Positions 1 to 64,000 of a stretch of DNA of 64,000 bases are shown piece after piece. Source of the DNA: Rubrivivax sp. Lineage in GTDB: Bacteria; Pseudomonadota; Gammaproteobacteria; Burkholderiales; Burkholderiaceae_C. Location of the stretch: positions 62,001-126,000 of the forward strand of contig JADYZZ010000059.1 in NCBI GenBank assembly GCA_020852865.1, in the 5' to 3' direction. How positions within the stretch are numbered: position 1 is the first letter of the stretch; the number at the start of each line of letters is the position of its first letter. Both the position numbers and the translations under genes were made by a program. The notes beneath the pieces were generated by a model. The model did not search any database and had not been told where the DNA came from. It saw nothing but the letters and a program-made list of their open reading frames with translations.

Positions 1-719
1 ACGCGCTCGTAGACACGGCCGTCGACGAGCTCGAGGCGGTCGCTGGCCGGCACCAGCGGCGCGTCGCGCAGCGCCTCGACGCGCCGCGCATAGGCGGCCT
101 CGTCGGGCAGCTGGCGGCGCATCCAGGCATCGATGGCGGCGTCGTCGCGCTGCTGCAGCAGCTCGAGCGGCAGGCCCCACATGCGGCCGAAGCGGCGATT
201 GAAGGCGCGGATCGCACCGCGCAAGTCGGTGACCAGCAAGCCGTCGGCGGCCGACTCGAGCGTCGCCTGCAGCTCGGCCAGGCGCAGCTCGCGCTCGTCG
301 TCGGCGCGTTGCTCGGCACTGCGGTCGCGCACGACGACCAGCGCGTGCGCGCTGCCGCCGGCGGCGCCGGAGACGAGGTGGATGCTGCGGCTGGCGTGCA
401 CGACGCGCGCCGCGGCGCCCTCGTCCGGCGGCCCGCATGCCTGTGCCGCGCCCGACGCGCCCGCGAGCACGAGCGCGGCCTCGCTGCACAGATCGCCGGG
501 CTCGCCGCCGGCGGCCGCGGCCCAGTACGCCTCGTCCTCGGGCGACTGCAGCAGCGCGTCCGCCGCGCGGCCCACGAGCGCCTCGCGGGCACATCCGAAC
601 AGCCGCGCTGCGGCCGCGTTCGCGGCGTGCACGCGCAGCCCCGCCAGTTCGACCAGCCATGCCGCATCGGGCAGGGCGTCGAGCAGGGCCAGAGCGTCGG
701 GCACGCCGGGCTCGATCAC
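1..719 (-). CDS. PAS-domain signalling protein (partial, runs off left edge)
   Basis: Minus-strand open frame from GTG at 719; reads ...LVTDLRGAIRAFNRRFGRMWGLPLELLQQRDDAAIDAWMRRQLPDEAAYARRVEALRDAPLVPASDRLELVDGRVYER, typical PAS sensor sequence (LxDGRVYER). Confidence 0.65.
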   Translation of the reverse strand, partial: MIEPGVPDALALLDALPDAAWLVELAGLRVHAANAAAARLFGCAREALVGRAADALLQSPEDEAYWAAAAGGEPGDLCSEAALVLAGASGAAQACGPPDEGAAARVVHASRSIHLVSGAAGGSAHALVVVRDRSAEQRADDERELRLAELQATLESAADGLLVTDLRGAIRAFNRRFGRMWGLPLELLQQRDDAAIDAWMRRQLPDEAAYARRVEALRDAPLVPASDRLELVDGRVYER

Positions 720-735
720 GGTACCGGGGCGTGGG

Positions 736-2004
736 TTAGACCACCGCCATCGCGTCGTCCTGCGCGGCGGGCGCCGCCTGCCCGAGCGGCTCGAAGTAGT
801 AGTGCACGCGCGGGCGCGGATCGAGGTACTCGAGGGCCGGCGCCGGCAGCTTGCCCGCACCGAGACTGCGCCGGATGCCCACATCCGGCATCTCCTCGAG
901 GTCGAGCAGCAGCGCGTCGCTGCGCGCCACCTTCGCATCGTGCACGAGCACGCGCGGCTTGAGCGGCCGCGTCGAGTTCACGCTCACCACCAGCGCGTAG
1001 CGGTCGTCGGTCAGCTGTACCAGCGAGCCGGCCGGATACACGCCCATCATGCGGATGAAGGCATTGAGCACGCCGGCGTCGTAGCGCCCGCGCCCCTGTG
1101 CGAACAGCATCGCCACCGCTTCGTGCGGCGTGAGCGGCGGCACGCGCGTGGGCGGATTGCACAGGTTGTCGTAGCGGTTCACGAGCGCGACGATGCGGCT
1201 GGCCAGGGCGATGCGCTCGCCCGCCAGGCGCTGCGGAAAGCCGCTCGCGTCGGCATGCTCGTGGTGCTGCGCGATCACCGCCAGCGCGCCGCCGGCCAGA
1301 CCCATGCGCCGGCCCAGCGCGACGCCCTTGGCGACATGGTCGCGGTAGGCCGAGAGCTCGGCCGCGCTCGCTCCCACCTCCAGGTGCCGTACGCGCTCGG
1401 GCAGCTCGGACTTGCCGAGGTCGTGCATGAGCGCACCGACCCCCAACTCGAGCATCTCGTCGGCACCCAGCCCGAGCGCGCGGCCGAGCAGCAAGCCGAT
1501 GACGCTCACGTTGAGCGCGTGGGCGGCGGCGCGCTCGCCGCCGCTGCCGCCGACGAGCCGGATGCCGATGTCGTCGCCGACCAGCATCTTGTCCAGCAGG
1601 GCACGTGCCAGCGCCTCGGACTGGGCGCGCGATTCGGCCGGCCGCGCAGCCGCGGCGTCGCAGGCCTGGCGCCAGGCCGACGCGGCCTCGCCGAACTGGC
1701 GCTCGCATTGCTGCTGTGCCTCGCGCTGCGCGTCCAGCAGCTCGCGGTGCCGGCGTGTCGCCGCCTGGGCCGGCGATTCCGTCGGCGCGGTCGCCGCCGG
1801 CGCGGCAGCGTCCGGATCGGCCGGCCGGTCGCTGCGTTCGGGGCTCCAGCGCACCTGGGCCAGGCCGAGGCGCCGGATCACGGCGATCTGCTCGGCGCTG
1901 GCGATCTTGAAGCTGGACAAGGGGAACGGATGCGACAGCCAGCCGCCGTCCAGGTGGATGAACATCCCTACCTGCAGCCCGTCCACCGCAATCATGCTGC
2001 TCAT
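736..2004 (-). CDS. HD-GYP domain protein with N-terminal DUF3391 (putative c-di-GMP phosphodiesterase)
   Basis: MSSMIAVDGLQVGMFIHLDGGWLSHPFPLSSFKI N-terminus; HDLGKSELP, HHEHADASGFPQ (HD-GYP-like) motifs. Confidence 0.85.
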   Translation of the reverse strand: MSSMIAVDGLQVGMFIHLDGGWLSHPFPLSSFKIASAEQIAVIRRLGLAQVRWSPERSDRPADPDAAAPAATAPTESPAQAATRRHRELLDAQREAQQQCERQFGEAASAWRQACDAAAARPAESRAQSEALARALLDKMLVGDDIGIRLVGGSGGERAAAHALNVSVIGLLLGRALGLGADEMLELGVGALMHDLGKSELPERVRHLEVGASAAELSAYRDHVAKGVALGRRMGLAGGALAVIAQHHEHADASGFPQRLAGERIALASRIVALVNRYDNLCNPPTRVPPLTPHEAVAMLFAQGRGRYDAGVLNAFIRMMGVYPAGSLVQLTDDRYALVVSVNSTRPLKPRVLVHDAKVARSDALLLDLEEMPDVGIRRSLGAGKLPAPALEYLDPRPRVHYYFEPLGQAAPAAQDDAMAVV

Positions 2005-2236
2005 CGCCTGCGTGCTCCGCCTTGCCTGGTGCCGGACCGACTGGTGTTGCAGCCCAGCGACCGGTTTTCGGGCTCGGCCGGCAAGACTTGAGCGCGCGCC
2101 TTCGCCGACGCCGCGCAGCCGCCGGCGATGCGTGCGCGAGTTGGCGCGGCACGGCATCCGGCAAATCCCGCTTGTCGCGCCCGGCCGTCGGGGGCATCCT
2201 GCGGCGCCCACTGCAATCCCTTGCCGGAGATACACG

Positions 2237-3403
2237 ATGCAAGCTCTTCCCCGCGCAGCCGCCCTCGCCCTGGCCGTTGCCGCAGCACTGTGCGGCGGCG
2301 CCGCCGCGCAGACGCCCCCGCTCAAGGTCGGTCTGATGCTGCCCTACACCGGCACCTACGCTGCGCTGGGCGACATGATCGAGAAGGGCTTCAAGCTGTA
2401 CGTGCAGGAACAAGGCGGCAAGCTCGGCGGCCGCGAGATCCAGTACTTCAAGGTCGACGACGAGAGCGAGCCGAGCAAGGCGATCGACAACGCCAACAAG
2501 CTCGTCAAGCGCGACCAGGTCGACGTGCTCGTCGGCACCGTGCACTCGGGCGTGGCGCTGGCGATGGCGCGCGTGGCCAAGGAGAACAACACGCTGCTGA
2601 TCGTGCCCAACGCGGGCGCGGGCGACATCACCGGCGCGCAGTGCGCGCCCAACATCTTCCGCTCGAGCTTCAGCAACTGGCAGCCCGGCTACGGCTCGGG
2701 CGTGGTCGCCGCCGGCAAGGGCTACAAGCGCGCGATCACCATCACCTGGAGCTACGCCGCCGGGGCCGAGGCCGTCAAGGGCTTCACGGAAGGCTTCGAG
2801 AAGGGCGGCGGCAAGGTCATCAAGGACCTCAGCCTGCCGTTCCCGAACGTCGAGTTCCAGGCCCTGCTCACCGAGATCGCGGCGCAGAAGCCCGACGTCG
2901 TGTTCGCGTTCTTCGCCGGCGGCGGTGCACCCAAGTTCCTCAAGGACTACGACGCCGCGGGCCTCAAGAAGAGCATTCCGTTCATCGCCTCGGGCTTCGT
3001 CACCGACGGCACGCTCGAGGCAGCCGGTCCGAGCGGCCAGGGCGTGCTGACGACGCTGCACTATGCCGACAACATCGACACGCCGCGCAACAACGCCTTC
3101 CGCAAGAGCTTCGCGCTCGCCTACAAGGCCAACGCCGACGTCTATGCGGTGCAGGGCTACGACGCGGCGCAGATGCTCGGCATCGGCCTGAGCGCCGTCA
3201 AGGGCGACTTCGCCAAGCGCGAGGCGCTGCAGGCGGCCATGGCCAAGGCCGTGATCGACAGCCCACGCGGCAAGTTCTCGCTGTCGCGCCAGCACAACCC
3301 GGTGCAGGACATCTTCCTGCGCGAAGCCAAGGGCATGAACAACGAGTTCCGCAGCGTCGCCGTCAAGGCCCTGGCCGACCCCGGCCGCGGCTGCAAGATG
3401 TAG
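2237..3403 (+). CDS. ABC transporter substrate-binding protein (branched-chain amino acid / aromatic type, LivK-like)
   Basis: Signal peptide then LKVGLMLPYTGTYAALGDMIEKGFKLYVQEQGGKLGGREIQYFKVDDES; Peripla_BP_6-like. Confidence 0.9.
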   Translation: MQALPRAAALALAVAAALCGGAAAQTPPLKVGLMLPYTGTYAALGDMIEKGFKLYVQEQGGKLGGREIQYFKVDDESEPSKAIDNANKLVKRDQVDVLVGTVHSGVALAMARVAKENNTLLIVPNAGAGDITGAQCAPNIFRSSFSNWQPGYGSGVVAAGKGYKRAITITWSYAAGAEAVKGFTEGFEKGGGKVIKDLSLPFPNVEFQALLTEIAAQKPDVVFAFFAGGGAPKFLKDYDAAGLKKSIPFIASGFVTDGTLEAAGPSGQGVLTTLHYADNIDTPRNNAFRKSFALAYKANADVYAVQGYDAAQMLGIGLSAVKGDFAKREALQAAMAKAVIDSPRGKFSLSRQHNPVQDIFLREAKGMNNEFRSVAVKALADPGRGCKM

Positions 3404-3419
3404 CGCGGCCGCGGGTACG

Positions 3420-4295
3420 TCAGCGACGCGCCAGCGCCAGCCCCAGCAGGTACAGGCCGCTGGCGACCACCACCAGCGCACCGGCAACGACGTAGGCGTC
3501 GGGCACCTGGCCGAAGACGAGCCAGCCGGCCAGCGTCATGTAGAGGATCTGCTGATAGAGGAAAGGCCCGAGCAGCGCCGCCGATGCGTGGCGGTGCGCG
3601 CGTGCGACGCACAGATGCCCGACGCCGCCGGCCAGCCCGGTGAACGCGATCACGCCCCAGCTGGGCAGGTCGGCCGGCCAGCGCCAGTCCGCCAGCGCGA
3701 ACGGCGCAAGCACCAGTGCGGCCACGCCGGCCGACAGCCACTGCATCGACTCGGGCGTTTCGCTGGCCGCCATGCGGCGCGTCAGCAGGTTGAAGCAGGC
3801 CGTGATCAGGGCGTTGGCCGCCGACAGCAAGATCGCCCAGTGAAAGGCATACGTGCCCGGACGAATGACCAGCAGCACGCCGACGAAACCGGCAGCCACG
3901 GCCAGCCAGCGTCGGACATCGAGCCGCTCGTGCAGCCACCAGGCCGACAGCAGCGCGATGACGATCGGCACCGAGAACGTCATCGCGCCGGTCTCGGCCA
4001 GCTGCAGGTACTGCAGGGCCCAGAAGTTGAGTCCGGTCATCGCGGCGAGCAGGGCGCCGCGCAGCCACTGCAGCCGCGCGCTGTGCACGCGTACGAGCGC
4101 GCTGCCGCGGGCCGGCGCCAGCAGCGCGCCCATCACCAGCACGTGCATGACGAAGCGCAGCCAAGCCACCTGCACCACCGGCAACGTGAGCACGAGCCAC
4201 TTGGCCGCGGCGTCGAGCGCGGCGAAGGCGACGGTCGCGAGGCTGACCAGCGCGATGCCGATGCGCCGCCCGGCCGCCTCGTCGGGGTTCAGCAT
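3420..4295 (-). CDS. DMT/EamA family transporter
   Basis: Multiple hydrophobic helices, two EamA repeats (AALDAAAKWLVLTLPVVQVAWLRF; LIVLLSAWWLHERLDVRRW-like). Confidence 0.85.
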   Translation of the reverse strand: MLNPDEAAGRRIGIALVSLATVAFAALDAAAKWLVLTLPVVQVAWLRFVMHVLVMGALLAPARGSALVRVHSARLQWLRGALLAAMTGLNFWALQYLQLAETGAMTFSVPIVIALLSAWWLHERLDVRRWLAVAAGFVGVLLVIRPGTYAFHWAILLSAANALITACFNLLTRRMAASETPESMQWLSAGVAALVLAPFALADWRWPADLPSWGVIAFTGLAGGVGHLCVARAHRHASAALLGPFLYQQILYMTLAGWLVFGQVPDAYVVAGALVVVASGLYLLGLALARR

Positions 4296-4384
4296 GGTTG
4301 GCCCGCAGCGTGCACCGGGCCATGGTAGCCGGCCTCGTGCACGCCCGTAGACTTCGCGACATCGCAGCAGGCGGGAGACCGACC

Positions 4385-4684
4385 GTGATCCTCGAAGTCG
4401 CCGACATCCGCATCGCACCGGGCCGGCAGGCCGCCTTCGACGCGGCGATCCGGCGCGGGCTCGAGACCGTGATCGCGCAGGCGCGCGGCATGAAGGGCTG
4501 GAAGGTCAACCGCTGCGTCGAGCGCCCCGAGCGCTACCTGCTGACGATCTTCTGGGACACGCTCGAGGACCACAGCGTGCACTTTCGCGGCGGGCCGCTG
4601 TTCGCCCAGTGGCGCGCCATCGTCGGCCCGTTCTTCGCCGAGCCGCCGCTCGTCGAGCACTTCGAGTTGATCGCCAAGTCGTGA
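4385..4684 (+). CDS. Antibiotic biosynthesis monooxygenase (ABM)-like protein
   Basis: 100-codon ORF from GTG: VILEVADIRIAPGRQAAFDAAIRRGLETVIAQARGMKGWKVNRCVERPERYLLTIFWDTLEDHSVHFR, ABM fold signature. Confidence 0.75.
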   Translation: MILEVADIRIAPGRQAAFDAAIRRGLETVIAQARGMKGWKVNRCVERPERYLLTIFWDTLEDHSVHFRGGPLFAQWRAIVGPFFAEPPLVEHFELIAKS

Positions 4685-6120
4685 GCGCCGCGGCCCGGCG
4701 CGCGCAGGCGCTGGCCGCGGCGCGCGCGCACTTCGACAGCGGGGCCTTCGTGCGCGACCTGGCACGCCGGGTGGCGATCCGCACCGAGAGCCAGGACCCG
4801 GCAGCCGGGCCCGCGCTGCAGAGCTATCTCGCCGACGAACTCGCGCCGACGCTGGCGGCGCTGGGCTTTCGCCACCGCATCCACGCCAATCCCGTGCCGC
4901 ACGGCGGCCCGCTGCTGGTGGCCGAGCGCCACGAGGGCGACGCGCTGCCGACGATCCTGATCTACGGCCACGGCGACGTCGTGCGCGGCCAGGACGCGGC
5001 GTGGACGCGCGGCGCCGGCCCCTGGCGGCTCGTGCAGGACGGCGAGCGTCTCTACGGTCGCGGCAGCGCCGACAACAAGGGGCAGCACAGCATCAATCTG
5101 GCCGCGCTGGCGCAGGTGCTGGCGCTGCGCGGCGCCCTCGGCTTCAACTGCAAGTGGCTGGTCGAGACCGGCGAGGAGACCGGCTCGCCCGGCCTGGCCG
5201 CATTCTGCGTCGCCGAGCGCGACGCGCTGGCCGCCGATGCGCTCATCGCCAGCGACGGCCCGCGCCTTGCGCGCGCGCGGCCCACCGTCTTCCTCGGCGC
5301 GCGCGGTGTCGCCAATTTCGAGCTCTCGCTCACGCTGCGCGCCGGCGCCCACCACTCGGGCAACTGGGGCGGGCTGCTGCGCAACCCCGGCACCGTGCTC
5401 GCCAACGCCATCGCCTCGATGGTCGACGGGCGCGGGCGCATCCTCGTGCCGGCATTGCGCCCGCCGCCGATCCCGGCCAACGTGCGCGCGGCACTGGCCG
5501 GCATCGAGTTCGGCGGCGCCCCTGGCGACCCCGCGGTCGACCCGGACTGGGGCGAGGAAGGCCTCACGCCCGCCGAGCGCGTGATCGCCTGGAACACGCT
5601 CGAAGTGCTGGCGATGGTCACCGGCGACCCCGAGCACCCGGTGAACGCGATTCCCGCGCACGCGCGCGCGGCGATGCACATGCGCTTCGTCGTCGGCACC
5701 GAGGTCTGCCGCGACGCCGCCACGCTGCGTGCCGCACTGCGTGCGCATCTGGCGGCGCAAGGCCATGGCGACGTCGAAGTCGGCGCGCCGCTGATCATGG
5801 CGGCGACCCGGCTCGACCCGGACAACGCCTGGGTGCGCTTCGCGCTGGCGTCGGTCGCGCGCAGCACCGGCCGGCCGCCGGTGCTGCTGCCCAACCTGGG
5901 CGGTTCGCTGCCCAACGACGTGTTCGCCGACCTCCTCGGCCTGCCCACGGTGTGGGTGCCGCACAGCTACCCGGCGTGCAGCCAGCATGCGCCCGACGAG
6001 CACCTGCTCGCCCCGGTGGCGCGCGAGGCGCTCGAGATCATGACGGGGCTGTTCTGGGATCTGGGCGACGAGGCCGAGGTGCTGCCGCGGCGCACGGGCC
6101 TGCGGCGCAACACGCCCTGA
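4681..6120 (+). CDS. M20 family metallopeptidase
   Basis: IYGHGDVV, LYGRGSADNKGQH, ETGEETGSPGL, AHHSGNWGG motifs; GTG start overlaps the previous stop (GTGA). Confidence 0.9.
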   Translation: MSAAARRAQALAAARAHFDSGAFVRDLARRVAIRTESQDPAAGPALQSYLADELAPTLAALGFRHRIHANPVPHGGPLLVAERHEGDALPTILIYGHGDVVRGQDAAWTRGAGPWRLVQDGERLYGRGSADNKGQHSINLAALAQVLALRGALGFNCKWLVETGEETGSPGLAAFCVAERDALAADALIASDGPRLARARPTVFLGARGVANFELSLTLRAGAHHSGNWGGLLRNPGTVLANAIASMVDGRGRILVPALRPPPIPANVRAALAGIEFGGAPGDPAVDPDWGEEGLTPAERVIAWNTLEVLAMVTGDPEHPVNAIPAHARAAMHMRFVVGTEVCRDAATLRAALRAHLAAQGHGDVEVGAPLIMAATRLDPDNAWVRFALASVARSTGRPPVLLPNLGGSLPNDVFADLLGLPTVWVPHSYPACSQHAPDEHLLAPVAREALEIMTGLFWDLGDEAEVLPRRTGLRRNTP

Positions 6121-6207
6121 CAAGGCGGTGCGCGCGGGCCGCGGGGCGGGCGTGATACTCGCCGCCGGGCCGGCATCGCCGGCACCATCTTCGAAGGAGG
6201 CGCTGCC

Positions 6208-7089
6208 ATGGCCACTGCCGCCAAGAAGGCCCTCGGCCTGCACATCGGACTCGACCGCGTCGACGCCAAGGCCTACGAGGGCTGGGACGGCCCGCTCGCG
6301 GCCTGCGAGAACGACGCACGCGACCTGGCCGCGGTCGCGCGCGCCCAGGGCATGAGGCCGAGCGTGCTGCTCACCAAGACGGCCACGCGGGGCGCCGTGC
6401 TGCGCGGCATGCGCGCCGCGGCGCGTGCGCTCGCGGCCGGCGACCTGTTCTTCCTCACCTACTCGGGCCACGGCGGCCAGGTGCGCGACGCCAGCGGCGA
6501 CGAGCCCGACAAGAAGGACGAGACCTGGTGCCTGTTCGACGGCCAGCTGATCGACGACGAGCTGTACTGCGAGCTCGCGCAGTTCAAGCCCGGCGTGCGC
6601 ATCCTCGTGCTCTCCGACAGCTGCCACAGCGGCACCGTGACGCGCGAGCGCTTCGACGCGCCGGCGCCGGGCTGGCGTGCCAAGCTGCTGCCGCCGGCGA
6701 TCGCCGACCGCGTGTACCGCGCGCATGCCGCGTTCTACGATCAGCTCCAGCGCGACGTGACGCAGCGCAGCGGCGGCCGGCCGGCGGATCCCGACGCCGC
6801 ACCGGCACAGGTGGCGGTGAGCGCGCGCCTGAGCGCGATCGCGGCGGGCTTCCCCGCGGCCTGCATCCTCATCTCCGGCTGCCAGGACAACCAGACCGCG
6901 CTCGACGGCGAGCACAACGGTGCCTTCACCGAGCAGCTGCCGAGGGTATGGGACCACGGTGCCTTCAAGGGCAACCACGCGAGCTTTCACGCGCGCATCA
7001 AGGCGCGCATGCCGGCCCGCCAGACGCCGAATCTCGTCACCCTCGGCAGCGCGGGCGCCTTCGTCGCGCAGCGGCCGTTCACGGTCTGA
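6208..7089 (+). CDS. Caspase-like (metacaspase, C14) domain protein
   Basis: [12 protein letters not shown] (His) and [17 protein letters not shown] (Cys) catalytic dyad motifs. Confidence 0.85.
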
Positions 7090-7173
7090 CGCCCAGCGCC
7101 GCGGCGCACCGGCGCTCGGGCAGGTCGGGCCCTGCCGCCTTGCTCGGGCCCGTGCGGGACCGGCCCCGGTTGC

Positions 7174-8991
7174 TCAGAAACTCGTCTTGGTCTTGACGAG
7201 GAACTGCAGCCGGCTCACATCGGCGGGCGCACGCACCGGGAATGCGAGGTCGACGTGCAGCACGTTGCTGAAGGCCGAGCGCGTGCTGACGATGCGCAGA
7301 CCCAGGCCGACGTTGCCGAGCCAGCGCGCAGGCGTGGTGCCGGCGACCGCGCCACCCCAGGCGCGCCCGTAGTCCATGTACGCGGCACCCCCGATGCGAA
7401 ACAGCTGCCAGACGTACAGATCGGTGTAGAAGCGCTCCTCGACGGTGACGAGCGCGCGCCGCGTGCCGCTCTGGTAGCGCAGCGGGTAGCCGCGCAGGCC
7501 GTTGTCGCCGCCCAGCGTTGCCAGATCCTCGAGCGCGGGCCGCGTCAACGTGTCGGACGCGGCCGAGGCGTAGAACAGCCAGCGCGGACTCTGCCTCAGG
7601 TAGAACTGGGCCTGCAGGCCCAGGCGCTGGCGCTGCACGCGGCCGTCGAGGTACTGACCCGAGAGGCTGGCCGCGGTCATCAGCAGCCGATCGTCGACGG
7701 GCTCGAAGCCGCGGCTCAGCGTCGCGGCATAAAGCGGGCCCGACGCGTCCGAGCCGAGCACCGGCGTCGCCGCCCCGAGTTCGAGCGTCGCGCGCAGGCC
7801 GAGCGCGAAGAACTCGGGCTGCCCGATGAGATTGCGGTTGAGCTGGCGCTCGAAGCGATCCTCGAGCAGTTCGAGCCGCACGAAGGGTGCCACGAGATGC
7901 TGCTCGGCGGGCAGCTGCGAAGGCGCGGCGCGGCCGGGCACGAAGGCATAGCGGTCCTCGCGCAGCCAGACGCCGAGCGAGGCGCGCCGCACCCAGCCCT
8001 CGACCAGGCCATGCGACAGGCCCCCGAAGACCTCCGCGCGGCGCTGGCGGTGGCGGAACTGCGCGATCGCGGCGCCGCCGCCGTAGACCGAGTCGATCTC
8101 GTCGCTGCGCGTGGCGCTCACCCCCGCAGCCCAGCGCGCGTCGAGGCGGTAGAACGGACGCACGAAGGAGATGCTGTCGCTGCCGCCGTCGCTGCTCGTG
8201 CGGTGCGCCAGCCGCAGCGACGCCCAGGTGCCGAAGGCGCGCGGGTTCTCCAGCGCAAACTCGCGGCTCGTGCGATCGACATCGCGCGAACGGCCCAGGC
8301 GCAGCGACACGCCGGTGCCGAGCAGGTTGTACTCGGCCAGGCGGATCCCGCTCGTGTTGACGCCGCCCTGCCGGCTGGCGCTGATACCGGGGTCGAGCGA
8401 CCAGGTGTCGCGCGGGAGCACCTCGATGTCGACGACGCCGTCGTGCACCGCCAGCGCGCGGATCTGCACGTCGTAGAGGAAGTTGTTGGCACGCAGCAGG
8501 CGCTCGGTCTCCTCGATCGCCTGGGCGCTCACGCGCTGGCCCGGCTTGAACAGAAGCGCGCGCTCGATGACCGCGGGACGCGTCGGGATGTGCAGGCGGT
8601 TGGCCAGGCGAAACAGCCAGCGGTCCTCGAGCGGATTGCCGGCATCGAAGATCTGTTGCGCCGAGACGCGCACCTGGCCGATCGTGGCGCCGGCGGCCTC
8701 GAGTTCGGCGAAGCTCGGCAGCGCCCGGGACTGGCCCGGCGACTGGCCTGATGACGGGCCTGGTGGCGGACCTGATGAGGGGCCTGGTGAGGGTGCTGGC
8801 GGTGGTCCAGGCGGCCGGGCCGGCAGCTCGGCAGTCGACCCTCCGGGCGCCGCGCCCGCTGCCGATGCATCCGCCGCGCGCGCCGCAGATGCGCGCGCGC
8901 TGCCGTCCGTATCGGCGGCCATTGCCGACAGCGAGACGAGCGCGCCAGCGGCCGCCGCAGCGAGACGGTGTCGCAGGATCGGCCGCGGCAT
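7174..8991 (-). CDS. Omp85/BamA-TamA-like outer membrane protein with Pro/Gly-rich N-terminal linker
   Basis: Signal peptide, POTRA-like segment (ERALLFKPGQRVSAQAIEETERLLRANNFLYDVQIRA), C-terminal beta-barrel ending ...FLVKTKTSF. Confidence 0.75.
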   Translation of the reverse strand: MPRPILRHRLAAAAAGALVSLSAMAADTDGSARASAARAADASAAGAAPGGSTAELPARPPGPPPAPSPGPSSGPPPGPSSGQSPGQSRALPSFAELEAAGATIGQVRVSAQQIFDAGNPLEDRWLFRLANRLHIPTRPAVIERALLFKPGQRVSAQAIEETERLLRANNFLYDVQIRALAVHDGVVDIEVLPRDTWSLDPGISASRQGGVNTSGIRLAEYNLLGTGVSLRLGRSRDVDRTSREFALENPRAFGTWASLRLAHRTSSDGGSDSISFVRPFYRLDARWAAGVSATRSDEIDSVYGGGAAIAQFRHRQRRAEVFGGLSHGLVEGWVRRASLGVWLREDRYAFVPGRAAPSQLPAEQHLVAPFVRLELLEDRFERQLNRNLIGQPEFFALGLRATLELGAATPVLGSDASGPLYAATLSRGFEPVDDRLLMTAASLSGQYLDGRVQRQRLGLQAQFYLRQSPRWLFYASAASDTLTRPALEDLATLGGDNGLRGYPLRYQSGTRRALVTVEERFYTDLYVWQLFRIGGAAYMDYGRAWGGAVAGTTPARWLGNVGLGLRIVSTRSAFSNVLHVDLAFPVRAPADVSRLQFLVKTKTSF

Positions 8992-9078
8992 CGATCCGAG
9001 TGTAGGCGGCTCGCGTCCACACGCCCGACCAAGCGCCCATCGAGGCGCCCATCGAGGCGCCTGGGTCGCCGTCGCCGA

Positions 9079-9417
9079 TTACACGCGCCGCGCGAACGGG
9101 CCCAGCAGCAGCCGCTCGAGTGCATCGAGCCGGCGCTCGACGTCGCGCGAGTCGAGCATGGAGCGGCGCGCCGCGCCGGCCTGCACGGCGGCAGCGTAGC
9201 CCAGGCGCAAGGCATCGAACGGCAGGCAGGCCAGCGCGCGCACGCTCGCGCGCGCTGCGTCCAGACCGAGCCGGCCATCGACGACCGCCGGCCGGAAACC
9301 AGGCGCTGAATGCAGGCGTGTGCTCACAAGCAACTCCGGATTCAGTGGCAACGCGCGCACTCTAGGGTAAACCCCAGGATGCAAATAGACGTGCCTGCCC
9401 AGACGCCAGCGCCTCAA
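9079..9417 (-). CDS. Hypothetical protein
   Basis: 112-aa ORF with plausible composition between flanking genes; no recognised motif. Confidence 0.35.
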   Translation of the reverse strand: MRRWRLGRHVYLHPGVYPRVRALPLNPELLVSTRLHSAPGFRPAVVDGRLGLDAARASVRALACLPFDALRLGYAAAVQAGAARRSMLDSRDVERRLDALERLLLGPFARRV

Positions 9418-9430
9418 TCCATCCTGGAAG

Positions 9431-10510
9431 TCAGTGCTCGCATATCACCTGAACCGTGAACTGCCTGGCGCGTTCCGCGATCTGAATCCCGTCCAGACGA
9501 ATGTCCAGTCCGACGGCCTGGTACGACACGCCACTCGAATCGAGGAAGGCGCGCAGCACCTCCGGCTTGATCGCGAAGTTGACGTTCTGCGGCAGATCGC
9601 CGGTCTCGCGCGCGACGCGCGCGGCGTCGAGTTTGCCCACCACCATGCCGACCACCGAGCCCGAGCGGTCGACCAGCGGACCGCCGCTGTTGCCGGGCTG
9701 GACGGGCGCCGAGATCTGCAGCACCGCCGGGTCGTTGCCCAGGCCCGCGAGCGAATTCACCTGCCCGCTGGTGACCACGAGGTCGTCGGCCAGCAGGCCC
9801 GAAAGCGGATACCCGGCGACCATGGCATCTTCGCCGAGCGCGGCCACGATCCGGATTGCGGCGGCATGGCCGACCGGGGCGGGCAGGCGCAGCAGCGCGA
9901 GGTCATGGCGTTCGCTGGCATTGGCCAGCGTCGCCGCGGCGGTATTGGCCCCGCGGCGCACCGAGATCGTCGCGCAGCCCTTGATCACATGGTGGTTGGT
10001 GAGGGCGAAGCGCGGCTCCACGAGGAAACCGCTGCCGTTGTCGAGCGCGACGCGACCGCCGCGCCTCGGCGCTGGGCCCTCGACGGCCGACGCCGGCGAC
10101 GCGCCGGAGGGCGCACGGGCGGAACGCGGCAACCTGCGGCCTTCGGCGTCGCGCGGCCGCGCCAGATCGCAGACGAACACGAACTCCTCTTTCTCGCCGG
10201 CACCGAGCGAATCCAGCGCCACGAAGGCGTCGGCCGGCAACTCGCCCGGAAGCGGCCGCCGCAACGCGCGCTGGCAGTCCACTTCGGCCGCCTGCGCCTG
10301 CAGCGACACCTTGCCCACGGCCGCCGGCGCGACGCGCAGCCGGTAGCGGTAGCGCACCAAGGGCCAGCGGTCGGCGGCGATCGCCTCGAGGTCGATCTCG
10401 CGCGCACCGTCGGTCGTGGCAGGCAGCCAATGCCCGGCCGCCGCGATGCTGGCAGCCGTCGTTGCAGCGGCCAGCGCCGAACAGGCGATGACATCGCGCA
10501 GGATCTTCAT
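9431..10510 (-). CDS. Trypsin-like (DegP/S1C-type) secreted serine protease
   Basis: Signal peptide; GSGFLVEPRFALTNHHVI (His), DLALLRLP (Asp), QPGNSGGPLVD (Ser). Confidence 0.85.
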   Translation of the reverse strand: MKILRDVIACSALAAATTAASIAAAGHWLPATTDGAREIDLEAIAADRWPLVRYRYRLRVAPAAVGKVSLQAQAAEVDCQRALRRPLPGELPADAFVALDSLGAGEKEEFVFVCDLARPRDAEGRRLPRSARAPSGASPASAVEGPAPRRGGRVALDNGSGFLVEPRFALTNHHVIKGCATISVRRGANTAAATLANASERHDLALLRLPAPVGHAAAIRIVAALGEDAMVAGYPLSGLLADDLVVTSGQVNSLAGLGNDPAVLQISAPVQPGNSGGPLVDRSGSVVGMVVGKLDAARVARETGDLPQNVNFAIKPEVLRAFLDSSGVSYQAVGLDIRLDGIQIAERARQFTVQVICEH

Positions 10511-10668
10511 GAGCCTCTTGCCGTGCTGGTCCGGCGCGGAGTATGCGGCAGCCGGTGCGCGCGGCCCGAGCTGGCCACGGACGCGATGGTGCCGACACCG
10601 AGGCGAGTGGCCTTCGGCATCGGCAGCGATGTCACCGCACCGCCATCGGCAACGCTGCGGCGCGCCGG

Positions 10669-11499
10669 CTACGGCATCACGAATGCCAGTTGGCGACGTA
10701 CGTTCGCGGCCAGCGACTTCAGCCGCGGCCCGATCTCGTCCTCGATCTGGTTTGGGCTGAGCCGGAAGATCGGCACGCGGCAGTTCATCGCGAAGCACTC
10801 GCCATTCTTGTCGCGCAGCAGCGGCACGCCGGTCGAGTGGGTCTCGGGAATCCATGTCCCGCGCAAGACGGAAAACCCGCGCTGCTTGCACTGGGCCACG
10901 CCGTCGAGGAACGAATCGGAGTACTGGGCCCACAGTTGGGGGCCGTTGCGCTTCATCTCGTCGAGCTTGGCGGCGAACTCGGCCTCGTCGAGCTGAGCGC
11001 ACAGGGCATGGCCGATGGTCGCCGGCAGCAAAGGGCCGATCGTGCCCAGGTCGTGCGCCGTCCAGACGTTCTCGTTGACGCGCGAGGTCTCCAGGTAGAC
11101 GAACTGGTCGCGGTCGATGACACCGATCGAGACGGTACCGCCGACATCCTGTGCCAAGGCCTGCATCGAAGGCCGCGCGATCTGCAGGATCTTCGCGTCG
11201 CTCAGCAGCGGGTTGACGAGCATCAGCGCGCCCCAGCCGAGTCGATAGCGCGACTTGTCCTGCTTCAGGTAGCCCAGACAGGTCAGCGTGTAGGTCAGCC
11301 GAACCACGGTGGGGCGGCTGATGCCGGTGTGAGCCGCGATCTCGGCATTGCTCATCCAGGTCCGCCCCGGCTGAAAGGCGCGCAGCACCTCCAGGCCCTT
11401 GGCCAGCGTGGTGGCGAATCCGGCGTCGCGGACGCCTTCGGCCACGCGCCGGAGGCTCGCGGCCGGGCGGTGCGCTCTCTGTCCGGTGCGGGTAGCCAT
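10669..11499 (-). CDS. IclR family transcriptional regulator
   Basis: FATTLAKGLEVLRAFQPGRTWMSNAEIAAHTGISRPTVVRLTYTL wHTH plus IclR effector domain. Confidence 0.92.
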   Translation of the reverse strand: MATRTGQRAHRPAASLRRVAEGVRDAGFATTLAKGLEVLRAFQPGRTWMSNAEIAAHTGISRPTVVRLTYTLTCLGYLKQDKSRYRLGWGALMLVNPLLSDAKILQIARPSMQALAQDVGGTVSIGVIDRDQFVYLETSRVNENVWTAHDLGTIGPLLPATIGHALCAQLDEAEFAAKLDEMKRNGPQLWAQYSDSFLDGVAQCKQRGFSVLRGTWIPETHSTGVPLLRDKNGECFAMNCRVPIFRLSPNQIEDEIGPRLKSLAANVRRQLAFVMP

Positions 11500-11510
11500 T
11501 CATCAATTGT

Positions 11511-11580
11511 CAACATAGTGAACACAAGTTGATCTAGGTGTTCATCCTATGGACGAACATGGGTGGAACACCGATCCTAT
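11511..11580. promoter_or_regulatory. Cluster of GTGTTC/GAACAC half-sites, putative IclR operator region
   Basis: TGTTCATCCTATGGACGAACA (11539-11559) and TGAACAC-N11-GTGTTCA inverted repeats between iclR-type gene and amidohydrolase. Confidence 0.55.
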
Positions 11581-11627
11581 GCACGTCAAACAGATGGGCC
11601 GGCTCGCACGGGAACCGGAGAACGGAC

Positions 11628-12530
11628 ATGACTCGAGTCATCGACATGGAGATCGGGCTGCCGTCTTCGGAGGCCAATCCGGCACTGGAGCGCGTGGCGC
11701 ACGGTCGGCCGGGCACGCCCTTCGCGCAGCCGCTGCCGCGCCCCGAGGGCTACGGCTTCGACAACTACAACCGTGTCTTCCGGACCCGCGGCCGACCGCA
11801 GCCGCAGGCCCAACCGGCAGACGACGGCGGGCTGGATCGTCTGGTGCAGGACATGGACCGGGCCGGCATCCGCTGCGGCTTGCTGGTGGGCGCCGAGAAC
11901 GGCGCCACGGGCCGCATCCACGCGCGCCATCCCGGCCGCTTCCTGACCTTCGTCACGTTCGACCCCGGCGACGGCATGCGCGCGGTACGCGAATTCGAGC
12001 GACTGGTGCGGGAAGAAGGCGCCAACGGACTGCGGCTGTCGGCCCTCTACAACGGCGTGCCCGCCAACGACCGGCGCTACTACCCGCTGTACGCCAAGGC
12101 CGTCGAGCTCGACGTGCCGGTGCGCATCTACACAGCCATGAACTACGCCAACGACCGGCCCTACGACCTCGGGCACCCGCGCCATCTGGACGACGTGGCG
12201 ATCGACTTCCCGGAGCTGCGCATCGTCGCCGGCCTGGCCGGCTGGCCCTGGGTCAACGAGATGGTCGGCCTGCTGCGGCGCCATCCGAACCTGTACGTCG
12301 ACACCGCGGCGCACCACCCGCGCTACTTCGCGCAGCCGGGTTCGGGCTGGGAGATGTTCATGCAGTACGGCAACACGCTGCTGCAGGACAAGGTGATGAC
12401 GGGCCTGTCGCGCTACCTGCTCGGCGCCTCGTTCGAGGAGCTGATCGCCGAATACCGCAAGCTGCCGCTGAAGGAACGGGTAATCGAGAAGTGGCTCTAC
12501 GGCAACGCGGCCGAGTTCCTGCGGCTGTGA
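11628..12530 (+). CDS. Amidohydrolase family (TIM-barrel metal-dependent hydrolase)
   Basis: MTRVIDMEIGLPS...; FVTFDPGDGMRAVREFERLVREEGANGLRL..., PELRIVAGLAGWPWVNEMVGLLRRHPNLYVDTAAHHPRY. Confidence 0.8.
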   Translation: MTRVIDMEIGLPSSEANPALERVAHGRPGTPFAQPLPRPEGYGFDNYNRVFRTRGRPQPQAQPADDGGLDRLVQDMDRAGIRCGLLVGAENGATGRIHARHPGRFLTFVTFDPGDGMRAVREFERLVREEGANGLRLSALYNGVPANDRRYYPLYAKAVELDVPVRIYTAMNYANDRPYDLGHPRHLDDVAIDFPELRIVAGLAGWPWVNEMVGLLRRHPNLYVDTAAHHPRYFAQPGSGWEMFMQYGNTLLQDKVMTGLSRYLLGASFEELIAEYRKLPLKERVIEKWLYGNAAEFLRL

Positions 12531-12547
12531 GCTGAGGCGGCACCAGC

Positions 12548-13516
12548 ATGCTGCTGTACGTCCTGCGGCGCCTGCTGTACGCGCTGCCGCTGTTCTTCGT
12601 CGTCGTCGTCGCGACGTTCACGCTGCTGCACCTGATCCCGGGCGACCCGGTGCAGGCGCTGGTGGGCGACTACCCGGTGCCGCCGGCTTTCCGCGAGGCG
12701 ATCGAGCGCAAGTACCGCCTGAACGAGCCGTTCACGTCGCAGGTCGCCCACTACCTCGGCGCGGTCGTGCAGGGCGACTTCGGCTACTCGTACCAGAACC
12801 AGCGGCCGGTGCGCGATCTGATCGCCGAGCGCGCGCCGCGCACGGCCCTGCTGGCCTTCGTCGGCTTCGCCGTCGCGATCCCGCTCGGCATGGCCATCGG
12901 CGTGATCGCCGGCACCACGCGGCGCGCCGCCACCGACAAGTTCTGGACCACCACCGCACTGGTGGCCTACGCGATTCCGACCTTCTGGCTCGGCCAGTTG
13001 CTGGTGATGACCTTCGCGCTGCAACTGGGCTGGTTCCCGACCCAGGGCCTCGGCCCGGCGGTGTCGCGCGCGCAGGGCCTGGACTGGCTGCTCGAGCGCG
13101 CACGCTACCTGACGCTGCCGGCGGCGGCCTTCGCCATCCACGAAGGCATGCGCTTTGCGCGCATCATGCGTGCCAGCATCATCGACACGCTGTCGCAGGG
13201 CTACATCGTCACGGCGCGCGCCAAGGGCCTGACGCGCGGCGAGATCATCCGCCGCCATGTGCTGCGCAATTCCAGCCTGCCGCTGGTGACCATCGCGGGA
13301 TACGCGTTCGGCTCCGCGCTCAGCGGCGCCGTGCTGCTGGAGACGGTGTTCACCTGGCCCGGCCTGGGCCTGCTGATGGTCGACTCGATCCGGCTGCGCG
13401 ACAACCTCACCGTGGTCGGCGTGGTCATCGTCTCGGTGCTGGCGGTGGTCGTGATGAACCTGGTGGTCGACGTCCTGTATGCGCTGCTCGATCCGCGCAT
13501 CAGGGCCCGAGCCTGA
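12548..13516 (+). CDS. Peptide/nickel-type ABC transporter permease (DppB-like)
   Basis: MLLYVLRRLLYALPLFFVVVVATFTLLHLIPGDP; BPD_transp_1 EAA-like loop YIVTARAKGLTRGEIIRRHVLRNS. Confidence 0.92.
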   Translation: MLLYVLRRLLYALPLFFVVVVATFTLLHLIPGDPVQALVGDYPVPPAFREAIERKYRLNEPFTSQVAHYLGAVVQGDFGYSYQNQRPVRDLIAERAPRTALLAFVGFAVAIPLGMAIGVIAGTTRRAATDKFWTTTALVAYAIPTFWLGQLLVMTFALQLGWFPTQGLGPAVSRAQGLDWLLERARYLTLPAAAFAIHEGMRFARIMRASIIDTLSQGYIVTARAKGLTRGEIIRRHVLRNSSLPLVTIAGYAFGSALSGAVLLETVFTWPGLGLLMVDSIRLRDNLTVVGVVIVSVLAVVVMNLVVDVLYALLDPRIRARA

Positions 13517-13520
13517 AGTC

Positions 13521-14398
13521 ATGAGCCAAGCCCCGGCGATCTCGGTCGGTCCGCCCGCGCGGCCCTCGATCTGGCGCGCGATGATGACCACGCGCCACGG
13601 CGCGGTCGGCATCGTCGTCATGGCGCTGCTGGTGGCCATGGCGCTGGCAGCGCCCTATGCCGCGCCCTACACGCCGCTGCAGCAGACGCCGGCCAGCCTG
13701 GCGCCGCCCTCGGCCGCCTATCCCTTCGGCACCGACAACATCGGCCGCGACGTCTTCTCGCTCATCCTGTACGGCGCGCGCTCCTCGCTGCTCGTCGGGC
13801 TGGGCGCGGCGCTGGCGGCACTGATGGTCGGCGGCACGATCGGCATCCTCGCGGGCTACTTCCGCGGGCCGACCGAGGCCGTGCTGATGCGGCTCATCGA
13901 GCTGTTCCAGACGCTGCCCGTGATCATGCTCGTGCTGTGCGCGATCGCGCTGTTCGGCTCCAGCTTCTGGCTGCTGATCGCCGCCGTCGCGCTGGCCATC
14001 TGGCCGATGGAGGCGCGGCTGGTCTACGGCCAATACATCCGGCTGCGCGGGCGCGAATTCATCGCCGCCGCGCGCGTGGCCGACCTGTCGACCGCGCACA
14101 TCATCTTCCGCGAGATCCTGCCCAACGCCGCGCAGCCGATCATCGTGCAGGTGGCGCTGGACGCGAGCATCGCCATCCTGATCGAGGCCGGGCTGGGATT
14201 CCTCGGCCTGTCCGATCCCTCCAAGGTCAGCTGGGGCCAGCAGCTCTTCGTCGCCCAGGACCACATGCACGACGCCTGGTGGATGAGCGTCTTTCCGGGC
14301 GCGGCCATCTGCCTGGCGGTGATCGGCCTCAACCTGTGCGCCGACGGTCTGAACGAAGCCATCGACCCGCGCAGCACCCGGGGCCTGGGGGGCCTGCA

Positions 14399-14402
<4 letters not shown>
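13521..14402 (+). CDS. Peptide-type ABC transporter permease (DppC-like)
   Basis: YPFGTDNIGRDVFSLILYGARSSLLVG; EFIAAARVADLSTAHIIFREILPN. Confidence 0.92.
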
Positions 14403-15228
<826 letters not shown>

Positions 15229-15232
<4 letters not shown>

Positions 15233-16263
15233 GCGACCCCATCCTCGCGCTGCGCGGCGTCGCGCAGGTCTACACCGCGCGCAAGGCCAGCGGCTGGGGC
15301 TGGACCAAGACCGCCGCGGCGCGCGCGGTGAACCTCGAAGTGCACGAAGGCCAGACCCTGGCGATCGTCGGCGAGTCGGGCTCGGGCAAGAGCACGCTCG
15401 CCAAGCTGCTGCTGATGCTCGACCGCCCGACGGCGGGCGAAGTGAGCTATCGCGGCGTGCCGTTGACCGAACTCGATGCCGGCGCGCACAGCCGCTACCG
15501 GCGCGAGATCCAGGCCGTGTTCCAGGACCCTGCGTCTTCGCTCAACCCGCGCATGAGCGTCGAACAGTCGCTCGGCCATGTCGCGCGCAGGCACCAGCTG
15601 GCGAGCGCGCGGGAGCTGCGCTCGTTCATCGCGCGTCAGCTCGACGCGGTGGGGCTGGTGCCGGCCGCGGACTATCTGGGCCGTTTTCCGCACCAGCTCT
15701 CCGGCGGCCAGCAACAGCGCATCGCCATCGCGCGCGCAATGATGCTCGAGCCGCGGCTCATCATCGCCGACGAGCCGCTGTCGAGCCTGGACGTTTCGAT
15801 CCAGGCTCAGGTGCTCGAGCTGATGCTCGAGCTGCGCCGGCGCACCGGCGTCGGCTTCGTCGTCATCAGCCACGACCTGGGCGCGATGCAGGCCATCGCC
15901 GAGCGCACCGCGGTGATGTACCGCGGGCGCATCGTCGAGATCGGTGCGCGCGTCTACGAGCGCCCGGCGCATCCCTACACGCGCCTGCTGCTCGACGCGC
16001 GGCTCGCCACCGACCCGCGCAAGGGCCGCGTCCGCGCCGCGCCGCCCGTGCGTGCCGCCGCGCCGCGGTCCTCGGCGCAGGGCGGCGGCTGCAGCTTCGG
16101 CAACCGCTGTCCCTACGCGATCGCGCGCTGCGCCGAGGTCGAGCCCCTGCTGCGCGCGCTCGGCGACGGCGTCACCCAGGCGGCCTGCCACCGGGCCGAG
16201 GAACTGGCCGACACGCTCGCCGCCCGCAGCGTCGAAACACCCGTCATCGCGCTCGATGCGTGA
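15229..16263 (+). CDS. Peptide-type ABC transporter ATP-binding protein (DppF-like)
   Basis: [47 protein letters not shown]-terminal oligopeptide_CTD ([17 protein letters not shown]). Confidence 0.93.
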
Positions 16264-16303
16264 CGACGGCGATCCTCCATTGCAACCCGAAAGGAACGAG
16301 ACG

Positions 16304-17932
16304 ATGACTCCGATTCCCCACCATGGGCCGCGCCGCGCGGTGCTGCGCCTGGCTGGCGCGCTGCTGGGCTGCGCTGCGGCCGCTCTCGCGCTTCCTGCGC
16401 GGGCCCAGGAGGGCAAGCCGGTCAAGGGCGGCACCGTGGTCGCGGCGCTCAATGCGACGACCATCCCGACGCTCAACACGCAGCTCACCTCGAACGTGCC
16501 GCCGCTGTTCGCGGCCGACGCATGGGCCGACGGCCTGATGACCTACGACCGCACGGGCACGCGGCTGCCGCGCCTGGCCACCAGGTGGGAGACCTCGCCC
16601 GACGGCAAGACCTACACCTTCACGCTGCGCAGCGGCGTCAAGTGGTCGGACGGCAAGCCGTTCAGCGCCGAGGACGTGGTCTTCACGCTCACCGCCTTCG
16701 GCAAGTACAACACCTATCTGACCAAGCTCATGCCGCTGGTCGAGGAGGCGAGCGCCCCCGACGCGACCACGTTCGTGCTCAAGCTGAAGGCGCCGCTCAC
16801 GGCGACGCTGGACCTCTTCGACAAGGAGGTCTTCCCGCTGATGGCCAAGCATGTCTACGGCGGCCAGGACGTGACCACGCATCCGGCCAACCTGGCGCCC
16901 GTGGGCCTCGGCCCGTTCAAGTTCAAGAGCTGGCAGAGCGGCCAGTCCATCACCTTCGTGCGCAACGAGCATTACTGGGAGCCGGGCAAGCCGTATCTGG
17001 ACTCGGTGGTCTTCGCACTCATCCCGAACCCGCAGCAACGGCTCAACGCCATGATCAACGGCGAGGTGGACTGGTTCCGCCCCGAGGTCGCGCAGGTGCG
17101 CGCGACGCAGGAGGCGGCCAAGAAGGGCAGTTTCCGCGTCGTGCAGATCGTCAACAACGCACCCGAGACCGCGGTGGTCGACTTCAACCTGACGCGCAAG
17201 CCCCTGAACGAGCTCAAGGTCCGCCAGGCTCTGTTCCACGCCATCGATCGCAGGCGCATCGTGCAGGACGTGTACCAGGGGCTGGCCGACACGGCCAAGA
17301 ACGCGATCCCGACCCAGTTCAAGAGCCTGCACGACCCCTCCGTGAACTACGACACGCTCTACGCCTACGACCCCGTGCGCGCCGGCAAGTTGCTCGACGA
17401 GGCCGGCTATCCGCTCAAGGACGGCAAGCGCTTCGCGCTCGAGCTGACGGTGATCTCGGTGCCGCCCTACGACGCCGTGGCCAAGGTCGTGCAGGCGCAA
17501 TGGGCCGCCATCGGCGTCGACGTCAAGCTCAGTGCGCTGGACCTGCAGATCTGGCTCAACAAGGTGTACAGCGAACGCAACTTCGACGCCTCGGTGATCT
17601 CGCTCACCGGCCGCACCAACCCGGTGCTGGGGGTGGACCGCAGCTTCGTGTGCAACCAGGGCAAGGTGCCGTTCGCCAACCCCACCGGCTACTGCAATGC
17701 GGAGTTCGACAAGATCGCTCTCGAGGCCGCCGCCGCGCCCCTGGGCAAGCAGCGCGAGTGGTATCGCAAGTACGAGGAGATCATCGCCCGCGACCTGCCG
17801 CAGCTGCAGCTCACCAACGCGCAGGTGTTCGAGGCGGTGAGCAATCGCCTGCACGGCCTCGATGCGCAGTTCAACTTCTCGTTCAACACGCACCCGAACT
17901 GGGCCGAGGCATGGTCGCCATCGGGCAAGTAG
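16304..17932 (+). CDS. ABC transporter substrate-binding protein, family 5 (peptide type)
   Basis: SBP_bac_5: RLPRLATRWETSPDGKTYTFTLRSGVKWSDGKPFSAEDVVFTL. Confidence 0.92.
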   Translation: MTPIPHHGPRRAVLRLAGALLGCAAAALALPARAQEGKPVKGGTVVAALNATTIPTLNTQLTSNVPPLFAADAWADGLMTYDRTGTRLPRLATRWETSPDGKTYTFTLRSGVKWSDGKPFSAEDVVFTLTAFGKYNTYLTKLMPLVEEASAPDATTFVLKLKAPLTATLDLFDKEVFPLMAKHVYGGQDVTTHPANLAPVGLGPFKFKSWQSGQSITFVRNEHYWEPGKPYLDSVVFALIPNPQQRLNAMINGEVDWFRPEVAQVRATQEAAKKGSFRVVQIVNNAPETAVVDFNLTRKPLNELKVRQALFHAIDRRRIVQDVYQGLADTAKNAIPTQFKSLHDPSVNYDTLYAYDPVRAGKLLDEAGYPLKDGKRFALELTVISVPPYDAVAKVVQAQWAAIGVDVKLSALDLQIWLNKVYSERNFDASVISLTGRTNPVLGVDRSFVCNQGKVPFANPTGYCNAEFDKIALEAAAAPLGKQREWYRKYEEIIARDLPQLQLTNAQVFEAVSNRLHGLDAQFNFSFNTHPNWAEAWSPSGK

Positions 17933-17991
17933 CGCGGGCGGCTGCAGACACGCCTGCCGCCCTCGTACACCGAGTCCGGAGGGATCGAACC

Positions 17992-20109
17992 TTGCACGTC
18001 GATGTCAGCTCGCTGGTGCGCCCGCGCGCGGTGGCCGTGATCGGCGCCTCGGCCAAGCGCATGACGCAGGGCAACGTGGTGATCGCCAACCTCAGGGACT
18101 GGGGCTACCGCGGCGCCGTACTGCCGGTGCATCCGCTGGCCGAACGGGTCGATGGCCTGGCCGCGCTGCGCCACGTGGCCGAACTGCCGCCCGAGACCGA
18201 CGTCGCGGTCGTGGCCATTCCGGCGGCACAGGTCGACGCAACGCTCGACGAGCTCGAGTCCAGCCCGGTGCGCTCGGCCATCGTCTTCACGGCCGGCTTC
18301 AGCGAAGCGCAGGCGCGCGCGTTGCGCCGACGCTGCGCCGCGAGCCGCCTGATCGTCCACGGGCCCAACTGCATGGGTCTGGTGAACTTCAACGACGCGG
18401 TGCCGCTGTATCCGTCGCGCCCGTCCAAGCGGCTGCGCCCCGGCAAGGTGGCGATCGTCGCGCAATCGGGCTCGGCGGCGATCTCGGTCATGAACACGAT
18501 CCTGGTGGGCCTGTCCAAGGTCGTCACCGTCGGCAGCGAGTTCCAGGTCGCAGCGGCCGACTACATCCGCTGGCTCGCCGCCGACGACGCCACCACCGTC
18601 ATCGGCGTCGTCGCCGAGTCGATCAAGGACCCGGTGGCCTTCGCCCTGGCGGCTGAGGCGGTGCACGAGGCCGGCAAGTCGCTCGTCGTGCTGAAGGTCG
18701 GCCGCACCGCGACGGGCAGCGCGGCCACGCAAGCGCATACCGGCGCGTTGGTCAGCGATGCCGACGCCTGCGACGCCTTCTTCGCCGCCGCCAATATCGC
18801 CACCGTCGCCGACTACGACGAGCTGGTCGCCGCGCTCGAGTGCGCGGCCCTCACGCGCAAGGCTGCGGCCGGCAAGGCGCTTGCCATCGTCGGCATCTCC
18901 GGCGGACAGACGGCACTGGCCTGCGACATCGCCGAATCGGGCGGCGTCGCGGTGGCCGCCTTCACCGAAACGACCGCGACCGCACTGCGCGCGGCGCTGC
19001 CCGGCACGCCGGGGTCCAACCCGGTCGATTTCGGCGCCACGGTCAACCCCGACGATCGCAACTTCGCGGCCGCACTGGCCGCCGTGTTCGACGACCCCGG
19101 CGTGGGCGCGATCGCCGCGCTGCAGGATTCGCAAGCAAGCCTCAACCCGGCGACGCTGCTGAACTACAGGCCCGTCTTCACGAGCTATGCCGAGGCCGGG
19201 CGGGGCGCGTCCAAACCGTTCGCCGTCATCTCGCCCACCGGCGAGGGCGTCGACGAAGGCGTGCGCGAACTGCTGGCCAAGGACGGCGTGCCGCTGCTGC
19301 GCGGCCTGACCCCCGGGCTGCGCGCGCTGGCCACGCTTGCCGGAGGCCAGCCGGGGCCGGCCGGCGCCTGGGCCCGGGCCCGCGCAACGGACCGCTCGGC
19401 CTTCGGCGCCCAGGCGGCTGAATGGCGCCGCGCGCTCGCCGGGCGGCACGGCCCGCTCGACCCCGCGACGGCGTTCGAGCTGCTGCGCGCCTACGGGTTG
19501 CCCGTGGTCAAGTCCATCGTCGTGCGCGATGCCGACGAAGCGGCAGCACGCGCGCACGAGATCGGCTTTCCGATGGTGGTCAAGGTCGCATCGGCCGAGA
19601 TCCAGCATCGCTCGGATGTCGGCGGCGTGGTGTTGGGCGTGGGCGACGCGGCATCGCTGCGTGCCGCCGTGCGAAGCGTCGCGAAGCGTGTTGCGGCGGC
19701 CCGGCCCGGCGCGTCGATCGAAGGCTACGAGATGCAGGAGCAGCTGGTCGACGCCGTCGAGGCGATGGCCGGGTTCACCTCCGCGCCGCCATTCGGCCCG
19801 CTGGTCGTGGCGGGCAGCGGCGGCACCTTGGTCGAAGTCCTGGGCGACCGGGCCGCAAGACTCGCTCCCTTTTCCGTCGACGAGGCCCGGCGCATGATCG
19901 CGCAGACGAAGCTCGCCCGCATCCTCGGCGGCTACCGCAACCTGATGCCGCCGACCGACATCGGGCCGCTGGCCGGGCTGGTGACGCGCCTGTCCCAGCT
20001 CGCCGCCGACCTCGACGGCGTGCTCGCCGCGTGCGATCTCAACCCCGTGCTGGTGCGCAAGGGCCGCGGCGAGCCGAGGATCGTCGATGCCTTGTGCATC
20101 TGTGCGTAG
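17992..20109 (+). CDS. ADP-forming acyl-CoA synthetase (acetate-CoA ligase, fused alpha/beta)
   Basis: RPRAVAVIGASAKRMTQGNVV CoA-binding, VAIVAQSGSAAIS, C-terminal ATP-grasp GFPMVVKVASAEIQHRSDVGGVVLGV; TTG start assumed. Confidence 0.85.
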   Translation: MHVDVSSLVRPRAVAVIGASAKRMTQGNVVIANLRDWGYRGAVLPVHPLAERVDGLAALRHVAELPPETDVAVVAIPAAQVDATLDELESSPVRSAIVFTAGFSEAQARALRRRCAASRLIVHGPNCMGLVNFNDAVPLYPSRPSKRLRPGKVAIVAQSGSAAISVMNTILVGLSKVVTVGSEFQVAAADYIRWLAADDATTVIGVVAESIKDPVAFALAAEAVHEAGKSLVVLKVGRTATGSAATQAHTGALVSDADACDAFFAAANIATVADYDELVAALECAALTRKAAAGKALAIVGISGGQTALACDIAESGGVAVAAFTETTATALRAALPGTPGSNPVDFGATVNPDDRNFAAALAAVFDDPGVGAIAALQDSQASLNPATLLNYRPVFTSYAEAGRGASKPFAVISPTGEGVDEGVRELLAKDGVPLLRGLTPGLRALATLAGGQPGPAGAWARARATDRSAFGAQAAEWRRALAGRHGPLDPATAFELLRAYGLPVVKSIVVRDADEAAARAHEIGFPMVVKVASAEIQHRSDVGGVVLGVGDAASLRAAVRSVAKRVAAARPGASIEGYEMQEQLVDAVEAMAGFTSAPPFGPLVVAGSGGTLVEVLGDRAARLAPFSVDEARRMIAQTKLARILGGYRNLMPPTDIGPLAGLVTRLSQLAADLDGVLAACDLNPVLVRKGRGEPRIVDALCICA

Positions 20110-20756
20110 CCAGGCAGGGGCCGATCTCGCGCCAGGCTGGAGCGCCTCGAGCGCTGCAGGACGCGGCGGCAAAGTGAGGCGCTGGCCGGTTCATCGCGCT
20201 GATCCGGCGGACTCGCCTGCCCGCGTTGTCAGGGCGCGGGGCATGGCGGGCTTCGACGCCAGGACAGGCTGCAGCAGCAGCGCAGAGCATGCCGCTGCCG
20301 GTGCAGTCTGGCCGCCGGCACCGTCTTCGAAGCGAGCCCGATGCCGCTGCCGAGCGGGTTCAGGGCGAGGCCCCTGATCCCGCACGCCGGGGGCGACGTC
20401 TCTTCGCTCGCACCTGACAGCCCGCTGGACCTGCCGAAGCCGACGGTCCGGTTTGCTTCGACGCCGTCCACGGCACCGGCATCGTGCACGAGCCTCCAGT
20501 CAGCGGCAGCCGCACGGCCGGCATCAAGCACCCCGCCTTCGCGGCCGCGAACCTGCCTACAGCCCGGCCGGCGCCGCGGGAATGACGCGGCCGCAGCGGT
20601 GCTCTGCGCGCATTGCCCAGGCGCACCGGCGCCCGAGGTCCGCCGCGGCCTTCGCCGCCGGCTCGCGCTGCCCCCGGCGTGCTCCGCTTCCCCCTGTTCA
20701 AGAACGCGCGACGGCTTCAACATCGGCTCCCCTCGACCCGGCCCGGGAGCCCCGCA

Positions 20757-21698
20757 ATGAATCGCGCTGTGCATCTCATCGTCGGTGATGGCGTCGTCGG
20801 CCGTGCGGCCGCGGATGTGCTCGCACGCCGCGGGATCGCGCACGCGCTGGCCAGCCGCACGCCAAGCCCCGGGCTGGCGACGCCGCAACGCCGTGTCGAC
20901 GCCCTCGATCCTGACGCCCTGCTCGGCGCCAGCGCCGACGCTTCGCATCTGTACCTGACGCTCGGCCTGCCTTACGACGCCCGCGTCTGGGAGCGCGACT
21001 GGCCGCGCGTCATCGACAACGCGATCGCCGCCGCGCGCCGGCACGGACTGCGGCTCGTCATGTTCGACAACCTCTACGGCTACGGGCCCGTGCCGCTGCG
21101 CCAGCCGATCCGCGAGGACCATCCGCAGCAGCCGCCTTCGCGCAAGGGCCGCGTGCGCCAGGCGATCGGCGAGCGCCTGATGCAGGCCGCGCGCAACGAG
21201 GGCGTGCCGGTCCTGATCGCCCGCGCGTCCGACTTCTACGGCCCCGGCGTGCGCGGTGCGCTGCTCTTCGCCTCGGCGATCGAACGCCAGCTCCAGGGGA
21301 AAACGGCGCAGTGGCTGGGCGACCCCGACCGCCTGCACAGCTACACCTACGTGCCCGACGCGGCGCGGGGCCTCGTCGAGCTGGCGCTCGACGAGGGAGC
21401 CTACGGGCAGGCCTGGCACCTGCCGACGATGACCCCGGCGCCGACCTCGCGCGCGCTGCTGCAGATGTCGGCGCGGCTGCTGCACGCGCCCGAAGGCGTG
21501 CAGGCGCTGCCCGGCGCGATCCAGTCGCTGCTCGGGCTCTTCGTGCCGATCCTGCGCGAGCTGCGCGAGATCCGCTACCAGCACGAGCAGGACCTCGTAT
21601 TCTCGAGCGAGCGCTTCGTGCAGCGCTACCCGGGCTTTCGCATCACGCCCTACGAGGAGGGCATCGAGGCGATGGTGCGTTCCTTCCGCGCAGCCTGA
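20757..21698 (+). CDS. NAD-dependent epimerase/dehydratase family protein
   Basis: Rossmann-type start VHLIVGDGVVGRAAADVLARRGIAHALA; DNLYGYGPVP, RASDFYGPGV. Confidence 0.8.
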   Translation: MNRAVHLIVGDGVVGRAAADVLARRGIAHALASRTPSPGLATPQRRVDALDPDALLGASADASHLYLTLGLPYDARVWERDWPRVIDNAIAAARRHGLRLVMFDNLYGYGPVPLRQPIREDHPQQPPSRKGRVRQAIGERLMQAARNEGVPVLIARASDFYGPGVRGALLFASAIERQLQGKTAQWLGDPDRLHSYTYVPDAARGLVELALDEGAYGQAWHLPTMTPAPTSRALLQMSARLLHAPEGVQALPGAIQSLLGLFVPILRELREIRYQHEQDLVFSSERFVQRYPGFRITPYEEGIEAMVRSFRAA

Positions 21699-21746
21699 AA
21701 GGCGCGCATCGTCGTGCGCGACGCCGGCGCAGCGCAAGTGCGGTGG

Positions 21747-21822
<76 letters not shown>

Positions 21823-21945
21823 GCTCGCGCGCCGGGGCACGCGCAGGGACGGCGAGTATAGCCGGCGGCGGCGGGCAGCTCGGGGCAAGCGCGCCTCCGC
21901 AGGCGTGCCGCGGCCGGTGCCCCGTGCCCTGCGAGGCGTGCCGCT

Positions 21946-22620
21946 TCAGACGACGCCGCGCTTGTTGCGCGTGAGGTCCACGCCCAGCTGCTTGAGCTTG
22001 CGGTACAGGTGCGTGCGTTCGAGGCCGGTCTTCTCGGCCACGCGCGTCATCGAGCCGCCTTCCTTGGCGAGGTGGAACTCGAAGTAGCTCTTCTCGAACG
22101 CGTCGCGCGCCTCGCGCAGCGGGCGGTCCAGGTCGAAGCTCTGTTCGGCGAGCGGGCCGTCGGGCAAGACGCCGGCGGGAGCGGCGAGCGCCGAGGCCGC
22201 GCCGTCGGACAGGGTGTCGTTGCGCGCCGCCCCCGACAGCGCGGCGCCGCGCAGCGCGGGCCGCACGAGCGCCTGGTCGACCGCGCGCAGCAGCTTCTGC
22301 AGCGTGATGGGCTTTTCCAGGAAGGCGCTGGCGCCGTACTTGGTGGCCTCGACGGCGGTGTCGATGGTGCCGTGCCCGCTCATCATGATCACCGGCATCG
22401 TGAGCTGGCCGCAGGCGGCCCATTCCTTGAGCAGCGTCACGCCGTCGACGTCGGGCATCCAGATGTCGAGCAGCACGAGGTCCGGCCGCAGGCCCTCGCG
22501 CACCTGGCGCGCCTGCGCGGCGTTCTCGGCCAGCTCGACCGTATGGCCCTCGTCGCCGAGGATCTCGCTCAGCAGGGCGCGGATGCCCAGCTCGTCGTCC
22601 ACTACCAGGATGGTTGCCAT
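21946..22620 (-). CDS. Response regulator, REC + Fis-type HTH (NtrX-like without AAA+ domain)
   Basis: MATILVVDDELGIRALLSEILGDEGH...VLLDIWMPDVDG; C-terminal SMTRVAEKTGLERTHLYRKLKQLGVD. Confidence 0.9.
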   Translation of the reverse strand: MATILVVDDELGIRALLSEILGDEGHTVELAENAAQARQVREGLRPDLVLLDIWMPDVDGVTLLKEWAACGQLTMPVIMMSGHGTIDTAVEATKYGASAFLEKPITLQKLLRAVDQALVRPALRGAALSGAARNDTLSDGAASALAAPAGVLPDGPLAEQSFDLDRPLREARDAFEKSYFEFHLAKEGGSMTRVAEKTGLERTHLYRKLKQLGVDLTRNKRGVV

Positions 22621-22637
22621 TCGGGCCTTGTTGGCGC

Positions 22638-24950
22638 TCAGCGCAGCCGCAGCGCAAGCGGCGCGGCCGGGGATGGGAGGCCGCCCGCATCGGCGGCCGC
22701 GGCGCCACCTGCGGCCGCCGCGCCGCCCGCCGTGGCGAACTTGGAAAATGATAGCGAAACGCGCGCCCCGGTGACCGGCGCATCGGGTTCGTCGGCGCGG
22801 TGCAGGTTGGCCGCGCCGACGCGCGCGCCGTGCTCGTCGGCGATCTTCTTGACGACGGCGAGCCCCAGCCCGGTGCCTCGCGGCTTGGTCGTGACATAGG
22901 GCTCGAAGGCGCGCTTGAGCACCTTGTCGGGGAAGCCGGGGCCGTTGTCGACGACGCTCAGGCGCACCTCATGCAGCGCGCCATCCTCGGAGCGCGCCCC
23001 CGAGATGCCCAGCTCGACGCGCCCGCCCGGGCGCTCGGCCACCGCGTCGAGTGCGTTCTGCACGAGGTTGTGGATCACCTGGCGCAGCTGCGTCGCGTCG
23101 CCCAGGATGGGCGGCAGCCCGGGCTCGAGCGCCGCGACGAGCACGCCGCCGTCGAGCGCCTGGCCGTACAGTGCCAGCACCTCGGAGGCGAGCGCGTCGA
23201 GGTCGACCGGCCGCATCTGCGCGGCGGGCAGCCGCGCGTAGTCGCGAAACTCGTTGACCAGCGTCTGCATCGCGCCGACCTGCGCCACGATGGTCGCCAC
23301 CGAGCGCCGCAGCAGCGCCTGGTCGGCGCCTTCGAGCTTGGCCTCGAGCTTGTGCTGCAGCCGCTCGGCCGAGAGCTGGATCGGAGTGAGCGGGTTCTTG
23401 ATCTCGTGCGCCAGGCGCCGCGCCACTTCGGTCCAGGCCGCCGAGCGCTGCGCCGAGACGACCTCGCTGATGTCGTCGAAGACGATCAGCCGCGCCTCGC
23501 CCGGCAATGCCGCGCCGCGCACCAGCAGCGTCAGCGTCGCGCCGTCGCCGCGCACGAGCTCGCAGCCGTCTTGCCAGTGGTCGCGCTCGCCGGGTTCGGG
23601 GCTGGTGGCGAGCAGCTCGAAGCGCCGCTCGACCGCGTGCGTGAACACCTCGAGGTCGGGCAGCTCGGTGAGCCGCCGGCCGCGCCACGACGCGAGCGGC
23701 CGCTGCAGGATGCGCGTGGCGCCGGGGTTGACGACGTCGATGCGGCCCTCGCGGTCGAGCACGACGACGCCGGCGCTCAACGTGTCGAGGATGGTCTGCA
23801 GCCGCGTGCGCGCACCCTCGAGCTGCAGCATGCCGCGCTGCACCTGCTCGCGCGCCTCGGCCACCTGGGCCGTCATGGCGGCGAAGCTGCGCGTCAGGCC
23901 GCCGAGCTCGTCGCCCGAGGGGAAGACGGGCGGCGCCGCGTAGTCGCCCGCGGCCACGCGGCGCACACCCTCGGCGAGGATGAGCAGCGGGCGCGCGAGC
24001 TGGTTGCCCAGCACGATGGCCAGCAGCACCGAGGTGAATACCGCCAGCAGCAGCGCCAGCGTGAGCGTGCCGACGTACATGCGGCGCAGGCTGTCCTGCG
24101 CCAGCGCGCGCTGCTGGTACTCGCTGTAGGCCGACTGCACCGCCAGCGCGTTCGCGGCGAGCGGCCGTGCGATCGGCAGCGTCACGAGCAGCAGGTGCCC
24201 CTCGGCGCCGGCCAGCGCGATGCGGCTGCTCGGCACGCGCGCCAGCGCGCGCAGCCTCGCGCCCGGGCCGCCCGGCGCGAGCGACTCCTCGTCCAGCCCG
24301 TCGATCTGGCTGGCCGCGCCGGCGGCGCGCGCCCGGCGCAGCAAGGTCGCCGACGGCCGCTCGGGTGCGGCGGCGGCGGTGGCGCCGCTCGTCACGAGCA
24401 GCGGCTGGCCGAGCGCACCGAGCAGCGCGACCTCGCGCGCGCCGAGCTGCTCGCGCAGCCGCTCGAGCGCCAGCGGCAGCGCGGCGGCGCCGGCTTCGTC
24501 GAGCTGCTCGGCAGCCAGGCGCGTCTTGTTCGTCAGGTCGCCGGCGAGCGTCTCGAGCGTCAGGCGTCCGAGCGCGAGGCCGGCGTCCAGCGCGCCGGCC
24601 ACGCGCACGTCGAACCAGGCCTCGATGCTGCGCGAGGCGAACTGGTAGCTCACGATGTAGATCACGAGCCCGGGCAGCACGCCGACGAGGGCGAAGATGC
24701 CGGCCAGCTTGATCAGCAGCCGGCTGCCGAACTTGCCGCGGCGCACGCGCGCCACGAGGCGCAGCGCGACCAGGCCGACGACCAGCGCCAGCAGCAGCAC
24801 CACGGCCGCATTGAGCCAGAACAGCCACGCGAAGTGGCGCTCGTACAGGCCGCTGCGGGTGGCGAAGCTCAGCACGAACGCCAGCAGCAGCACGACGCCG
24901 GTGGCCGCCACCGCGGCGACGATCCAGCCCCAGCGCGCGGCCTTGGTCAT
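22638..24950 (-). CDS. NtrY-like membrane sensor histidine kinase
   Basis: N-terminal TM helices, HAMP, PAS, RLAHEIKNPLTPIQLSAERLQHKL (H-box), NGPGFPDKVLKRAFEPYVTTKPRGTGLGLAVVKKI. Confidence 0.92.
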   Translation of the reverse strand: MTKAARWGWIVAAVAATGVVLLLAFVLSFATRSGLYERHFAWLFWLNAAVVLLLALVVGLVALRLVARVRRGKFGSRLLIKLAGIFALVGVLPGLVIYIVSYQFASRSIEAWFDVRVAGALDAGLALGRLTLETLAGDLTNKTRLAAEQLDEAGAAALPLALERLREQLGAREVALLGALGQPLLVTSGATAAAAPERPSATLLRRARAAGAASQIDGLDEESLAPGGPGARLRALARVPSSRIALAGAEGHLLLVTLPIARPLAANALAVQSAYSEYQQRALAQDSLRRMYVGTLTLALLLAVFTSVLLAIVLGNQLARPLLILAEGVRRVAAGDYAAPPVFPSGDELGGLTRSFAAMTAQVAEAREQVQRGMLQLEGARTRLQTILDTLSAGVVVLDREGRIDVVNPGATRILQRPLASWRGRRLTELPDLEVFTHAVERRFELLATSPEPGERDHWQDGCELVRGDGATLTLLVRGAALPGEARLIVFDDISEVVSAQRSAAWTEVARRLAHEIKNPLTPIQLSAERLQHKLEAKLEGADQALLRRSVATIVAQVGAMQTLVNEFRDYARLPAAQMRPVDLDALASEVLALYGQALDGGVLVAALEPGLPPILGDATQLRQVIHNLVQNALDAVAERPGGRVELGISGARSEDGALHEVRLSVVDNGPGFPDKVLKRAFEPYVTTKPRGTGLGLAVVKKIADEHGARVGAANLHRADEPDAPVTGARVSLSFSKFATAGGAAAAGGAAAADAGGLPSPAAPLALRLR

Positions 24951-25023
24951 GGTCTGCGGCGCATGCGCTGGGCGCCTGTGGAAATGCCTATCACACCCGC
25001 GCGCTTCATGTCTTCACAGGCTC

Positions 25024-25608
25024 TCAGTCCAGCCGCAGCACGCGCTCGACGCGCACCGTCCACTCGCCGCTCAGGCCCGGGCCGCCGAGCCCGAACTGCA
25101 TCGGCCCGGGCAGTTGCGAGGTGTCGAGCCGGTAGTCGAACTCGACGTAGTAGCCCTTGTCGCTGCCGAGCGCGGCCAGATCGGCGAGCTTCCAGCCCGA
25201 GCTGCTCGACGCGGCGGTCAGCGCGTCGCCGAGCGAGCCGTAGCTCTGGTTCAGCCCACCCAGGCCGACGCGCCAGGTGCCGGTGAGCGGCTGGTAGGCC
25301 ACGCGCCAGGAGCGCGCCACGCGCGCCACGCGCTCGTCGCGCCAGTACCAGCGGCTGCGCAGCAGCGTCGCCTCGGCGACGAAGTACAGCGGCACGCCGC
25401 GCCACAGCGCGTCTTCCACCGCCTTGGGCAGCATCACACGGGCCGAGAACTCGAGCTCGAGCGCGCCGTCGGCGCGGCGCGCGCTCAGCGAGGCGAGCTC
25501 CACGCCCTGCGCCGACGCGGCAAGCGCCAGCGCCCACAGCCAGCAGGCCAGCAGCAGCCGTGCTGCCAGGCCGGGCGGGCTTCGACGGCGGACCGGCGGC
25601 AGCTGCAT
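25024..25608 (-). CDS. DUF4390 domain-containing protein
   Basis: Signal-peptide protein next to rsmB and ntrY: RADGALELEFSARVMLPKAVEDALWRGVPLYFVAEATLLRSRWYWRDERVA. Confidence 0.8.
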   Translation of the reverse strand: MQLPPVRRRSPPGLAARLLLACWLWALALAASAQGVELASLSARRADGALELEFSARVMLPKAVEDALWRGVPLYFVAEATLLRSRWYWRDERVARVARSWRVAYQPLTGTWRVGLGGLNQSYGSLGDALTAASSSSGWKLADLAALGSDKGYYVEFDYRLDTSQLPGPMQFGLGGPGLSGEWTVRVERVLRLD

Positions 25609-25624
25609 CGAAGGCTCTGGGGCG

Positions 25625-26974
25625 TCAGGTCTTTTCGATCAGCGCGTAGTAGAAGCCGTCCGGCGCCGGCCCCGCACGCGCCGTCTGCTGCGCATTGTCG
25701 GCGAGCGGCAGCACATGGCCCGGCGAGCGCGGGTCGATCCGCGCGGCGCCGGGCGCGAGCCGTTGCAAAAACGCGTCGCTCGCGCGTTCGCCTTCGTCGC
25801 GGAAAATCGAGCAGGTGGCGTACAGCAGCCGCCCGCCTGCGGCCAGCAGCGGCCACAGCGCGTCGAGCAGTTGCGCCTGCTCCCCGGCCAGCCGGTGCAG
25901 GTCGTCGGCGCGGCGCAGCCAGCGCACGTCGGGGTGCCGGCGCACGATGCCGCTGGCGGTACACGGGGCGTCGAGCAGGATCGCGTCGAAGGCGCGGCCG
26001 TCCCACCAGCCGGCCGGCCGGCGCGCATCGCCGACCTTCAGCGTGGCGCGCAGCTGCAGACGCTGCAGGTTGTCGCGCACGCGCGCCAGGCGCTGCGCAT
26101 CGACGTCGAGCGCCCACAGGTCGAGCTCGGCCAGCTCGAGCAGATGCGCCGTCTTGCCGCCCGGCGCGGCGCAGGCATCGAGCACGCGCGCGCCGGGCGC
26201 GAGCAGCGGCCGGTCGGCGGCCGACTCCAGCCCGAGCAGCAGCGGCGCGGCACGTTGCGCCGACGCGTCCTGCACCGAGACCTCGCCCTCGGCGAAGCCG
26301 GGCAGGCGCTGCACCGGACGCGGCTCGGCCAGCACGACGGCCTGGCCGAGCAAGGCCGCATCGGGCAGCGCCTCGGCCGCGATGCCGAGCGCAGCCAGGT
26401 GGGCGACGTAATCCTGCGCGCCGCGCCGCCGGCGGTTGACGCGCAGCGTCATCGGCGGCCGTTCGTTGGCCGCGCGCAGCAGCGCCTGCCAGTGGCGCGG
26501 CCAGTCGTGCCGCACGCGCTCGATCCACCACAGCGGATGGTGGTAGGCCGCCGCCGGCGCGTGGTCGGCGGCGGCCACCAGCGCGGCGCGCTCGCGCACG
26601 AAGCGCCGCAGCACGGCGTTGACGAAGCCGGCCGCCGCCGGCGCGCGCGCGCGTGCCGCCGCCACCGCCTGGTCGACCAGGGTGTGATCGGCATAGGGCG
26701 CAGGCCGCGTCGACGGCCACAGCAGCGCGAGCGCGCTCACCAGCAGCGCGTCCACCGCGGGCGGCGGCGTACGCGCGGCGAGCCGGGAGCGCACTTCGAG
26801 CGCCCCGCCCAGATGGCGCAGCACATCGAAGGCGAGCGCCTGCACACCCGGGCGCAGCGCCGGCGGCAAGGCCGGCAGCAGCTCGGCGAGCGAGCGCCCG
26901 CCGCGCACCGACTGCACGACGTCGGCGGTGTGCTCGAGCAGCCGGGCCAGCGGCGGCGAGGGTTCTGGCATCAC
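25625..26974 (-). CDS. rsmB: 16S rRNA (cytosine-C5) methyltransferase RsmB
   Basis: NusB-like N-terminus; VLDACAAPGGKTAHLLEL, ILLDAPCTASGIVRRHPDVRWLR. Confidence 0.92.
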   Translation of the reverse strand: MMPEPSPPLARLLEHTADVVQSVRGGRSLAELLPALPPALRPGVQALAFDVLRHLGGALEVRSRLAARTPPPAVDALLVSALALLWPSTRPAPYADHTLVDQAVAAARARAPAAAGFVNAVLRRFVRERAALVAAADHAPAAAYHHPLWWIERVRHDWPRHWQALLRAANERPPMTLRVNRRRRGAQDYVAHLAALGIAAEALPDAALLGQAVVLAEPRPVQRLPGFAEGEVSVQDASAQRAAPLLLGLESAADRPLLAPGARVLDACAAPGGKTAHLLELAELDLWALDVDAQRLARVRDNLQRLQLRATLKVGDARRPAGWWDGRAFDAILLDAPCTASGIVRRHPDVRWLRRADDLHRLAGEQAQLLDALWPLLAAGGRLLYATCSIFRDEGERASDAFLQRLAPGAARIDPRSPGHVLPLADNAQQTARAGPAPDGFYYALIEKT

Positions 26975-27119
26975 GCCAGTCTAGTGCTCGCCCGGGCTGC
27001 GGCGTCCGCGCCGCGCCGACCCAGGGCACCCGCGCTGCGCGTGCAGGGTCGCCCGGCGCGACGCACAATCGGCGCCCCGCGCCGTGCGCGCGCTCCGGTC
27101 CCAAGCGCCGCCCGCCGCC

Positions 27120-27863
27120 ATGCCGAGCATCCCCGCCAAGCCGCCCCCGGCCCGACTGCTGCGCTCGGAGGACGAACTCGCCGCCCTGCCCGCCAGCGAG
27201 CGCATCCGCTGGCGCCTGGTCGGCGCCGAGCGGCGCTTCCACGCCAACGACAACATCGCCGAATTCGTGCGCGCCGGCGAGCTCGCCGAGCTGCGCGCCG
27301 AGGTCGAGGCCAGGATGCACGAGGTGCTGCGCGCGCTCGTCATCGACACCGAGCACGACCACAACACGCGCGACACCGCGCGCCGCGTGGCCAAGATGTA
27401 CATCGACGAGGTCTTCGGCGGCCGCTACGAGCCGATGCCCAAGGTGACCGAGTTCCCCAACGCCGAGCAGCTCAACGAGCTGATGATCGTCGGGCCGATC
27501 ACCGTGCGCAGCGCCTGCAGCCACCATCTGTGCCCGATCTTCGGCCGCGTCTGGATCGGCATCCTGCCCAACGAGCACAGCAACCTGATCGGCCTGTCGA
27601 AGTACGCGCGCGTGGCCGACTGGATCATGAGCCGGCCGCAGATCCAGGAGGAGGCGGTGACGATGCTGGCCAACGAGCTGCAGCAGCGCGTGCGCCCCGA
27701 CGGCCTGGCCATCGTCATGGAGGCCGACCACTTCTGCATGCACTGGCGCGGCGTCAAGGACAGCGACAGCGCGATGGTCAACAGCGTGATGCGCGGCGCG
27801 TTCCTGAAGGACGCCAACCTGCGGCGCGAATTCCTCTCGCTGCTCGCGCGCAAGGACAAGTGA
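27120..27863 (+). CDS. folE: GTP cyclohydrolase I
   Basis: TPRDTARRVAKMY-like DTARRVAKMYIDEVFGG; ITVRSACSHHLCPIFGRVWIGILPNEHSNLIGLSKYARV. Confidence 0.94.
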   Translation: MPSIPAKPPPARLLRSEDELAALPASERIRWRLVGAERRFHANDNIAEFVRAGELAELRAEVEARMHEVLRALVIDTEHDHNTRDTARRVAKMYIDEVFGGRYEPMPKVTEFPNAEQLNELMIVGPITVRSACSHHLCPIFGRVWIGILPNEHSNLIGLSKYARVADWIMSRPQIQEEAVTMLANELQQRVRPDGLAIVMEADHFCMHWRGVKDSDSAMVNSVMRGAFLKDANLRREFLSLLARKDK

Positions 27864-27874
27864 AGGTGGCCGCC

Positions 27875-28300
27875 ATGCTCGTTCGTCTCGTCTACGCCAG
27901 CCGCGCGGCGGCCGCGCCCAGCCCCGAGGAGCTGGCCGTGATGCTGCGGCGCAGCCGCACCAAGAACCAGTCGCTCGGGGTGACCGGCGTGCTGTGCCAC
28001 GGCGCGGGCGTGTTCCTGCAGGTGCTCGAAGGCAGCCGCCCGGCGGTCAGCCGCCTGTACGGCCGCATCGCCGCCGACCCGCGCCACCGCGACCTCGAGC
28101 TGCTCGCCTACGAGGAGATCCACGAGCGGCGCTTCGGCAGCTGGTGCATGGGGCAGGTCGACATCGCCCGGCTCAACCCGGCGCTGCTGCTGAAGTACTC
28201 GGAGCGCGCGGCGCTCGACCCGTTCGCGGTCTGCGGCGCGGCCTCGCTGGCGCTGTTCGACGAGCTGGTGGCGACGGCGTCCGTGGTCGGTCAGGCCTGA
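27875..28300 (+). CDS. Stand-alone BLUF (blue-light, FAD) photosensor domain protein
   Basis: LVRLVYASRA...RRSRTKNQSLGVTGVLCHGAGVFLQVLEGSRPAVSRLYGRIAADPRHRDLELLAYEEIHERRFGSWCMGQ; conserved Y, N and Q positions present. Confidence 0.88.
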   Translation: MLVRLVYASRAAAAPSPEELAVMLRRSRTKNQSLGVTGVLCHGAGVFLQVLEGSRPAVSRLYGRIAADPRHRDLELLAYEEIHERRFGSWCMGQVDIARLNPALLLKYSERAALDPFAVCGAASLALFDELVATASVVGQA

Positions 28301-28313
28301 CGACGCGCGGATC

Positions 28314-29690
28314 GTGTCCACGCGCGCTGCGGTCGGGCAAGGCGAGTGGGCGACGGCGGGCCGGCTGCGCCCGGCGCCCGAGTGCTTCCTCGACGGCGAC
28401 GGCGTGCTCCGCGTGCGGCAGGAAGCGCGCGCCGGCCGGCGCGACTTCATCCGCCGCGCCTTCGCCGCCGCGCTGGCCGGCGGCGGTGCGGTCCGCGCCG
28501 CAGCGTCGGCGGGCGACCCCGAGATCCTCGAGCCGCAGCCGCAGCGCCAGGCGCTCGGCCGCCCGGTTGCAAGCACCGGCTACGGCAGCCCGAGCCGCTA
28601 CGAGGCGAACGTGCAGCGCCGCATCAGCCCGGGCCTCACCGCCACGCGCGAGTCGGGCGTGAGCTTCACGCCGCTGCAGAGCCTGTTCGGCATCGTCACG
28701 CCCAGCGGCCTGCACTTCGAGCGCCATCATGCCGGCTGGTGGGATCTCGACCCGCGCCGCCACCGGCTCATGATCAACGGCTCGGATCCTTCGCTCGTCG
28801 CGCGGCCGATGGTCTACACGATGGACGAGCTGATGCGGCTGCCGAGCACGAGCCGCTTCCGCTTCATCGAGTGCAGCGCCAACACCGGCATGGAATGGGG
28901 CAACGTCGCGGTGCCCACCGTGCAGTACACGCACGGCATGCTCAGCTGCAGCGAGTTCACCGGCGTGCCGCTGCGCCTGCTGCTCGAGCGCGCCGGCACC
29001 GACTGGCGGCGCGGACGCTTCGTGCTGGCCGAAGGCGGCGAGGGCTCGGCGCTGGCACGCACGATCCCGATGGCGCTGGTGGAGTCCGGCGAGGTGCTCG
29101 TCGCCTACGGCCAGAACGGCGAGATGCTGCGCCCCGAGAACGGCTACCCGCTGCGTCTGGTGGTGCCCGGCGTGCAGGGCGTGAGCTGGGTGAAGTACCT
29201 GCGCCGCATCGAAGTCGGCGACCAGCCCTACGCGACCCGCGACGAGGCGCTGCAGTACATCGACCTGATGCCCGATGGCCGCTACCGCCAGTACACCAGC
29301 GTGCAGGAATGCAAGAGCGTGCTCACCACGCCCTCGGGCGGGCAGGTGCTGCTGGGCGAGGGCTACTACGAGCTGAGCGGCCTGGCCTGGAGCGGACGCG
29401 GACGGATCCGGCGCGTCGACGTGAGCGTCGACGGCGGGCGCAACTGGCGCGCCGCGCGCCTGCAGCCGCCCGTGCTCGCCAAGTGCCTGACGCGCTTCAC
29501 GCTGCCCTGGATCTGGGACGGCCGGCCGGCGCTGCTGGCCAGCCGTGCGGTCGACGAGACCGGCAGCGTGCAGCCCGGCTACCGCGAACTGCGCGCGGTG
29601 CGCGGCACGCGCTCGCTCTACCACAACAACGCGGTGCAGGCCTGGCTGGTGCAGGCCGGCGGCGAGGTGGTCAATGTCCAGCTGCCGTGA
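28314..29690 (+). CDS. soxC: SoxC, molybdopterin sulfane/sulfite dehydrogenase subunit
   Basis: Tat-like N-terminus; FRFIECSANTGMEWGN, GMLSCSEFTGVPL, Mo-co dimerisation domain; GTG start. Confidence 0.93.
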   Translation: MSTRAAVGQGEWATAGRLRPAPECFLDGDGVLRVRQEARAGRRDFIRRAFAAALAGGGAVRAAASAGDPEILEPQPQRQALGRPVASTGYGSPSRYEANVQRRISPGLTATRESGVSFTPLQSLFGIVTPSGLHFERHHAGWWDLDPRRHRLMINGSDPSLVARPMVYTMDELMRLPSTSRFRFIECSANTGMEWGNVAVPTVQYTHGMLSCSEFTGVPLRLLLERAGTDWRRGRFVLAEGGEGSALARTIPMALVESGEVLVAYGQNGEMLRPENGYPLRLVVPGVQGVSWVKYLRRIEVGDQPYATRDEALQYIDLMPDGRYRQYTSVQECKSVLTTPSGGQVLLGEGYYELSGLAWSGRGRIRRVDVSVDGGRNWRAARLQPPVLAKCLTRFTLPWIWDGRPALLASRAVDETGSVQPGYRELRAVRGTRSLYHNNAVQAWLVQAGGEVVNVQLP

Positions 29691-30435
29691 CGCGCTGCTG
29701 GCCTGGGCCCTGCTCGGTGCCGCGGCCGCCGCCGCGGGCGGCGAACCCTATCCCGGCATCGGCCGCAGCGCCACCGCCAGCGAGCTCGCCGCCTGGGACC
29801 GCGACGTGCGCCCCGACTTCAAGGGCCTGCCCGCGGGCCGCGGCTCGGTGGCCGAAGGTCAGGTGCTGTGGGAGGCGCGCTGCGCCGCCTGTCACGGCGT
29901 GTTCGGCGAGAGCAACGAATGGACGCAGCCGCTGAGCGGCGGCACCGATGCCGAGGACATCCGGCGCGGCCGCGCGGCGCGGCTGGCCGACCCGGCCTAT
30001 CCGCAGCGCAGCTCGCTGATGAAGCTGGCAACCCTGTCCACGCTGTGGGACGCGATCGCGCGCTCGATGCCCTGGGACGCCCCGGGCACGCTGTCGGCCG
30101 ACGAAACCTACGCCGTGACGGCCTATCTGCTGCACCTGGAGGGCATCGTCGACGCGGCCTTCGTGCTCGACCGCGCGAGCGCCGCCGCCGTTCAGCAGCG
30201 CCTGCCCAACCGCCACGGCATGCAGTTCGAACACGCGCTGTGGCCGGGCGGATTGCCCGGCAGCACGCGCCGGCCCGACACCCGCGGCGACACCTGCCGG
30301 CGCGGCTGCCCGCCGCCGCAGCGCGTGGTCGGGTTCCCGCCCGGCCATGCGCGCGACGCGCACGGCGAGCTCGCCGAGCAGAACCGCCTGGTCGGCGCCC
30401 AGCGCGGCGCGCCGACTTCGGGCGCGGCGCGCTGA
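29674..30435 (+). CDS. soxD: SoxD, c-type cytochrome subunit
   Basis: CAACHGVFGESNEW heme site, follows soxC; a single CxxCH seen. Confidence 0.88.
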   Translation: MSSCRDALLAWALLGAAAAAAGGEPYPGIGRSATASELAAWDRDVRPDFKGLPAGRGSVAEGQVLWEARCAACHGVFGESNEWTQPLSGGTDAEDIRRGRAARLADPAYPQRSSLMKLATLSTLWDAIARSMPWDAPGTLSADETYAVTAYLLHLEGIVDAAFVLDRASAAAVQQRLPNRHGMQFEHALWPGGLPGSTRRPDTRGDTCRRGCPPPQRVVGFPPGHARDAHGELAEQNRLVGAQRGAPTSGAAR

Positions 30436-30545
30436 GCGCCGTCCTCCCGACGGATAGCCCGACCGGGTAGTCCCGGGCATGCCCTGATGCCCGCCCGGGC
30501 AGCGCACTGCGAAGATCGCCGCCTCTGCACAAGGAGCCGTCTGCG

Positions 30546-31004
30546 ATGAGCACCCGACGTGACATGCTGGCCACCAGCCTGAAGGTGGCCGGCCTGCTGG
30601 CCGCCGCCGGCATGCTGCCGCGGGCGGCGCAGGCAGCCTGGAACAGCGCCGCCTTCGACGCCAAGAACCTGGCCGACGCCGTCAAGGCCTTCGGCGGCAG
30701 TGCGCCGGCGGCCAGCACGGGCGTCAGCATCACCGGGCCCGACATCGCCGAGAACGGCGCGGTCGTACCGGTGGGTTGCGCGAGCACGCTGCCTGCCGTC
30801 AAGCGCCTGATGCTGCTGGTGGAGAAGAACCCCAACGCGCTGGCCGCGGTGTTCGACCTGACCGACAGCGTCGAGCCCAGCATCAACGCGCGCGTGAAGA
30901 TGGCCCAGTCGTCCAACGTGTACGCGGTGGCGATGACGGGCGACGGCAAGGTCTTCTACGCGCAAAAGGAGATCAAGGTCACGCTCGGCGGCTGCGGCGG
31001 CTGA
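30546..31004 (+). CDS. soxY: SoxY thiosulfate carrier
   Basis: Tat signal (STRRDMLATSLKVAGLLAAAG) and C-terminal VTLGGCGG swinging arm. Confidence 0.96.
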   Translation: MSTRRDMLATSLKVAGLLAAAGMLPRAAQAAWNSAAFDAKNLADAVKAFGGSAPAASTGVSITGPDIAENGAVVPVGCASTLPAVKRLMLLVEKNPNALAAVFDLTDSVEPSINARVKMAQSSNVYAVAMTGDGKVFYAQKEIKVTLGGCGG

Positions 31005-31019
31005 ACGAAGGAGAAGAAC

Positions 31020-31331
31020 ATGGCAGATCCGATGCGCATCCGCGCGCAGGTGCAAGGCGACAAGGCCGTCGTGCGCGTGCTGATGAGCCACGAGATGGAG
31101 ACCGGCCAGCGCAAGGACAGCGCAGGCAAGACGATCCCGGCCTGGTTCATCCAGGAGGTCGGCGTCAACCACAACGGCCGGGCGGTGCTCACGGCCCAAT
31201 GGGGCCCGTCGATCGCCAAGAACCCGTTCCTGCAGCTCACCGTGAAGGGGGCGAAGGCGGGCGACAAGATCACGGTCACCTGGAAGGACAACCGCGGCGA
31301 CAGCCGCACCGACGAGGCCACGGTGGCCTGA
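31020..31331 (+). CDS. soxZ: SoxZ
   Basis: MADPMRIRAQVQGDKAVVRVLMSHEMETGQRKDSAGKTIPAWFIQE. Confidence 0.96.
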   Translation: MADPMRIRAQVQGDKAVVRVLMSHEMETGQRKDSAGKTIPAWFIQEVGVNHNGRAVLTAQWGPSIAKNPFLQLTVKGAKAGDKITVTWKDNRGDSRTDEATVA

Positions 31332-31491
31332 GAAGCTGTGAACGAATCGCCCACACCCGCTCGCCACGCCAGACGACGCCCGCTCGTCGTTGCAAATGCT
31401 CGCCGTATCACGCGATATGGCTGCGCTTTTCGCCTGGATCGGGCGCCGTCTGGCGCGCCGCTCGGGCGCGGCCGATTCGTTCACAGCTTCT
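31331..31491. repeat. ~160-bp imperfect palindrome with perfect 19-nt terminal inverted repeats (MITE/REP-like)
   Basis: AGAAGCTGTGAACGAATCG (31331-31349) versus CGATTCGTTCACAGCTTCT (31473-31491); internal GCCAGACGACGCCCG versus GGGCGCCGTCTGGC; flanked by TGA on both sides. Confidence 0.85.
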
Positions 31492-31505
31492 GACGGGACG
31501 CGCCG

Positions 31506-32351
31506 ATGCACAAACCGATTCGCCCTGGCGCGCCCGGCGCGCGCCGGCTGCTCGCGGGCCTGATCGCAGGCCCGCTCGCCCTGGCCTCGGCGCTGCCGGC
31601 CTGGCCGCAGACGGCGAAATCGACCGCCGAAGGCATCGCCGAATACCGCAAGCTGCTCGAGGACGGCAACCCGGCCGACCTGTTCGAAGCCAAGGGCGAG
31701 CAGCTCTGGAAGACCCCGCGCGGGCCGAAGAACGCCTCGCTCGAGGCCTGCGACCTGGGCAAGGGGCCCGGCGTCGTGAAGGGCGCCTTCGTCGAGCTGC
31801 CGCGCTGGTTCGCCGACGCCGGCAAGGTGATGGACCTCGAAGCGCGCCTGATCTGGTGCATGGCGCAGCTGCAGGGGCTCGACGCGGCGGCGATCGACAA
31901 GACGCCGTTCGATCGCGGCGAGATGGCCAACGTCACCGCGCTCGCCACCTACGTGGGCAATGCCTCGCGCGGGATGCGCTTCAACCTGCCGCAGTCGCAC
32001 GCGCAGGAGCGCGTGATGTACGAGATCGGCAAGCGCGTGTTCTTCTACCGCGCGGGCACGCACGACTTCGCCTGCGCCACCTGCCACGGCGAGGAAGGCA
32101 AGCGCATCCGGCTGCAGGAGCTGCCCAACCTGACGCGTAATCCGGGCGACGGCGTCGGCTTCGCGGCCTGGCCGGCCTACCGCGTGAGCGCCGGGCAGAT
32201 GTGGAGCATGCAGTTCCGGCTCAACGACTGCTATCGCCAGCAGCGCTTCCCGTACCCGCTGTTCGCGTCGGACGCGACGATCGCCCTGGGCGTGTACATG
32301 GGCGTCAACGCCAAGGGCGCCGAATCGATCGTGCCCGCGATCAAGCGCTGA
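31506..32351 (+). CDS. soxA: SoxA cytochrome (one CxxCH seen)
   Basis: FACATCHGEEGKRIRLQELPN; NDCYRQQRFPYPLFASDATIALGVYM. Confidence 0.94.
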   Translation: MHKPIRPGAPGARRLLAGLIAGPLALASALPAWPQTAKSTAEGIAEYRKLLEDGNPADLFEAKGEQLWKTPRGPKNASLEACDLGKGPGVVKGAFVELPRWFADAGKVMDLEARLIWCMAQLQGLDAAAIDKTPFDRGEMANVTALATYVGNASRGMRFNLPQSHAQERVMYEIGKRVFFYRAGTHDFACATCHGEEGKRIRLQELPNLTRNPGDGVGFAAWPAYRVSAGQMWSMQFRLNDCYRQQRFPYPLFASDATIALGVYMGVNAKGAESIVPAIKR

Positions 32352-32377
32352 GCGCCTGTGAAGCCGAGGTCGCCCCG

Positions 32378-33013
32378 ATGAAGAAGCTGCCCGCCCTCTT
32401 CGCCGCAATGGCCCTGCTCGCCGGCTGCGCCTCGCTGCCGAGCGACGCCGAACTCGACCAGATGAGCGCGCGCATCATGCGCAGCTCGTTCCGCGACCAG
32501 GGCATCGCCAAGGTCGATCGCCTGGATCAGGACTTCGTCCAGGCCGCCTGCTCCGGCGGCAAGGCGCCCGACGAGGCCAGCGCCGCGCGCATCCGCGCCG
32601 AGGCCGCCGCCTCGGTGAAGAGGCCCGCCGACGGCCAATATCTCGGCGACTGGCGCGAAGGCGAGAAGCTTGCCCAGAGCGGCCGCGGCATGACCTGGAC
32701 CGACGCCTCCACCGCCCCGGCGGCCAACGGCGGCAACTGCTACAACTGCCACCAGATCGCGAAGGAGGAGATCTCCTACGGCACGATCGGCCCGAGCCTG
32801 TACCACTACGGCCGCGACCGCGGCATCACCGGCTCGAGCGAGCCGCAGATGCGGGCGCTGTACGAGTACACCTGGACCAAGCTGTACAACGCGCACGCCT
32901 TCGTCGCCTGCTCGAGCATGCCGCGCTTCGGCGCCAAGGGCCTGCTCGACGACAAGCAGCTCAAGCACCTGATGGCGCTGCTGCTCGACCCGAATTCGCC
33001 GGTCAACCGGTGA
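32378..33013 (+). CDS. soxX: SoxX cytochrome c
   Basis: Signal/lipobox-like LLAGCAS; GGNCYNCHQIAKEEISYGTIGPSLYHYG; MPRFG distal Met. Confidence 0.94.
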   Translation: MKKLPALFAAMALLAGCASLPSDAELDQMSARIMRSSFRDQGIAKVDRLDQDFVQAACSGGKAPDEASAARIRAEAAASVKRPADGQYLGDWREGEKLAQSGRGMTWTDASTAPAANGGNCYNCHQIAKEEISYGTIGPSLYHYGRDRGITGSSEPQMRALYEYTWTKLYNAHAFVACSSMPRFGAKGLLDDKQLKHLMALLLDPNSPVNR

Positions 33014-33077
33014 GCGGCGGCGGCGTACGCACGAGCGGGTTCCCGCCGGTGCAACGATCCCGCCGCCCGAGCCCGCC

Positions 33078-34823
33078 GTGAGCATCAGCCGGCGCGAATT
33101 CCTGCAGGTGCTGGCCGCCGCCGGCGCCGCCGGCATGGCGCTGGGCCGCTGGGCCGAGGCCGACGCGGCCAGCGCCGAGGACGCGCTGTACGAGCTGCCC
33201 GCGCCGGGCCGCGGCGCGGGCTTCGTCAGCCTGCTGCACCTGACCGACTGCCACGCCCAGCTGCTGCCGCTGCACTTCCGCGAGCCGAGCGTCAACCTCG
33301 GCGTCGGTCCGATGGCCGGACGGCTGCCGCATCGGGTGGGCGAGCGTTTCCTGGCCGCCACCGGCGTAGCGCCGGGCAGCGCGCTGGCGCATGCGTACAC
33401 GTATCTCGACTTCGAGCGCGCCGCGCGCCGCTACGGCAAGGTGGGCGGCTTCGCGCATCTGGCGACGCTGGTCAAGCGGCTCAGGGCCGGCCGGCCGGGC
33501 GCCTTGCTGCTCGACGGCGGCGACACCTGGCAGGGTTCGGCCACGGCGCTGTGGACGCGGGCGCAGGACATGGTCGACGCCTCGAAGCTGCTCGGCGTCG
33601 ACGTCATGACCGGCCACTGGGAGTTCACCTACGGCATGCAGCGCGTCCGGGAGATCGTCGAGCGCGATTTCAAGGGCCGCATCGACTTCGTCGCACACAA
33701 CGTCCGGACCACCGACTTCGGCGATCCGGTGTTCGCCCCCTACGTGCTGCGCGAGGTCAACGGCGTCAAGCTCGCCATCGTCGGCCAGGCCTTCCCGTAC
33801 ACGCCGATCGCCAACCCGCGCTACTTTGTCGCCGACTGGGAGTTCGGCATCCAGGAGGAGAACCTGCAGAAGGTGGTCGACGAGGCGCGCGGCAAGGGCG
33901 CGGCCCTGGTCGTGCTGCTCTCGCACAACGGCATGGATGTCGACCTCAAGCTCGCCGGCCGCGTGCGCGGCATCGACGCCATCCTCGGCGGCCACACGCA
34001 CGACGGCGTGCCGGTGGCGCTGCCCGTCGCGAATGCCGGCGGCACGACGCTCGTCACCAACTCGGGCAGCAACGGCAAGTTCCTCGGCGTGATGGACTTC
34101 GAGGTTCGCTCCGGCCGCGTCGCCAACTGGCGCTGGCGGCTGCTGCCGGTGTTTGCCGATGTGCTGGCGCCCGACCCCGAGATGGCCGCGCTCGTCACGC
34201 GGCTGCGCGCGCCGTTCGAAGCCAAGCTCGCCGAAAAGCTGGCGGTCACCGACGCGCTGCTGTACCGCCGCGGCAACTTCAACGGCAGCTGGGACCAGTT
34301 GGTGTGCGACGCGCTGCTCGAAGTGCAGGACGCCGAGATCGCCTTCAGCCCGGGCTTTCGCTGGGGCACGACGCTGCTGCCGGGCCAGACCATCACGCGC
34401 GAGCTGATGATGGACCAACTCGCCATCACCTACCCCTACGCCACCGTGGCGCCGATGACGGGCGAGTTCATCAAGACCGTGCTCGAGGACGTGGCCGACA
34501 ACCTCTTCAACCCGGACCCCTATTACCAGCAGGGCGGCGACATGGTGCGGGTGGGCGGCCTCGAGTACACGATCGAACCCGGCGCGAAGATGGGCGCGCG
34601 CATCAGCGACATGCGGCTTGCCGGCCGGCCGATCGAGTCCGGCAAGAGCTACAAGGTCGCCGGCTGGGCCCCGGTGGCCGAGGCCGCCGCGCAGGCCGGC
34701 AGCAAGCCGGTGTGGGAGCTGGTCGAGAGCTGGCTGAAGGCGCGCCCGGGCGGGCGCGTGGCGCCGCCGCGCCTCAACACGCCGCGGCTGGTGGGCGTGC
34801 AGGGCAACGCCGGGCTGGCCTGA
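33078..34823 (+). CDS. soxB: SoxB thiosulfohydrolase
   Basis: SISRREFLQVLAAAGAAGM; LLHLTDCHAQLLPLHFREPSVNLGVG; GHTHDGVP; 581 aa. Confidence 0.96.
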   Translation: MSISRREFLQVLAAAGAAGMALGRWAEADAASAEDALYELPAPGRGAGFVSLLHLTDCHAQLLPLHFREPSVNLGVGPMAGRLPHRVGERFLAATGVAPGSALAHAYTYLDFERAARRYGKVGGFAHLATLVKRLRAGRPGALLLDGGDTWQGSATALWTRAQDMVDASKLLGVDVMTGHWEFTYGMQRVREIVERDFKGRIDFVAHNVRTTDFGDPVFAPYVLREVNGVKLAIVGQAFPYTPIANPRYFVADWEFGIQEENLQKVVDEARGKGAALVVLLSHNGMDVDLKLAGRVRGIDAILGGHTHDGVPVALPVANAGGTTLVTNSGSNGKFLGVMDFEVRSGRVANWRWRLLPVFADVLAPDPEMAALVTRLRAPFEAKLAEKLAVTDALLYRRGNFNGSWDQLVCDALLEVQDAEIAFSPGFRWGTTLLPGQTITRELMMDQLAITYPYATVAPMTGEFIKTVLEDVADNLFNPDPYYQQGGDMVRVGGLEYTIEPGAKMGARISDMRLAGRPIESGKSYKVAGWAPVAEAAAQAGSKPVWELVESWLKARPGGRVAPPRLNTPRLVGVQGNAGLA

Positions 34824-35012
34824 AGCAGCCACCGGCGCCCTTGCGCGGCAGCCCGGGCGAGGACGAAGGTCACGCGAGAGGCCGTGCCCGCGGCGCGGCG
34901 CGCAGTCCGAACGGTGCGCAGCCGGCGGCTCTGGCGCCGCCGAGGCCCTGCCGGCTCGCCCGGTCTCCAGCGGCGCGGGGCGAGCCGCGCCGCGGCCCGC
35001 CCCCGGGCTTGC

Positions 35013-36347
35013 TCAGAACCGCGCCGTGTACATCACCTGCACGTTCTGCTGCTTGTGCGTGATGAGCACGCCCTGGCCGTTGGTGACCGAGACGCGCGGC
35101 GCATAGGTGTACGACAGGTTCAGCTCGTGCGCCGGCGTGAAGGCCCAGCCCGCGCCCAGCGTGTAGTGGTTCTTCACGGTGGCCGGGAAGAGCGGGTTGA
35201 CGAAGGCGTCGGGAATCGGGTTGTCGGCGAGGTTGACGCCGGCGCGCAGCGTGAGCTGCTGGTTCGCCGACCACGCCAGGCCGAGGTTGGTGACCGTCTG
35301 GTCCTTCCAGTTCTGCGGCATCGCGAAGCTCACCGAACCGCCCATGCCGGCGCTGTCGTAGCGCATCTTGAAGCTCTGCATCACGCCGGCCCAGCCGATG
35401 CGCTTGACGTCGGCCGCCACCAGCAGCGCCGGGCTGGCCTGCCAGGCCACACCGAGCGCGGCCATCGTCGGCCACTGGAAATCGACCACCGTCATGCGGC
35501 CGCTGTCGGCAAAGCCTCCGGGTGCGCTCAGCGTCGCGCCGGCGGTGCCGGTCTTCAGATCGCCCAGCTTGGTCTTGAACTGGTACGAGCCGCCCAGCGT
35601 GACCCCGGGCGCGGCCCTCCAGACGAAGCCCAGCTTGGCAGCCCAGCCGGTGGCCTTGGCCGCACCCGAGAAGTCGTTGGAGTCCGAGAAGTCGATGCGG
35701 GCCCAGGGCGCACCGCCCAGGGCCGGCAGCGCACCGCCCAGGTTGCCCGAGGCCCCGGTGACCATGCCGCCGAGCTGCGCGCCGCTGGCGGCCATGCGCA
35801 GGTCGAGGTTGGCCCAGACGTAGTCGAGCGTGCCGCCGATGGCGAACTCGGGCGTCGCCTGCCAGGCCAGCGGCAGCAGCACGCGGCCGACGCCGAGCTC
35901 CGAGCGCACCGGCTGGCCCGAGCCCAGCGCCATGAAGCTGTTCTCGGAGTACTCGGTGCCCATGCCGCCTTGCGCGAAGATGCCGAAGCCCCAGGTGAGC
36001 GCGCCGCTCCTGCGCGCGTAGCCGAAGGCCGGCATCAGGTACGAGGTGCCGCCCGAGTCGGCCGTCGGCATGCCCGGCACCGAACTCGCCACCTTGGGCC
36101 CGAGCTGGCCGACCGCGACGTCCAGACGCGCCGGCGAACCCATCAGCGCGAGCGTCGCCGGATTCTGCGCCATCGCGGCGGTGCCATGGTCCACGGCCTG
36201 CGAAGCGCCTCCCATGCCGGTGCTCACCGGCCCGTAGCCTTCCATGTTCATGCCGTTGGTGGCGTGCGCGCCGCCGGCGGCCAGACACAGGACACAGGCG
36301 GCGGCAAGCGCCGAGCGGCGGGCACAGCGGATGTTTCTCGTCTTCAT
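35013..36347 (-). CDS. FadL/TodX-type outer membrane transport protein
   Basis: ATNGMNMEGYGPVSTGMGGASQAVDHGTAAMAQNPATLALMG; C-terminal VMYTARF beta-barrel end. Confidence 0.9.
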   Translation of the reverse strand: MKTRNIRCARRSALAAACVLCLAAGGAHATNGMNMEGYGPVSTGMGGASQAVDHGTAAMAQNPATLALMGSPARLDVAVGQLGPKVASSVPGMPTADSGGTSYLMPAFGYARRSGALTWGFGIFAQGGMGTEYSENSFMALGSGQPVRSELGVGRVLLPLAWQATPEFAIGGTLDYVWANLDLRMAASGAQLGGMVTGASGNLGGALPALGGAPWARIDFSDSNDFSGAAKATGWAAKLGFVWRAAPGVTLGGSYQFKTKLGDLKTGTAGATLSAPGGFADSGRMTVVDFQWPTMAALGVAWQASPALLVAADVKRIGWAGVMQSFKMRYDSAGMGGSVSFAMPQNWKDQTVTNLGLAWSANQQLTLRAGVNLADNPIPDAFVNPLFPATVKNHYTLGAGWAFTPAHELNLSYTYAPRVSVTNGQGVLITHKQQNVQVMYTARF

Positions 36348-36421
36348 CGTGGTTTCCTCTGTCGATCGACGGTTGGGGGTGGGGGAACCGGGCAAGCCGA
36401 GGTCGGGTGTCGCGGGCCGGC

Positions 36422-37078
36422 TCACCAGCGCGCGAGCAGGCGCCCTTCGGCGATCTTGCTGGGCCAGCGCGTGAGCGCACGCTCGCCCTTGGCGGTGCAC
36501 GCCCCGCTCGTGACGTCGAACGCCCAGCCGTGCTTCGGGCAGGTGAGCGCGCGGCCCTGCAGCGCCTCGGGCGGAATATCGGTGCCCTGGTGCGGGCAGC
36601 GGCTGTCGTGGACGCGCCATGCGTCGCCGTCGGCCTCGCTCGCCGACGCGGCACGGTAGACGAACAGACCGCGGCCGTCGCACTCGACGCGTCGCGCCTC
36701 GCCGGCGGCCAGGGCGTCGGCGGCCATCACGTCGTGCCACCGCGGTGCGGCCGCCGCGGCGCGCAGCGCCTCGGGCCGGAACTCGGGCAGGTCGAGCGCC
36801 AGGATGACGTCCACCGCCCAGACGATCTTCGCCAGGCCCAGCGTCGGAAACGCCATCAGCAGAGCGTCGAGCACTTCCAGCGGTGTGCAGCCCGCGCCCA
36901 GCGCACGCCGCAGGTATTGCCGCAGGCCGCGCTCGGTTTGCGCGTCGACCTTGGTGATGACGCTGATGAGCGCGCGCGTCTTCGGGTCGAGGTGCTTGCC
37001 GCAGTCCTGGCGAAAGGCGAAGTAGTGGCCGAGCGCGTCGCCGCGCACCGCCCCCAGGTAGTCGAGCGCCTTGCTCAC
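36422..37078 (-). CDS. AhpD/carboxymuconolactone decarboxylase-like domain fused to Rieske [2Fe-2S] domain
   Basis: VSKALDYLGAVRGDALGHYFAFRQDCGKHLDPKTRALISVITKV... then CPHQGTDIPPEALQGRALTCPKHGWAFD; GTG start at 37078 preferred over the upstream 37177 start, which would overlap the next gene. Confidence 0.75.
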   Translation of the reverse strand: MSKALDYLGAVRGDALGHYFAFRQDCGKHLDPKTRALISVITKVDAQTERGLRQYLRRALGAGCTPLEVLDALLMAFPTLGLAKIVWAVDVILALDLPEFRPEALRAAAAAPRWHDVMAADALAAGEARRVECDGRGLFVYRAASASEADGDAWRVHDSRCPHQGTDIPPEALQGRALTCPKHGWAFDVTSGACTAKGERALTRWPSKIAEGRLLARW

Positions 37079-37145
37079 GGCTGCCGCCTGCGGCCTGCGG
37101 CCGGTCGGTCGCGACGGCGATGCGCCCTGGGCACGGCCTGTGGAC

Positions 37146-37985
37146 TCATGGATGATCCCCGGGCCGGGCCGGAACATGAACGAGCACCGGGCATTCGGCC
37201 AGCCCGATCACCTTCTGTGCCGTGCCGCCGATCCAGGCGCGCGCCAGGCTGGCGCCGCCGTGGCGGCCGACCACCAGCAGGTCGCAGCCTTGCTCGCGCG
37301 CGACGTCGATCAACACCTGGTGCACGCGCCCGGCGCGCACCATGCCGCGCGTCGCGCCGTGCCGCGCGCGCGCGCCCGCCAGCATCTCGGCCAGCACCGC
37401 TTCGGCGGCCGCGGCCGCCGCGCCTTCGGCGACGCAGAGCACGACGAGCGGCACGCCGCACTGCGCGGCCAGCGCCGCCGCCTGCAGCACCGCCGCGGGA
37501 TCGGGCGCGCGCGGGTCGACGCCGGCCAGTACGCCGTTCTGCCACATGCGCGCGCCGCGCGGCACGACGAGCACGCTGCACGGCGCGTGCGCGACGACCT
37601 GGCTCACCATCTCGCCCATCAGCAGGTTGGCCAGCACGCCGCGGCGCCCGCGCCGGCGCACGACGACGAGCTCGGCCGCCGTCGCGCGCGCCTCGGCCAC
37701 GATCTCGGCATAGGGCTCGGGGCCGTGGCGCACCTGCAGCGCGAGCGTCACGCCCGCGGCACGCGCCGCCGCCTCGAGGCCGCTGCGCGCGCGCGCCGCC
37801 TCGGCGTCGAGCCGTGCCGCCAGCTGCGGTGCGCTGGCCTCGAGCTCGGGGTTGCTGCGCACCGGCAGTACCGCCGCCAGCGGCAGCGCGCAGTGCGTCG
37901 CCAGCGCGAAGGCGAGCGCCTCGGCGCCGGCATCGTGCTCGCCGTGCTCGCTGGCGAGCAGCACACGCGTGAAGGGCGCAGCCAT
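37146..37985 (-). CDS. Tandem universal stress protein (UspA family)
   Basis: Two Usp-like halves; LVVVRRRGRRGVLANLLMGEMVSQVVAHAPCSVLVV and LLVVGRHGGASLARAWIGGTAQKVIGLAECPVLVH. Confidence 0.88.
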   Translation of the reverse strand: MAAPFTRVLLASEHGEHDAGAEALAFALATHCALPLAAVLPVRSNPELEASAPQLAARLDAEAARARSGLEAAARAAGVTLALQVRHGPEPYAEIVAEARATAAELVVVRRRGRRGVLANLLMGEMVSQVVAHAPCSVLVVPRGARMWQNGVLAGVDPRAPDPAAVLQAAALAAQCGVPLVVLCVAEGAAAAAAEAVLAEMLAGARARHGATRGMVRAGRVHQVLIDVAREQGCDLLVVGRHGGASLARAWIGGTAQKVIGLAECPVLVHVPARPGDHP

Positions 37986-37987
37986 CG

Positions 37988-38413
37988 TCAATGCCCCGCT
38001 GCCAGCACGCCCGAGGCGGCCAGCACGACGACGGCCACCTCGGCCAGGCAGAGCCACGCGAAGCTGCGCTCGCCGCGCCGCAGGTACAGCGGCACCAGCG
38101 CCAGCAGGCACAGCACCGAGCAGCCGGCGAGCACGGCGATGCCTACCAGGCCGGCGATGTCGCCGCGGTGGATGAGGGCGAGCCAGCCCCAGCCGGTGGG
38201 CGAACCGGTGAGTTCGAGGTAGCGGCCCACCGGGTGCTGCCAGATCTGCGGCAGCCGCTCGGGCGGCACATGCGCCTCGGCCAGGCCGAGCACGTAGGCC
38301 GCGAAGCTCGCCACCAGCAGCACGAGCCCGATGCGCGTGCCCCAGTCGAGCAGCCGGGCGTAGAGCAGCTGCTCGGGCGGCTGCGCGACGCGCACGCGTT
38401 CGCTTGCGCTCAC
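37988..38413 (-). CDS. Small membrane protein (DUF1634-like)
   Basis: 142 aa, three predicted TM segments; GTGA overlap with the TauE/SafE gene. Confidence 0.65.
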   Translation of the reverse strand: MSASERVRVAQPPEQLLYARLLDWGTRIGLVLLVASFAAYVLGLAEAHVPPERLPQIWQHPVGRYLELTGSPTGWGWLALIHRGDIAGLVGIAVLAGCSVLCLLALVPLYLRRGERSFAWLCLAEVAVVVLAASGVLAAGH

Positions 38414-39378
38414 GGCCACACCCCCATGCCCTTGAGCAGCGCGCGCAGGCCGGCGAACAGCAGCACGCCGATCACCAGGCGGCGCACCACGGCGCCATGC
38501 AGCACGTGCAGCAGCCGCGCGCCGATGCGCGCGCCCAGCATCATGCCCACCACCGAAGGCACGGCCACCATCGGCAGCACCGCGCCCTTGTTGATGTAGA
38601 CCCAGGCCGCCGACGAGTCCACGAGCGAGAGCACGAGACCCGAGGTGCCCGCCGCCACCTTGACCGGCGCGCCCATCAGCAAGTTGAGCGCCGGCACGTT
38701 GGCCCAGCCGGCGCCGATGCCGAACATGCCGGCCAGCACGCCGATGCCGAGGAACAGCACCAGGCCGGGCAGCGTGCGGTGCACCTGCCAGTGCACGACG
38801 CGGCCCGAGGCACCGTCGACGAACACGCCGTGCAGCGCCAGCGCCTGCGCCAGGCGATCGGGCGCCGCCACTTCCGGGAATTCGGACTTCTTGGAGACGA
38901 ACATCAGCACCACGATGGCGAGCACGAGGCCGCCGAGCAGCGTCTGCACCAGGGCCACCGGCATCGCCAGGCCGAGCAAGGCGCCGACGATCGACGAGGC
39001 CGAGGCGAGCAGCGCCAGCGGCAGCGCCAGGCGCAGGCTGCCCAGGCCGCCGCGCAGCAGCATCGGTGCGGCCGACAGCGCGCTGGCCAGCGCCACCAGC
39101 AGCCCGGCGCCGCGCACGAAGTCGAGGTGGAACGGGAAGAAGCTGCCGACGATGGGCACGAACAGCGTGCCGCCGCCGATGCCCGCCGGCACGGCGACGA
39201 TGCCCATCACGAAGCAGGCGAGGAACAGCCCGAGCGGCCAGACCCACCAGGGCACGGTGTTCGCCGCCGTGGCGCCCGGCGCTGCCGCCGGCGCGGCCAG
39301 CGCCAGCGCCGGCAGCAGCAGGCCGGCGGCGACGGGCAGCGCGCAGCGCAGGATCCTCGCGTGCGTCGTCGCGCCCAT
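38410..39378 (-). CDS. TauE/SafE family (sulfite) exporter
   Basis: AGIGGGTLFVPIVGSFFPFHLDFVRGAGLLVALASALSAAPML; GMFGIGAGWANVPALNLLMGAPVKVAAGTS. Confidence 0.9.
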   Translation of the reverse strand: MGATTHARILRCALPVAAGLLLPALALAAPAAAPGATAANTVPWWVWPLGLFLACFVMGIVAVPAGIGGGTLFVPIVGSFFPFHLDFVRGAGLLVALASALSAAPMLLRGGLGSLRLALPLALLASASSIVGALLGLAMPVALVQTLLGGLVLAIVVLMFVSKKSEFPEVAAPDRLAQALALHGVFVDGASGRVVHWQVHRTLPGLVLFLGIGVLAGMFGIGAGWANVPALNLLMGAPVKVAAGTSGLVLSLVDSSAAWVYINKGAVLPMVAVPSVVGMMLGARIGARLLHVLHGAVVRRLVIGVLLFAGLRALLKGMGVWP

Positions 39379-40367
39379 CACGCCACCGCCTGGTAGTACA
39401 GGTTCTGCGGATGCCGCGCCTGCGCGAAGAAGAACCAGCGCTCGGCCAGCAGCCCGAGATACTGCACGCCGAAGGCCGCCAGCAGCGGCGCCGCCGCGGC
39501 GGCGGGCGGCTGCGCGCGCCCGAGCGCGAGCAGCGCGAGCGGCAGCGCGAAAGCCAGCAGCAGGAAGACCGGCCTGATCCAGCGCAGCCGGCGCGCCGAG
39601 GCGCCGTGGAAGAACTCGCGCGTGTTGTACGAGCCGCCCATGAAGCCCATCGAGCGCTGCACGATCAGCGGGTGCTTGACGCCGATCGCCGACTGCAGCG
39701 TCGAGCGCGGCGCGAGGCGCGCATTGCGCGCGAGCGACGCCCAGCGGCCCGCCGCGGCCAGCGCGGTGAGCGCGATCGCCCAGCCGCAGAGGAAGGGCAC
39801 GCGCTGCGGCTCGACGAGCGCGGCCAGCGCCGCGGCCAGCGTGAAGCCCGAAGCGCCGCCCATCAGCGTGTAGTTGACGAGCGTGAGCGGCGTGTGCCAC
39901 TCGGCGAGGAAACGCACCGCGGCGTAGATCATCGCGGTGCACACGAAGAGCGCGAAGGCGAGCACGCTGCCGACGACCGCTACCAGCAGCGCGAGATCGA
40001 GCGCCGTGCCGCGCGCCGAGCTCGCCAGCACCGGGTTGAAGCCGCTCGCGTACAGCAGGCCGTACAGTGCCACCGCGCCCATGAAGGCCGGCAGCACGAT
40101 GACCTCGCGCGACAGCCACGAGGTGCGCCACATCGTGGCCGTGCGCCAGGCGCGCTCGGGCCGGCCGAGGTGGAAGAACGAGGCCACCAGCCCGCCGGCC
40201 AGCAGCACCAGCGCCACCGCGCTGCCGGTGACGGCCAGCGCCCGGCCCTCGGCCGGCGGCAGCAGGCCGGCCAGCGCGTACATCTGCAGCGATGCCAGCG
40301 CGAGGAACAGGCCCTGGCCGGCGCCGATCAGCGTGGTGAGCAGGATGACGGAAAAGGCGGGGTTCAT
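39378..40367 (-). CDS. soeC: SoeC/DmsC-like membrane anchor subunit
   Basis: MNPAFSVILLTTLIGAGQGLFLALASLQMYALAG; SFFHLGRPERAWRTATMWRTSWLSREVI, DMSO-reductase anchor signature. Confidence 0.88.
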   Translation of the reverse strand: MNPAFSVILLTTLIGAGQGLFLALASLQMYALAGLLPPAEGRALAVTGSAVALVLLAGGLVASFFHLGRPERAWRTATMWRTSWLSREVIVLPAFMGAVALYGLLYASGFNPVLASSARGTALDLALLVAVVGSVLAFALFVCTAMIYAAVRFLAEWHTPLTLVNYTLMGGASGFTLAAALAALVEPQRVPFLCGWAIALTALAAAGRWASLARNARLAPRSTLQSAIGVKHPLIVQRSMGFMGGSYNTREFFHGASARRLRWIRPVFLLLAFALPLALLALGRAQPPAAAAAPLLAAFGVQYLGLLAERWFFFAQARHPQNLYYQAVA

Positions 40368-40386
40368 CGCAGGCGGGCGCGCGCCC

Positions 40387-41121
40387 TCAAACGCTCGCGT
40401 CCTCGAACGTGGCGGCGTCGTCGGCGGGTTTGGGCAGATGGCCTTCGACCAGCAGCGGGTTGGCGGCGCGCACCAGTTCGTCGGCATGGATGCGCAGGCG
40501 CGTCTTGCGCCGCGGCAGGTAGTGGTTGGCCGGCTGCGTGCCCCACTCGGGCATCAGCACATAGCCGCCCTCCTCGCGGATCGCGCGCGAGACCTCGGAG
40601 TCGGGATCGTGGATGTCGCCGAACAGCCGCGCCGAGGTCGGGCAGGCCTTGACGCAGGCCGGCAGGCGATCGCGCGGCGCGAGCGCCGCGTCGTAGATGC
40701 GGTCGACGCACAGCGTGCACTTCTTCATCACCTTCTGGTGCGCATCGAGCTCGCGTGCGCCGTACGGGCAGGCCCAGCTGCAGTACTTGCAGCCGATGCA
40801 CTTGTCGTAGTCGACGAGCACGATGCCGTCCTCGGCGCGCTTGTGCGACGCGCCGGTGGGGCACACCGGCACGCAGGGCGGGTCCTCGCAGTGCAGGCAG
40901 CTCTTGGGGAAGTGCACCGTCTCGGTGTGCGGGAACGCGCCGATCTCGAAGGTCTGCACGCGGTTGAAGAAGGTGCCGCTCGGGTCGGCGCCGTAGGGGT
41001 TCTGGTCGGACAGCGGACCGGCCGCGCCGCTGGCGTTCCACTCCTTGCAGCTCGTCACGCAGGCCTGGCAGCCGACGCAGACGTTGAGGTCGATGACGAG
41101 CGCAAGCTGCTTGCGGCTCAT
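40387..41121 (-). CDS. soeB: SoeB/DmsB-like 4x[4Fe-4S] ferredoxin subunit
   Basis: LVIDLNVCVGCQACVTSCKEWN; CLHCEDPPCVPVCPTGA; CIGCKYCSWACPYGA; KKCTLCVDR. Confidence 0.92.
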   Translation of the reverse strand: MSRKQLALVIDLNVCVGCQACVTSCKEWNASGAAGPLSDQNPYGADPSGTFFNRVQTFEIGAFPHTETVHFPKSCLHCEDPPCVPVCPTGASHKRAEDGIVLVDYDKCIGCKYCSWACPYGARELDAHQKVMKKCTLCVDRIYDAALAPRDRLPACVKACPTSARLFGDIHDPDSEVSRAIREEGGYVLMPEWGTQPANHYLPRRKTRLRIHADELVRAANPLLVEGHLPKPADDAATFEDASV

Positions 41122-44036
41122 CGCGCGCGCCCCTTGAATGCCGCGGCCAGCGCGCGCAGCGAGACGATCTCGCGCGGCCGCTCGGGCATGCCCGGGTACG
41201 GGCGCAGCGGCTCCAGGCGCGGCCCGGCCGCCGTGTCGCCGGGCTCGGCCTTGACGACGCGCACGCGTACGTCGTACCAGCCGGCCTGGCCGGTCACGGG
41301 GTCGGAGTTGGAGACGCGCCGGCTGCTGCCGCGCTCGGGCAGCTCGTCGGTGATCAGGTGGTTGAGCAGGAAACCCTCGCGCGCCTCGTTGGCTTCGGGC
41401 TCGAGGTTCCAGGCGCCCGGCGCCTTGCCGATCGCGTTCCAGGTCCACACCGTGCCCGGCTCGACGGCCTGGGTATGCGCGGCGCGGCAGCGCACGCGGC
41501 CCCAGGGTGATTCGACCTGCACCCAGTCGCCGTCGGCGATGCCGGCCGCGCGCGCCGTCTGGGTGTTGACGAACAGGACGTTGTAGGCGTGGATCTGGCG
41601 CAGCCAGGCGTTCTGCGAATCCCACGAGTGGTACATCGCCATCGGCCGCTGCGTCACCGCGGCGAGCGGGTAGCGCTGGCGGTCGGTGGCCGCGGCCTCG
41701 AGCGGCTCGTAGTAGAAGGGCAGCGGGTCGAAATAGGTCTCGACGCGCTGGCGCAGATGCGCCGGCGGCTTGCGCGTCAGGCCCTTGCCGCGCGCCGCCG
41801 TGCGAAAGCGCTGCAGCACCTCCGAGTACAGGTGGATCAGGATCGGCTCGGCGTAGCGGGTGATGCGGTGCGCGCGGCTCCACTCCAGGTAGCCCTGGTT
41901 CCAGTTGCGCATGTACTGGTAGCTGCGCGGCAGCGGGTGGTGGTAGACGCCGTCGTGCTGGGCGTACATCTCCCACTGCTTCGGGTTGGGCTCGCCGATC
42001 AGGCTCTTCTCGCCGCCGCGGCCGCGCCAGCCGGCCAGAAAGCCGATGCCCGAGCCGGGCTCGGTCTCCCAGTTGACGATGAAGTCCGGATAGTCGCGGT
42101 ACTTGCGCTGCCCGTCCTTGCCGACGAAGGCCGGCAGCGCCAGGCGCGTGCCCAGCTCGATCAGCACCTCCTGGAACGGCTTGCACTGGCCGCTCGGCGG
42201 CACGACCGGGATGCGCACCGCGTCGACCGGGCCGTCGAACTCGCTGATCGGCCGGTCGAGCATCGACATCACGTCGTGCCGCTCGAGGTAGGTGGTGTCG
42301 GGCAGCACGAGATCGGCGAACGCCGTCATCTCGGAGTGGAAGGCGTCGGCGACGACGAGGAAGGGGATCTTGTAGCCGCCCGTCTCGTCCTTGTCGCCGA
42401 GCATGCGGCGCACTTCGGTCGTGTTCATCGTGGAGTTCCACGACATGTTGGCCATGAAGAACAGCAGCGTGTCGATGCGGTAGGGGTCGCCGCGCCAGGC
42501 GTTGGTGACGACGTTGTGCATCAGCCCGTGCACCGACAGCGGGTACTCCCACGAGAAGGCCTTGTCGATGCGCACCGGCGCGCCCGCGTCGTCGACGAAC
42601 AGGTCGTCGGGGTCGCTCGGCCAGCCCAGCGGCGCGCCGTCGAGCGGGTGGCCGGGCTGGACCGCGCGCGGGTCGTTGGGCGTGCGCGCGCAAGGCGGGA
42701 TCGGCCGCGGGAACGGCGCCTTGTGGCGAAAACCGCCCGGGCGGTCGATCGTGCCCAGCAGCGACATCAGCACGGCCAGCGCGCGAATGGTCTGGAAGCC
42801 GTTGCTGTGCGCGGCCAGCCCGCGCATGGCATGGAAGGCGACCGGGTTGCCGCTGACGGTGTCGTGCTCGCGGCCCCAGGCGTCGGTCCAGGCGATCGGC
42901 AGCTCGATGCGCTGGTCGCGCGCCGTGATGCCCATCTCGTGGGCGAGGCGGCGGATGGTCTCGGCCGGGATGCCGGTGATGCCTTCGGCCCACTCGGGCG
43001 TGTACGGCTCGACACGCTCTTGCAGCAGCTGGAACGCCGGCTTGACCGGCGTGCCGTCGGCGAGCGTGAAGGCGCCGCGCAGGTACGGGTCGGCGCCGGG
43101 TGCGTGGCTGAGCACCGGCTTGTCGCTGTGCCGATCCCACCACAGCTTGTTCTGCGGGTCGTAGCAGACCTCCTCCTGCGGTACCTCGGTGCGCACGAAC
43201 ATGCCGTACTCGTCGTGCGCGGCGTCGAGGTTCACCAGTTCGCCGCCGTTCGTGTACTGGACGACGAACTCGCGGTCATACAGGCCCTTGGCCAGGATCT
43301 CGTGGACCACGGCCAGCAGGAAGGCGCCGTCGGTGCCGGGACGGATCGGCACCCATTCGTCGGCGACGGCCGAGTAGCCGGTGCGCACCGGGTTGATCGA
43401 GACGAAGCGGCCGCCGGCGCGCTTGAACTTCGAGATCGCGATCTTCAGCGGGTTGCTGTGGTGGTCCTCGGCGGTGCCGATCATCACGAACAGCTTGGCG
43501 CGGTCGAGGTCGGGGCCGCCAAACTCCCAGAACGAGCCGCCGATCGTGTAGATCATGCCCGCGGCCATGTTCACCGAGCAGAAGCCCCCGTGCGCCGCGT
43601 AGTTGGGCGTGCCGAACTGGCGCGCGAACAGGCCCGTGAGCGCCTGCATCTGGTCGCGCCCGGTGAAGAGCGCGAACTTCTTCGGGTCGGTGGCGCGGAT
43701 CTTGGCCAGCCGCTCGGCCAGCGTGGCGAAGGCCTCCTCCCACTCGATCGCGACGAAGTCGCCCGCGCCGCGCTCGGCGCCCTCGCGGCGCTTGAGCGGC
43801 CGCGTCAGCCGCGCCGGCGAATACTGCTTCATGATCCCCGCGCTGCCCTTGGCGCAGATCACGCCCTGGTTCAGCGGGTGGTCGGGGTTGCCGTCGATGT
43901 AGCGCACGCGGCCGTCGCGCAGGTGCACGCGGATGCCGCAGCGGCAGGCGCACATGTAGCAGGTGGTCTTGCGCACCTCGTGTGCCGCCTGGGCGTCGGG
44001 GTCGGCCAGCGGGTCGTGCAGCGGGACGTGCGCCAT
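41118..44036 (-). CDS. soeA: SoeA-like molybdopterin oxidoreductase (cytoplasmic sulfite dehydrogenase)
   Basis: TCYMCACRCGIRVHLRDGRVRYIDGNPDHPLNQGVICAKG; no Tat signal; clustered with B and C subunits and TauE. Confidence 0.88.
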   Translation of the reverse strand: MAHVPLHDPLADPDAQAAHEVRKTTCYMCACRCGIRVHLRDGRVRYIDGNPDHPLNQGVICAKGSAGIMKQYSPARLTRPLKRREGAERGAGDFVAIEWEEAFATLAERLAKIRATDPKKFALFTGRDQMQALTGLFARQFGTPNYAAHGGFCSVNMAAGMIYTIGGSFWEFGGPDLDRAKLFVMIGTAEDHHSNPLKIAISKFKRAGGRFVSINPVRTGYSAVADEWVPIRPGTDGAFLLAVVHEILAKGLYDREFVVQYTNGGELVNLDAAHDEYGMFVRTEVPQEEVCYDPQNKLWWDRHSDKPVLSHAPGADPYLRGAFTLADGTPVKPAFQLLQERVEPYTPEWAEGITGIPAETIRRLAHEMGITARDQRIELPIAWTDAWGREHDTVSGNPVAFHAMRGLAAHSNGFQTIRALAVLMSLLGTIDRPGGFRHKAPFPRPIPPCARTPNDPRAVQPGHPLDGAPLGWPSDPDDLFVDDAGAPVRIDKAFSWEYPLSVHGLMHNVVTNAWRGDPYRIDTLLFFMANMSWNSTMNTTEVRRMLGDKDETGGYKIPFLVVADAFHSEMTAFADLVLPDTTYLERHDVMSMLDRPISEFDGPVDAVRIPVVPPSGQCKPFQEVLIELGTRLALPAFVGKDGQRKYRDYPDFIVNWETEPGSGIGFLAGWRGRGGEKSLIGEPNPKQWEMYAQHDGVYHHPLPRSYQYMRNWNQGYLEWSRAHRITRYAEPILIHLYSEVLQRFRTAARGKGLTRKPPAHLRQRVETYFDPLPFYYEPLEAAATDRQRYPLAAVTQRPMAMYHSWDSQNAWLRQIHAYNVLFVNTQTARAAGIADGDWVQVESPWGRVRCRAAHTQAVEPGTVWTWNAIGKAPGAWNLEPEANEAREGFLLNHLITDELPERGSSRRVSNSDPVTGQAGWYDVRVRVVKAEPGDTAAGPRLEPLRPYPGMPERPREIVSLRALAAAFKGRAR

Positions 44037-44298
44037 GTCGGGGTGTCGAGGGAATCGGCCGCCGGCGGCGGGTGGGAGTGCGGCGCACAGCGAGACAGGC
44101 GCACACAGCCCCGGCTGCCCCTGCTCCCTCCGGCCCGCAGGGGCATTAGGCGCAAGCGGGCTTTGCAGCGTCTACTCCCGCAATGGGTTAGTGCAGCCTA
44201 CCCACGAGGGTTATTCGCCGCCGCGGCCGACTGTGATCCCATGCGCGCGGCCGCGTGCGCCCTGCCCCGCAAGGCGATGCCTGCCCGTTCGAGTTGCG

Positions 44299-44808
44299 TT
44301 GAAGATCTGCATCGCCTCCGACAGCCACGACCGCGCCGACCCGCTGCTCGCGGCGGCGCAGGCCGGCGCGCGCGCCGGCGCCGAGGTGTTGGTGCACTGC
44401 GGCGACGTCATCGGCGCCAACACGCTGCGGCCGCTGGCCGCGCTCGGGCTCACGGTACATGTCGTGCACGGCAACAACCTGGGCGACCCGCTCGCGCTGG
44501 CGCGGCTGGCGGCGGCGTCGGCGGGCCGGCTCGAATACCACGGCGGCGAAGCCCTGCTCGAGCTGGCCGGGCGACGCGTCTACGTCACCCATTACCCGCA
44601 CCAGGCGCAGGGCATGGCCTGCACCGGTGAGTACGATCTGGTGTGCTGCGGCCACACGCACGCCGCCGCGCTGACCCAGCAACCCAACATCCGAGGAGAG
44701 CGCACATGGCTCGTCAACCCCGGCACCGTGGCCGGCATCGCGGGCGCGCCGGCGACCTGGATCCTCGGCGACCTCGAGCGCATGAGCTTCGAGGTGCACA
44801 CGCTGTAG
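44299..44808 (+). CDS. YfcE/MJ0936-type metallophosphoesterase
   Basis: LKICIASDSHDR, VLVHCGDVIG, VHGNNLGDP, VCCGHTH motifs; TTG start inferred. Confidence 0.85.
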   Translation: MKICIASDSHDRADPLLAAAQAGARAGAEVLVHCGDVIGANTLRPLAALGLTVHVVHGNNLGDPLALARLAAASAGRLEYHGGEALLELAGRRVYVTHYPHQAQGMACTGEYDLVCCGHTHAAALTQQPNIRGERTWLVNPGTVAGIAGAPATWILGDLERMSFEVHTL

Positions 44809-44833
44809 CATGCATCGGACCGAGGGGGGTGCA

Positions 44834-46129
44834 ATGACGGACATGGTGGCCGGCAATCCGACGCTGCTGGTGGTGGGCGGCGGCATCAGCGGCATGACGG
44901 CGGCGCTGGAAGCGGCCGAGGCCGGGCGCGAGGTCATCCTCGTCGAGCGCGCACCGGCGCTGGGCGGGCGCACCGCGCAGCTGTACCGCTACTTCCCGAA
45001 GATGTGCCACCCGACCTGCGGGCTCGAGATCAACCTGCGCCGGCTGCGCGCCAACCGCAAGGTGCGCGTGCTCACGCTGACCGAGGTCACCTCGGTGGCG
45101 GGTCGCCCCGGCGACTACCGCGTCGCGCTGCGCCAGCGCCCGCGCTACGTCAACGAGCGCTGCACCGCCTGCGGCGCGTGCGAGCGCGCGGTCTCGGCGC
45201 GCATTCCCAACCCGTTCAACTACGGCCTGGACACGATCGCCGCGGCCTACCTGCCGCACGGGCTGGCGCACCCGCCGCACTACGTGCTCGATCCGTCCAT
45301 CGTCGGCACGCCCGAGGCCGAGAAGGCGCGCGCCGCCTGCCCGGTGGGCGCGATCGATCTCGAGATGAAGGAGCGCACGCTCGAGCTGGCCGCCGGCAGC
45401 GTGATCTGGGCCACCGGCTGGCGGCCCTACGACGCCGCGCGCATCCAGCCCTACGGCTACGGGCGCTTCAAGAACGTGATCACGAGCGTCGAGTTCGAGC
45501 GCCTGGCCGACCCGGCGGGCCCCACCGGCGGGCGCCTGCTGCGCCCGAGCGACGGCCAGCCGGCGCGCAACATCGCCTTCGTCCAGTGCGCCGGCTCGCG
45601 CGACGAGAACCACCTGCGCCACTGCTCGCGCATCTGCTGCATGGCCACGCTCAAGCAGACGCAGTACGTGCGCGAGGCCTACCCCGAGGGCGACGCGCGC
45701 TCGACCGTCTACTACATCGACATCCGCGCCATCGACCGCCTCGAGGACTTCAACGCCCGCGTGCACGCCGACCCGATGGTCACCTTCGTCAAGAGCAAGG
45801 TCGCGCGCATCGCGCTGGACGAGGCCAGCGGCAACCCGGTGCTGCACGGCGTCGACACCGAGGGCTACCACCGCTACGCCAACGCGCACGACCTGGTCGT
45901 GCTGGCGATCGGCATGCAGCCCGAGACCGAGGGCCTGCAGCTGCCCGACGAGATCGTGCGCGATTCGAGCGGCTTCATCGAGGGCAGCGCGAGCGGCGGC
46001 CAGGTCGCGGCCGGCGCTGCCGCCGCGCCGCTGGACGTCAACCGCGCCGTGCAGAGCGCCACCGCGGCGGCGCTGCGCGGCATCCAGGTCATCCATCGCA
46101 ACACGCGCGCCGAGGCTTCGCATGGCTGA
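44834..46129 (+). CDS. qmoA: QmoA (HdrA-like flavoprotein)
   Basis: LLVVGGGISGMTAALEAAEAGREVILVERAPALGGRTAQLYRYFPKMCHPTCGLEINLRRL; RCTACGACERAV; RBS GAGGGGGGTGC before ATG. Confidence 0.92.
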   Translation: MTDMVAGNPTLLVVGGGISGMTAALEAAEAGREVILVERAPALGGRTAQLYRYFPKMCHPTCGLEINLRRLRANRKVRVLTLTEVTSVAGRPGDYRVALRQRPRYVNERCTACGACERAVSARIPNPFNYGLDTIAAAYLPHGLAHPPHYVLDPSIVGTPEAEKARAACPVGAIDLEMKERTLELAAGSVIWATGWRPYDAARIQPYGYGRFKNVITSVEFERLADPAGPTGGRLLRPSDGQPARNIAFVQCAGSRDENHLRHCSRICCMATLKQTQYVREAYPEGDARSTVYYIDIRAIDRLEDFNARVHADPMVTFVKSKVARIALDEASGNPVLHGVDTEGYHRYANAHDLVVLAIGMQPETEGLQLPDEIVRDSSGFIEGSASGGQVAAGAAAAPLDVNRAVQSATAAALRGIQVIHRNTRAEASHG

Positions 46130-48374
46130 GACCAAGACCGCCGCCTACATCTGCACCGGCTGCGGCATCGGCGACACGCTCGACGCCGCGCGCCTGGCCA
46201 AGGTGGCCAAGCGCGAGGGCAAGATGGCCCTGGTGCGCGAGCACGCCTTCCTGTGCAGCGACGAGGGCGTGGCCGCGATCCGCGCCGACCTCGAAGGCGA
46301 GGAGGCCGTCACGCACGTGATGCTGGCCGCCTGCTCGCGCCGCATGAAGACCGAGGCCTTCCACTTCCCGGGCGCGGCGATGGCGCGCGCCAACCTGCGC
46401 GAAGGCGTGCTGTGGATGGTGGCCGAAGGCGAGGCGCACGACGAGGTACGCCGGGAGATGGCCGACGACTACGTGCGCATGGCCTGCGCCGAGCTCAAGC
46501 GGCTGAAGGTCCCGGCCGGCAACCCGGACCGCGGCGACGCGCGCCGCATCCTCGTCGTCGGCGGCGGCGTGAGCGGCCTCACGGCGGCGCTCGAAGCGGC
46601 CGAAGCCGGCTACGACGTCCTGCTCGTCGAGCGCGAGTCCGAGCTCGGCGGCTGGGCCGCCCGGCTGTGGAAGCGCATGCCTTCGCGCGAGCCCTACGGC
46701 GAGCCGGCCGAGACCGGCATCGGGCAGCTGATCGAGCGCGCCAACGCGCATCCGCGCATCGAAGTCATGCTCGGCGCGCAGGTGGCGCAGACGCGCGGCG
46801 CGCCGGGGCGCTTCCAGGTGCGCATCGCACGCGCCGACGGCAGCACCGCCGAGGCGCTGTGCGGCGCGATCGTGCAGGCCAGCGGCTTCACGAGCTACGA
46901 CATCGCCAGGCTGCCCGAGCTGGGGGGCGGCATTCACGCGCATGTCGTCGACCAGGCCGGCTTCGAGGCACTGGCGCGTCAGGCCAACGGCGCGCCGATC
47001 CGGCGCGCCGACGGCCGGCCGCTGAAGAGCGTCGTCTTCGTCCAGTGCGCCGGCCAGCGCGACACGAGCGGCAAGCACCTGCCCTACTGCTCGGGACATT
47101 GCTGCGGCACCAGCATCAAGCAGGCGATGTACCTGCGCGATGCCGATCCCGAGGCCAGCGCGATGGTGCTCTACACCGACTTGCGCACGCCCGGCATGGG
47201 CGAGGACTTCTACCGCAGCGCGCAGGCCAAGGGCGTGACCTTCACCAAGGGCGTGGCGCAGGCGGTCGAGGCTGCGGGTGAGGGCCTGCGCGTGCGCCTG
47301 CGCGACCTGATCCTCGACGAGGATGCGCTGGCCGAGGCCGACCTCGTGGTGCTGGCCACCGGCCAGGTGGCCAATGCCGGCGTCGACCTCGACGCGTGGG
47401 AGGCCGCCGTCAGCGCAGCCGAAAAGGGCGACGCGGCGGCGGTCGCGAAGAAGGACGAGCTGGCCAAGGTTTCGGTGCTCAACCTCGCCTACCGGCAGGG
47501 GCCGGATCTGCCGCAACTGAAGTACGGCTTCGCCGACTCGCACTTCATCTGCTTTCCGTACGAGACGCGCCGCACCGGCATCTACGCGGCCGGCCCGACG
47601 CGCCGGCCGATGGACATCGCCCAGGCGACGGAAGACGCCGCTGGCGCGGCGATGAAGGCGATCCAGGCCGTGGAGAACGCCGCGCTCGGCCGCGCCGCGC
47701 ACCCGCGCAGCGGCGACCTGAGCTACCCGATCGTGCGGCTCGAGGGCTGCACGCAGTGCAAGCGCTGCACCGTCGAATGCCCCTTCGGCGCCATCGACGA
47801 GGACGAAAAGCGCTACCCGCTCTTCAACGAGAGCCGCTGCCGGCGCTGCGGCACCTGCATGGGCGCCTGCCCGGTGCGCGTGATCTCGTTCGAGAACTAC
47901 TCGGTCGACAGCGTGGGCGCGCAGATCAAGGCCGTCGACATGCCCGACGAGGACAGCGGCAAGCCGCGCATTCTCGTGCTCGCCTGCGAGAACGACGCCT
48001 ACCCGGCGCTGGACATGGCGGCGCTGCAGCGGCGTGCGGTGTCGGCCTTCGTGCGCGTGATCCCGGTGCGCTGCCTGGGCTCGGTGAACACCATCTGGAT
48101 CACCGACGCGCTCAACGGCGGCTGGGACGGCGTGATGATGCTCGGCTGCAAGAAGGGCGAGAACTACCAGTGCCACTTCGTGCGCGGCTCCGAAATGGCC
48201 TACTACCGCATGAGCAAGGTCGACGACACCTTGAAGCAGCTCGGCCTCGAGAGCGAGCGCGTCGTCAACCACGAGGTCGCCATCACCGACATCGAGCGCC
48301 TGCCGCGGCTCATCGACGACTACGTGGCGCAGATCACCGCCATCGGCATGAGCCCGATGAAGGGCTTCGCGTGA
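46122..48374 (+). CDS. qmoB: QmoB (HdrA-like flavoprotein with C-terminal MvhD-like domain)
   Basis: YICTGCGIGDTLD; RILVVGGGVSGLTAALEAAEAGYDVLLVE; CTQCKRCTVECPFGAIDEDEKRYP; CRRCGTCMGACPVRVI; PRILVLACENDAYPALDMA. Confidence 0.94.
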   Translation: MAETKTAAYICTGCGIGDTLDAARLAKVAKREGKMALVREHAFLCSDEGVAAIRADLEGEEAVTHVMLAACSRRMKTEAFHFPGAAMARANLREGVLWMVAEGEAHDEVRREMADDYVRMACAELKRLKVPAGNPDRGDARRILVVGGGVSGLTAALEAAEAGYDVLLVERESELGGWAARLWKRMPSREPYGEPAETGIGQLIERANAHPRIEVMLGAQVAQTRGAPGRFQVRIARADGSTAEALCGAIVQASGFTSYDIARLPELGGGIHAHVVDQAGFEALARQANGAPIRRADGRPLKSVVFVQCAGQRDTSGKHLPYCSGHCCGTSIKQAMYLRDADPEASAMVLYTDLRTPGMGEDFYRSAQAKGVTFTKGVAQAVEAAGEGLRVRLRDLILDEDALAEADLVVLATGQVANAGVDLDAWEAAVSAAEKGDAAAVAKKDELAKVSVLNLAYRQGPDLPQLKYGFADSHFICFPYETRRTGIYAAGPTRRPMDIAQATEDAAGAAMKAIQAVENAALGRAAHPRSGDLSYPIVRLEGCTQCKRCTVECPFGAIDEDEKRYPLFNESRCRRCGTCMGACPVRVISFENYSVDSVGAQIKAVDMPDEDSGKPRILVLACENDAYPALDMAALQRRAVSAFVRVIPVRCLGSVNTIWITDALNGGWDGVMMLGCKKGENYQCHFVRGSEMAYYRMSKVDDTLKQLGLESERVVNHEVAITDIERLPRLIDDYVAQITAIGMSPMKGFA

Positions 48375-48387
48375 AGGGGCAAGGGCG

Positions 48388-49017
48388 ATGAACGTGCAGA
48401 CCGGTACCCCCGCCGCGGCCAGGCCCTACCGCCCCGACTTCCTGCGCGAGGTCGAGCGCGAGGTCGAAGGCGGCGAGATGGTCAAGATGTGCATGCAGTG
48501 CGGCGTGTGCGCGGGCTCGTGCCCGTTCGGCCCGCACTGGGAGCACACGCCGCAGAAGCTCTTCATGATGATCCGCGCGGGCAAGCGCGACGAGGTGCTG
48601 GGCACCGACTCGATGTGGATGTGCACGAGCTGCTACAACTGCGTCGTGCGCTGCCCGCGCAAGCTGCCCATCACGACCATCATGCACGGGCTGGCGAGCT
48701 ACGCGCAGCGCCTCGGGCTGGCGCCGAAGATGCAGCCCACGCGCGACTTCTCGCTCGCCTTCTACGACAACTTCCGCCGCGGCGGACGCGTCAACGAGCT
48801 CCGGCTCACGCTCTGGGTCTACTTCAAGGACGGGCTGGTCGCGGGCCTGAAGAAGGCGTGGTCGATGCGCCGGGTCGGCCTGGGCATGCTCGCGGCCGGA
48901 CGGCTGAACCCGTTCGAGCTCTTCGGCGGCCACCGCTGCAAGGACACCAAGGGCATCGAGGCCATGCTGGCCAAGGTGCAGCAGATCGAGCAGCGCGGCC
49001 GGGCCGCGCGGCACTAG
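48388..49017 (+). CDS. hdrC: HdrC-like iron-sulfur protein
   Basis: CMQCGVCAGSCPFGPHWEHTPQKLFMMIRAGKRDEVLGTDSMWMCTSCYNCVVRCPRKLPIT. Confidence 0.9.
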   Translation: MNVQTGTPAAARPYRPDFLREVEREVEGGEMVKMCMQCGVCAGSCPFGPHWEHTPQKLFMMIRAGKRDEVLGTDSMWMCTSCYNCVVRCPRKLPITTIMHGLASYAQRLGLAPKMQPTRDFSLAFYDNFRRGGRVNELRLTLWVYFKDGLVAGLKKAWSMRRVGLGMLAAGRLNPFELFGGHRCKDTKGIEAMLAKVQQIEQRGRAARH

Positions 49018-49073
49018 ACGGCGACGTTCGCGGCGCGCGCCGCGTGGCTGCGCACCGCAGGAGAACCCAGGCG

Positions 49074-49976
49074 ATGGCGAAGAAGGAATACGCGTTCTAC
49101 CCCGGCTGCTCGTCGCAGTACAAGGCCTCGGCGGCCAACTACCTGACGTCGACCAACGCGATGTGCCGCACGCTGGACATCAAGCTCACCGAGATCCCGG
49201 ACTGGAACTGCTGCGGCGCCTCGATCAGCTACACCGGCGCCAGCGAGCTCACGCGCCACGTGCTCAACGCGCGCAACATCGCGCTGGCCGAAACGCACAT
49301 GCCCGGGCGCGACGTCGTCGCCACCTGCGCCGCCTGCTGGCTGAACGCGCGCGAGAGCAAGGAGAAGCTCGACGTCGACCGCGAGTTCCTCGCCAACGCC
49401 AACGAGGCGCTGAAGGAGGCCGGGCTGCAGTACCAGGGCAAGGCCGGCGTCCGGCACATGGTCGAGGTGCTGATCGAGGATCTCGGCTACGAGGCGCTCG
49501 GCGCGCCGGTGGTCAAGCCGCTCGAGGGCTTGAAGTTCGCCGGCTACGTCGGCTGCCAGACGAACCGGCCGTTCGGCATCGCCGGCGAGAGCTTCGAGAA
49601 TCCGATGTACCTCGACCGCCTGGTCCAGACCGTGGGCGCCGAGGCGATCGAGGCCTACGACCAGAAGGTCACCTGCTGCGGCGGCGCGCTCGCCTTCTCC
49701 GAGCCCGACAAGAGCCAGAAGCAGATCCGCGACATCGTCGAGTCGGCCTACGACCATGGCGCCGACATGATCGTCACGCCCTGCCCGCTGTGCCAGACCA
49801 ATGTCGAGGTCTACCAGGCCGAGATCAACCGCAAGCAGGGCACCAAGCTGGCGATGCCGGTCACCTACTACAGCCAGCTGATGACGGTGGCCTACGGCGG
49901 CACGCTGAAGGAGGCCGGGCTCGACGGCCACGTCATCCAGCCGACCAAGCTGCAGGAGCTGGCGAACAAGACGTAG
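49074..49976 (+). CDS. hdrB: HdrB-like CCG-domain protein
   Basis: FYPGCSSQYKASA...WNCCGA...CAACWLN; YVGCQTNRP...VTCCGGAL...TPCPLCQTNVE (two CCG motifs). Confidence 0.93.
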   Translation: MAKKEYAFYPGCSSQYKASAANYLTSTNAMCRTLDIKLTEIPDWNCCGASISYTGASELTRHVLNARNIALAETHMPGRDVVATCAACWLNARESKEKLDVDREFLANANEALKEAGLQYQGKAGVRHMVEVLIEDLGYEALGAPVVKPLEGLKFAGYVGCQTNRPFGIAGESFENPMYLDRLVQTVGAEAIEAYDQKVTCCGGALAFSEPDKSQKQIRDIVESAYDHGADMIVTPCPLCQTNVEVYQAEINRKQGTKLAMPVTYYSQLMTVAYGGTLKEAGLDGHVIQPTKLQELANKT

Positions 49977-50002
49977 CGCCGCGGCACGCGCGCCCGCGGC
50001 CC

Positions 50003-50374
50003 TCAGTTCATGTAGGCGCGCGCCTCGTCGCCCGGGTCGGGCAGCCCGGCGATGCGCCACAGGCTGCGGCAGCTCCGGAACAGCCGGTGCGCGGCCTGCG
50101 GATCGACCTGCACCGCCCGGCACACCAGGCGCATCACCGGCAAAGCGCCGAGGCCGAACCAGCGCGCGCGCACCAGGTCGATGATCTGCCAATGCCTGGC
50201 GCCCAGGCCCGCCATGCCGTCGAGCCGGGCGAGCTGCTCGGCCAGCGCCGGCGTCCAGGCGAGCGGATCGACGAGGAAGCCCTCGTCGTCGAACGCGAGC
50301 GGCGCGCTCGGTGCTTCGGCGTGGCGTGCGGCGGCGGGTTCGGCGGGGCGTTCTGCGACTCGTGCGGCGGACAT
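50003..50374 (-). CDS. DsrC/TusE family protein lacking the C-terminal cysteine
   Basis: LAFDDEGFLVDPLAWTPALAEQLARLDGMAGLGARHWQIIDLVRARWF...LFRSCRSLWRIAGLPDPGDEARAYMN. Confidence 0.8.
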   Translation of the reverse strand: MSAARVAERPAEPAAARHAEAPSAPLAFDDEGFLVDPLAWTPALAEQLARLDGMAGLGARHWQIIDLVRARWFGLGALPVMRLVCRAVQVDPQAAHRLFRSCRSLWRIAGLPDPGDEARAYMN

Positions 50375-50438
50375 GACTCGGGCTCGGTGGACTCGGCAAG
50401 GGCCGAGGGGCGCATGGTGGCGCAGGCGCGGCGGCAGC

Positions 50439-50523
50439 GGAAATGGTCAATTTCCATTTGCTCATGCGCACCGGCCATGAAGCCTCGCGCCCGCTGTTGC
50501 CGTCGCTGCCGCATATGCATATG
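50439..50523. promoter_or_regulatory. AT-rich palindromes in divergent DsrC-like/rhodanese intergenic region
   Basis: AAATGG-TCAATTT-CCATTT (50441-50459) and CATATGCATATG (50512-50523). Confidence 0.4.
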
Positions 50524-50587
50524 AGCAACGCGTCGTTGCCCGGCACGGCGCCGCCGGCAGAATGCGCCACCCGCAGTGAGGACGCCG

Positions 50588-50977
50588 ATGGAACACCTGC
50601 ACCCCAAGCAAGCGCACGAGATCGTGACGGCCAGCCCGAACACGCTGCTGATCGACTGCCGCACCGAGCTCGAGTACTTCTACGTCGGGCATCCGATCGG
50701 CGCCATCAACATCGAGTGGAACACCGCGCCCGACTTCGACCCGAACCCGCGCTTCGCCGAGCAGGTGCTGCGCATGGCCGGGCGCAAGGACCGGCCGATC
50801 ATCCTCATCTGCCGCAGCGGCAAGCGCTCGGTCGACGCCGGGCTCGAGCTGGAAAGGCACGGCTTCACGCAGGTGAGCAACGTGCTCGAAGGCTTCGAGG
50901 GCGAGCTCGACGCCGAGCACCACCGCGGCACGCTGGGCGGCTGGCGCAAGCACGGGCTGCCCTGGCGCCAGGTGTGA
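50588..50977 (+). CDS. Single-domain rhodanese-like protein
   Basis: TLLIDCRTELEYFYVGHPIGAINIEW; IILICRSGKRSVDAG active-site loop. Confidence 0.92.
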   Translation: MEHLHPKQAHEIVTASPNTLLIDCRTELEYFYVGHPIGAINIEWNTAPDFDPNPRFAEQVLRMAGRKDRPIILICRSGKRSVDAGLELERHGFTQVSNVLEGFEGELDAEHHRGTLGGWRKHGLPWRQV

Positions 50978-51143
50978 AGCGCGCGCGCGGCGCGGCGCGG
51001 CGCGGCGTACCCGCCGAGCCTGCGGGCGCAGGCGGTGCGTGCACCGGCCCTGCAGGCGGAATCGAAGAAGGCTGCGCCGAGCGCTCGTTGCCGACGCGTG
51101 CGCAGGCCGCTGCAGCAGCGTGGGGGCGTCGCCCGCGTTCTCC

Positions 51144-51520
51144 GGCCACCGTCGCGGTCGGCCACCGAGGGCCGCCGCCGCCACGGCATCAACACCGGGT
51201 TCGGACTGCCGCCGCCATGGCGACCGCGAATGAGGCCTGCGCCCGCGGGCGCCGCCCCCACGCTGTACGTTGCGCCCAGGAATGCCCCTGAACCTGTTTG
51301 CGCATAGCGCGCATGGTCGGGCTCGGCGGCGCGCGCCGCTGCGGCCGCGTAGCGGCGACGAATGCCCCCGAACCTGCTCGCGGACAGCGCGCGTGGTCGG
51401 GGTCGGCGGCGTGGGTGTGCCGGCGCAGGCCTCATTCGCGGTCGCCATGGCGGCGGCGGGCTGACCGCGTGTTGATGAGGTCATGACAGCGGCCCTCGGT
51501 GGCCGACCGCGACCGTGGCC
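51144..51520. repeat. Composite element: ~100-bp inverted repeats flanking two 50-bp imperfect direct repeats
   Basis: TCGCGGTCGGCCACCGAGGGCCGC and GCCGCCGCCATGGCGACCGCGAATGAGGCCTGCGCC in the left arm (51144-51243) recur inverted in 51422-51520; AATGCCCC(T/C)GAACCTG... units at 51281-51330 and 51361-51410. Confidence 0.85.
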
Positions 51521-51703
51521 GTAGCCGGCATGCCCGCGCCGCCGGCCCCCGCAGGGGCGGGCGCACGCGCGTGCAACCTCCATTGAACGGCAGCGCCGAC
51601 TACCGGCCCGCACCTTGCGCCACGCCAGCGGCCTCGACCTGGCAGGGATCCGCGCCGAGCACCGCAGGCGTGCCGCGTTCGCCTCGGCGCGGCGCAACCC
51701 GCG

Positions 51704-52087
51704 TCAGAGCGCGTCGTACTTGTCCGCCCGCCCGCGCGCGCGCTCGACCGGGTACTTCAGGGCGTTGGCGGCGATCTTGGTGCGGCAGGCCTCGTCGAGG
51801 TCGACGCCCAGCCGGTCGGCCAGCCGCACGAGGTAGAGCAGGACGTCGGCGAGCTCGTCGCGCACGCGGCGCGCGCTGGCCGGATCGCGCGCCGCGTCGC
51901 GCGAGGCGTCCTCGCTCAGCCACTGGAACAGCGCGACCAGTTCGCCCGCCTCGCCGGCGAGCGCCATCGCGAGGTTCTTCGGCGAGTGAAAGCGCTCCCA
52001 GTCGCGCTCGCGCGCGAAGCGCGCCAGTGCGGCCTGCAGGCCGGCGACGTCGACGAGCGGCGACGCGCCGCCTTCAGACGTCGACAA
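51704..52087 (-). CDS. MazG-like nucleotide pyrophosphohydrolase
   Basis: SPKNLAMALAGEAGELVALFQWL...VRDELADVLLYLVRLADRLGVDLDEACRTKIAANALKYP. Confidence 0.9.
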   Translation of the reverse strand: MSTSEGGASPLVDVAGLQAALARFARERDWERFHSPKNLAMALAGEAGELVALFQWLSEDASRDAARDPASARRVRDELADVLLYLVRLADRLGVDLDEACRTKIAANALKYPVERARGRADKYDAL

Positions 52088-52964
52088 AGGCGCCGCCTTC
52101 GTCGTCGTCGCGCGCCAGCCGCTCGGCCGCCTCGCGCTCGAGGCGCGCGCGCTGCTCGGCCACGCGCGCGCGCCGCTGCTCGACGCCCTCGCCGCGCAGC
52201 GCGATCGTCGTTTCGCCGAACAGCACCTGGCGCAGGAAGCGCCAGCCGAACTGCAGCAGCACGAGGTCGTCGACGAGCGCCGTGCGCAGTTCCTCGTCGG
52301 GCACGTCGAACACGCCGGCGAAGGCGTCGCTGGCGACGAAGGCGCGGAAACGGTCGACGTCGTAGCAGGTCATGAAGAACAGCTCGAGGCTGCGCTTGCT
52401 CGGCTTGCCGATCGTCGGCCCCGAACTCTTCTTCTTCAGGATGAGCTGGCGCCAGCCGCGCGCCGCCTCGTCGTACTCGAGCACGCCCTGCTCGGCGCGG
52501 TAGGCATCGATGCTCTGCGTGCGCGGCTCCTGGTGGCCCAGGCAATGCTCCTCGCGCACGATGGCGTAGTACTGGCGGTCGACCGACTCGTCTTGCTTGC
52601 GCATCGCGAGCAGCGCCACCGGGTAGTAGCGGCAGGCGGTCGGGCGGTCCTCGTAGACGCTGCAGCCCTCGGGCGTCATGAAGCGGCAGGCGGTGCCGCC
52701 TTCGACCGGGCGCAGCTTGACGCCGGCAATGCCGTCCTTCTCCATCTCGTAGGGCACCGTGTACTGCTGCAGGAACTCCCACGAGGCCAGGCCCAGGCGC
52801 TGCTTGAGCCGCACGATGTCCACCGGCGTGAGCGCGATGTCGATGTTGCTGCAGCAGGCGTTCCAGCAGGCGATGCCCTTGCGGCAGCGGAACTGCAGCG
52901 GCGCCTGGCCCTCGAGCGTCGCCGGCACGACCGGGCTGGGCGGAAACGGGGTGGATTCGCTCAT
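52074..52964 (-). CDS. YkgJ family cysteine-cluster protein
   Basis: FRCRKGIACWNACCSNIDIALTPVDI; GTACRFMTPEGCSVYEDRPTACRYYP. Confidence 0.87.
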   Translation of the reverse strand: MSESTPFPPSPVVPATLEGQAPLQFRCRKGIACWNACCSNIDIALTPVDIVRLKQRLGLASWEFLQQYTVPYEMEKDGIAGVKLRPVEGGTACRFMTPEGCSVYEDRPTACRYYPVALLAMRKQDESVDRQYYAIVREEHCLGHQEPRTQSIDAYRAEQGVLEYDEAARGWRQLILKKKSSGPTIGKPSKRSLELFFMTCYDVDRFRAFVASDAFAGVFDVPDEELRTALVDDLVLLQFGWRFLRQVLFGETTIALRGEGVEQRRARVAEQRARLEREAAERLARDDDEGGAFVDV

Positions 52965-53076
52965 CGGGCGATTGTCGTCAAAGGTGGCGCAGGGCGCTGC
53001 CGGCGGACGCGCCAGTGCGCCAGTGCGCCTGGTCCGCGGCCGCGCCGGCACGCGCGGCGACGGGCGCGCGCGGGTC

Positions 53077-53583
53077 CTACTTCGGGCAAGCCGCCGTGTC
53101 GCCCGGCACCTTGCCCACCAGCAGCAGGAAGCTCTCGAACGGCCCCATCACGCCCATCGCCTCCAGCTTGGGGCCGATGAACTCGAGGCGGCCGAACATC
53201 ATCGCGCGCATCGGGCCGTACTCGCCGCGGCCCATCTCGCCCCAGCGCGCGGTAGCGGCGTGCATCACGTAGTCGACGCCGCCGTCGAGCCGCGTCGTCT
53301 CGACCTTGCCGCCGTACCGGCACTGCGCCTTGCCGTCCTCGAGGGCGATGCGCAACTCGACCTTGGTCGCCTCGCCGCACTCGGTGCGGTAGAGGTGGAT
53401 CACCTTGAAGCCCTTGCCGCCGTCGTTCCTGATCCAGTCGGCGGCCAGCCCCTCGAGCAGCGTGGGAGTCTGGTTCCACTGCTGGCAGGCCTGCGCCGCC
53501 CAGGCGTCGGACATCAGCGCCGGCGCGGCCTGCGCCGTCGCCGCCGCGACCGCCAGCGCAACGCCGGCCAGAGATCGTCTCAT
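53077..53583 (-). CDS. Secreted SCP2 (sterol carrier)-like protein
   Basis: Signal peptide; MHAATARWGEMGRGEYGPMRAMMFGRLEFIGPKLEAMGVMGPFESFLLLVGKVPGD. Confidence 0.65.
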   Translation of the reverse strand: MRRSLAGVALAVAAATAQAAPALMSDAWAAQACQQWNQTPTLLEGLAADWIRNDGGKGFKVIHLYRTECGEATKVELRIALEDGKAQCRYGGKVETTRLDGGVDYVMHAATARWGEMGRGEYGPMRAMMFGRLEFIGPKLEAMGVMGPFESFLLLVGKVPGDTAACPK

Positions 53584-53724
53584 CGTCCGTCTCCTGCGAA
53601 GTCGATGGGCACGCGGCGCCCGCCGTGACGTAGACGCCGGGCTGCGCCCGGCGTCGCCTTGCGGCCGATCGCCTCCCGACCTGCCGCCGCCGTCGGGGCC
53701 GCTGCGCAGCCCGCGCCTGCGGCC

Positions 53725-55755
53725 TCAGTGCGCCGGCGCGGTCTTGAACAGCTTGCTCTTGTCGACGAGATCGACGTGGCGACGCTTGAAGCAGGTCCAC
53801 TGCCTGGTCGACTTGTCGTAGACCGAGTTGACGAAGCAGTGCCAGTTCTTCTCGTCGACGAAGTTCTTGTCGGTGCGGTAATAGAAGCCCGGGTAGCGCG
53901 ACTCCTCGCGGAACTGGATGTGCTTCATGTGCGCCTCGGCGGTGAGGATGCGGTGGTAGTTCTCCCAGGCGCGCAGCAGCTCGTGCAGATCCTTCGCGCG
54001 CATCTTGGCCGCGTCCTCCTTGAGCATCTCGAGCTTCTCCTCGGCCACCTTGAGCATCACGTCGTTGGTGTTGTAGTAGGTGGCGACGCCCGCGACGTAC
54101 TCGTCCATGATCTTCTGCAGCCGGAACTGCGCCATCTTGGGCGTGATGTAGTGCGGGTTGATGTCGATCGCGGTGGTGTAGTCCTTGTGCTGCAAGAAGG
54201 TGCGCACCGGCTTGTAGATCTCCTCGGCCAGCGTCGCCGCGTCGGTGTCGAGCTCGGGCTGGTGAGCGGCGTTGTCGAGCGCGAAGCGCACCATCGCCTT
54301 GGCCGCCAGGCGCCCTTCGGCGTGCGAGCCGCTGCTGAATTTGTGGCCCGAGGCGCCGACGCCGTCGCCGGCGGTGAACAGGCCCTTGACGGTGGTCATC
54401 GAGCGGTAGCCCCAGTTCCAGCCGCGCGGCAGGTGCGCCGGGACACCGTCGAGCTCGCCTTCGTCGGCGGTGGGCGCGCCGAGGTCGGTCGGGCCCGAGA
54501 CCCAGATGCCGCAGCAGCCCGAGTGCGAGCCCAGCAGGTAGGGCTCGGTGGGCATGAGCTCGCTCATCTTCTTCTCGGGCTCGATGTTCTCGCCGACCCA
54601 GATGCCGCACTGGCCGATGCACATGTCGAGGAAGTCCTCCCAGGCCTCGGCCTCGAGGTGCTTGACCTCCTTGGGACTCAGCGTCTCGCGCAGCTTGCCC
54701 AGCGCGGTGACGGTGTCCATGTAGATCGGCCCGCGCCCTTCCTTCATCTCCTTCAACATCAGGTGGTTGCGCAGGCACGAGGCCGGCACCGCCGCCTGGC
54801 CGTAGGGCGGGTACTGGTCGAGCAGTTCCTTGTTCTTGACCATGTAGTCCTCGCCGTAGGCGTTGACGGCCTTGGCCTTGAACAGCAGGAACCACGCGCC
54901 CACCGGGCCGTAGCCGTCCTTGAAGCGCGCCGGCACGAAGCGGTTCTCCATCATCGTGAGCTCGGCGCCGGCCTCGGCCGCCATCGCGTAGGTGCTGCCG
55001 GCGTTCCACACCGGATACCAGGCGCGGCCCGTGCCCTCGCCCACCGAGCGCGGACGGAACAGGTTCACGCAGCCGCCGGCGGCCAGCAGCACGGCCTTGG
55101 CCTTGTAGACGTAGATCCTGTTCTCGCGCACCGAGAAGCCCACCGCACCGGCAATGCGCGAGGGGTCGTTCTTGTCGTTGACGAGCTTGACGATGAACAC
55201 GCGCTCCTGGATGCGGTCCAGCCCCAGCGCCTTCTTGGCCGCCTCGGCGACGATCCACTTGTACGACTCGCCGTTGATCATGATCTGCCACTTGCCCGAG
55301 CGCACCGGCTTGCCGCCGTCCTTGAGCGCGGGCAGGCCTTCCTTCTGGCTCTCGGCGCCGTCGTGGCGCACGCCGTCGTCGTCGGTCTTCCAGATCGGCA
55401 GGCCCCATTCCTCGAACAGGTGCACCGACTCGTCGACGTGGCGCCCGAGGTCGTAGGCGAGGTCGTCGCGCGTGATGCCCATCAGGTCGTTGCTGACCAT
55501 GCGCGCGTAGTCGGCCGGATCCTGCTCGGGGCCGATGTAGGTGTTGATCGCCGACAGGCCCTGCGCGACCGCGCCGCTGCGGTCCATCGCCGCCTTGTCG
55601 ACGAGCTTGATCCTCAGCTCCTTGCCGGTCTCGGCCTTCACGGCCTCGGCCCAGCGCATCATCTCGAAAGCGGCGCCGCAGCAGGCCATGCCGCCGCCGA
55701 TCAGCAGGATGTCCAGCTCTTCCTGGACGACTTCGGGGTTCTCGAACGTTGCCAT
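53725..55755 (-). CDS. aprA: Adenylylsulfate (APS) reductase alpha subunit
   Basis: ILLIGGGMACCGAAFEMMRWAE; DKAAMDRSGAVAQGLSAINTYIG; SHSGCCGIWVSGPTDLGAP; 677 aa. Confidence 0.97.
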   Translation of the reverse strand: MATFENPEVVQEELDILLIGGGMACCGAAFEMMRWAEAVKAETGKELRIKLVDKAAMDRSGAVAQGLSAINTYIGPEQDPADYARMVSNDLMGITRDDLAYDLGRHVDESVHLFEEWGLPIWKTDDDGVRHDGAESQKEGLPALKDGGKPVRSGKWQIMINGESYKWIVAEAAKKALGLDRIQERVFIVKLVNDKNDPSRIAGAVGFSVRENRIYVYKAKAVLLAAGGCVNLFRPRSVGEGTGRAWYPVWNAGSTYAMAAEAGAELTMMENRFVPARFKDGYGPVGAWFLLFKAKAVNAYGEDYMVKNKELLDQYPPYGQAAVPASCLRNHLMLKEMKEGRGPIYMDTVTALGKLRETLSPKEVKHLEAEAWEDFLDMCIGQCGIWVGENIEPEKKMSELMPTEPYLLGSHSGCCGIWVSGPTDLGAPTADEGELDGVPAHLPRGWNWGYRSMTTVKGLFTAGDGVGASGHKFSSGSHAEGRLAAKAMVRFALDNAAHQPELDTDAATLAEEIYKPVRTFLQHKDYTTAIDINPHYITPKMAQFRLQKIMDEYVAGVATYYNTNDVMLKVAEEKLEMLKEDAAKMRAKDLHELLRAWENYHRILTAEAHMKHIQFREESRYPGFYYRTDKNFVDEKNWHCFVNSVYDKSTRQWTCFKRRHVDLVDKSKLFKTAPAH

Positions 55756-55831
55756 GGGGTGATTCCTCAACAGTCGATTTGTCGTTGCAGCCCGGCGGCC
55801 GCCGCGGAACCGGCCTGGCCGGGCCGCTGGC

Positions 55832-55856
55832 GGCGCCCCCTCGGGGGGGAGGCGCC
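55832..55856. repeat. GC-rich hairpin between aprB and aprA
   Basis: GGCGCCCCCTCGGGGGGGAGGCGCC, self-complementary arms. Confidence 0.6.
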
Positions 55857-55876
55857 GAAGGCGCTTCGGGGAAGGG

Positions 55877-56347
55877 TCATTTCACGCGCAGCAGTTCGCC
55901 ATCGCGCCCGGCGCGGTAGCCGCCGCTGGGCGTGAAGTAGCCGGGCTTGTCGATGTCGGCCAGCTTGGGCATCGTCTTGCCGGCGTAGGGCTGGATCGAG
56001 CCCTCCTCGGTGGTGCGCGTCGGGAACTTGAAGCGCTTCAAGGTGCCGTTGCGGAACTTGATCGTCCACATGATCGAGTCGGAGCCGCGCAGCGGCTGCA
56101 CCGAGCCGCCCAGCGGCACGATGTCGGCGTAGTGCCGCACCTCGATCGCGTTCTGCGGGCAGATCTTGACGCAGGAGTAGCACTCCCAGCATTGCTCGGG
56201 CTCCTGGTTGAAGGCGCGCATCGGGTGCCCGGTCTGCGAGCCGTCCTTGTCGAGCATCATCAGGTCGTGCGGGCAGATGTACATGCAGGCCGTCTTGTCC
56301 TGGCCCTTGCAGCCGTCGCACTTGTCGGTCCGTACGTAGGTGGGCAT
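55877..56347 (-). CDS. aprB: APS reductase beta subunit
   Basis: MPTYVRTDKCDGCKGQDKTACMYICPHDLMMLD; CWECYSCVKICPQNAIEVRHYADIVPLGGSVQPLRGSDSIMWTIKFRNG. Confidence 0.97.
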   Translation of the reverse strand: MPTYVRTDKCDGCKGQDKTACMYICPHDLMMLDKDGSQTGHPMRAFNQEPEQCWECYSCVKICPQNAIEVRHYADIVPLGGSVQPLRGSDSIMWTIKFRNGTLKRFKFPTRTTEEGSIQPYAGKTMPKLADIDKPGYFTPSGGYRAGRDGELLRVK

Positions 56348-56404
56348 CTCGGGGTCTCCTGGGAAGCGGGTTGGGTTTCGGGAAGGGGTGATGGGCGGCG
56401 GCGC

Positions 56405-57580
56405 CTAGCGGCCGGCGTCGGCGTAGTAGGCACGCAGGATCTGCAGCACCTCGGGGCGGCTGAACTCGGCGGGCACGTCGTGGCCTTCGCCGAGCCACTT
56501 GCGCAGCTGGGTGCCGCTCACCTGCAAGCGGTCGGCGTCGCCGTGCGGACAGGTGCGCGCCGAGGCCATGCCGCCGCAGCGGTAGCACCAGAACGAGACG
56601 TCGATCCTGAGCGGCCGCGTCTGCAGTGCATCGGCCGGGATCTCGTCGAAGATGCGGTGCGCGTCGAACGGGCCGTAGTAGCTGCCGACGCCGGCATGGT
56701 CACGCCCGACGACGAGGTGCGAGCAGCCGTAGTTCTGGCGAAAGAGCGCGTGCAGCAGCGCCTCGCGCGGGCCGGCGTAGCGCATGTCGAGCGGGTAACC
56801 GGCCTGCACTATGGTGGAAGGCACGAAGTAATGCTCGGCCAGCGCGGCGATGGCGCGCGTGCGCACCTCGGCCGGGATGTCGCCCGGCTTGACCGCGCCC
56901 AGCAGCGAGTGCACGAGCAGGCCGTCGCAGACCTCGATCGCGATCTTGGCCAGGTACTCGTGCGAGCGGTGCATCGGGTTGCGCGTCTGGAACGCGGCCA
57001 CGCGCGACCAGCCGCGCTCCTGGAAGAGCGCGCGCGTCTGCGCCGGCGTCATGTACAGCGCGCCGTACTTCTCGGGAAAGCCGCCCTGCGACAGCACCTT
57101 CAGCGGCCCGGCCAGGTTGACCTCGCCTTGCTCCATCACCATCTTGACGCCCGGGTGCGCGAGGTCGGTGGTGCGGAACACCGCGGCGCACTCGTGCGCC
57201 TTGTCGATCGTGTACTTCTCGGTCACGCGCATCGTCGCCAGCGGCGCACCGTCCTCACCGTCGAGCAGCGCGATCTCCTGGCCGGTGCGGATCGCGGCCG
57301 CTTCGGCCGCGCCGGCCGACAGGGTGATCGGGATCGGCCAGAACAGGCCGCTGGCCAGCCGCATGCCGTCGCACACGCCGCGCCAGTCGGTGCTCGTCAT
57401 GAAGCCGTCCAGCGGCGTGAAGCCGCCGATGCCGAGCATCACGATATCGCCGCGCTCGCGCGAACTCACGCGCAGGCCGGGCAGCGCGGCGGCGCGGCGG
57501 CGCTCCTCGTCCAGCGCCTGCCCTTGGAGCAGCAGCGGGCGCAGGCGCTCGCTTCCGTGCGGGTCGACGAGACCGGTCAT
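56405..57580 (-). CDS. sat: ATP sulfurylase (dissimilatory type)
   Basis: [52 protein letters not shown]. Confidence 0.96.
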
Positions 57581-57795
57581 GACGGCACAGCCCTCCCTGC
57601 GGCTGCAAGCTCCGGCGCTCGGATCGGCGCGGCGGGCGCGCGCCGAGCAAGGCCGGATGGCTTGATGTGGATCGAGGCGCCGAGCGCTCCCCGGGGACCG
57701 CGGACGTTCGTGAGCACAGCTCGCGCGCGCCCGCGGCGACGAGGCCGATCGTAGGCACCTGCAGGCGCGAGGAAAAACGGACAATACTGGTCACG

Positions 57796-58779
57796 ATGTC
57801 CGAAAAATCCGATCAGGCGAAAGGCCCGCCGCAGGCCCTGCCGCTGGCCCCGCGGCTGCGCCTGAGCCTGCGCCAGCTCGAGGTCTTCGTCGCCACCGCG
57901 CGCGCCGGCTCGACGCGCGCCGCCGCCGACCGCGTGGCGCGTTCGCAGTCCGCTGCCAGCGCCGCGCTGGCCGAGCTCGAGAGCGCGCTGGGCGCGCAGC
58001 TGTTCGACCGCCTCGGGCGCCGCCTGCGGCTCAACGACAACGGCCGCGCGCTGCTGCCCAAGGCGGCGGCGCTGCTCGACCGCGCCGTCGAGCTCGAGCA
58101 TCTGCTGTCGCCGGCGCGGCCGGCGCCGCTGCACCTGGCGGCCAGCCTGACGATCGGCGAGTACCTGCTGCCGGGGCTGCTGGCGCGCTGGAAGCTCGTC
58201 TGCCCGGCGCAGCCGGTGCAGCTGATGATCGGCAACACGCGCGAGGTGGTCGAGGCGGTGGCGGGCTTCGACGCCGACGTCGGCTTCATCGAGGGCACGC
58301 AGACGCATCCGCGCCTCGTCGTGCGCCCCTGGCTGACCGACGAACTCGTGGTGTTCGCCGCCGCCGATCACCCGCTGGTCGGCCGCCCGCTGAGCCTGCG
58401 CGAGCTGCGCGCGGCCACCTGGGCGCTGCGCGAGCACGGCTCGGGCACGCGCGAGGCCGCCGAACTGTGGCTGCACGAGCGGGTCGGCGCACTCGACGTC
58501 GCCTTCGAGCTCAGCAGCCCCGAGGCGATCAAGCGCCTGGTGGCCGCCGGCGCCGCGCTCGGCTGTCTGCCGCGCGAGGTCGTGGCGCAGGAGCTGGCGC
58601 AGGGCACGCTGGCCGAGCTGCAGACCAGCCTGCCGCGGGCGATCCGGCGGCTATCGATGGTGTTGCACCGCGACAAGCACATCGGCCGCGACACCGCCGA
58701 GTTCATCCGCCATTGCAGCGAGCTGCGCGGCGCAGCGCGCGGCGAGGTGCCGCCGCGGCGCCGCAGCGCGAGCGGGTGA
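57796..58779 (+). CDS. LysR family transcriptional regulator
   Basis: LRLSLRQLEVFVATARAGSTRAAADRVARSQSAASAALAELESALGAQLFDRLGRRLRLNDNG. Confidence 0.92.
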   Translation: MSEKSDQAKGPPQALPLAPRLRLSLRQLEVFVATARAGSTRAAADRVARSQSAASAALAELESALGAQLFDRLGRRLRLNDNGRALLPKAAALLDRAVELEHLLSPARPAPLHLAASLTIGEYLLPGLLARWKLVCPAQPVQLMIGNTREVVEAVAGFDADVGFIEGTQTHPRLVVRPWLTDELVVFAAADHPLVGRPLSLRELRAATWALREHGSGTREAAELWLHERVGALDVAFELSSPEAIKRLVAAGAALGCLPREVVAQELAQGTLAELQTSLPRAIRRLSMVLHRDKHIGRDTAEFIRHCSELRGAARGEVPPRRRSASG

Positions 58780-58956
58780 TGCGGCGCGCCGCGGCGCCCG
58801 GGCCCGACCGGCTGCGGCGCCGCGCGGCGCCGCGGCGGGCGTCCCCTGCGGCCATGCGGCGATCGCTGCGCCCTTCGCGCCGGGGGTGCAGAATGGGGGG
58901 CCGACGGGGCAATAGCTGTCTGTTCAAGCGCTTGCGCGCCGTCGCCGCCGACCGAG

Positions 58957-60165
58957 ATGCCCGCCATCGAGATGCCTTTCCGGACCCCGAGCGCCACGCC
59001 GGCAATGCCGGCCGGTGCGGCGCCGTCGGGGCTGCTGGCCGAGATCACCGCCGGCCTGGCTTCGGGCAACGACCTGCACGAGCTGCTGGCGCGCTTCCTG
59101 CACCCGCTGCTGAACCTCGCCAGCGCCGCCGCCGGCGCCGTGCGCGTGCTCGACGACAGCGGCCAGCGCATGCACCTGGTGGCAAGTCAGGGCCTGCCTG
59201 CTGCCGTGCTCGAGGCCGAACGCGCGGTCGATGGCGACTGCGGCGCCTGCGGCTTCGCGCTGCAGGCGCGCCAGCCGGCCTGGGGCCATGACGTGAGCGC
59301 CTGCGCACGGCGCAGCGAAGGCGCCTATTTCGGCAGCGCCTGCCGACGCATCCTGGCCGTGCCGCTGGCCCACCGCGGGCGCCTGCTCGGGATCTACAAC
59401 CTGTTCTACGAAGACGCGTCCGAACCCTCGCCGCAGGTGCTGGCGCTGCTCGAATCGGTGGGGGCACTGCTCGGGCTGGCGCTCGAGAACGCGCGGCTCG
59501 AGCGCGAGAACCTGCGCGCCGCGCTGGCCGGCGAGCGCCAGGCGATCGCCGCCGACGTGCACGACTCGATCGGCCAGTCGCTGGCCTACGTCAAGATGCG
59601 CCTGCCGCTGCTGCAAGACGCCATCCGCGGCTGCGACCAGGCGTCGGCCGAGGGCTATTTCGACGACGTGCGCGAGGCGGTGCGCGAAGCGCACGCCAAC
59701 CTGCGCGCGCTGCTCACGCACATGCGCGCGCCGATGCACCCGCGCGGACTGGCGCACGCGCTGGCGGCCAGCGCCGAGGCCTTCCGCGCGCGCGGCGGCC
59801 CGCGCCTCGAGTTCGCCAACACGCTGCCCGAGGCCGCGCTCACGCCGCCGCAGGAGGAGCAGGTCTACCGCATCGTGCAGGAGGCGCTCGCCAACGTCGT
59901 GCGTCACGCCGGCGCGCGCCGCGCCTGGCTGCACGTCGAGCGCGAGGGCGACCTGCTCGAAGTGCGCATCGACGACGACGGCGCCGGCATCGCCGCGGCG
60001 GCCGAGGACGGCGGCACGCACTACGGGCTGGCGATCATGCGCGAGCGCGCACACCGGCTCGGCGGCACGCTCGAGGTCGGCCCGCGCCCGGGCCGCGGCA
60101 CGCGCGTGTGCCTGCGCGTGCCGCTGCCGGCGGCAACGGCCGCGCCGGCCGGGGCCCTGGCATGA
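58957..60165 (+). CDS. Soluble GAF-domain NarX-like sensor histidine kinase
   Basis: GAF region with CGACGF; AADVHDSIGQSLAYVKMRL (HisKA_3); DDDGAGI...HYGLAIMRERAHRLGGTLEV. Confidence 0.88.
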   Translation: MPAIEMPFRTPSATPAMPAGAAPSGLLAEITAGLASGNDLHELLARFLHPLLNLASAAAGAVRVLDDSGQRMHLVASQGLPAAVLEAERAVDGDCGACGFALQARQPAWGHDVSACARRSEGAYFGSACRRILAVPLAHRGRLLGIYNLFYEDASEPSPQVLALLESVGALLGLALENARLERENLRAALAGERQAIAADVHDSIGQSLAYVKMRLPLLQDAIRGCDQASAEGYFDDVREAVREAHANLRALLTHMRAPMHPRGLAHALAASAEAFRARGGPRLEFANTLPEAALTPPQEEQVYRIVQEALANVVRHAGARRAWLHVEREGDLLEVRIDDDGAGIAAAAEDGGTHYGLAIMRERAHRLGGTLEVGPRPGRGTRVCLRVPLPAATAAPAGALA

Positions 60166-60297
60166 GCACGCAGGCATCGACCAGGGCGCATTCCCGTCGG
60201 GCGGGACGGGCCGCAGGCCGTGGGCTGCTCCCGTGAACGCGCCGCGCCGCTGCTCCCAAGCCCGAATGCCGCAGCGCGCCGCGCGGAGGGCGCCCCG

Positions 60298-60954
60298 ATG
60301 AGTGCGCCGCGCCTCGTCCTCGTCGACGACCACTCGCTGTGCCGTACCGGGCTGTCCGACCTGCTGCGCCAGCGTGGCGGCATGGAGGTGCTGGCTGCGC
60401 TTGCCGACCCCGACCAGGTCGTCGCCGTGCTGCGCGAGCAGCGCCCGGATCTGCTGGTGCTCGACCTGCGCATGCCCGCCGTCGACGGGCTGACGCTGCT
60501 GCAGCGCATCCGCGCCGAGGGCCTGGACACGCCGGTCGTGATCCTGACGATGAGCGACTCCGAGACCGACCTCGCCGCCGCGCTGCGCGCCGGCGTGCGC
60601 GGCTACCTGCTCAAGGACATGGAGCCCGAGGACGTGATCACCGCGATCGGCAACGCCGCGCGCGGCGAGCTGGTCGTGGCGCCGGCGATGACGCTCAAGC
60701 TCGCCCAGCTGCTGCAAGACGGCAGCAAGGGCCGCAACCGCGGCGACCTCCTGGCCTCGCTCACCGAACGCGAGCGCCAGATCCTCGACCACCTGGCGCG
60801 CGGCGAGAGCAACAAGACGATCGCGCGTGCGCTCGAAATCAGCCACGACACCGTCAAGCTGCACGTGCGCCATATCCTCGCCAAGCTCAACCTGAGCTCG
60901 CGCGTCGAGGCCGCGGTGTTCGCGGTCGAAGCGCGGGTGGCCGGGCCGCGCTGA
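60298..60954 (+). CDS. NarL-like response regulator
   Basis: RLVLVDDHSLCRTGLSDLL; LVLDLRMPAVDG; LTERERQILDHLARGESNKTIARALEISHDTVKLHVRHILAKL. Confidence 0.93.
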   Translation: MSAPRLVLVDDHSLCRTGLSDLLRQRGGMEVLAALADPDQVVAVLREQRPDLLVLDLRMPAVDGLTLLQRIRAEGLDTPVVILTMSDSETDLAAALRAGVRGYLLKDMEPEDVITAIGNAARGELVVAPAMTLKLAQLLQDGSKGRNRGDLLASLTERERQILDHLARGESNKTIARALEISHDTVKLHVRHILAKLNLSSRVEAAVFAVEARVAGPR

Positions 60955-61128
60955 GGCACACCGAAGTCGCCGGCCGCAGGCGGGCGGCGTTGGCGCGATC
61001 GACCATGCCGGCGGCTGCATGCGGCGAACGGACTCCCCCGGGCCTTCCTGTAGCGTGCCGCGGCAGGCCCGGGGCTGCGCCGGGCCGCATGGTCCTGCCG
61101 AGCCGAGGTGGAACCTGGTGCCTTGCGC

Positions 61129-61956
61129 CTACAGGACCGGGGCGGGCCGGCGGCGCCCCACGGGCGCCCCGGCGCCGAACCACGCCAGTTCCTCGCGCAG
61201 CCGGACCACCTCGCCGACGATGGTGAGGCAGGGCGAGGCGAGCCCGGCTTCGGCCACGCGCGCCGCCAACGTGCCCAGCGTGCCGGCAACCACGCGCTGC
61301 CCGGCCAGCGTGCCGTTGCCCACCACCGCGGCCGGCCAGTCGGCGCCCAGGCCATGGGCGGCGAGTTGGGTGCAGATCGTCTCCAGGCCCGACAGGCCCA
61401 TGTAGATCACCACCGTCTGGCCCGGGCGGGCCAGCGCCTGCCAGTCGAGGTTGCAGCTGCCGTCCTTCAGATGCCCGGTGACGACGACGCAGCTGTGCGC
61501 GCAGTCGCGGTGCGTGAGCGGGATGCCGGCGTAGGCCGACACGCCGCAGGCCGCCGTGATCCCCGGAACCACCTCGAACGGCACGCCGGCGGCGGCCAGC
61601 GCCTGCAGCTCCTCGCCGCCGCGACCGAAGACGAACGGATCGCCGCCCTTGAGCCGCACCACCGAGCGGCCCGCGCGCGCCAGATCCACCAGCATCGCGT
61701 TGATGCGCTCCTGCGGCACGCTGTGACGCGCGCGCTCCTTGCCGACGTAGATGCGCTCGGCGCGGGCGCCCACGAGCGCGAGCACGCCGTCGCCGACGAG
61801 GTGGTCGTAGACGACGACGTCGGCACGCTCGAGCAGCCGTGCCGCGCGCAGCGTGAGCAGCTCGGGGTCTCCGGGTCCGGCGCCGACGAGGTACACGGCG
61901 CCGCCGTCGGCACCCCAGGCGCGCACCATCGCGGCCACATCGACGAACGAGTTCAT
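61129..61956 (-). CDS. cobA: Uroporphyrinogen-III C-methyltransferase (SUMT)
   Basis: [64 protein letters not shown]. Confidence 0.95.
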
Positions 61957-61973
61957 GCGGCTCTCCTCGAAGC

Positions 61974-62375
61974 TCAGGCGTCGCCGGCGCCGCTGACGCC
62001 GCGCGACCGCGAGATCGCCGAGGCGCTGGGCCCGGTGCTGGCCGCGCGCGGCCCGGGTTCGGTGTCCGGCGCGGATGCGGCGCCCTCGTGCTCGGCGCCG
62101 GATAGGAAGACGAAGTCGAAGCGCCCGCCCTCGATCTCGACGTAATCGAGCACGGTGTCGGCGAGGATCGGCCGGCTCGGTGCGGCGAGCAGCACGGTCA
62201 GGTCTTCGCAGCGCACGGTCTCGTCGTTCTCGCGCTCGGCGTCGAAGCCCATGCCGAACGCGACGCTGCCGTCGGGCCGCCGGCGTGCGGCGACGCGCAG
62301 CGCCAGGCCTTCGGCATCGCTGCGGCGGGCGGCCGAGCGCAGTTCGGCGACGGCGGCCGGGGTGATGCGGAACAT
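61974..62375 (-). CDS. dsrR: A-type Fe-S carrier (IscA)-like protein lacking CGC, DsrR-like
   Basis: [33 protein letters not shown]...[51 protein letters not shown]. Confidence 0.65.
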
Positions 62376-62398
62376 CGGGTGCGACTCCTGCGGGCCGT

Positions 62399-62755
62399 TC
62401 AGTGCTCGCCCTTGGTGCGCAGCAGACCGGCCAGCCGGTTGCCCTGCTTCTGCGGCCCGCCCATCGGGAACAGCAGGTGCAGCGCGTGGTTGCTGGCGCG
62501 CTCGGCGCCCCACAGCGGGGTGAAGTGGCGGATCATCACGCGCACCTGGGGCTGCACGCCATGCTCGTGCCAGAAGCGGCGCAGGAAGTCGATCACCTCC
62601 CAGTGCGCCGGCGTGAGCTCGAGCCCCTCCTCGCGCGCCAGCGCGGTGGCGAAGGCTTCCGACCAGTCCTGCAGATCGACCAGGTAGCCCTCGCGGTCGG
62701 TCGGCACGGCGCGCCCTTCGACCATGACGGTGCGCAGGGGCGAAGACGGTGGCAT
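62399..62755 (-). CDS. DsrC/TusE family protein lacking C-terminal cysteines
   Basis: [58 protein letters not shown]...[24 protein letters not shown]. Confidence 0.85.
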
Positions 62756-62773
62756 GGCGTGGCTCCTCCTCGG

Positions 62774-64000
62774 TCAGGCGGCGAGCATGGCGGGCCCTGC
62801 GCGCTCGGCGCGGGCACGCCGCACGAAATCGACGAAACGCGGCACCCAGGCCGCTCCGGCGCCACTGCGCAGGTGCGCATACGACGCGAGCAGCCGGTGC
62901 AGCACCAACCCGTCGTGGCGGCCGTCGATGCCGTGCCCGCGCTGCATCCGATAGGCGTAGCGCAGTCCGGGATCGAGGTTCTCGAGGCTCGAGTGGTGGA
63001 ACTCGTGCCCCTGCACGACGCCCGCGCCGCCGCCCGCCCAGGGCATGTCCTCGGTCTCCTGCAGCCGCACGTAGCCGCGGGCGACGCTGCGCTCGTGCAT
63101 CACCGCGTCGGCCGGGATCACACCGACCATCGGCGCGCTGCGGCCCTGCCAGCGGATGCTGCGCGCCAGGTACATCAGACCGCCGCATTCGGCATAGGTG
63201 GGCAAGCCGCCTTCGATCGCGGCCCGCAGCGCGCCGCGCAGCGGCGCATTGGCGGCGAGCGCGTCGAGGCAGGCCTCGGGAAATCCGCCGCCGATGACCA
63301 GGCCATCGAGCGCCGGCAGCCCTGCGTCGCGCAGCGTGTCGACGAAGACGAGTTCGGCGCCGGCCGCCTCGAGCGCGGCCAGATCGCCAGGGTAGTAGAA
63401 GCCGAAGGCGCGGTCGCGCGCGACGCCGATGCGCAGCGCGCGCCGGCCGGCCGCGGCCGCTGCGCCGGCGCCATCGGCGACGGCCGGCGGCGCAGCGAGC
63501 GGCGGCGCGGCCGCAGCGATCGCGCGCACACGCGCCAGATCGACCTGCGCGGCGACGTCGCGGCCGATCGCCCGCACGCGCTCGCTCGCCGCCGCGACTT
63601 CGCTGCAGGGCACGAGCCCGAGGTGGCGTTCGGCGATCGCCAGGCGCGCATCCTCGGCCAGCGCGCCCAGCACCGGCACCGTGGTGTGGCGCTCGATGGC
63701 GGCGCGCAGCTTGGACTCGTGGCGTGCGCCGCGCACGCGGTTGAGCACGACGCCGGCGATGCGCACCTCGGGGTCGAACGCCTGCTGGCCGAGCAGCAGC
63801 GGCGCGATGCCGCGCGTCATGCCGCGCGCATCGAGCACCAGCAGCACCGGCGCGGCCAGCAGCCGCGCCAGCGCGGCGTTGCTGTCGCTGCCGTCGGGCG
63901 CCAGCCCGTCGTGCAGGCCCATGTTGCCTTCGACGAGCGCGAGCTCAGCCGCCCCGGCGTGCCGCGCGAACGCGGCGCACAACGCCTCGGGGCGTTCCAG
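62774..64000 (-). CDS. dsrN: Cobyrinate a,c-diamide synthase-like glutamine amidotransferase (DsrN-like), 5' end outside window
   Basis: VLVLDARGMTRGIAPLL; RIAGVVLNRV; GLVIGGGFPEACLDALAAN; LPTYAECGGLMYL; open frame continues to the window edge. Confidence 0.82.
   Translation of the reverse strand: MERPEALCAAFARHAGAAELALVEGNMGLHDGLAPDGSDSNAALARLLAAPVLLVLDARGMTRGIAPLLLGQQAFDPEVRIAGVVLNRVRGARHESKLRAAIERHTTVPVLGALAEDARLAIAERHLGLVPCSEVAAASERVRAIGRDVAAQVDLARVRAIAAAAPPLAAPPAVADGAGAAAAAGRRALRIGVARDRAFGFYYPGDLAALEAAGAELVFVDTLRDAGLPALDGLVIGGGFPEACLDALAANAPLRGALRAAIEGGLPTYAECGGLMYLARSIRWQGRSAPMVGVIPADAVMHERSVARGYVRLQETEDMPWAGGGAGVVQGHEFHHSSLENLDPGLRYAYRMQRGHGIDGRHDGLVLHRLLASYAHLRSGAGAAWVPRFVDFVRRARAERAGPAMLAA

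Follow-up and report, generated by a model that had tools for sequence, protein, structure and literature searches.

Results

The window, by which we mean the whole stretch of 64,000 nucleotides analysed here, carries soxCDYZAXB, soeABC-tauE, qmoAB-hdrCB, aprBA-sat and dsr accessory genes, all of them intact; every gene named in an earlier note, made from the letters of the window, was found as an intact open reading frame. The sox operon lies on the forward strand. It is preceded by a folE-like GTP cyclohydrolase I gene (27120-27863; Pfam PF01227), a conserved left neighbour that is also found in relatives lacking soxCD, and by a gene for a BLUF (blue-light, FAD) protein (27860-28300; PF04940), which in those relatives sits directly before soxY. 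The operon begins with soxC, encoding a full-length sulfane dehydrogenase molybdoprotein (28314-29690; TIGR04555, 572.8 bits against a cut-off of 420), and continues with soxD (29674-30435), soxY, whose product has the GGCGG arm (30564-31004; TIGR04488), soxZ (31032-31331; TIGR04490), soxA (31506-32351; TIGR04484), soxX (32378-33013; TIGR04485) and soxB (33078-34823; TIGR04486, 844.8 bits against 550). SoxC, SoxY, SoxZ, SoxA, SoxX and SoxB all exceed their curated equivalog cut-offs.

A complete Sox system is recognised by soxXYZAB, all present and intact here, together with SoxC and SoxD. SoxC keeps the cysteine ligand of the molybdenum (FIECSANTGMEW, aligned to 2XTS_A), and SoxD has the haem-1 domain with its CAACH motif (match to 2XTS_B, 2.6e-24). 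The soxCDYZAXB reading of the earlier note therefore stands for the presence and integrity of the genes and has to be refined for SoxD, a protein of 253 residues with one haem motif rather than two. The match covers the haem-1 domain, and only about 140 bp separate the end of the soxD match from soxY; by this gap and the alignment, the haem-2 domain found in most relatives, which is not strictly defining for complete Sox, is absent from the window SoxD. Neither soxC nor soxD contains a stop or a frameshift, which rules out a pseudogene. From these genes, a complete Sox route from thiosulfate to sulfate, with no free intermediates, is predicted. Gene order and the seven core proteins are those of the Kelly-Friedrich Sox system of Burkholderiales, from which the window differs in its SoxD without a haem-2 domain and in the placing of the operon inside an island with reverse Dsr (rDsr), Soe and Apr genes.

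To the right, on the reverse strand, lie genes for a FadL/OMPP1-type outer-membrane channel (35013-36347; PF03349), a carboxymuconolactone decarboxylase-Rieske fusion (36422-37078; PF02627 and PF00355) and a universal-stress-protein-like protein (37146-37985; weak NCBIfam UspE/F/G matches, placed by synteny); the first two are conserved in the island. They are followed on the same strand by a TauE/SafE sulfite exporter (38410-39378; PF01925), the membrane anchor soeC (39378-40367; DmsC, PF04976), the iron-sulfur subunit soeB (40387-41121; PF13247, NrfC/DsrO-type family) and the molybdopterin subunit soeA (41118-44036; PF00384, PF04879 and PF01568). The last three make up a molybdo/Fe-S/DmsC-type complex of three subunits, whose SoeA shows no obvious Tat signal (its N-terminus, MAHVPLHDPLADPDAQ, lacks the twin arginine) and is predicted to be cytoplasmic. 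The nearest solved relative of SoeA is the polysulfide/thiosulfate reductase 2VPW, and no curated SoeA model is among the NCBIfam matches; sulfite oxidation by SoeABC is predicted from family matches and context. The TauE, CobA, DsrN, DsrC-like, SoeABC and Qmo/Hdr assignments are all of this kind, made from family or domain matches and context.

The forward strand then carries two HdrA-like flavoproteins, qmoA (44834-46129; HdrA2 profile, 2.9e-99) and qmoB with a C-terminal MvhD domain (46122-48374), followed by hdrC-like (48388-49017; TIGR03290, 1.3e-23, and the N-terminal part of QmoC, 2.4e-15) and hdrB-like (49074-49976; TIGR03288, 6.5e-49) genes and a rhodanese (50588-50977), 82-88% identical in relatives. 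On the reverse strand are aprA (53725-55755; TIGR02061, 910.5 bits against 641.75), aprB (55877-56347; TIGR02060, 191.6 against 135.65) and the ATP sulfurylase gene sat (56405-57580; TIGR00339, 388.6 against 322.95). Of the two AprBA types of sulfur oxidisers, aprM-linked and qmo-linked, the window has the second, with QmoAB and HdrCB as partners by profile and context, and no AprM-like gene was seen in the window; in relatives, the corresponding position of the island is taken by aprBA together with an aprM-like gene, and their AprA is 42-43% identical to that of the window. Divergent from sat is a YeiE-family LysR regulator (57796-58779, forward; above the cut-off of NF008095 and below that of the YeiE model NF040889), followed, also on the forward strand, by a NarQ/NarX-type sensor kinase (58957-60165) and a LuxR-type response regulator (60298-60954).

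The right end of the window belongs to the dsr genes, all on the reverse strand. They are a cobA-type uroporphyrinogen/tetrapyrrole (siroheme) methyltransferase (61129-61956; PF00590), a dsrR-like gene (61974-62375), which has no family match and is named from where it lies, a position conserved in the 3' portion of dsr operons, an RspA-like DsrC paralogue without redox cysteines (62399-62725; PF04358) and dsrN (62774-64000, continuing to window-equivalent 64186). From dsrN the operon runs on through dsrP to dsrA in the flank, so that a full rDsr operon, dsrABEFHCMKLJOPN, begins at the window edge, beyond what the earlier note could see. It had advised a search of the flanking contig and had made its reading depend chiefly on dsrAB being somewhere in the genome; dsrA lies on the same contig, 9.4 kb beyond the edge and 44 kb from soxC, and the reading survives this main test. 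The matches of dsrA (495.8 bits against a cut-off of 392.85) and dsrB (515.9 against 341.5) rule out an absence of dsrAB. The operon has the oxidation markers dsrEFH and dsrL, and the genes called in the island include no dsrD, both as in oxidisers. Two DsrC-family genes had been reported for the window, and both are there, the second (50003-50374, reverse; PF04358) being divergent, but neither has the C-terminal cysteines of a true DsrC. The canonical protein, with both cysteines in its C-terminus (ACKIAGLPKPTGCV), is encoded outside the window at C59:132891-133223 (C59 is the contig of the window), and TusA, DsrE2 and YeeE come after at C59:143-145 kb.

The genome is a draft of 102 contigs, and the earlier note had allowed for a contig joined from two organisms. 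The module order is, however, nearly the same in independent assemblies of relatives, including other genera (for example, a single-contig genome of 4.94 Mb, G172), which excludes a chimera; G+C is uniform, identity to one close relative is mostly 80-97% across dsr, apr, hdr, soe and sox, and we leave chimerism a negligible chance. Rubrivivax albus ICH-3 has the same order for sox plus dsr; its soxC lies 15 kb from dsrA and its SoxD has two haems.

soxCD and dsr have been called "mutually exclusive" (Watanabe 2019, PMC6397845). This rule fails in the GTDB genus that includes Rubrivivax albus: among its 81 genomes, DsrA is found in 32, SoxC in 56 and the two together in 21 (p = 0.63), with as little as 5 kb between them, so both routes coexist in about two thirds of the Dsr-positive genomes. 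One of the 21, G291, has only an unlinked SoxCD paralogue. Class-wide, co-occurrence is modest (SoxC in 11 of 117 DsrA genomes). Related isolates with both are Rubrivivax albus ICH-3, Ideonella aquatica 4Y11, Piscinibacter defluvii SH-1 and Hydrogenophaga aromaticivorans D2P1. The conservation of SoxC, taken as the median difference to SoxB identity, is +0.022 in Dsr-positive genomes with a two-haem SoxD and +0.027 in Dsr-negative genomes (p = 0.24). In G145, the nearest of the well-resolved relatives, the folE-BLUF-soxYZAXB locus is the same except that soxCD is cleanly missing, and no convincing soxCD remnants were seen at this locus in SoxCD-less relatives. In G308, G264, G313 and G285, the apparent absence of SoxC falls at contig ends and was set aside. 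A link between soxCD loss and Dsr in SoxB-positive genomes (p = 0.03 raw, 0.06 without the contig-end cases) is not claimed, and independent pairs on the tree gave no such association.

The window SoxC departs from its relatives at 9 of 161 positions that are invariant among them (median 0), eight of which the Paracoccus enzyme does not conserve either. A short SoxD is found in the window and three other Dsr-positive genomes and in no Dsr-negative genome (4/19 against 0/26; p = 0.026, uncorrected for kinship and noticed post hoc). G004 was dropped as a fifth case, its haem-2 domain lying in another frame after a frameshift. The short SoxDs of G291, G258, G142, G078, G306, G034 and G014 were not counted; they belong to the unlinked paralogue, which is 43-52% identical to the window SoxCD. 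The N-terminal 'MCSW' common to the short SoxDs was put down to the overlapping soxC frame and not used.

Discussion

The gene sets for soxCD-type complete Sox and full rDsr on one stretch of chromosome are confirmed as a real arrangement that recurs in the genus; the direct observations are which genes are present, that they are intact and linked, that relatives share the arrangement and that SoxC is constrained across the genus. The suggestion of the earlier note that the organism retains redundant branches next to each other is supported by dsrAB on the same contig, the intact genes and the recurrence in relatives. "Redundant" is itself a deduction from gene content, and the branches may differ in substrate or oxygen conditions. 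The window shares soxXYZAB, the rDsr operon, soeABC, aprBA-sat and qmoAB-hdrBC with the Sox-Dsr-Soe pathway of Thiobacillus, Sulfuritalea and Thiobacter, which lack the soxCD found in the window operon (PMC6397845; PMC11596669). Exceptions to the exclusion of soxCD and dsr are already on record in two papers, and the present case adds a variant. In the portion of the Leptothrix/Sphaerotilus report used here (PMC13386937), two groups are described in which most genomes have soxCD and about half have oxidative-type dsrAB, fccAB and RuBisCO being present as well; those data are gene counts per group rather than single-genome co-occurrence, linkage or SoxD form. What is new here is the SoxD without its second haem domain, the divergent SoxC and the clean absence of soxCD at the same locus in G145.

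We consider it probable that the locus is a sulfur-oxidation island working in two compartments, in a Burkholderiales bacterium of this genus whose way of life is probably chemolithoautotrophic or mixotrophic. In the periplasm, complete Sox would oxidise thiosulfate, SoxCD acting on the SoxYZ-bound sulfane sulfur and SoxB freeing sulfate. In the cytoplasm, rDsr would oxidise sulfane sulfur that comes from sulfide (through FccAB, found at C59:33.7 kb), from stored sulfur or, where SoxCD leaves it, from SoxYZ, and that would arrive by way of a YeeE-type carrier, TusA, DsrE2 and DsrEFH-DsrC. Two routes, SoeABC and AprBA-Sat, would then be available to oxidise the sulfite; the second would form ATP and hand its electrons to QmoAB-HdrCB. 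Periplasmic Sox, working on thiosulfate, and cytoplasmic rDsr-Soe/Apr, working on sulfide and stored sulfur, would compete for SoxYZ-bound sulfur. The genome has RuBisCO genes (cbbLS) and no photosynthetic reaction centre was found in it, which fits chemolithoautotrophy. We infer from sequence the expression of both branches, how they share the work and which way the electrons flow. The SoxC departures, the loss of SoxD haem-2 and the missing soxCD at the G145 locus are points against the two-compartment reading.

The SoxCD of this genome is atypical, and the two branches may differ in activity; the SoxC departures together with the haem-2 loss could mean reduced or altered function. As to its origin, a divergent soxCD with short SoxD may have been transferred, between the BLUF gene and soxY, into Dsr-positive genomes already without soxCD, which would have regained the pair. 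The SoxCs of the four short-SoxD genomes group together (support 98/88 in the SoxC tree and 98/90 in the joint tree with SoxD) and have in common M247L, a change at a site where no other SoxC varies, yet in the SoxB tree the four genomes are scattered over four positions, all of them next to or close to genomes without SoxC. However, a vertical placement is compatible with the AU tests, both for the window with its vertical neighbours (p-AU 0.505) and for G271 with G298 (p 0.307), and these favour neither transfer nor drift in place; long branches attract, and no donor was found. Transfer is a plausible history without being the expected one; it concerns origin and is compatible with the two-compartment reading of function.

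It is unlikely that SoxCD is instead a decaying remnant, in which selection relaxed under rDsr, haem-2 was lost, SoxC drifted and sister genomes lost the pair, so that the pathway would be Sox(-CD)-rDsr-Soe/Apr. The window SoxC is the longest branch (0.53 against a median of 0.11; 0.87 when joined with SoxD) and has an odd composition, its SoxB-tree neighbours G145 and G273 lack soxCD, and the unrejected vertical grouping would agree with decay. Against this, the frames of soxC and soxD are full and coding-like, the molybdenum ligand is kept, Paracoccus tolerates variation at most of the changed positions, and the constraint on SoxC across the genus does not differ with and without Dsr. Moreover, the haem-2 domain of Paracoccus SoxD is dispensable for catalytic activity according to the title of Bardischewsky 2005 (PMC9959259 ref. 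38). A soxCD deletion of Cupriavidus JMP134 is also on record (PMC9959259).

That SoxCD can exist alongside rDsr thanks to a recurrent adaptive loss of haem-2, which would have arisen or spread several times and only in Dsr-positive genomes, seems to us improbable; if true, the loss could slow or re-route SoxCD electrons and so split SoxYZ-bound sulfur between SoxCD and rDsr. Weaker still is the proposal that the short SoxCD is no longer a sulfane dehydrogenase and has shifted mainly to something else, such as free sulfite or a carrier resembling SoxYZ, for although SoxC is a member of the sulfite oxidase superfamily with weak matches to SorA/SorT, and several relatives have the unlinked paralogue with short SoxD, soxCD remains within the sox operon and SoxC scores far above the SoxC equivalog cut-off and far below those of SorA/SorT.

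The coexistence found here bears on practice, as the exclusion of soxCD and dsr underlies the prediction of sulfur oxidation and storage from metagenomes ('no SoxCD means sulfur globules and rDsr'). With both routes in about two thirds of the Dsr-positive genomes, close relatives that differ cleanly in just soxCD at one locus, and related isolates that have both, single gene removals can directly test in this genus what becomes of SoxYZ-bound sulfur and what lies behind the supposed exclusion.

Results

The island opens at 28,314 with soxCDYZAXB on the forward strand. On the reverse strand follow genes for a FadL channel, a carboxymuconolactone decarboxylase-Rieske fusion (36422-37078, kept in the sulfur island across several genera) and a stress protein, then tauE and, next to it, soeCBA, with soeA transcribed first. 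The soe genes and the forward-strand qmoA-qmoB-hdrC-hdrB beyond them were identified from domain matches and context. After hdrB come a DsrC-like gene, a rhodanese gene, aprA-aprB-sat (reverse strand, sat transcribed first), a YeiE-type LysR gene and a NarQ/NarL-type pair. Reverse-strand cobA, a dsrR-like gene, an RspA-like DsrC paralogue and dsrN end the window, DsrR and RspA being named by domain matches and context. No reading frame is disrupted, and the majority of the core enzymes score above curated cut-offs; the sox, soe, qmo/hdr, apr/sat and dsr-type accessory genes listed in an earlier note are all present. The yeiE gene (57796-58779) is divergent from sat-aprBA; as YeiE is a sulfite-responsive regulator, apr-sat is plausibly under sulfite control. 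Immediately upstream of the sox operon, here and in several relatives, lies a gene for a BLUF blue-light sensor (27860-28300); light could possibly control thiosulfate oxidation through it.

The search for dsrAB in the flanking contig, proposed in that note, located both genes within a full, uninterrupted operon, dsrN-P-O-J-L-K-M-C-H-F-E-B-A (flank JADYZZ010000059.1:124,001-143,900; dsrA at 135,394-136,698). The same contig carries a TusA-DsrE2-YeeE set beyond the operon (about 143-145 kb) and FccAB (33.7 kb); RuBisCO cbbLS is on another contig, and a genome search found no photosynthetic reaction-centre gene. The flank DsrC keeps both redox cysteines. The two window genes previously assigned to the DsrC family (50003-50374 and 62399-62725, beside apr/hdr and dsr) do belong to it and are conserved, but both lack the redox cysteines; they are likely regulatory or structural DsrC relatives.

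The source genome is a 4.19 Mb draft in 102 contigs (95.7% complete, 2.6% contamination), in which the window spans positions 62,001-126,000 of JADYZZ010000059.1. A chimeric contig is ruled out, as tblastn with the 50 proteins of the island against genome segments of relatives recovered the same modules in nearly unchanged order. G250, from another genus, runs from dsrA to cobA, sensor pair, yeiE, sat, an aprM-like gene with aprBA, rhodanese, soeABC, tauE, FadL and soxBXAZYDC. G314, of the same genus, has its soxCD-bearing sox genes 44 kb from dsrA, as in the window, and the close relative G145 matches the window at 92% in dsrA, 97% in aprA and 86% in soxB. Same-contig soxC-dsrA distances elsewhere are about 5 kb (G289), 10-11 kb (G217, G101), 15 kb (Rubrivivax albus), 16 kb (G296), 21 kb (G172, one contig) and 40 kb (G250).

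Among 81 genomes of the GTDB genus containing R. albus, DsrA occurs in 32, SoxC in 56 and both in 21 (Fisher p=0.63), one of the 21 (G291) having only an unlinked SoxC paralogue. The family sample (n=201) has DsrA in 19, SoxC over cut-off in 106 and both in 11 (p=0.81); the class sample (n=369) has DsrA in 117, SoxC in 51 and both in 11 against 16 expected (p=0.11). SoxC exceeds the cut-off in 15 of 50 named DsrA-bearing genomes, and at least two of these 15 (G034, G014) show the paralogue only. This second, unlinked soxCD-like pair (L197, L205, L207, L210, L213, L214, L086 and L100, in G291, G258, G142, G078, G306, G290, G034 and G014, respectively) has a very short SoxD and a SoxC 43-52% identical to that of the window. 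Its SoxC passes the equivalog cut-off, and profile-based SoxC counts therefore overstate sulfane dehydrogenase.

Discussion

The literature has treated soxCD and dsr as exclusive: dsrAB was reported to accompany a lack of soxCD, apart from some possible, weak exceptions (Loy 2009, PMC2702494), and none of 82 strains had both, the pair being termed mutually exclusive (Watanabe 2019, PMC6397845). Co-occurrence is not new as such, because in a 2023 table 8 of 300 species that have complete Sox also have DsrAB (PMC9959259), and a 2026 paper on two Leptothrix/Sphaerotilus groups records soxCD for most members and dsrAB of the oxidative type for about half, giving gene presence, at least in the part cited here, without comment on co-occurrence (PMC13386937).

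SoxC conservation relative to SoxB is equal in DsrA-bearing genomes with the usual two-haem SoxD and in genomes without DsrA (p=0.24), which argues for retained SoxCD function in the former. The window SoxD consists of the haem-1 domain only, and the gap before soxY is too small for a second haem domain; the crystallised chain of Paracoccus SoxD has 205 residues. Of 161 positions that are invariant in the SoxCs of relatives, the window SoxC differs at 9. We suggest that this SoxCD is likely active, because the molybdenum-ligand cysteine is present, at eight of the nine positions the Paracoccus structure 2XTS does not conserve the residue either, and the haem-2 domain was reported, by the title of a 2005 paper, to be dispensable for catalytic activity (cited in PMC9959259). 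A Dsr-bearing Ramlibacter MAG (L088, G004) has a frameshift in soxD ahead of the haem-2 domain, either real or an assembly error.

The short SoxD is found in four genomes (the window's, G271, G289 and G314), that is, in 4 of 19 with DsrA and 0 of 26 without (p=0.026, without correction, for a pattern spotted post hoc). These are scattered on the SoxB tree, and their SoxCs form one group (support 98/88) with M247L in common. The window reads folE, BLUF, soxC, soxD, soxYZAXB; five relatives (G145, G265, G266, G268, G267) have folE, BLUF and soxYZAXB with no soxCD between. Among the nearest SoxB neighbours, soxCD is absent in G145 and G273, and G308 meets a contig edge. The short-SoxD soxCD may have been regained by transfer, or it may have diverged in place by accelerated drift, and tests of vertical SoxC placement did not reject it.

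The overall frame of the island seems fixed, whereas its sulfite-oxidation and SoxCD parts seem interchangeable. In the window (44834-57580) and in G145, aprBA goes with qmoAB-hdrCB, and an aprM-like gene is absent. At the matching place G250, G289 and G266 have an AprA only 42-43% identical, with a gene for an AprM-like membrane protein upstream of aprBA in G250 (L117-L119) and G289 (L143-L145).

The sequence establishes which parts are there, that they are intact and that they are linked; from this we infer division of labour, expression and regulation, and the island most likely works in two compartments. Sox would oxidise thiosulfate in the periplasm, and reverse Dsr would handle sulfide and stored sulfur in the cytoplasm. 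SoxCD and the import route would compete for SoxYZ-bound sulfane, and sulfite would be disposed of by Soe or by Apr-Sat.
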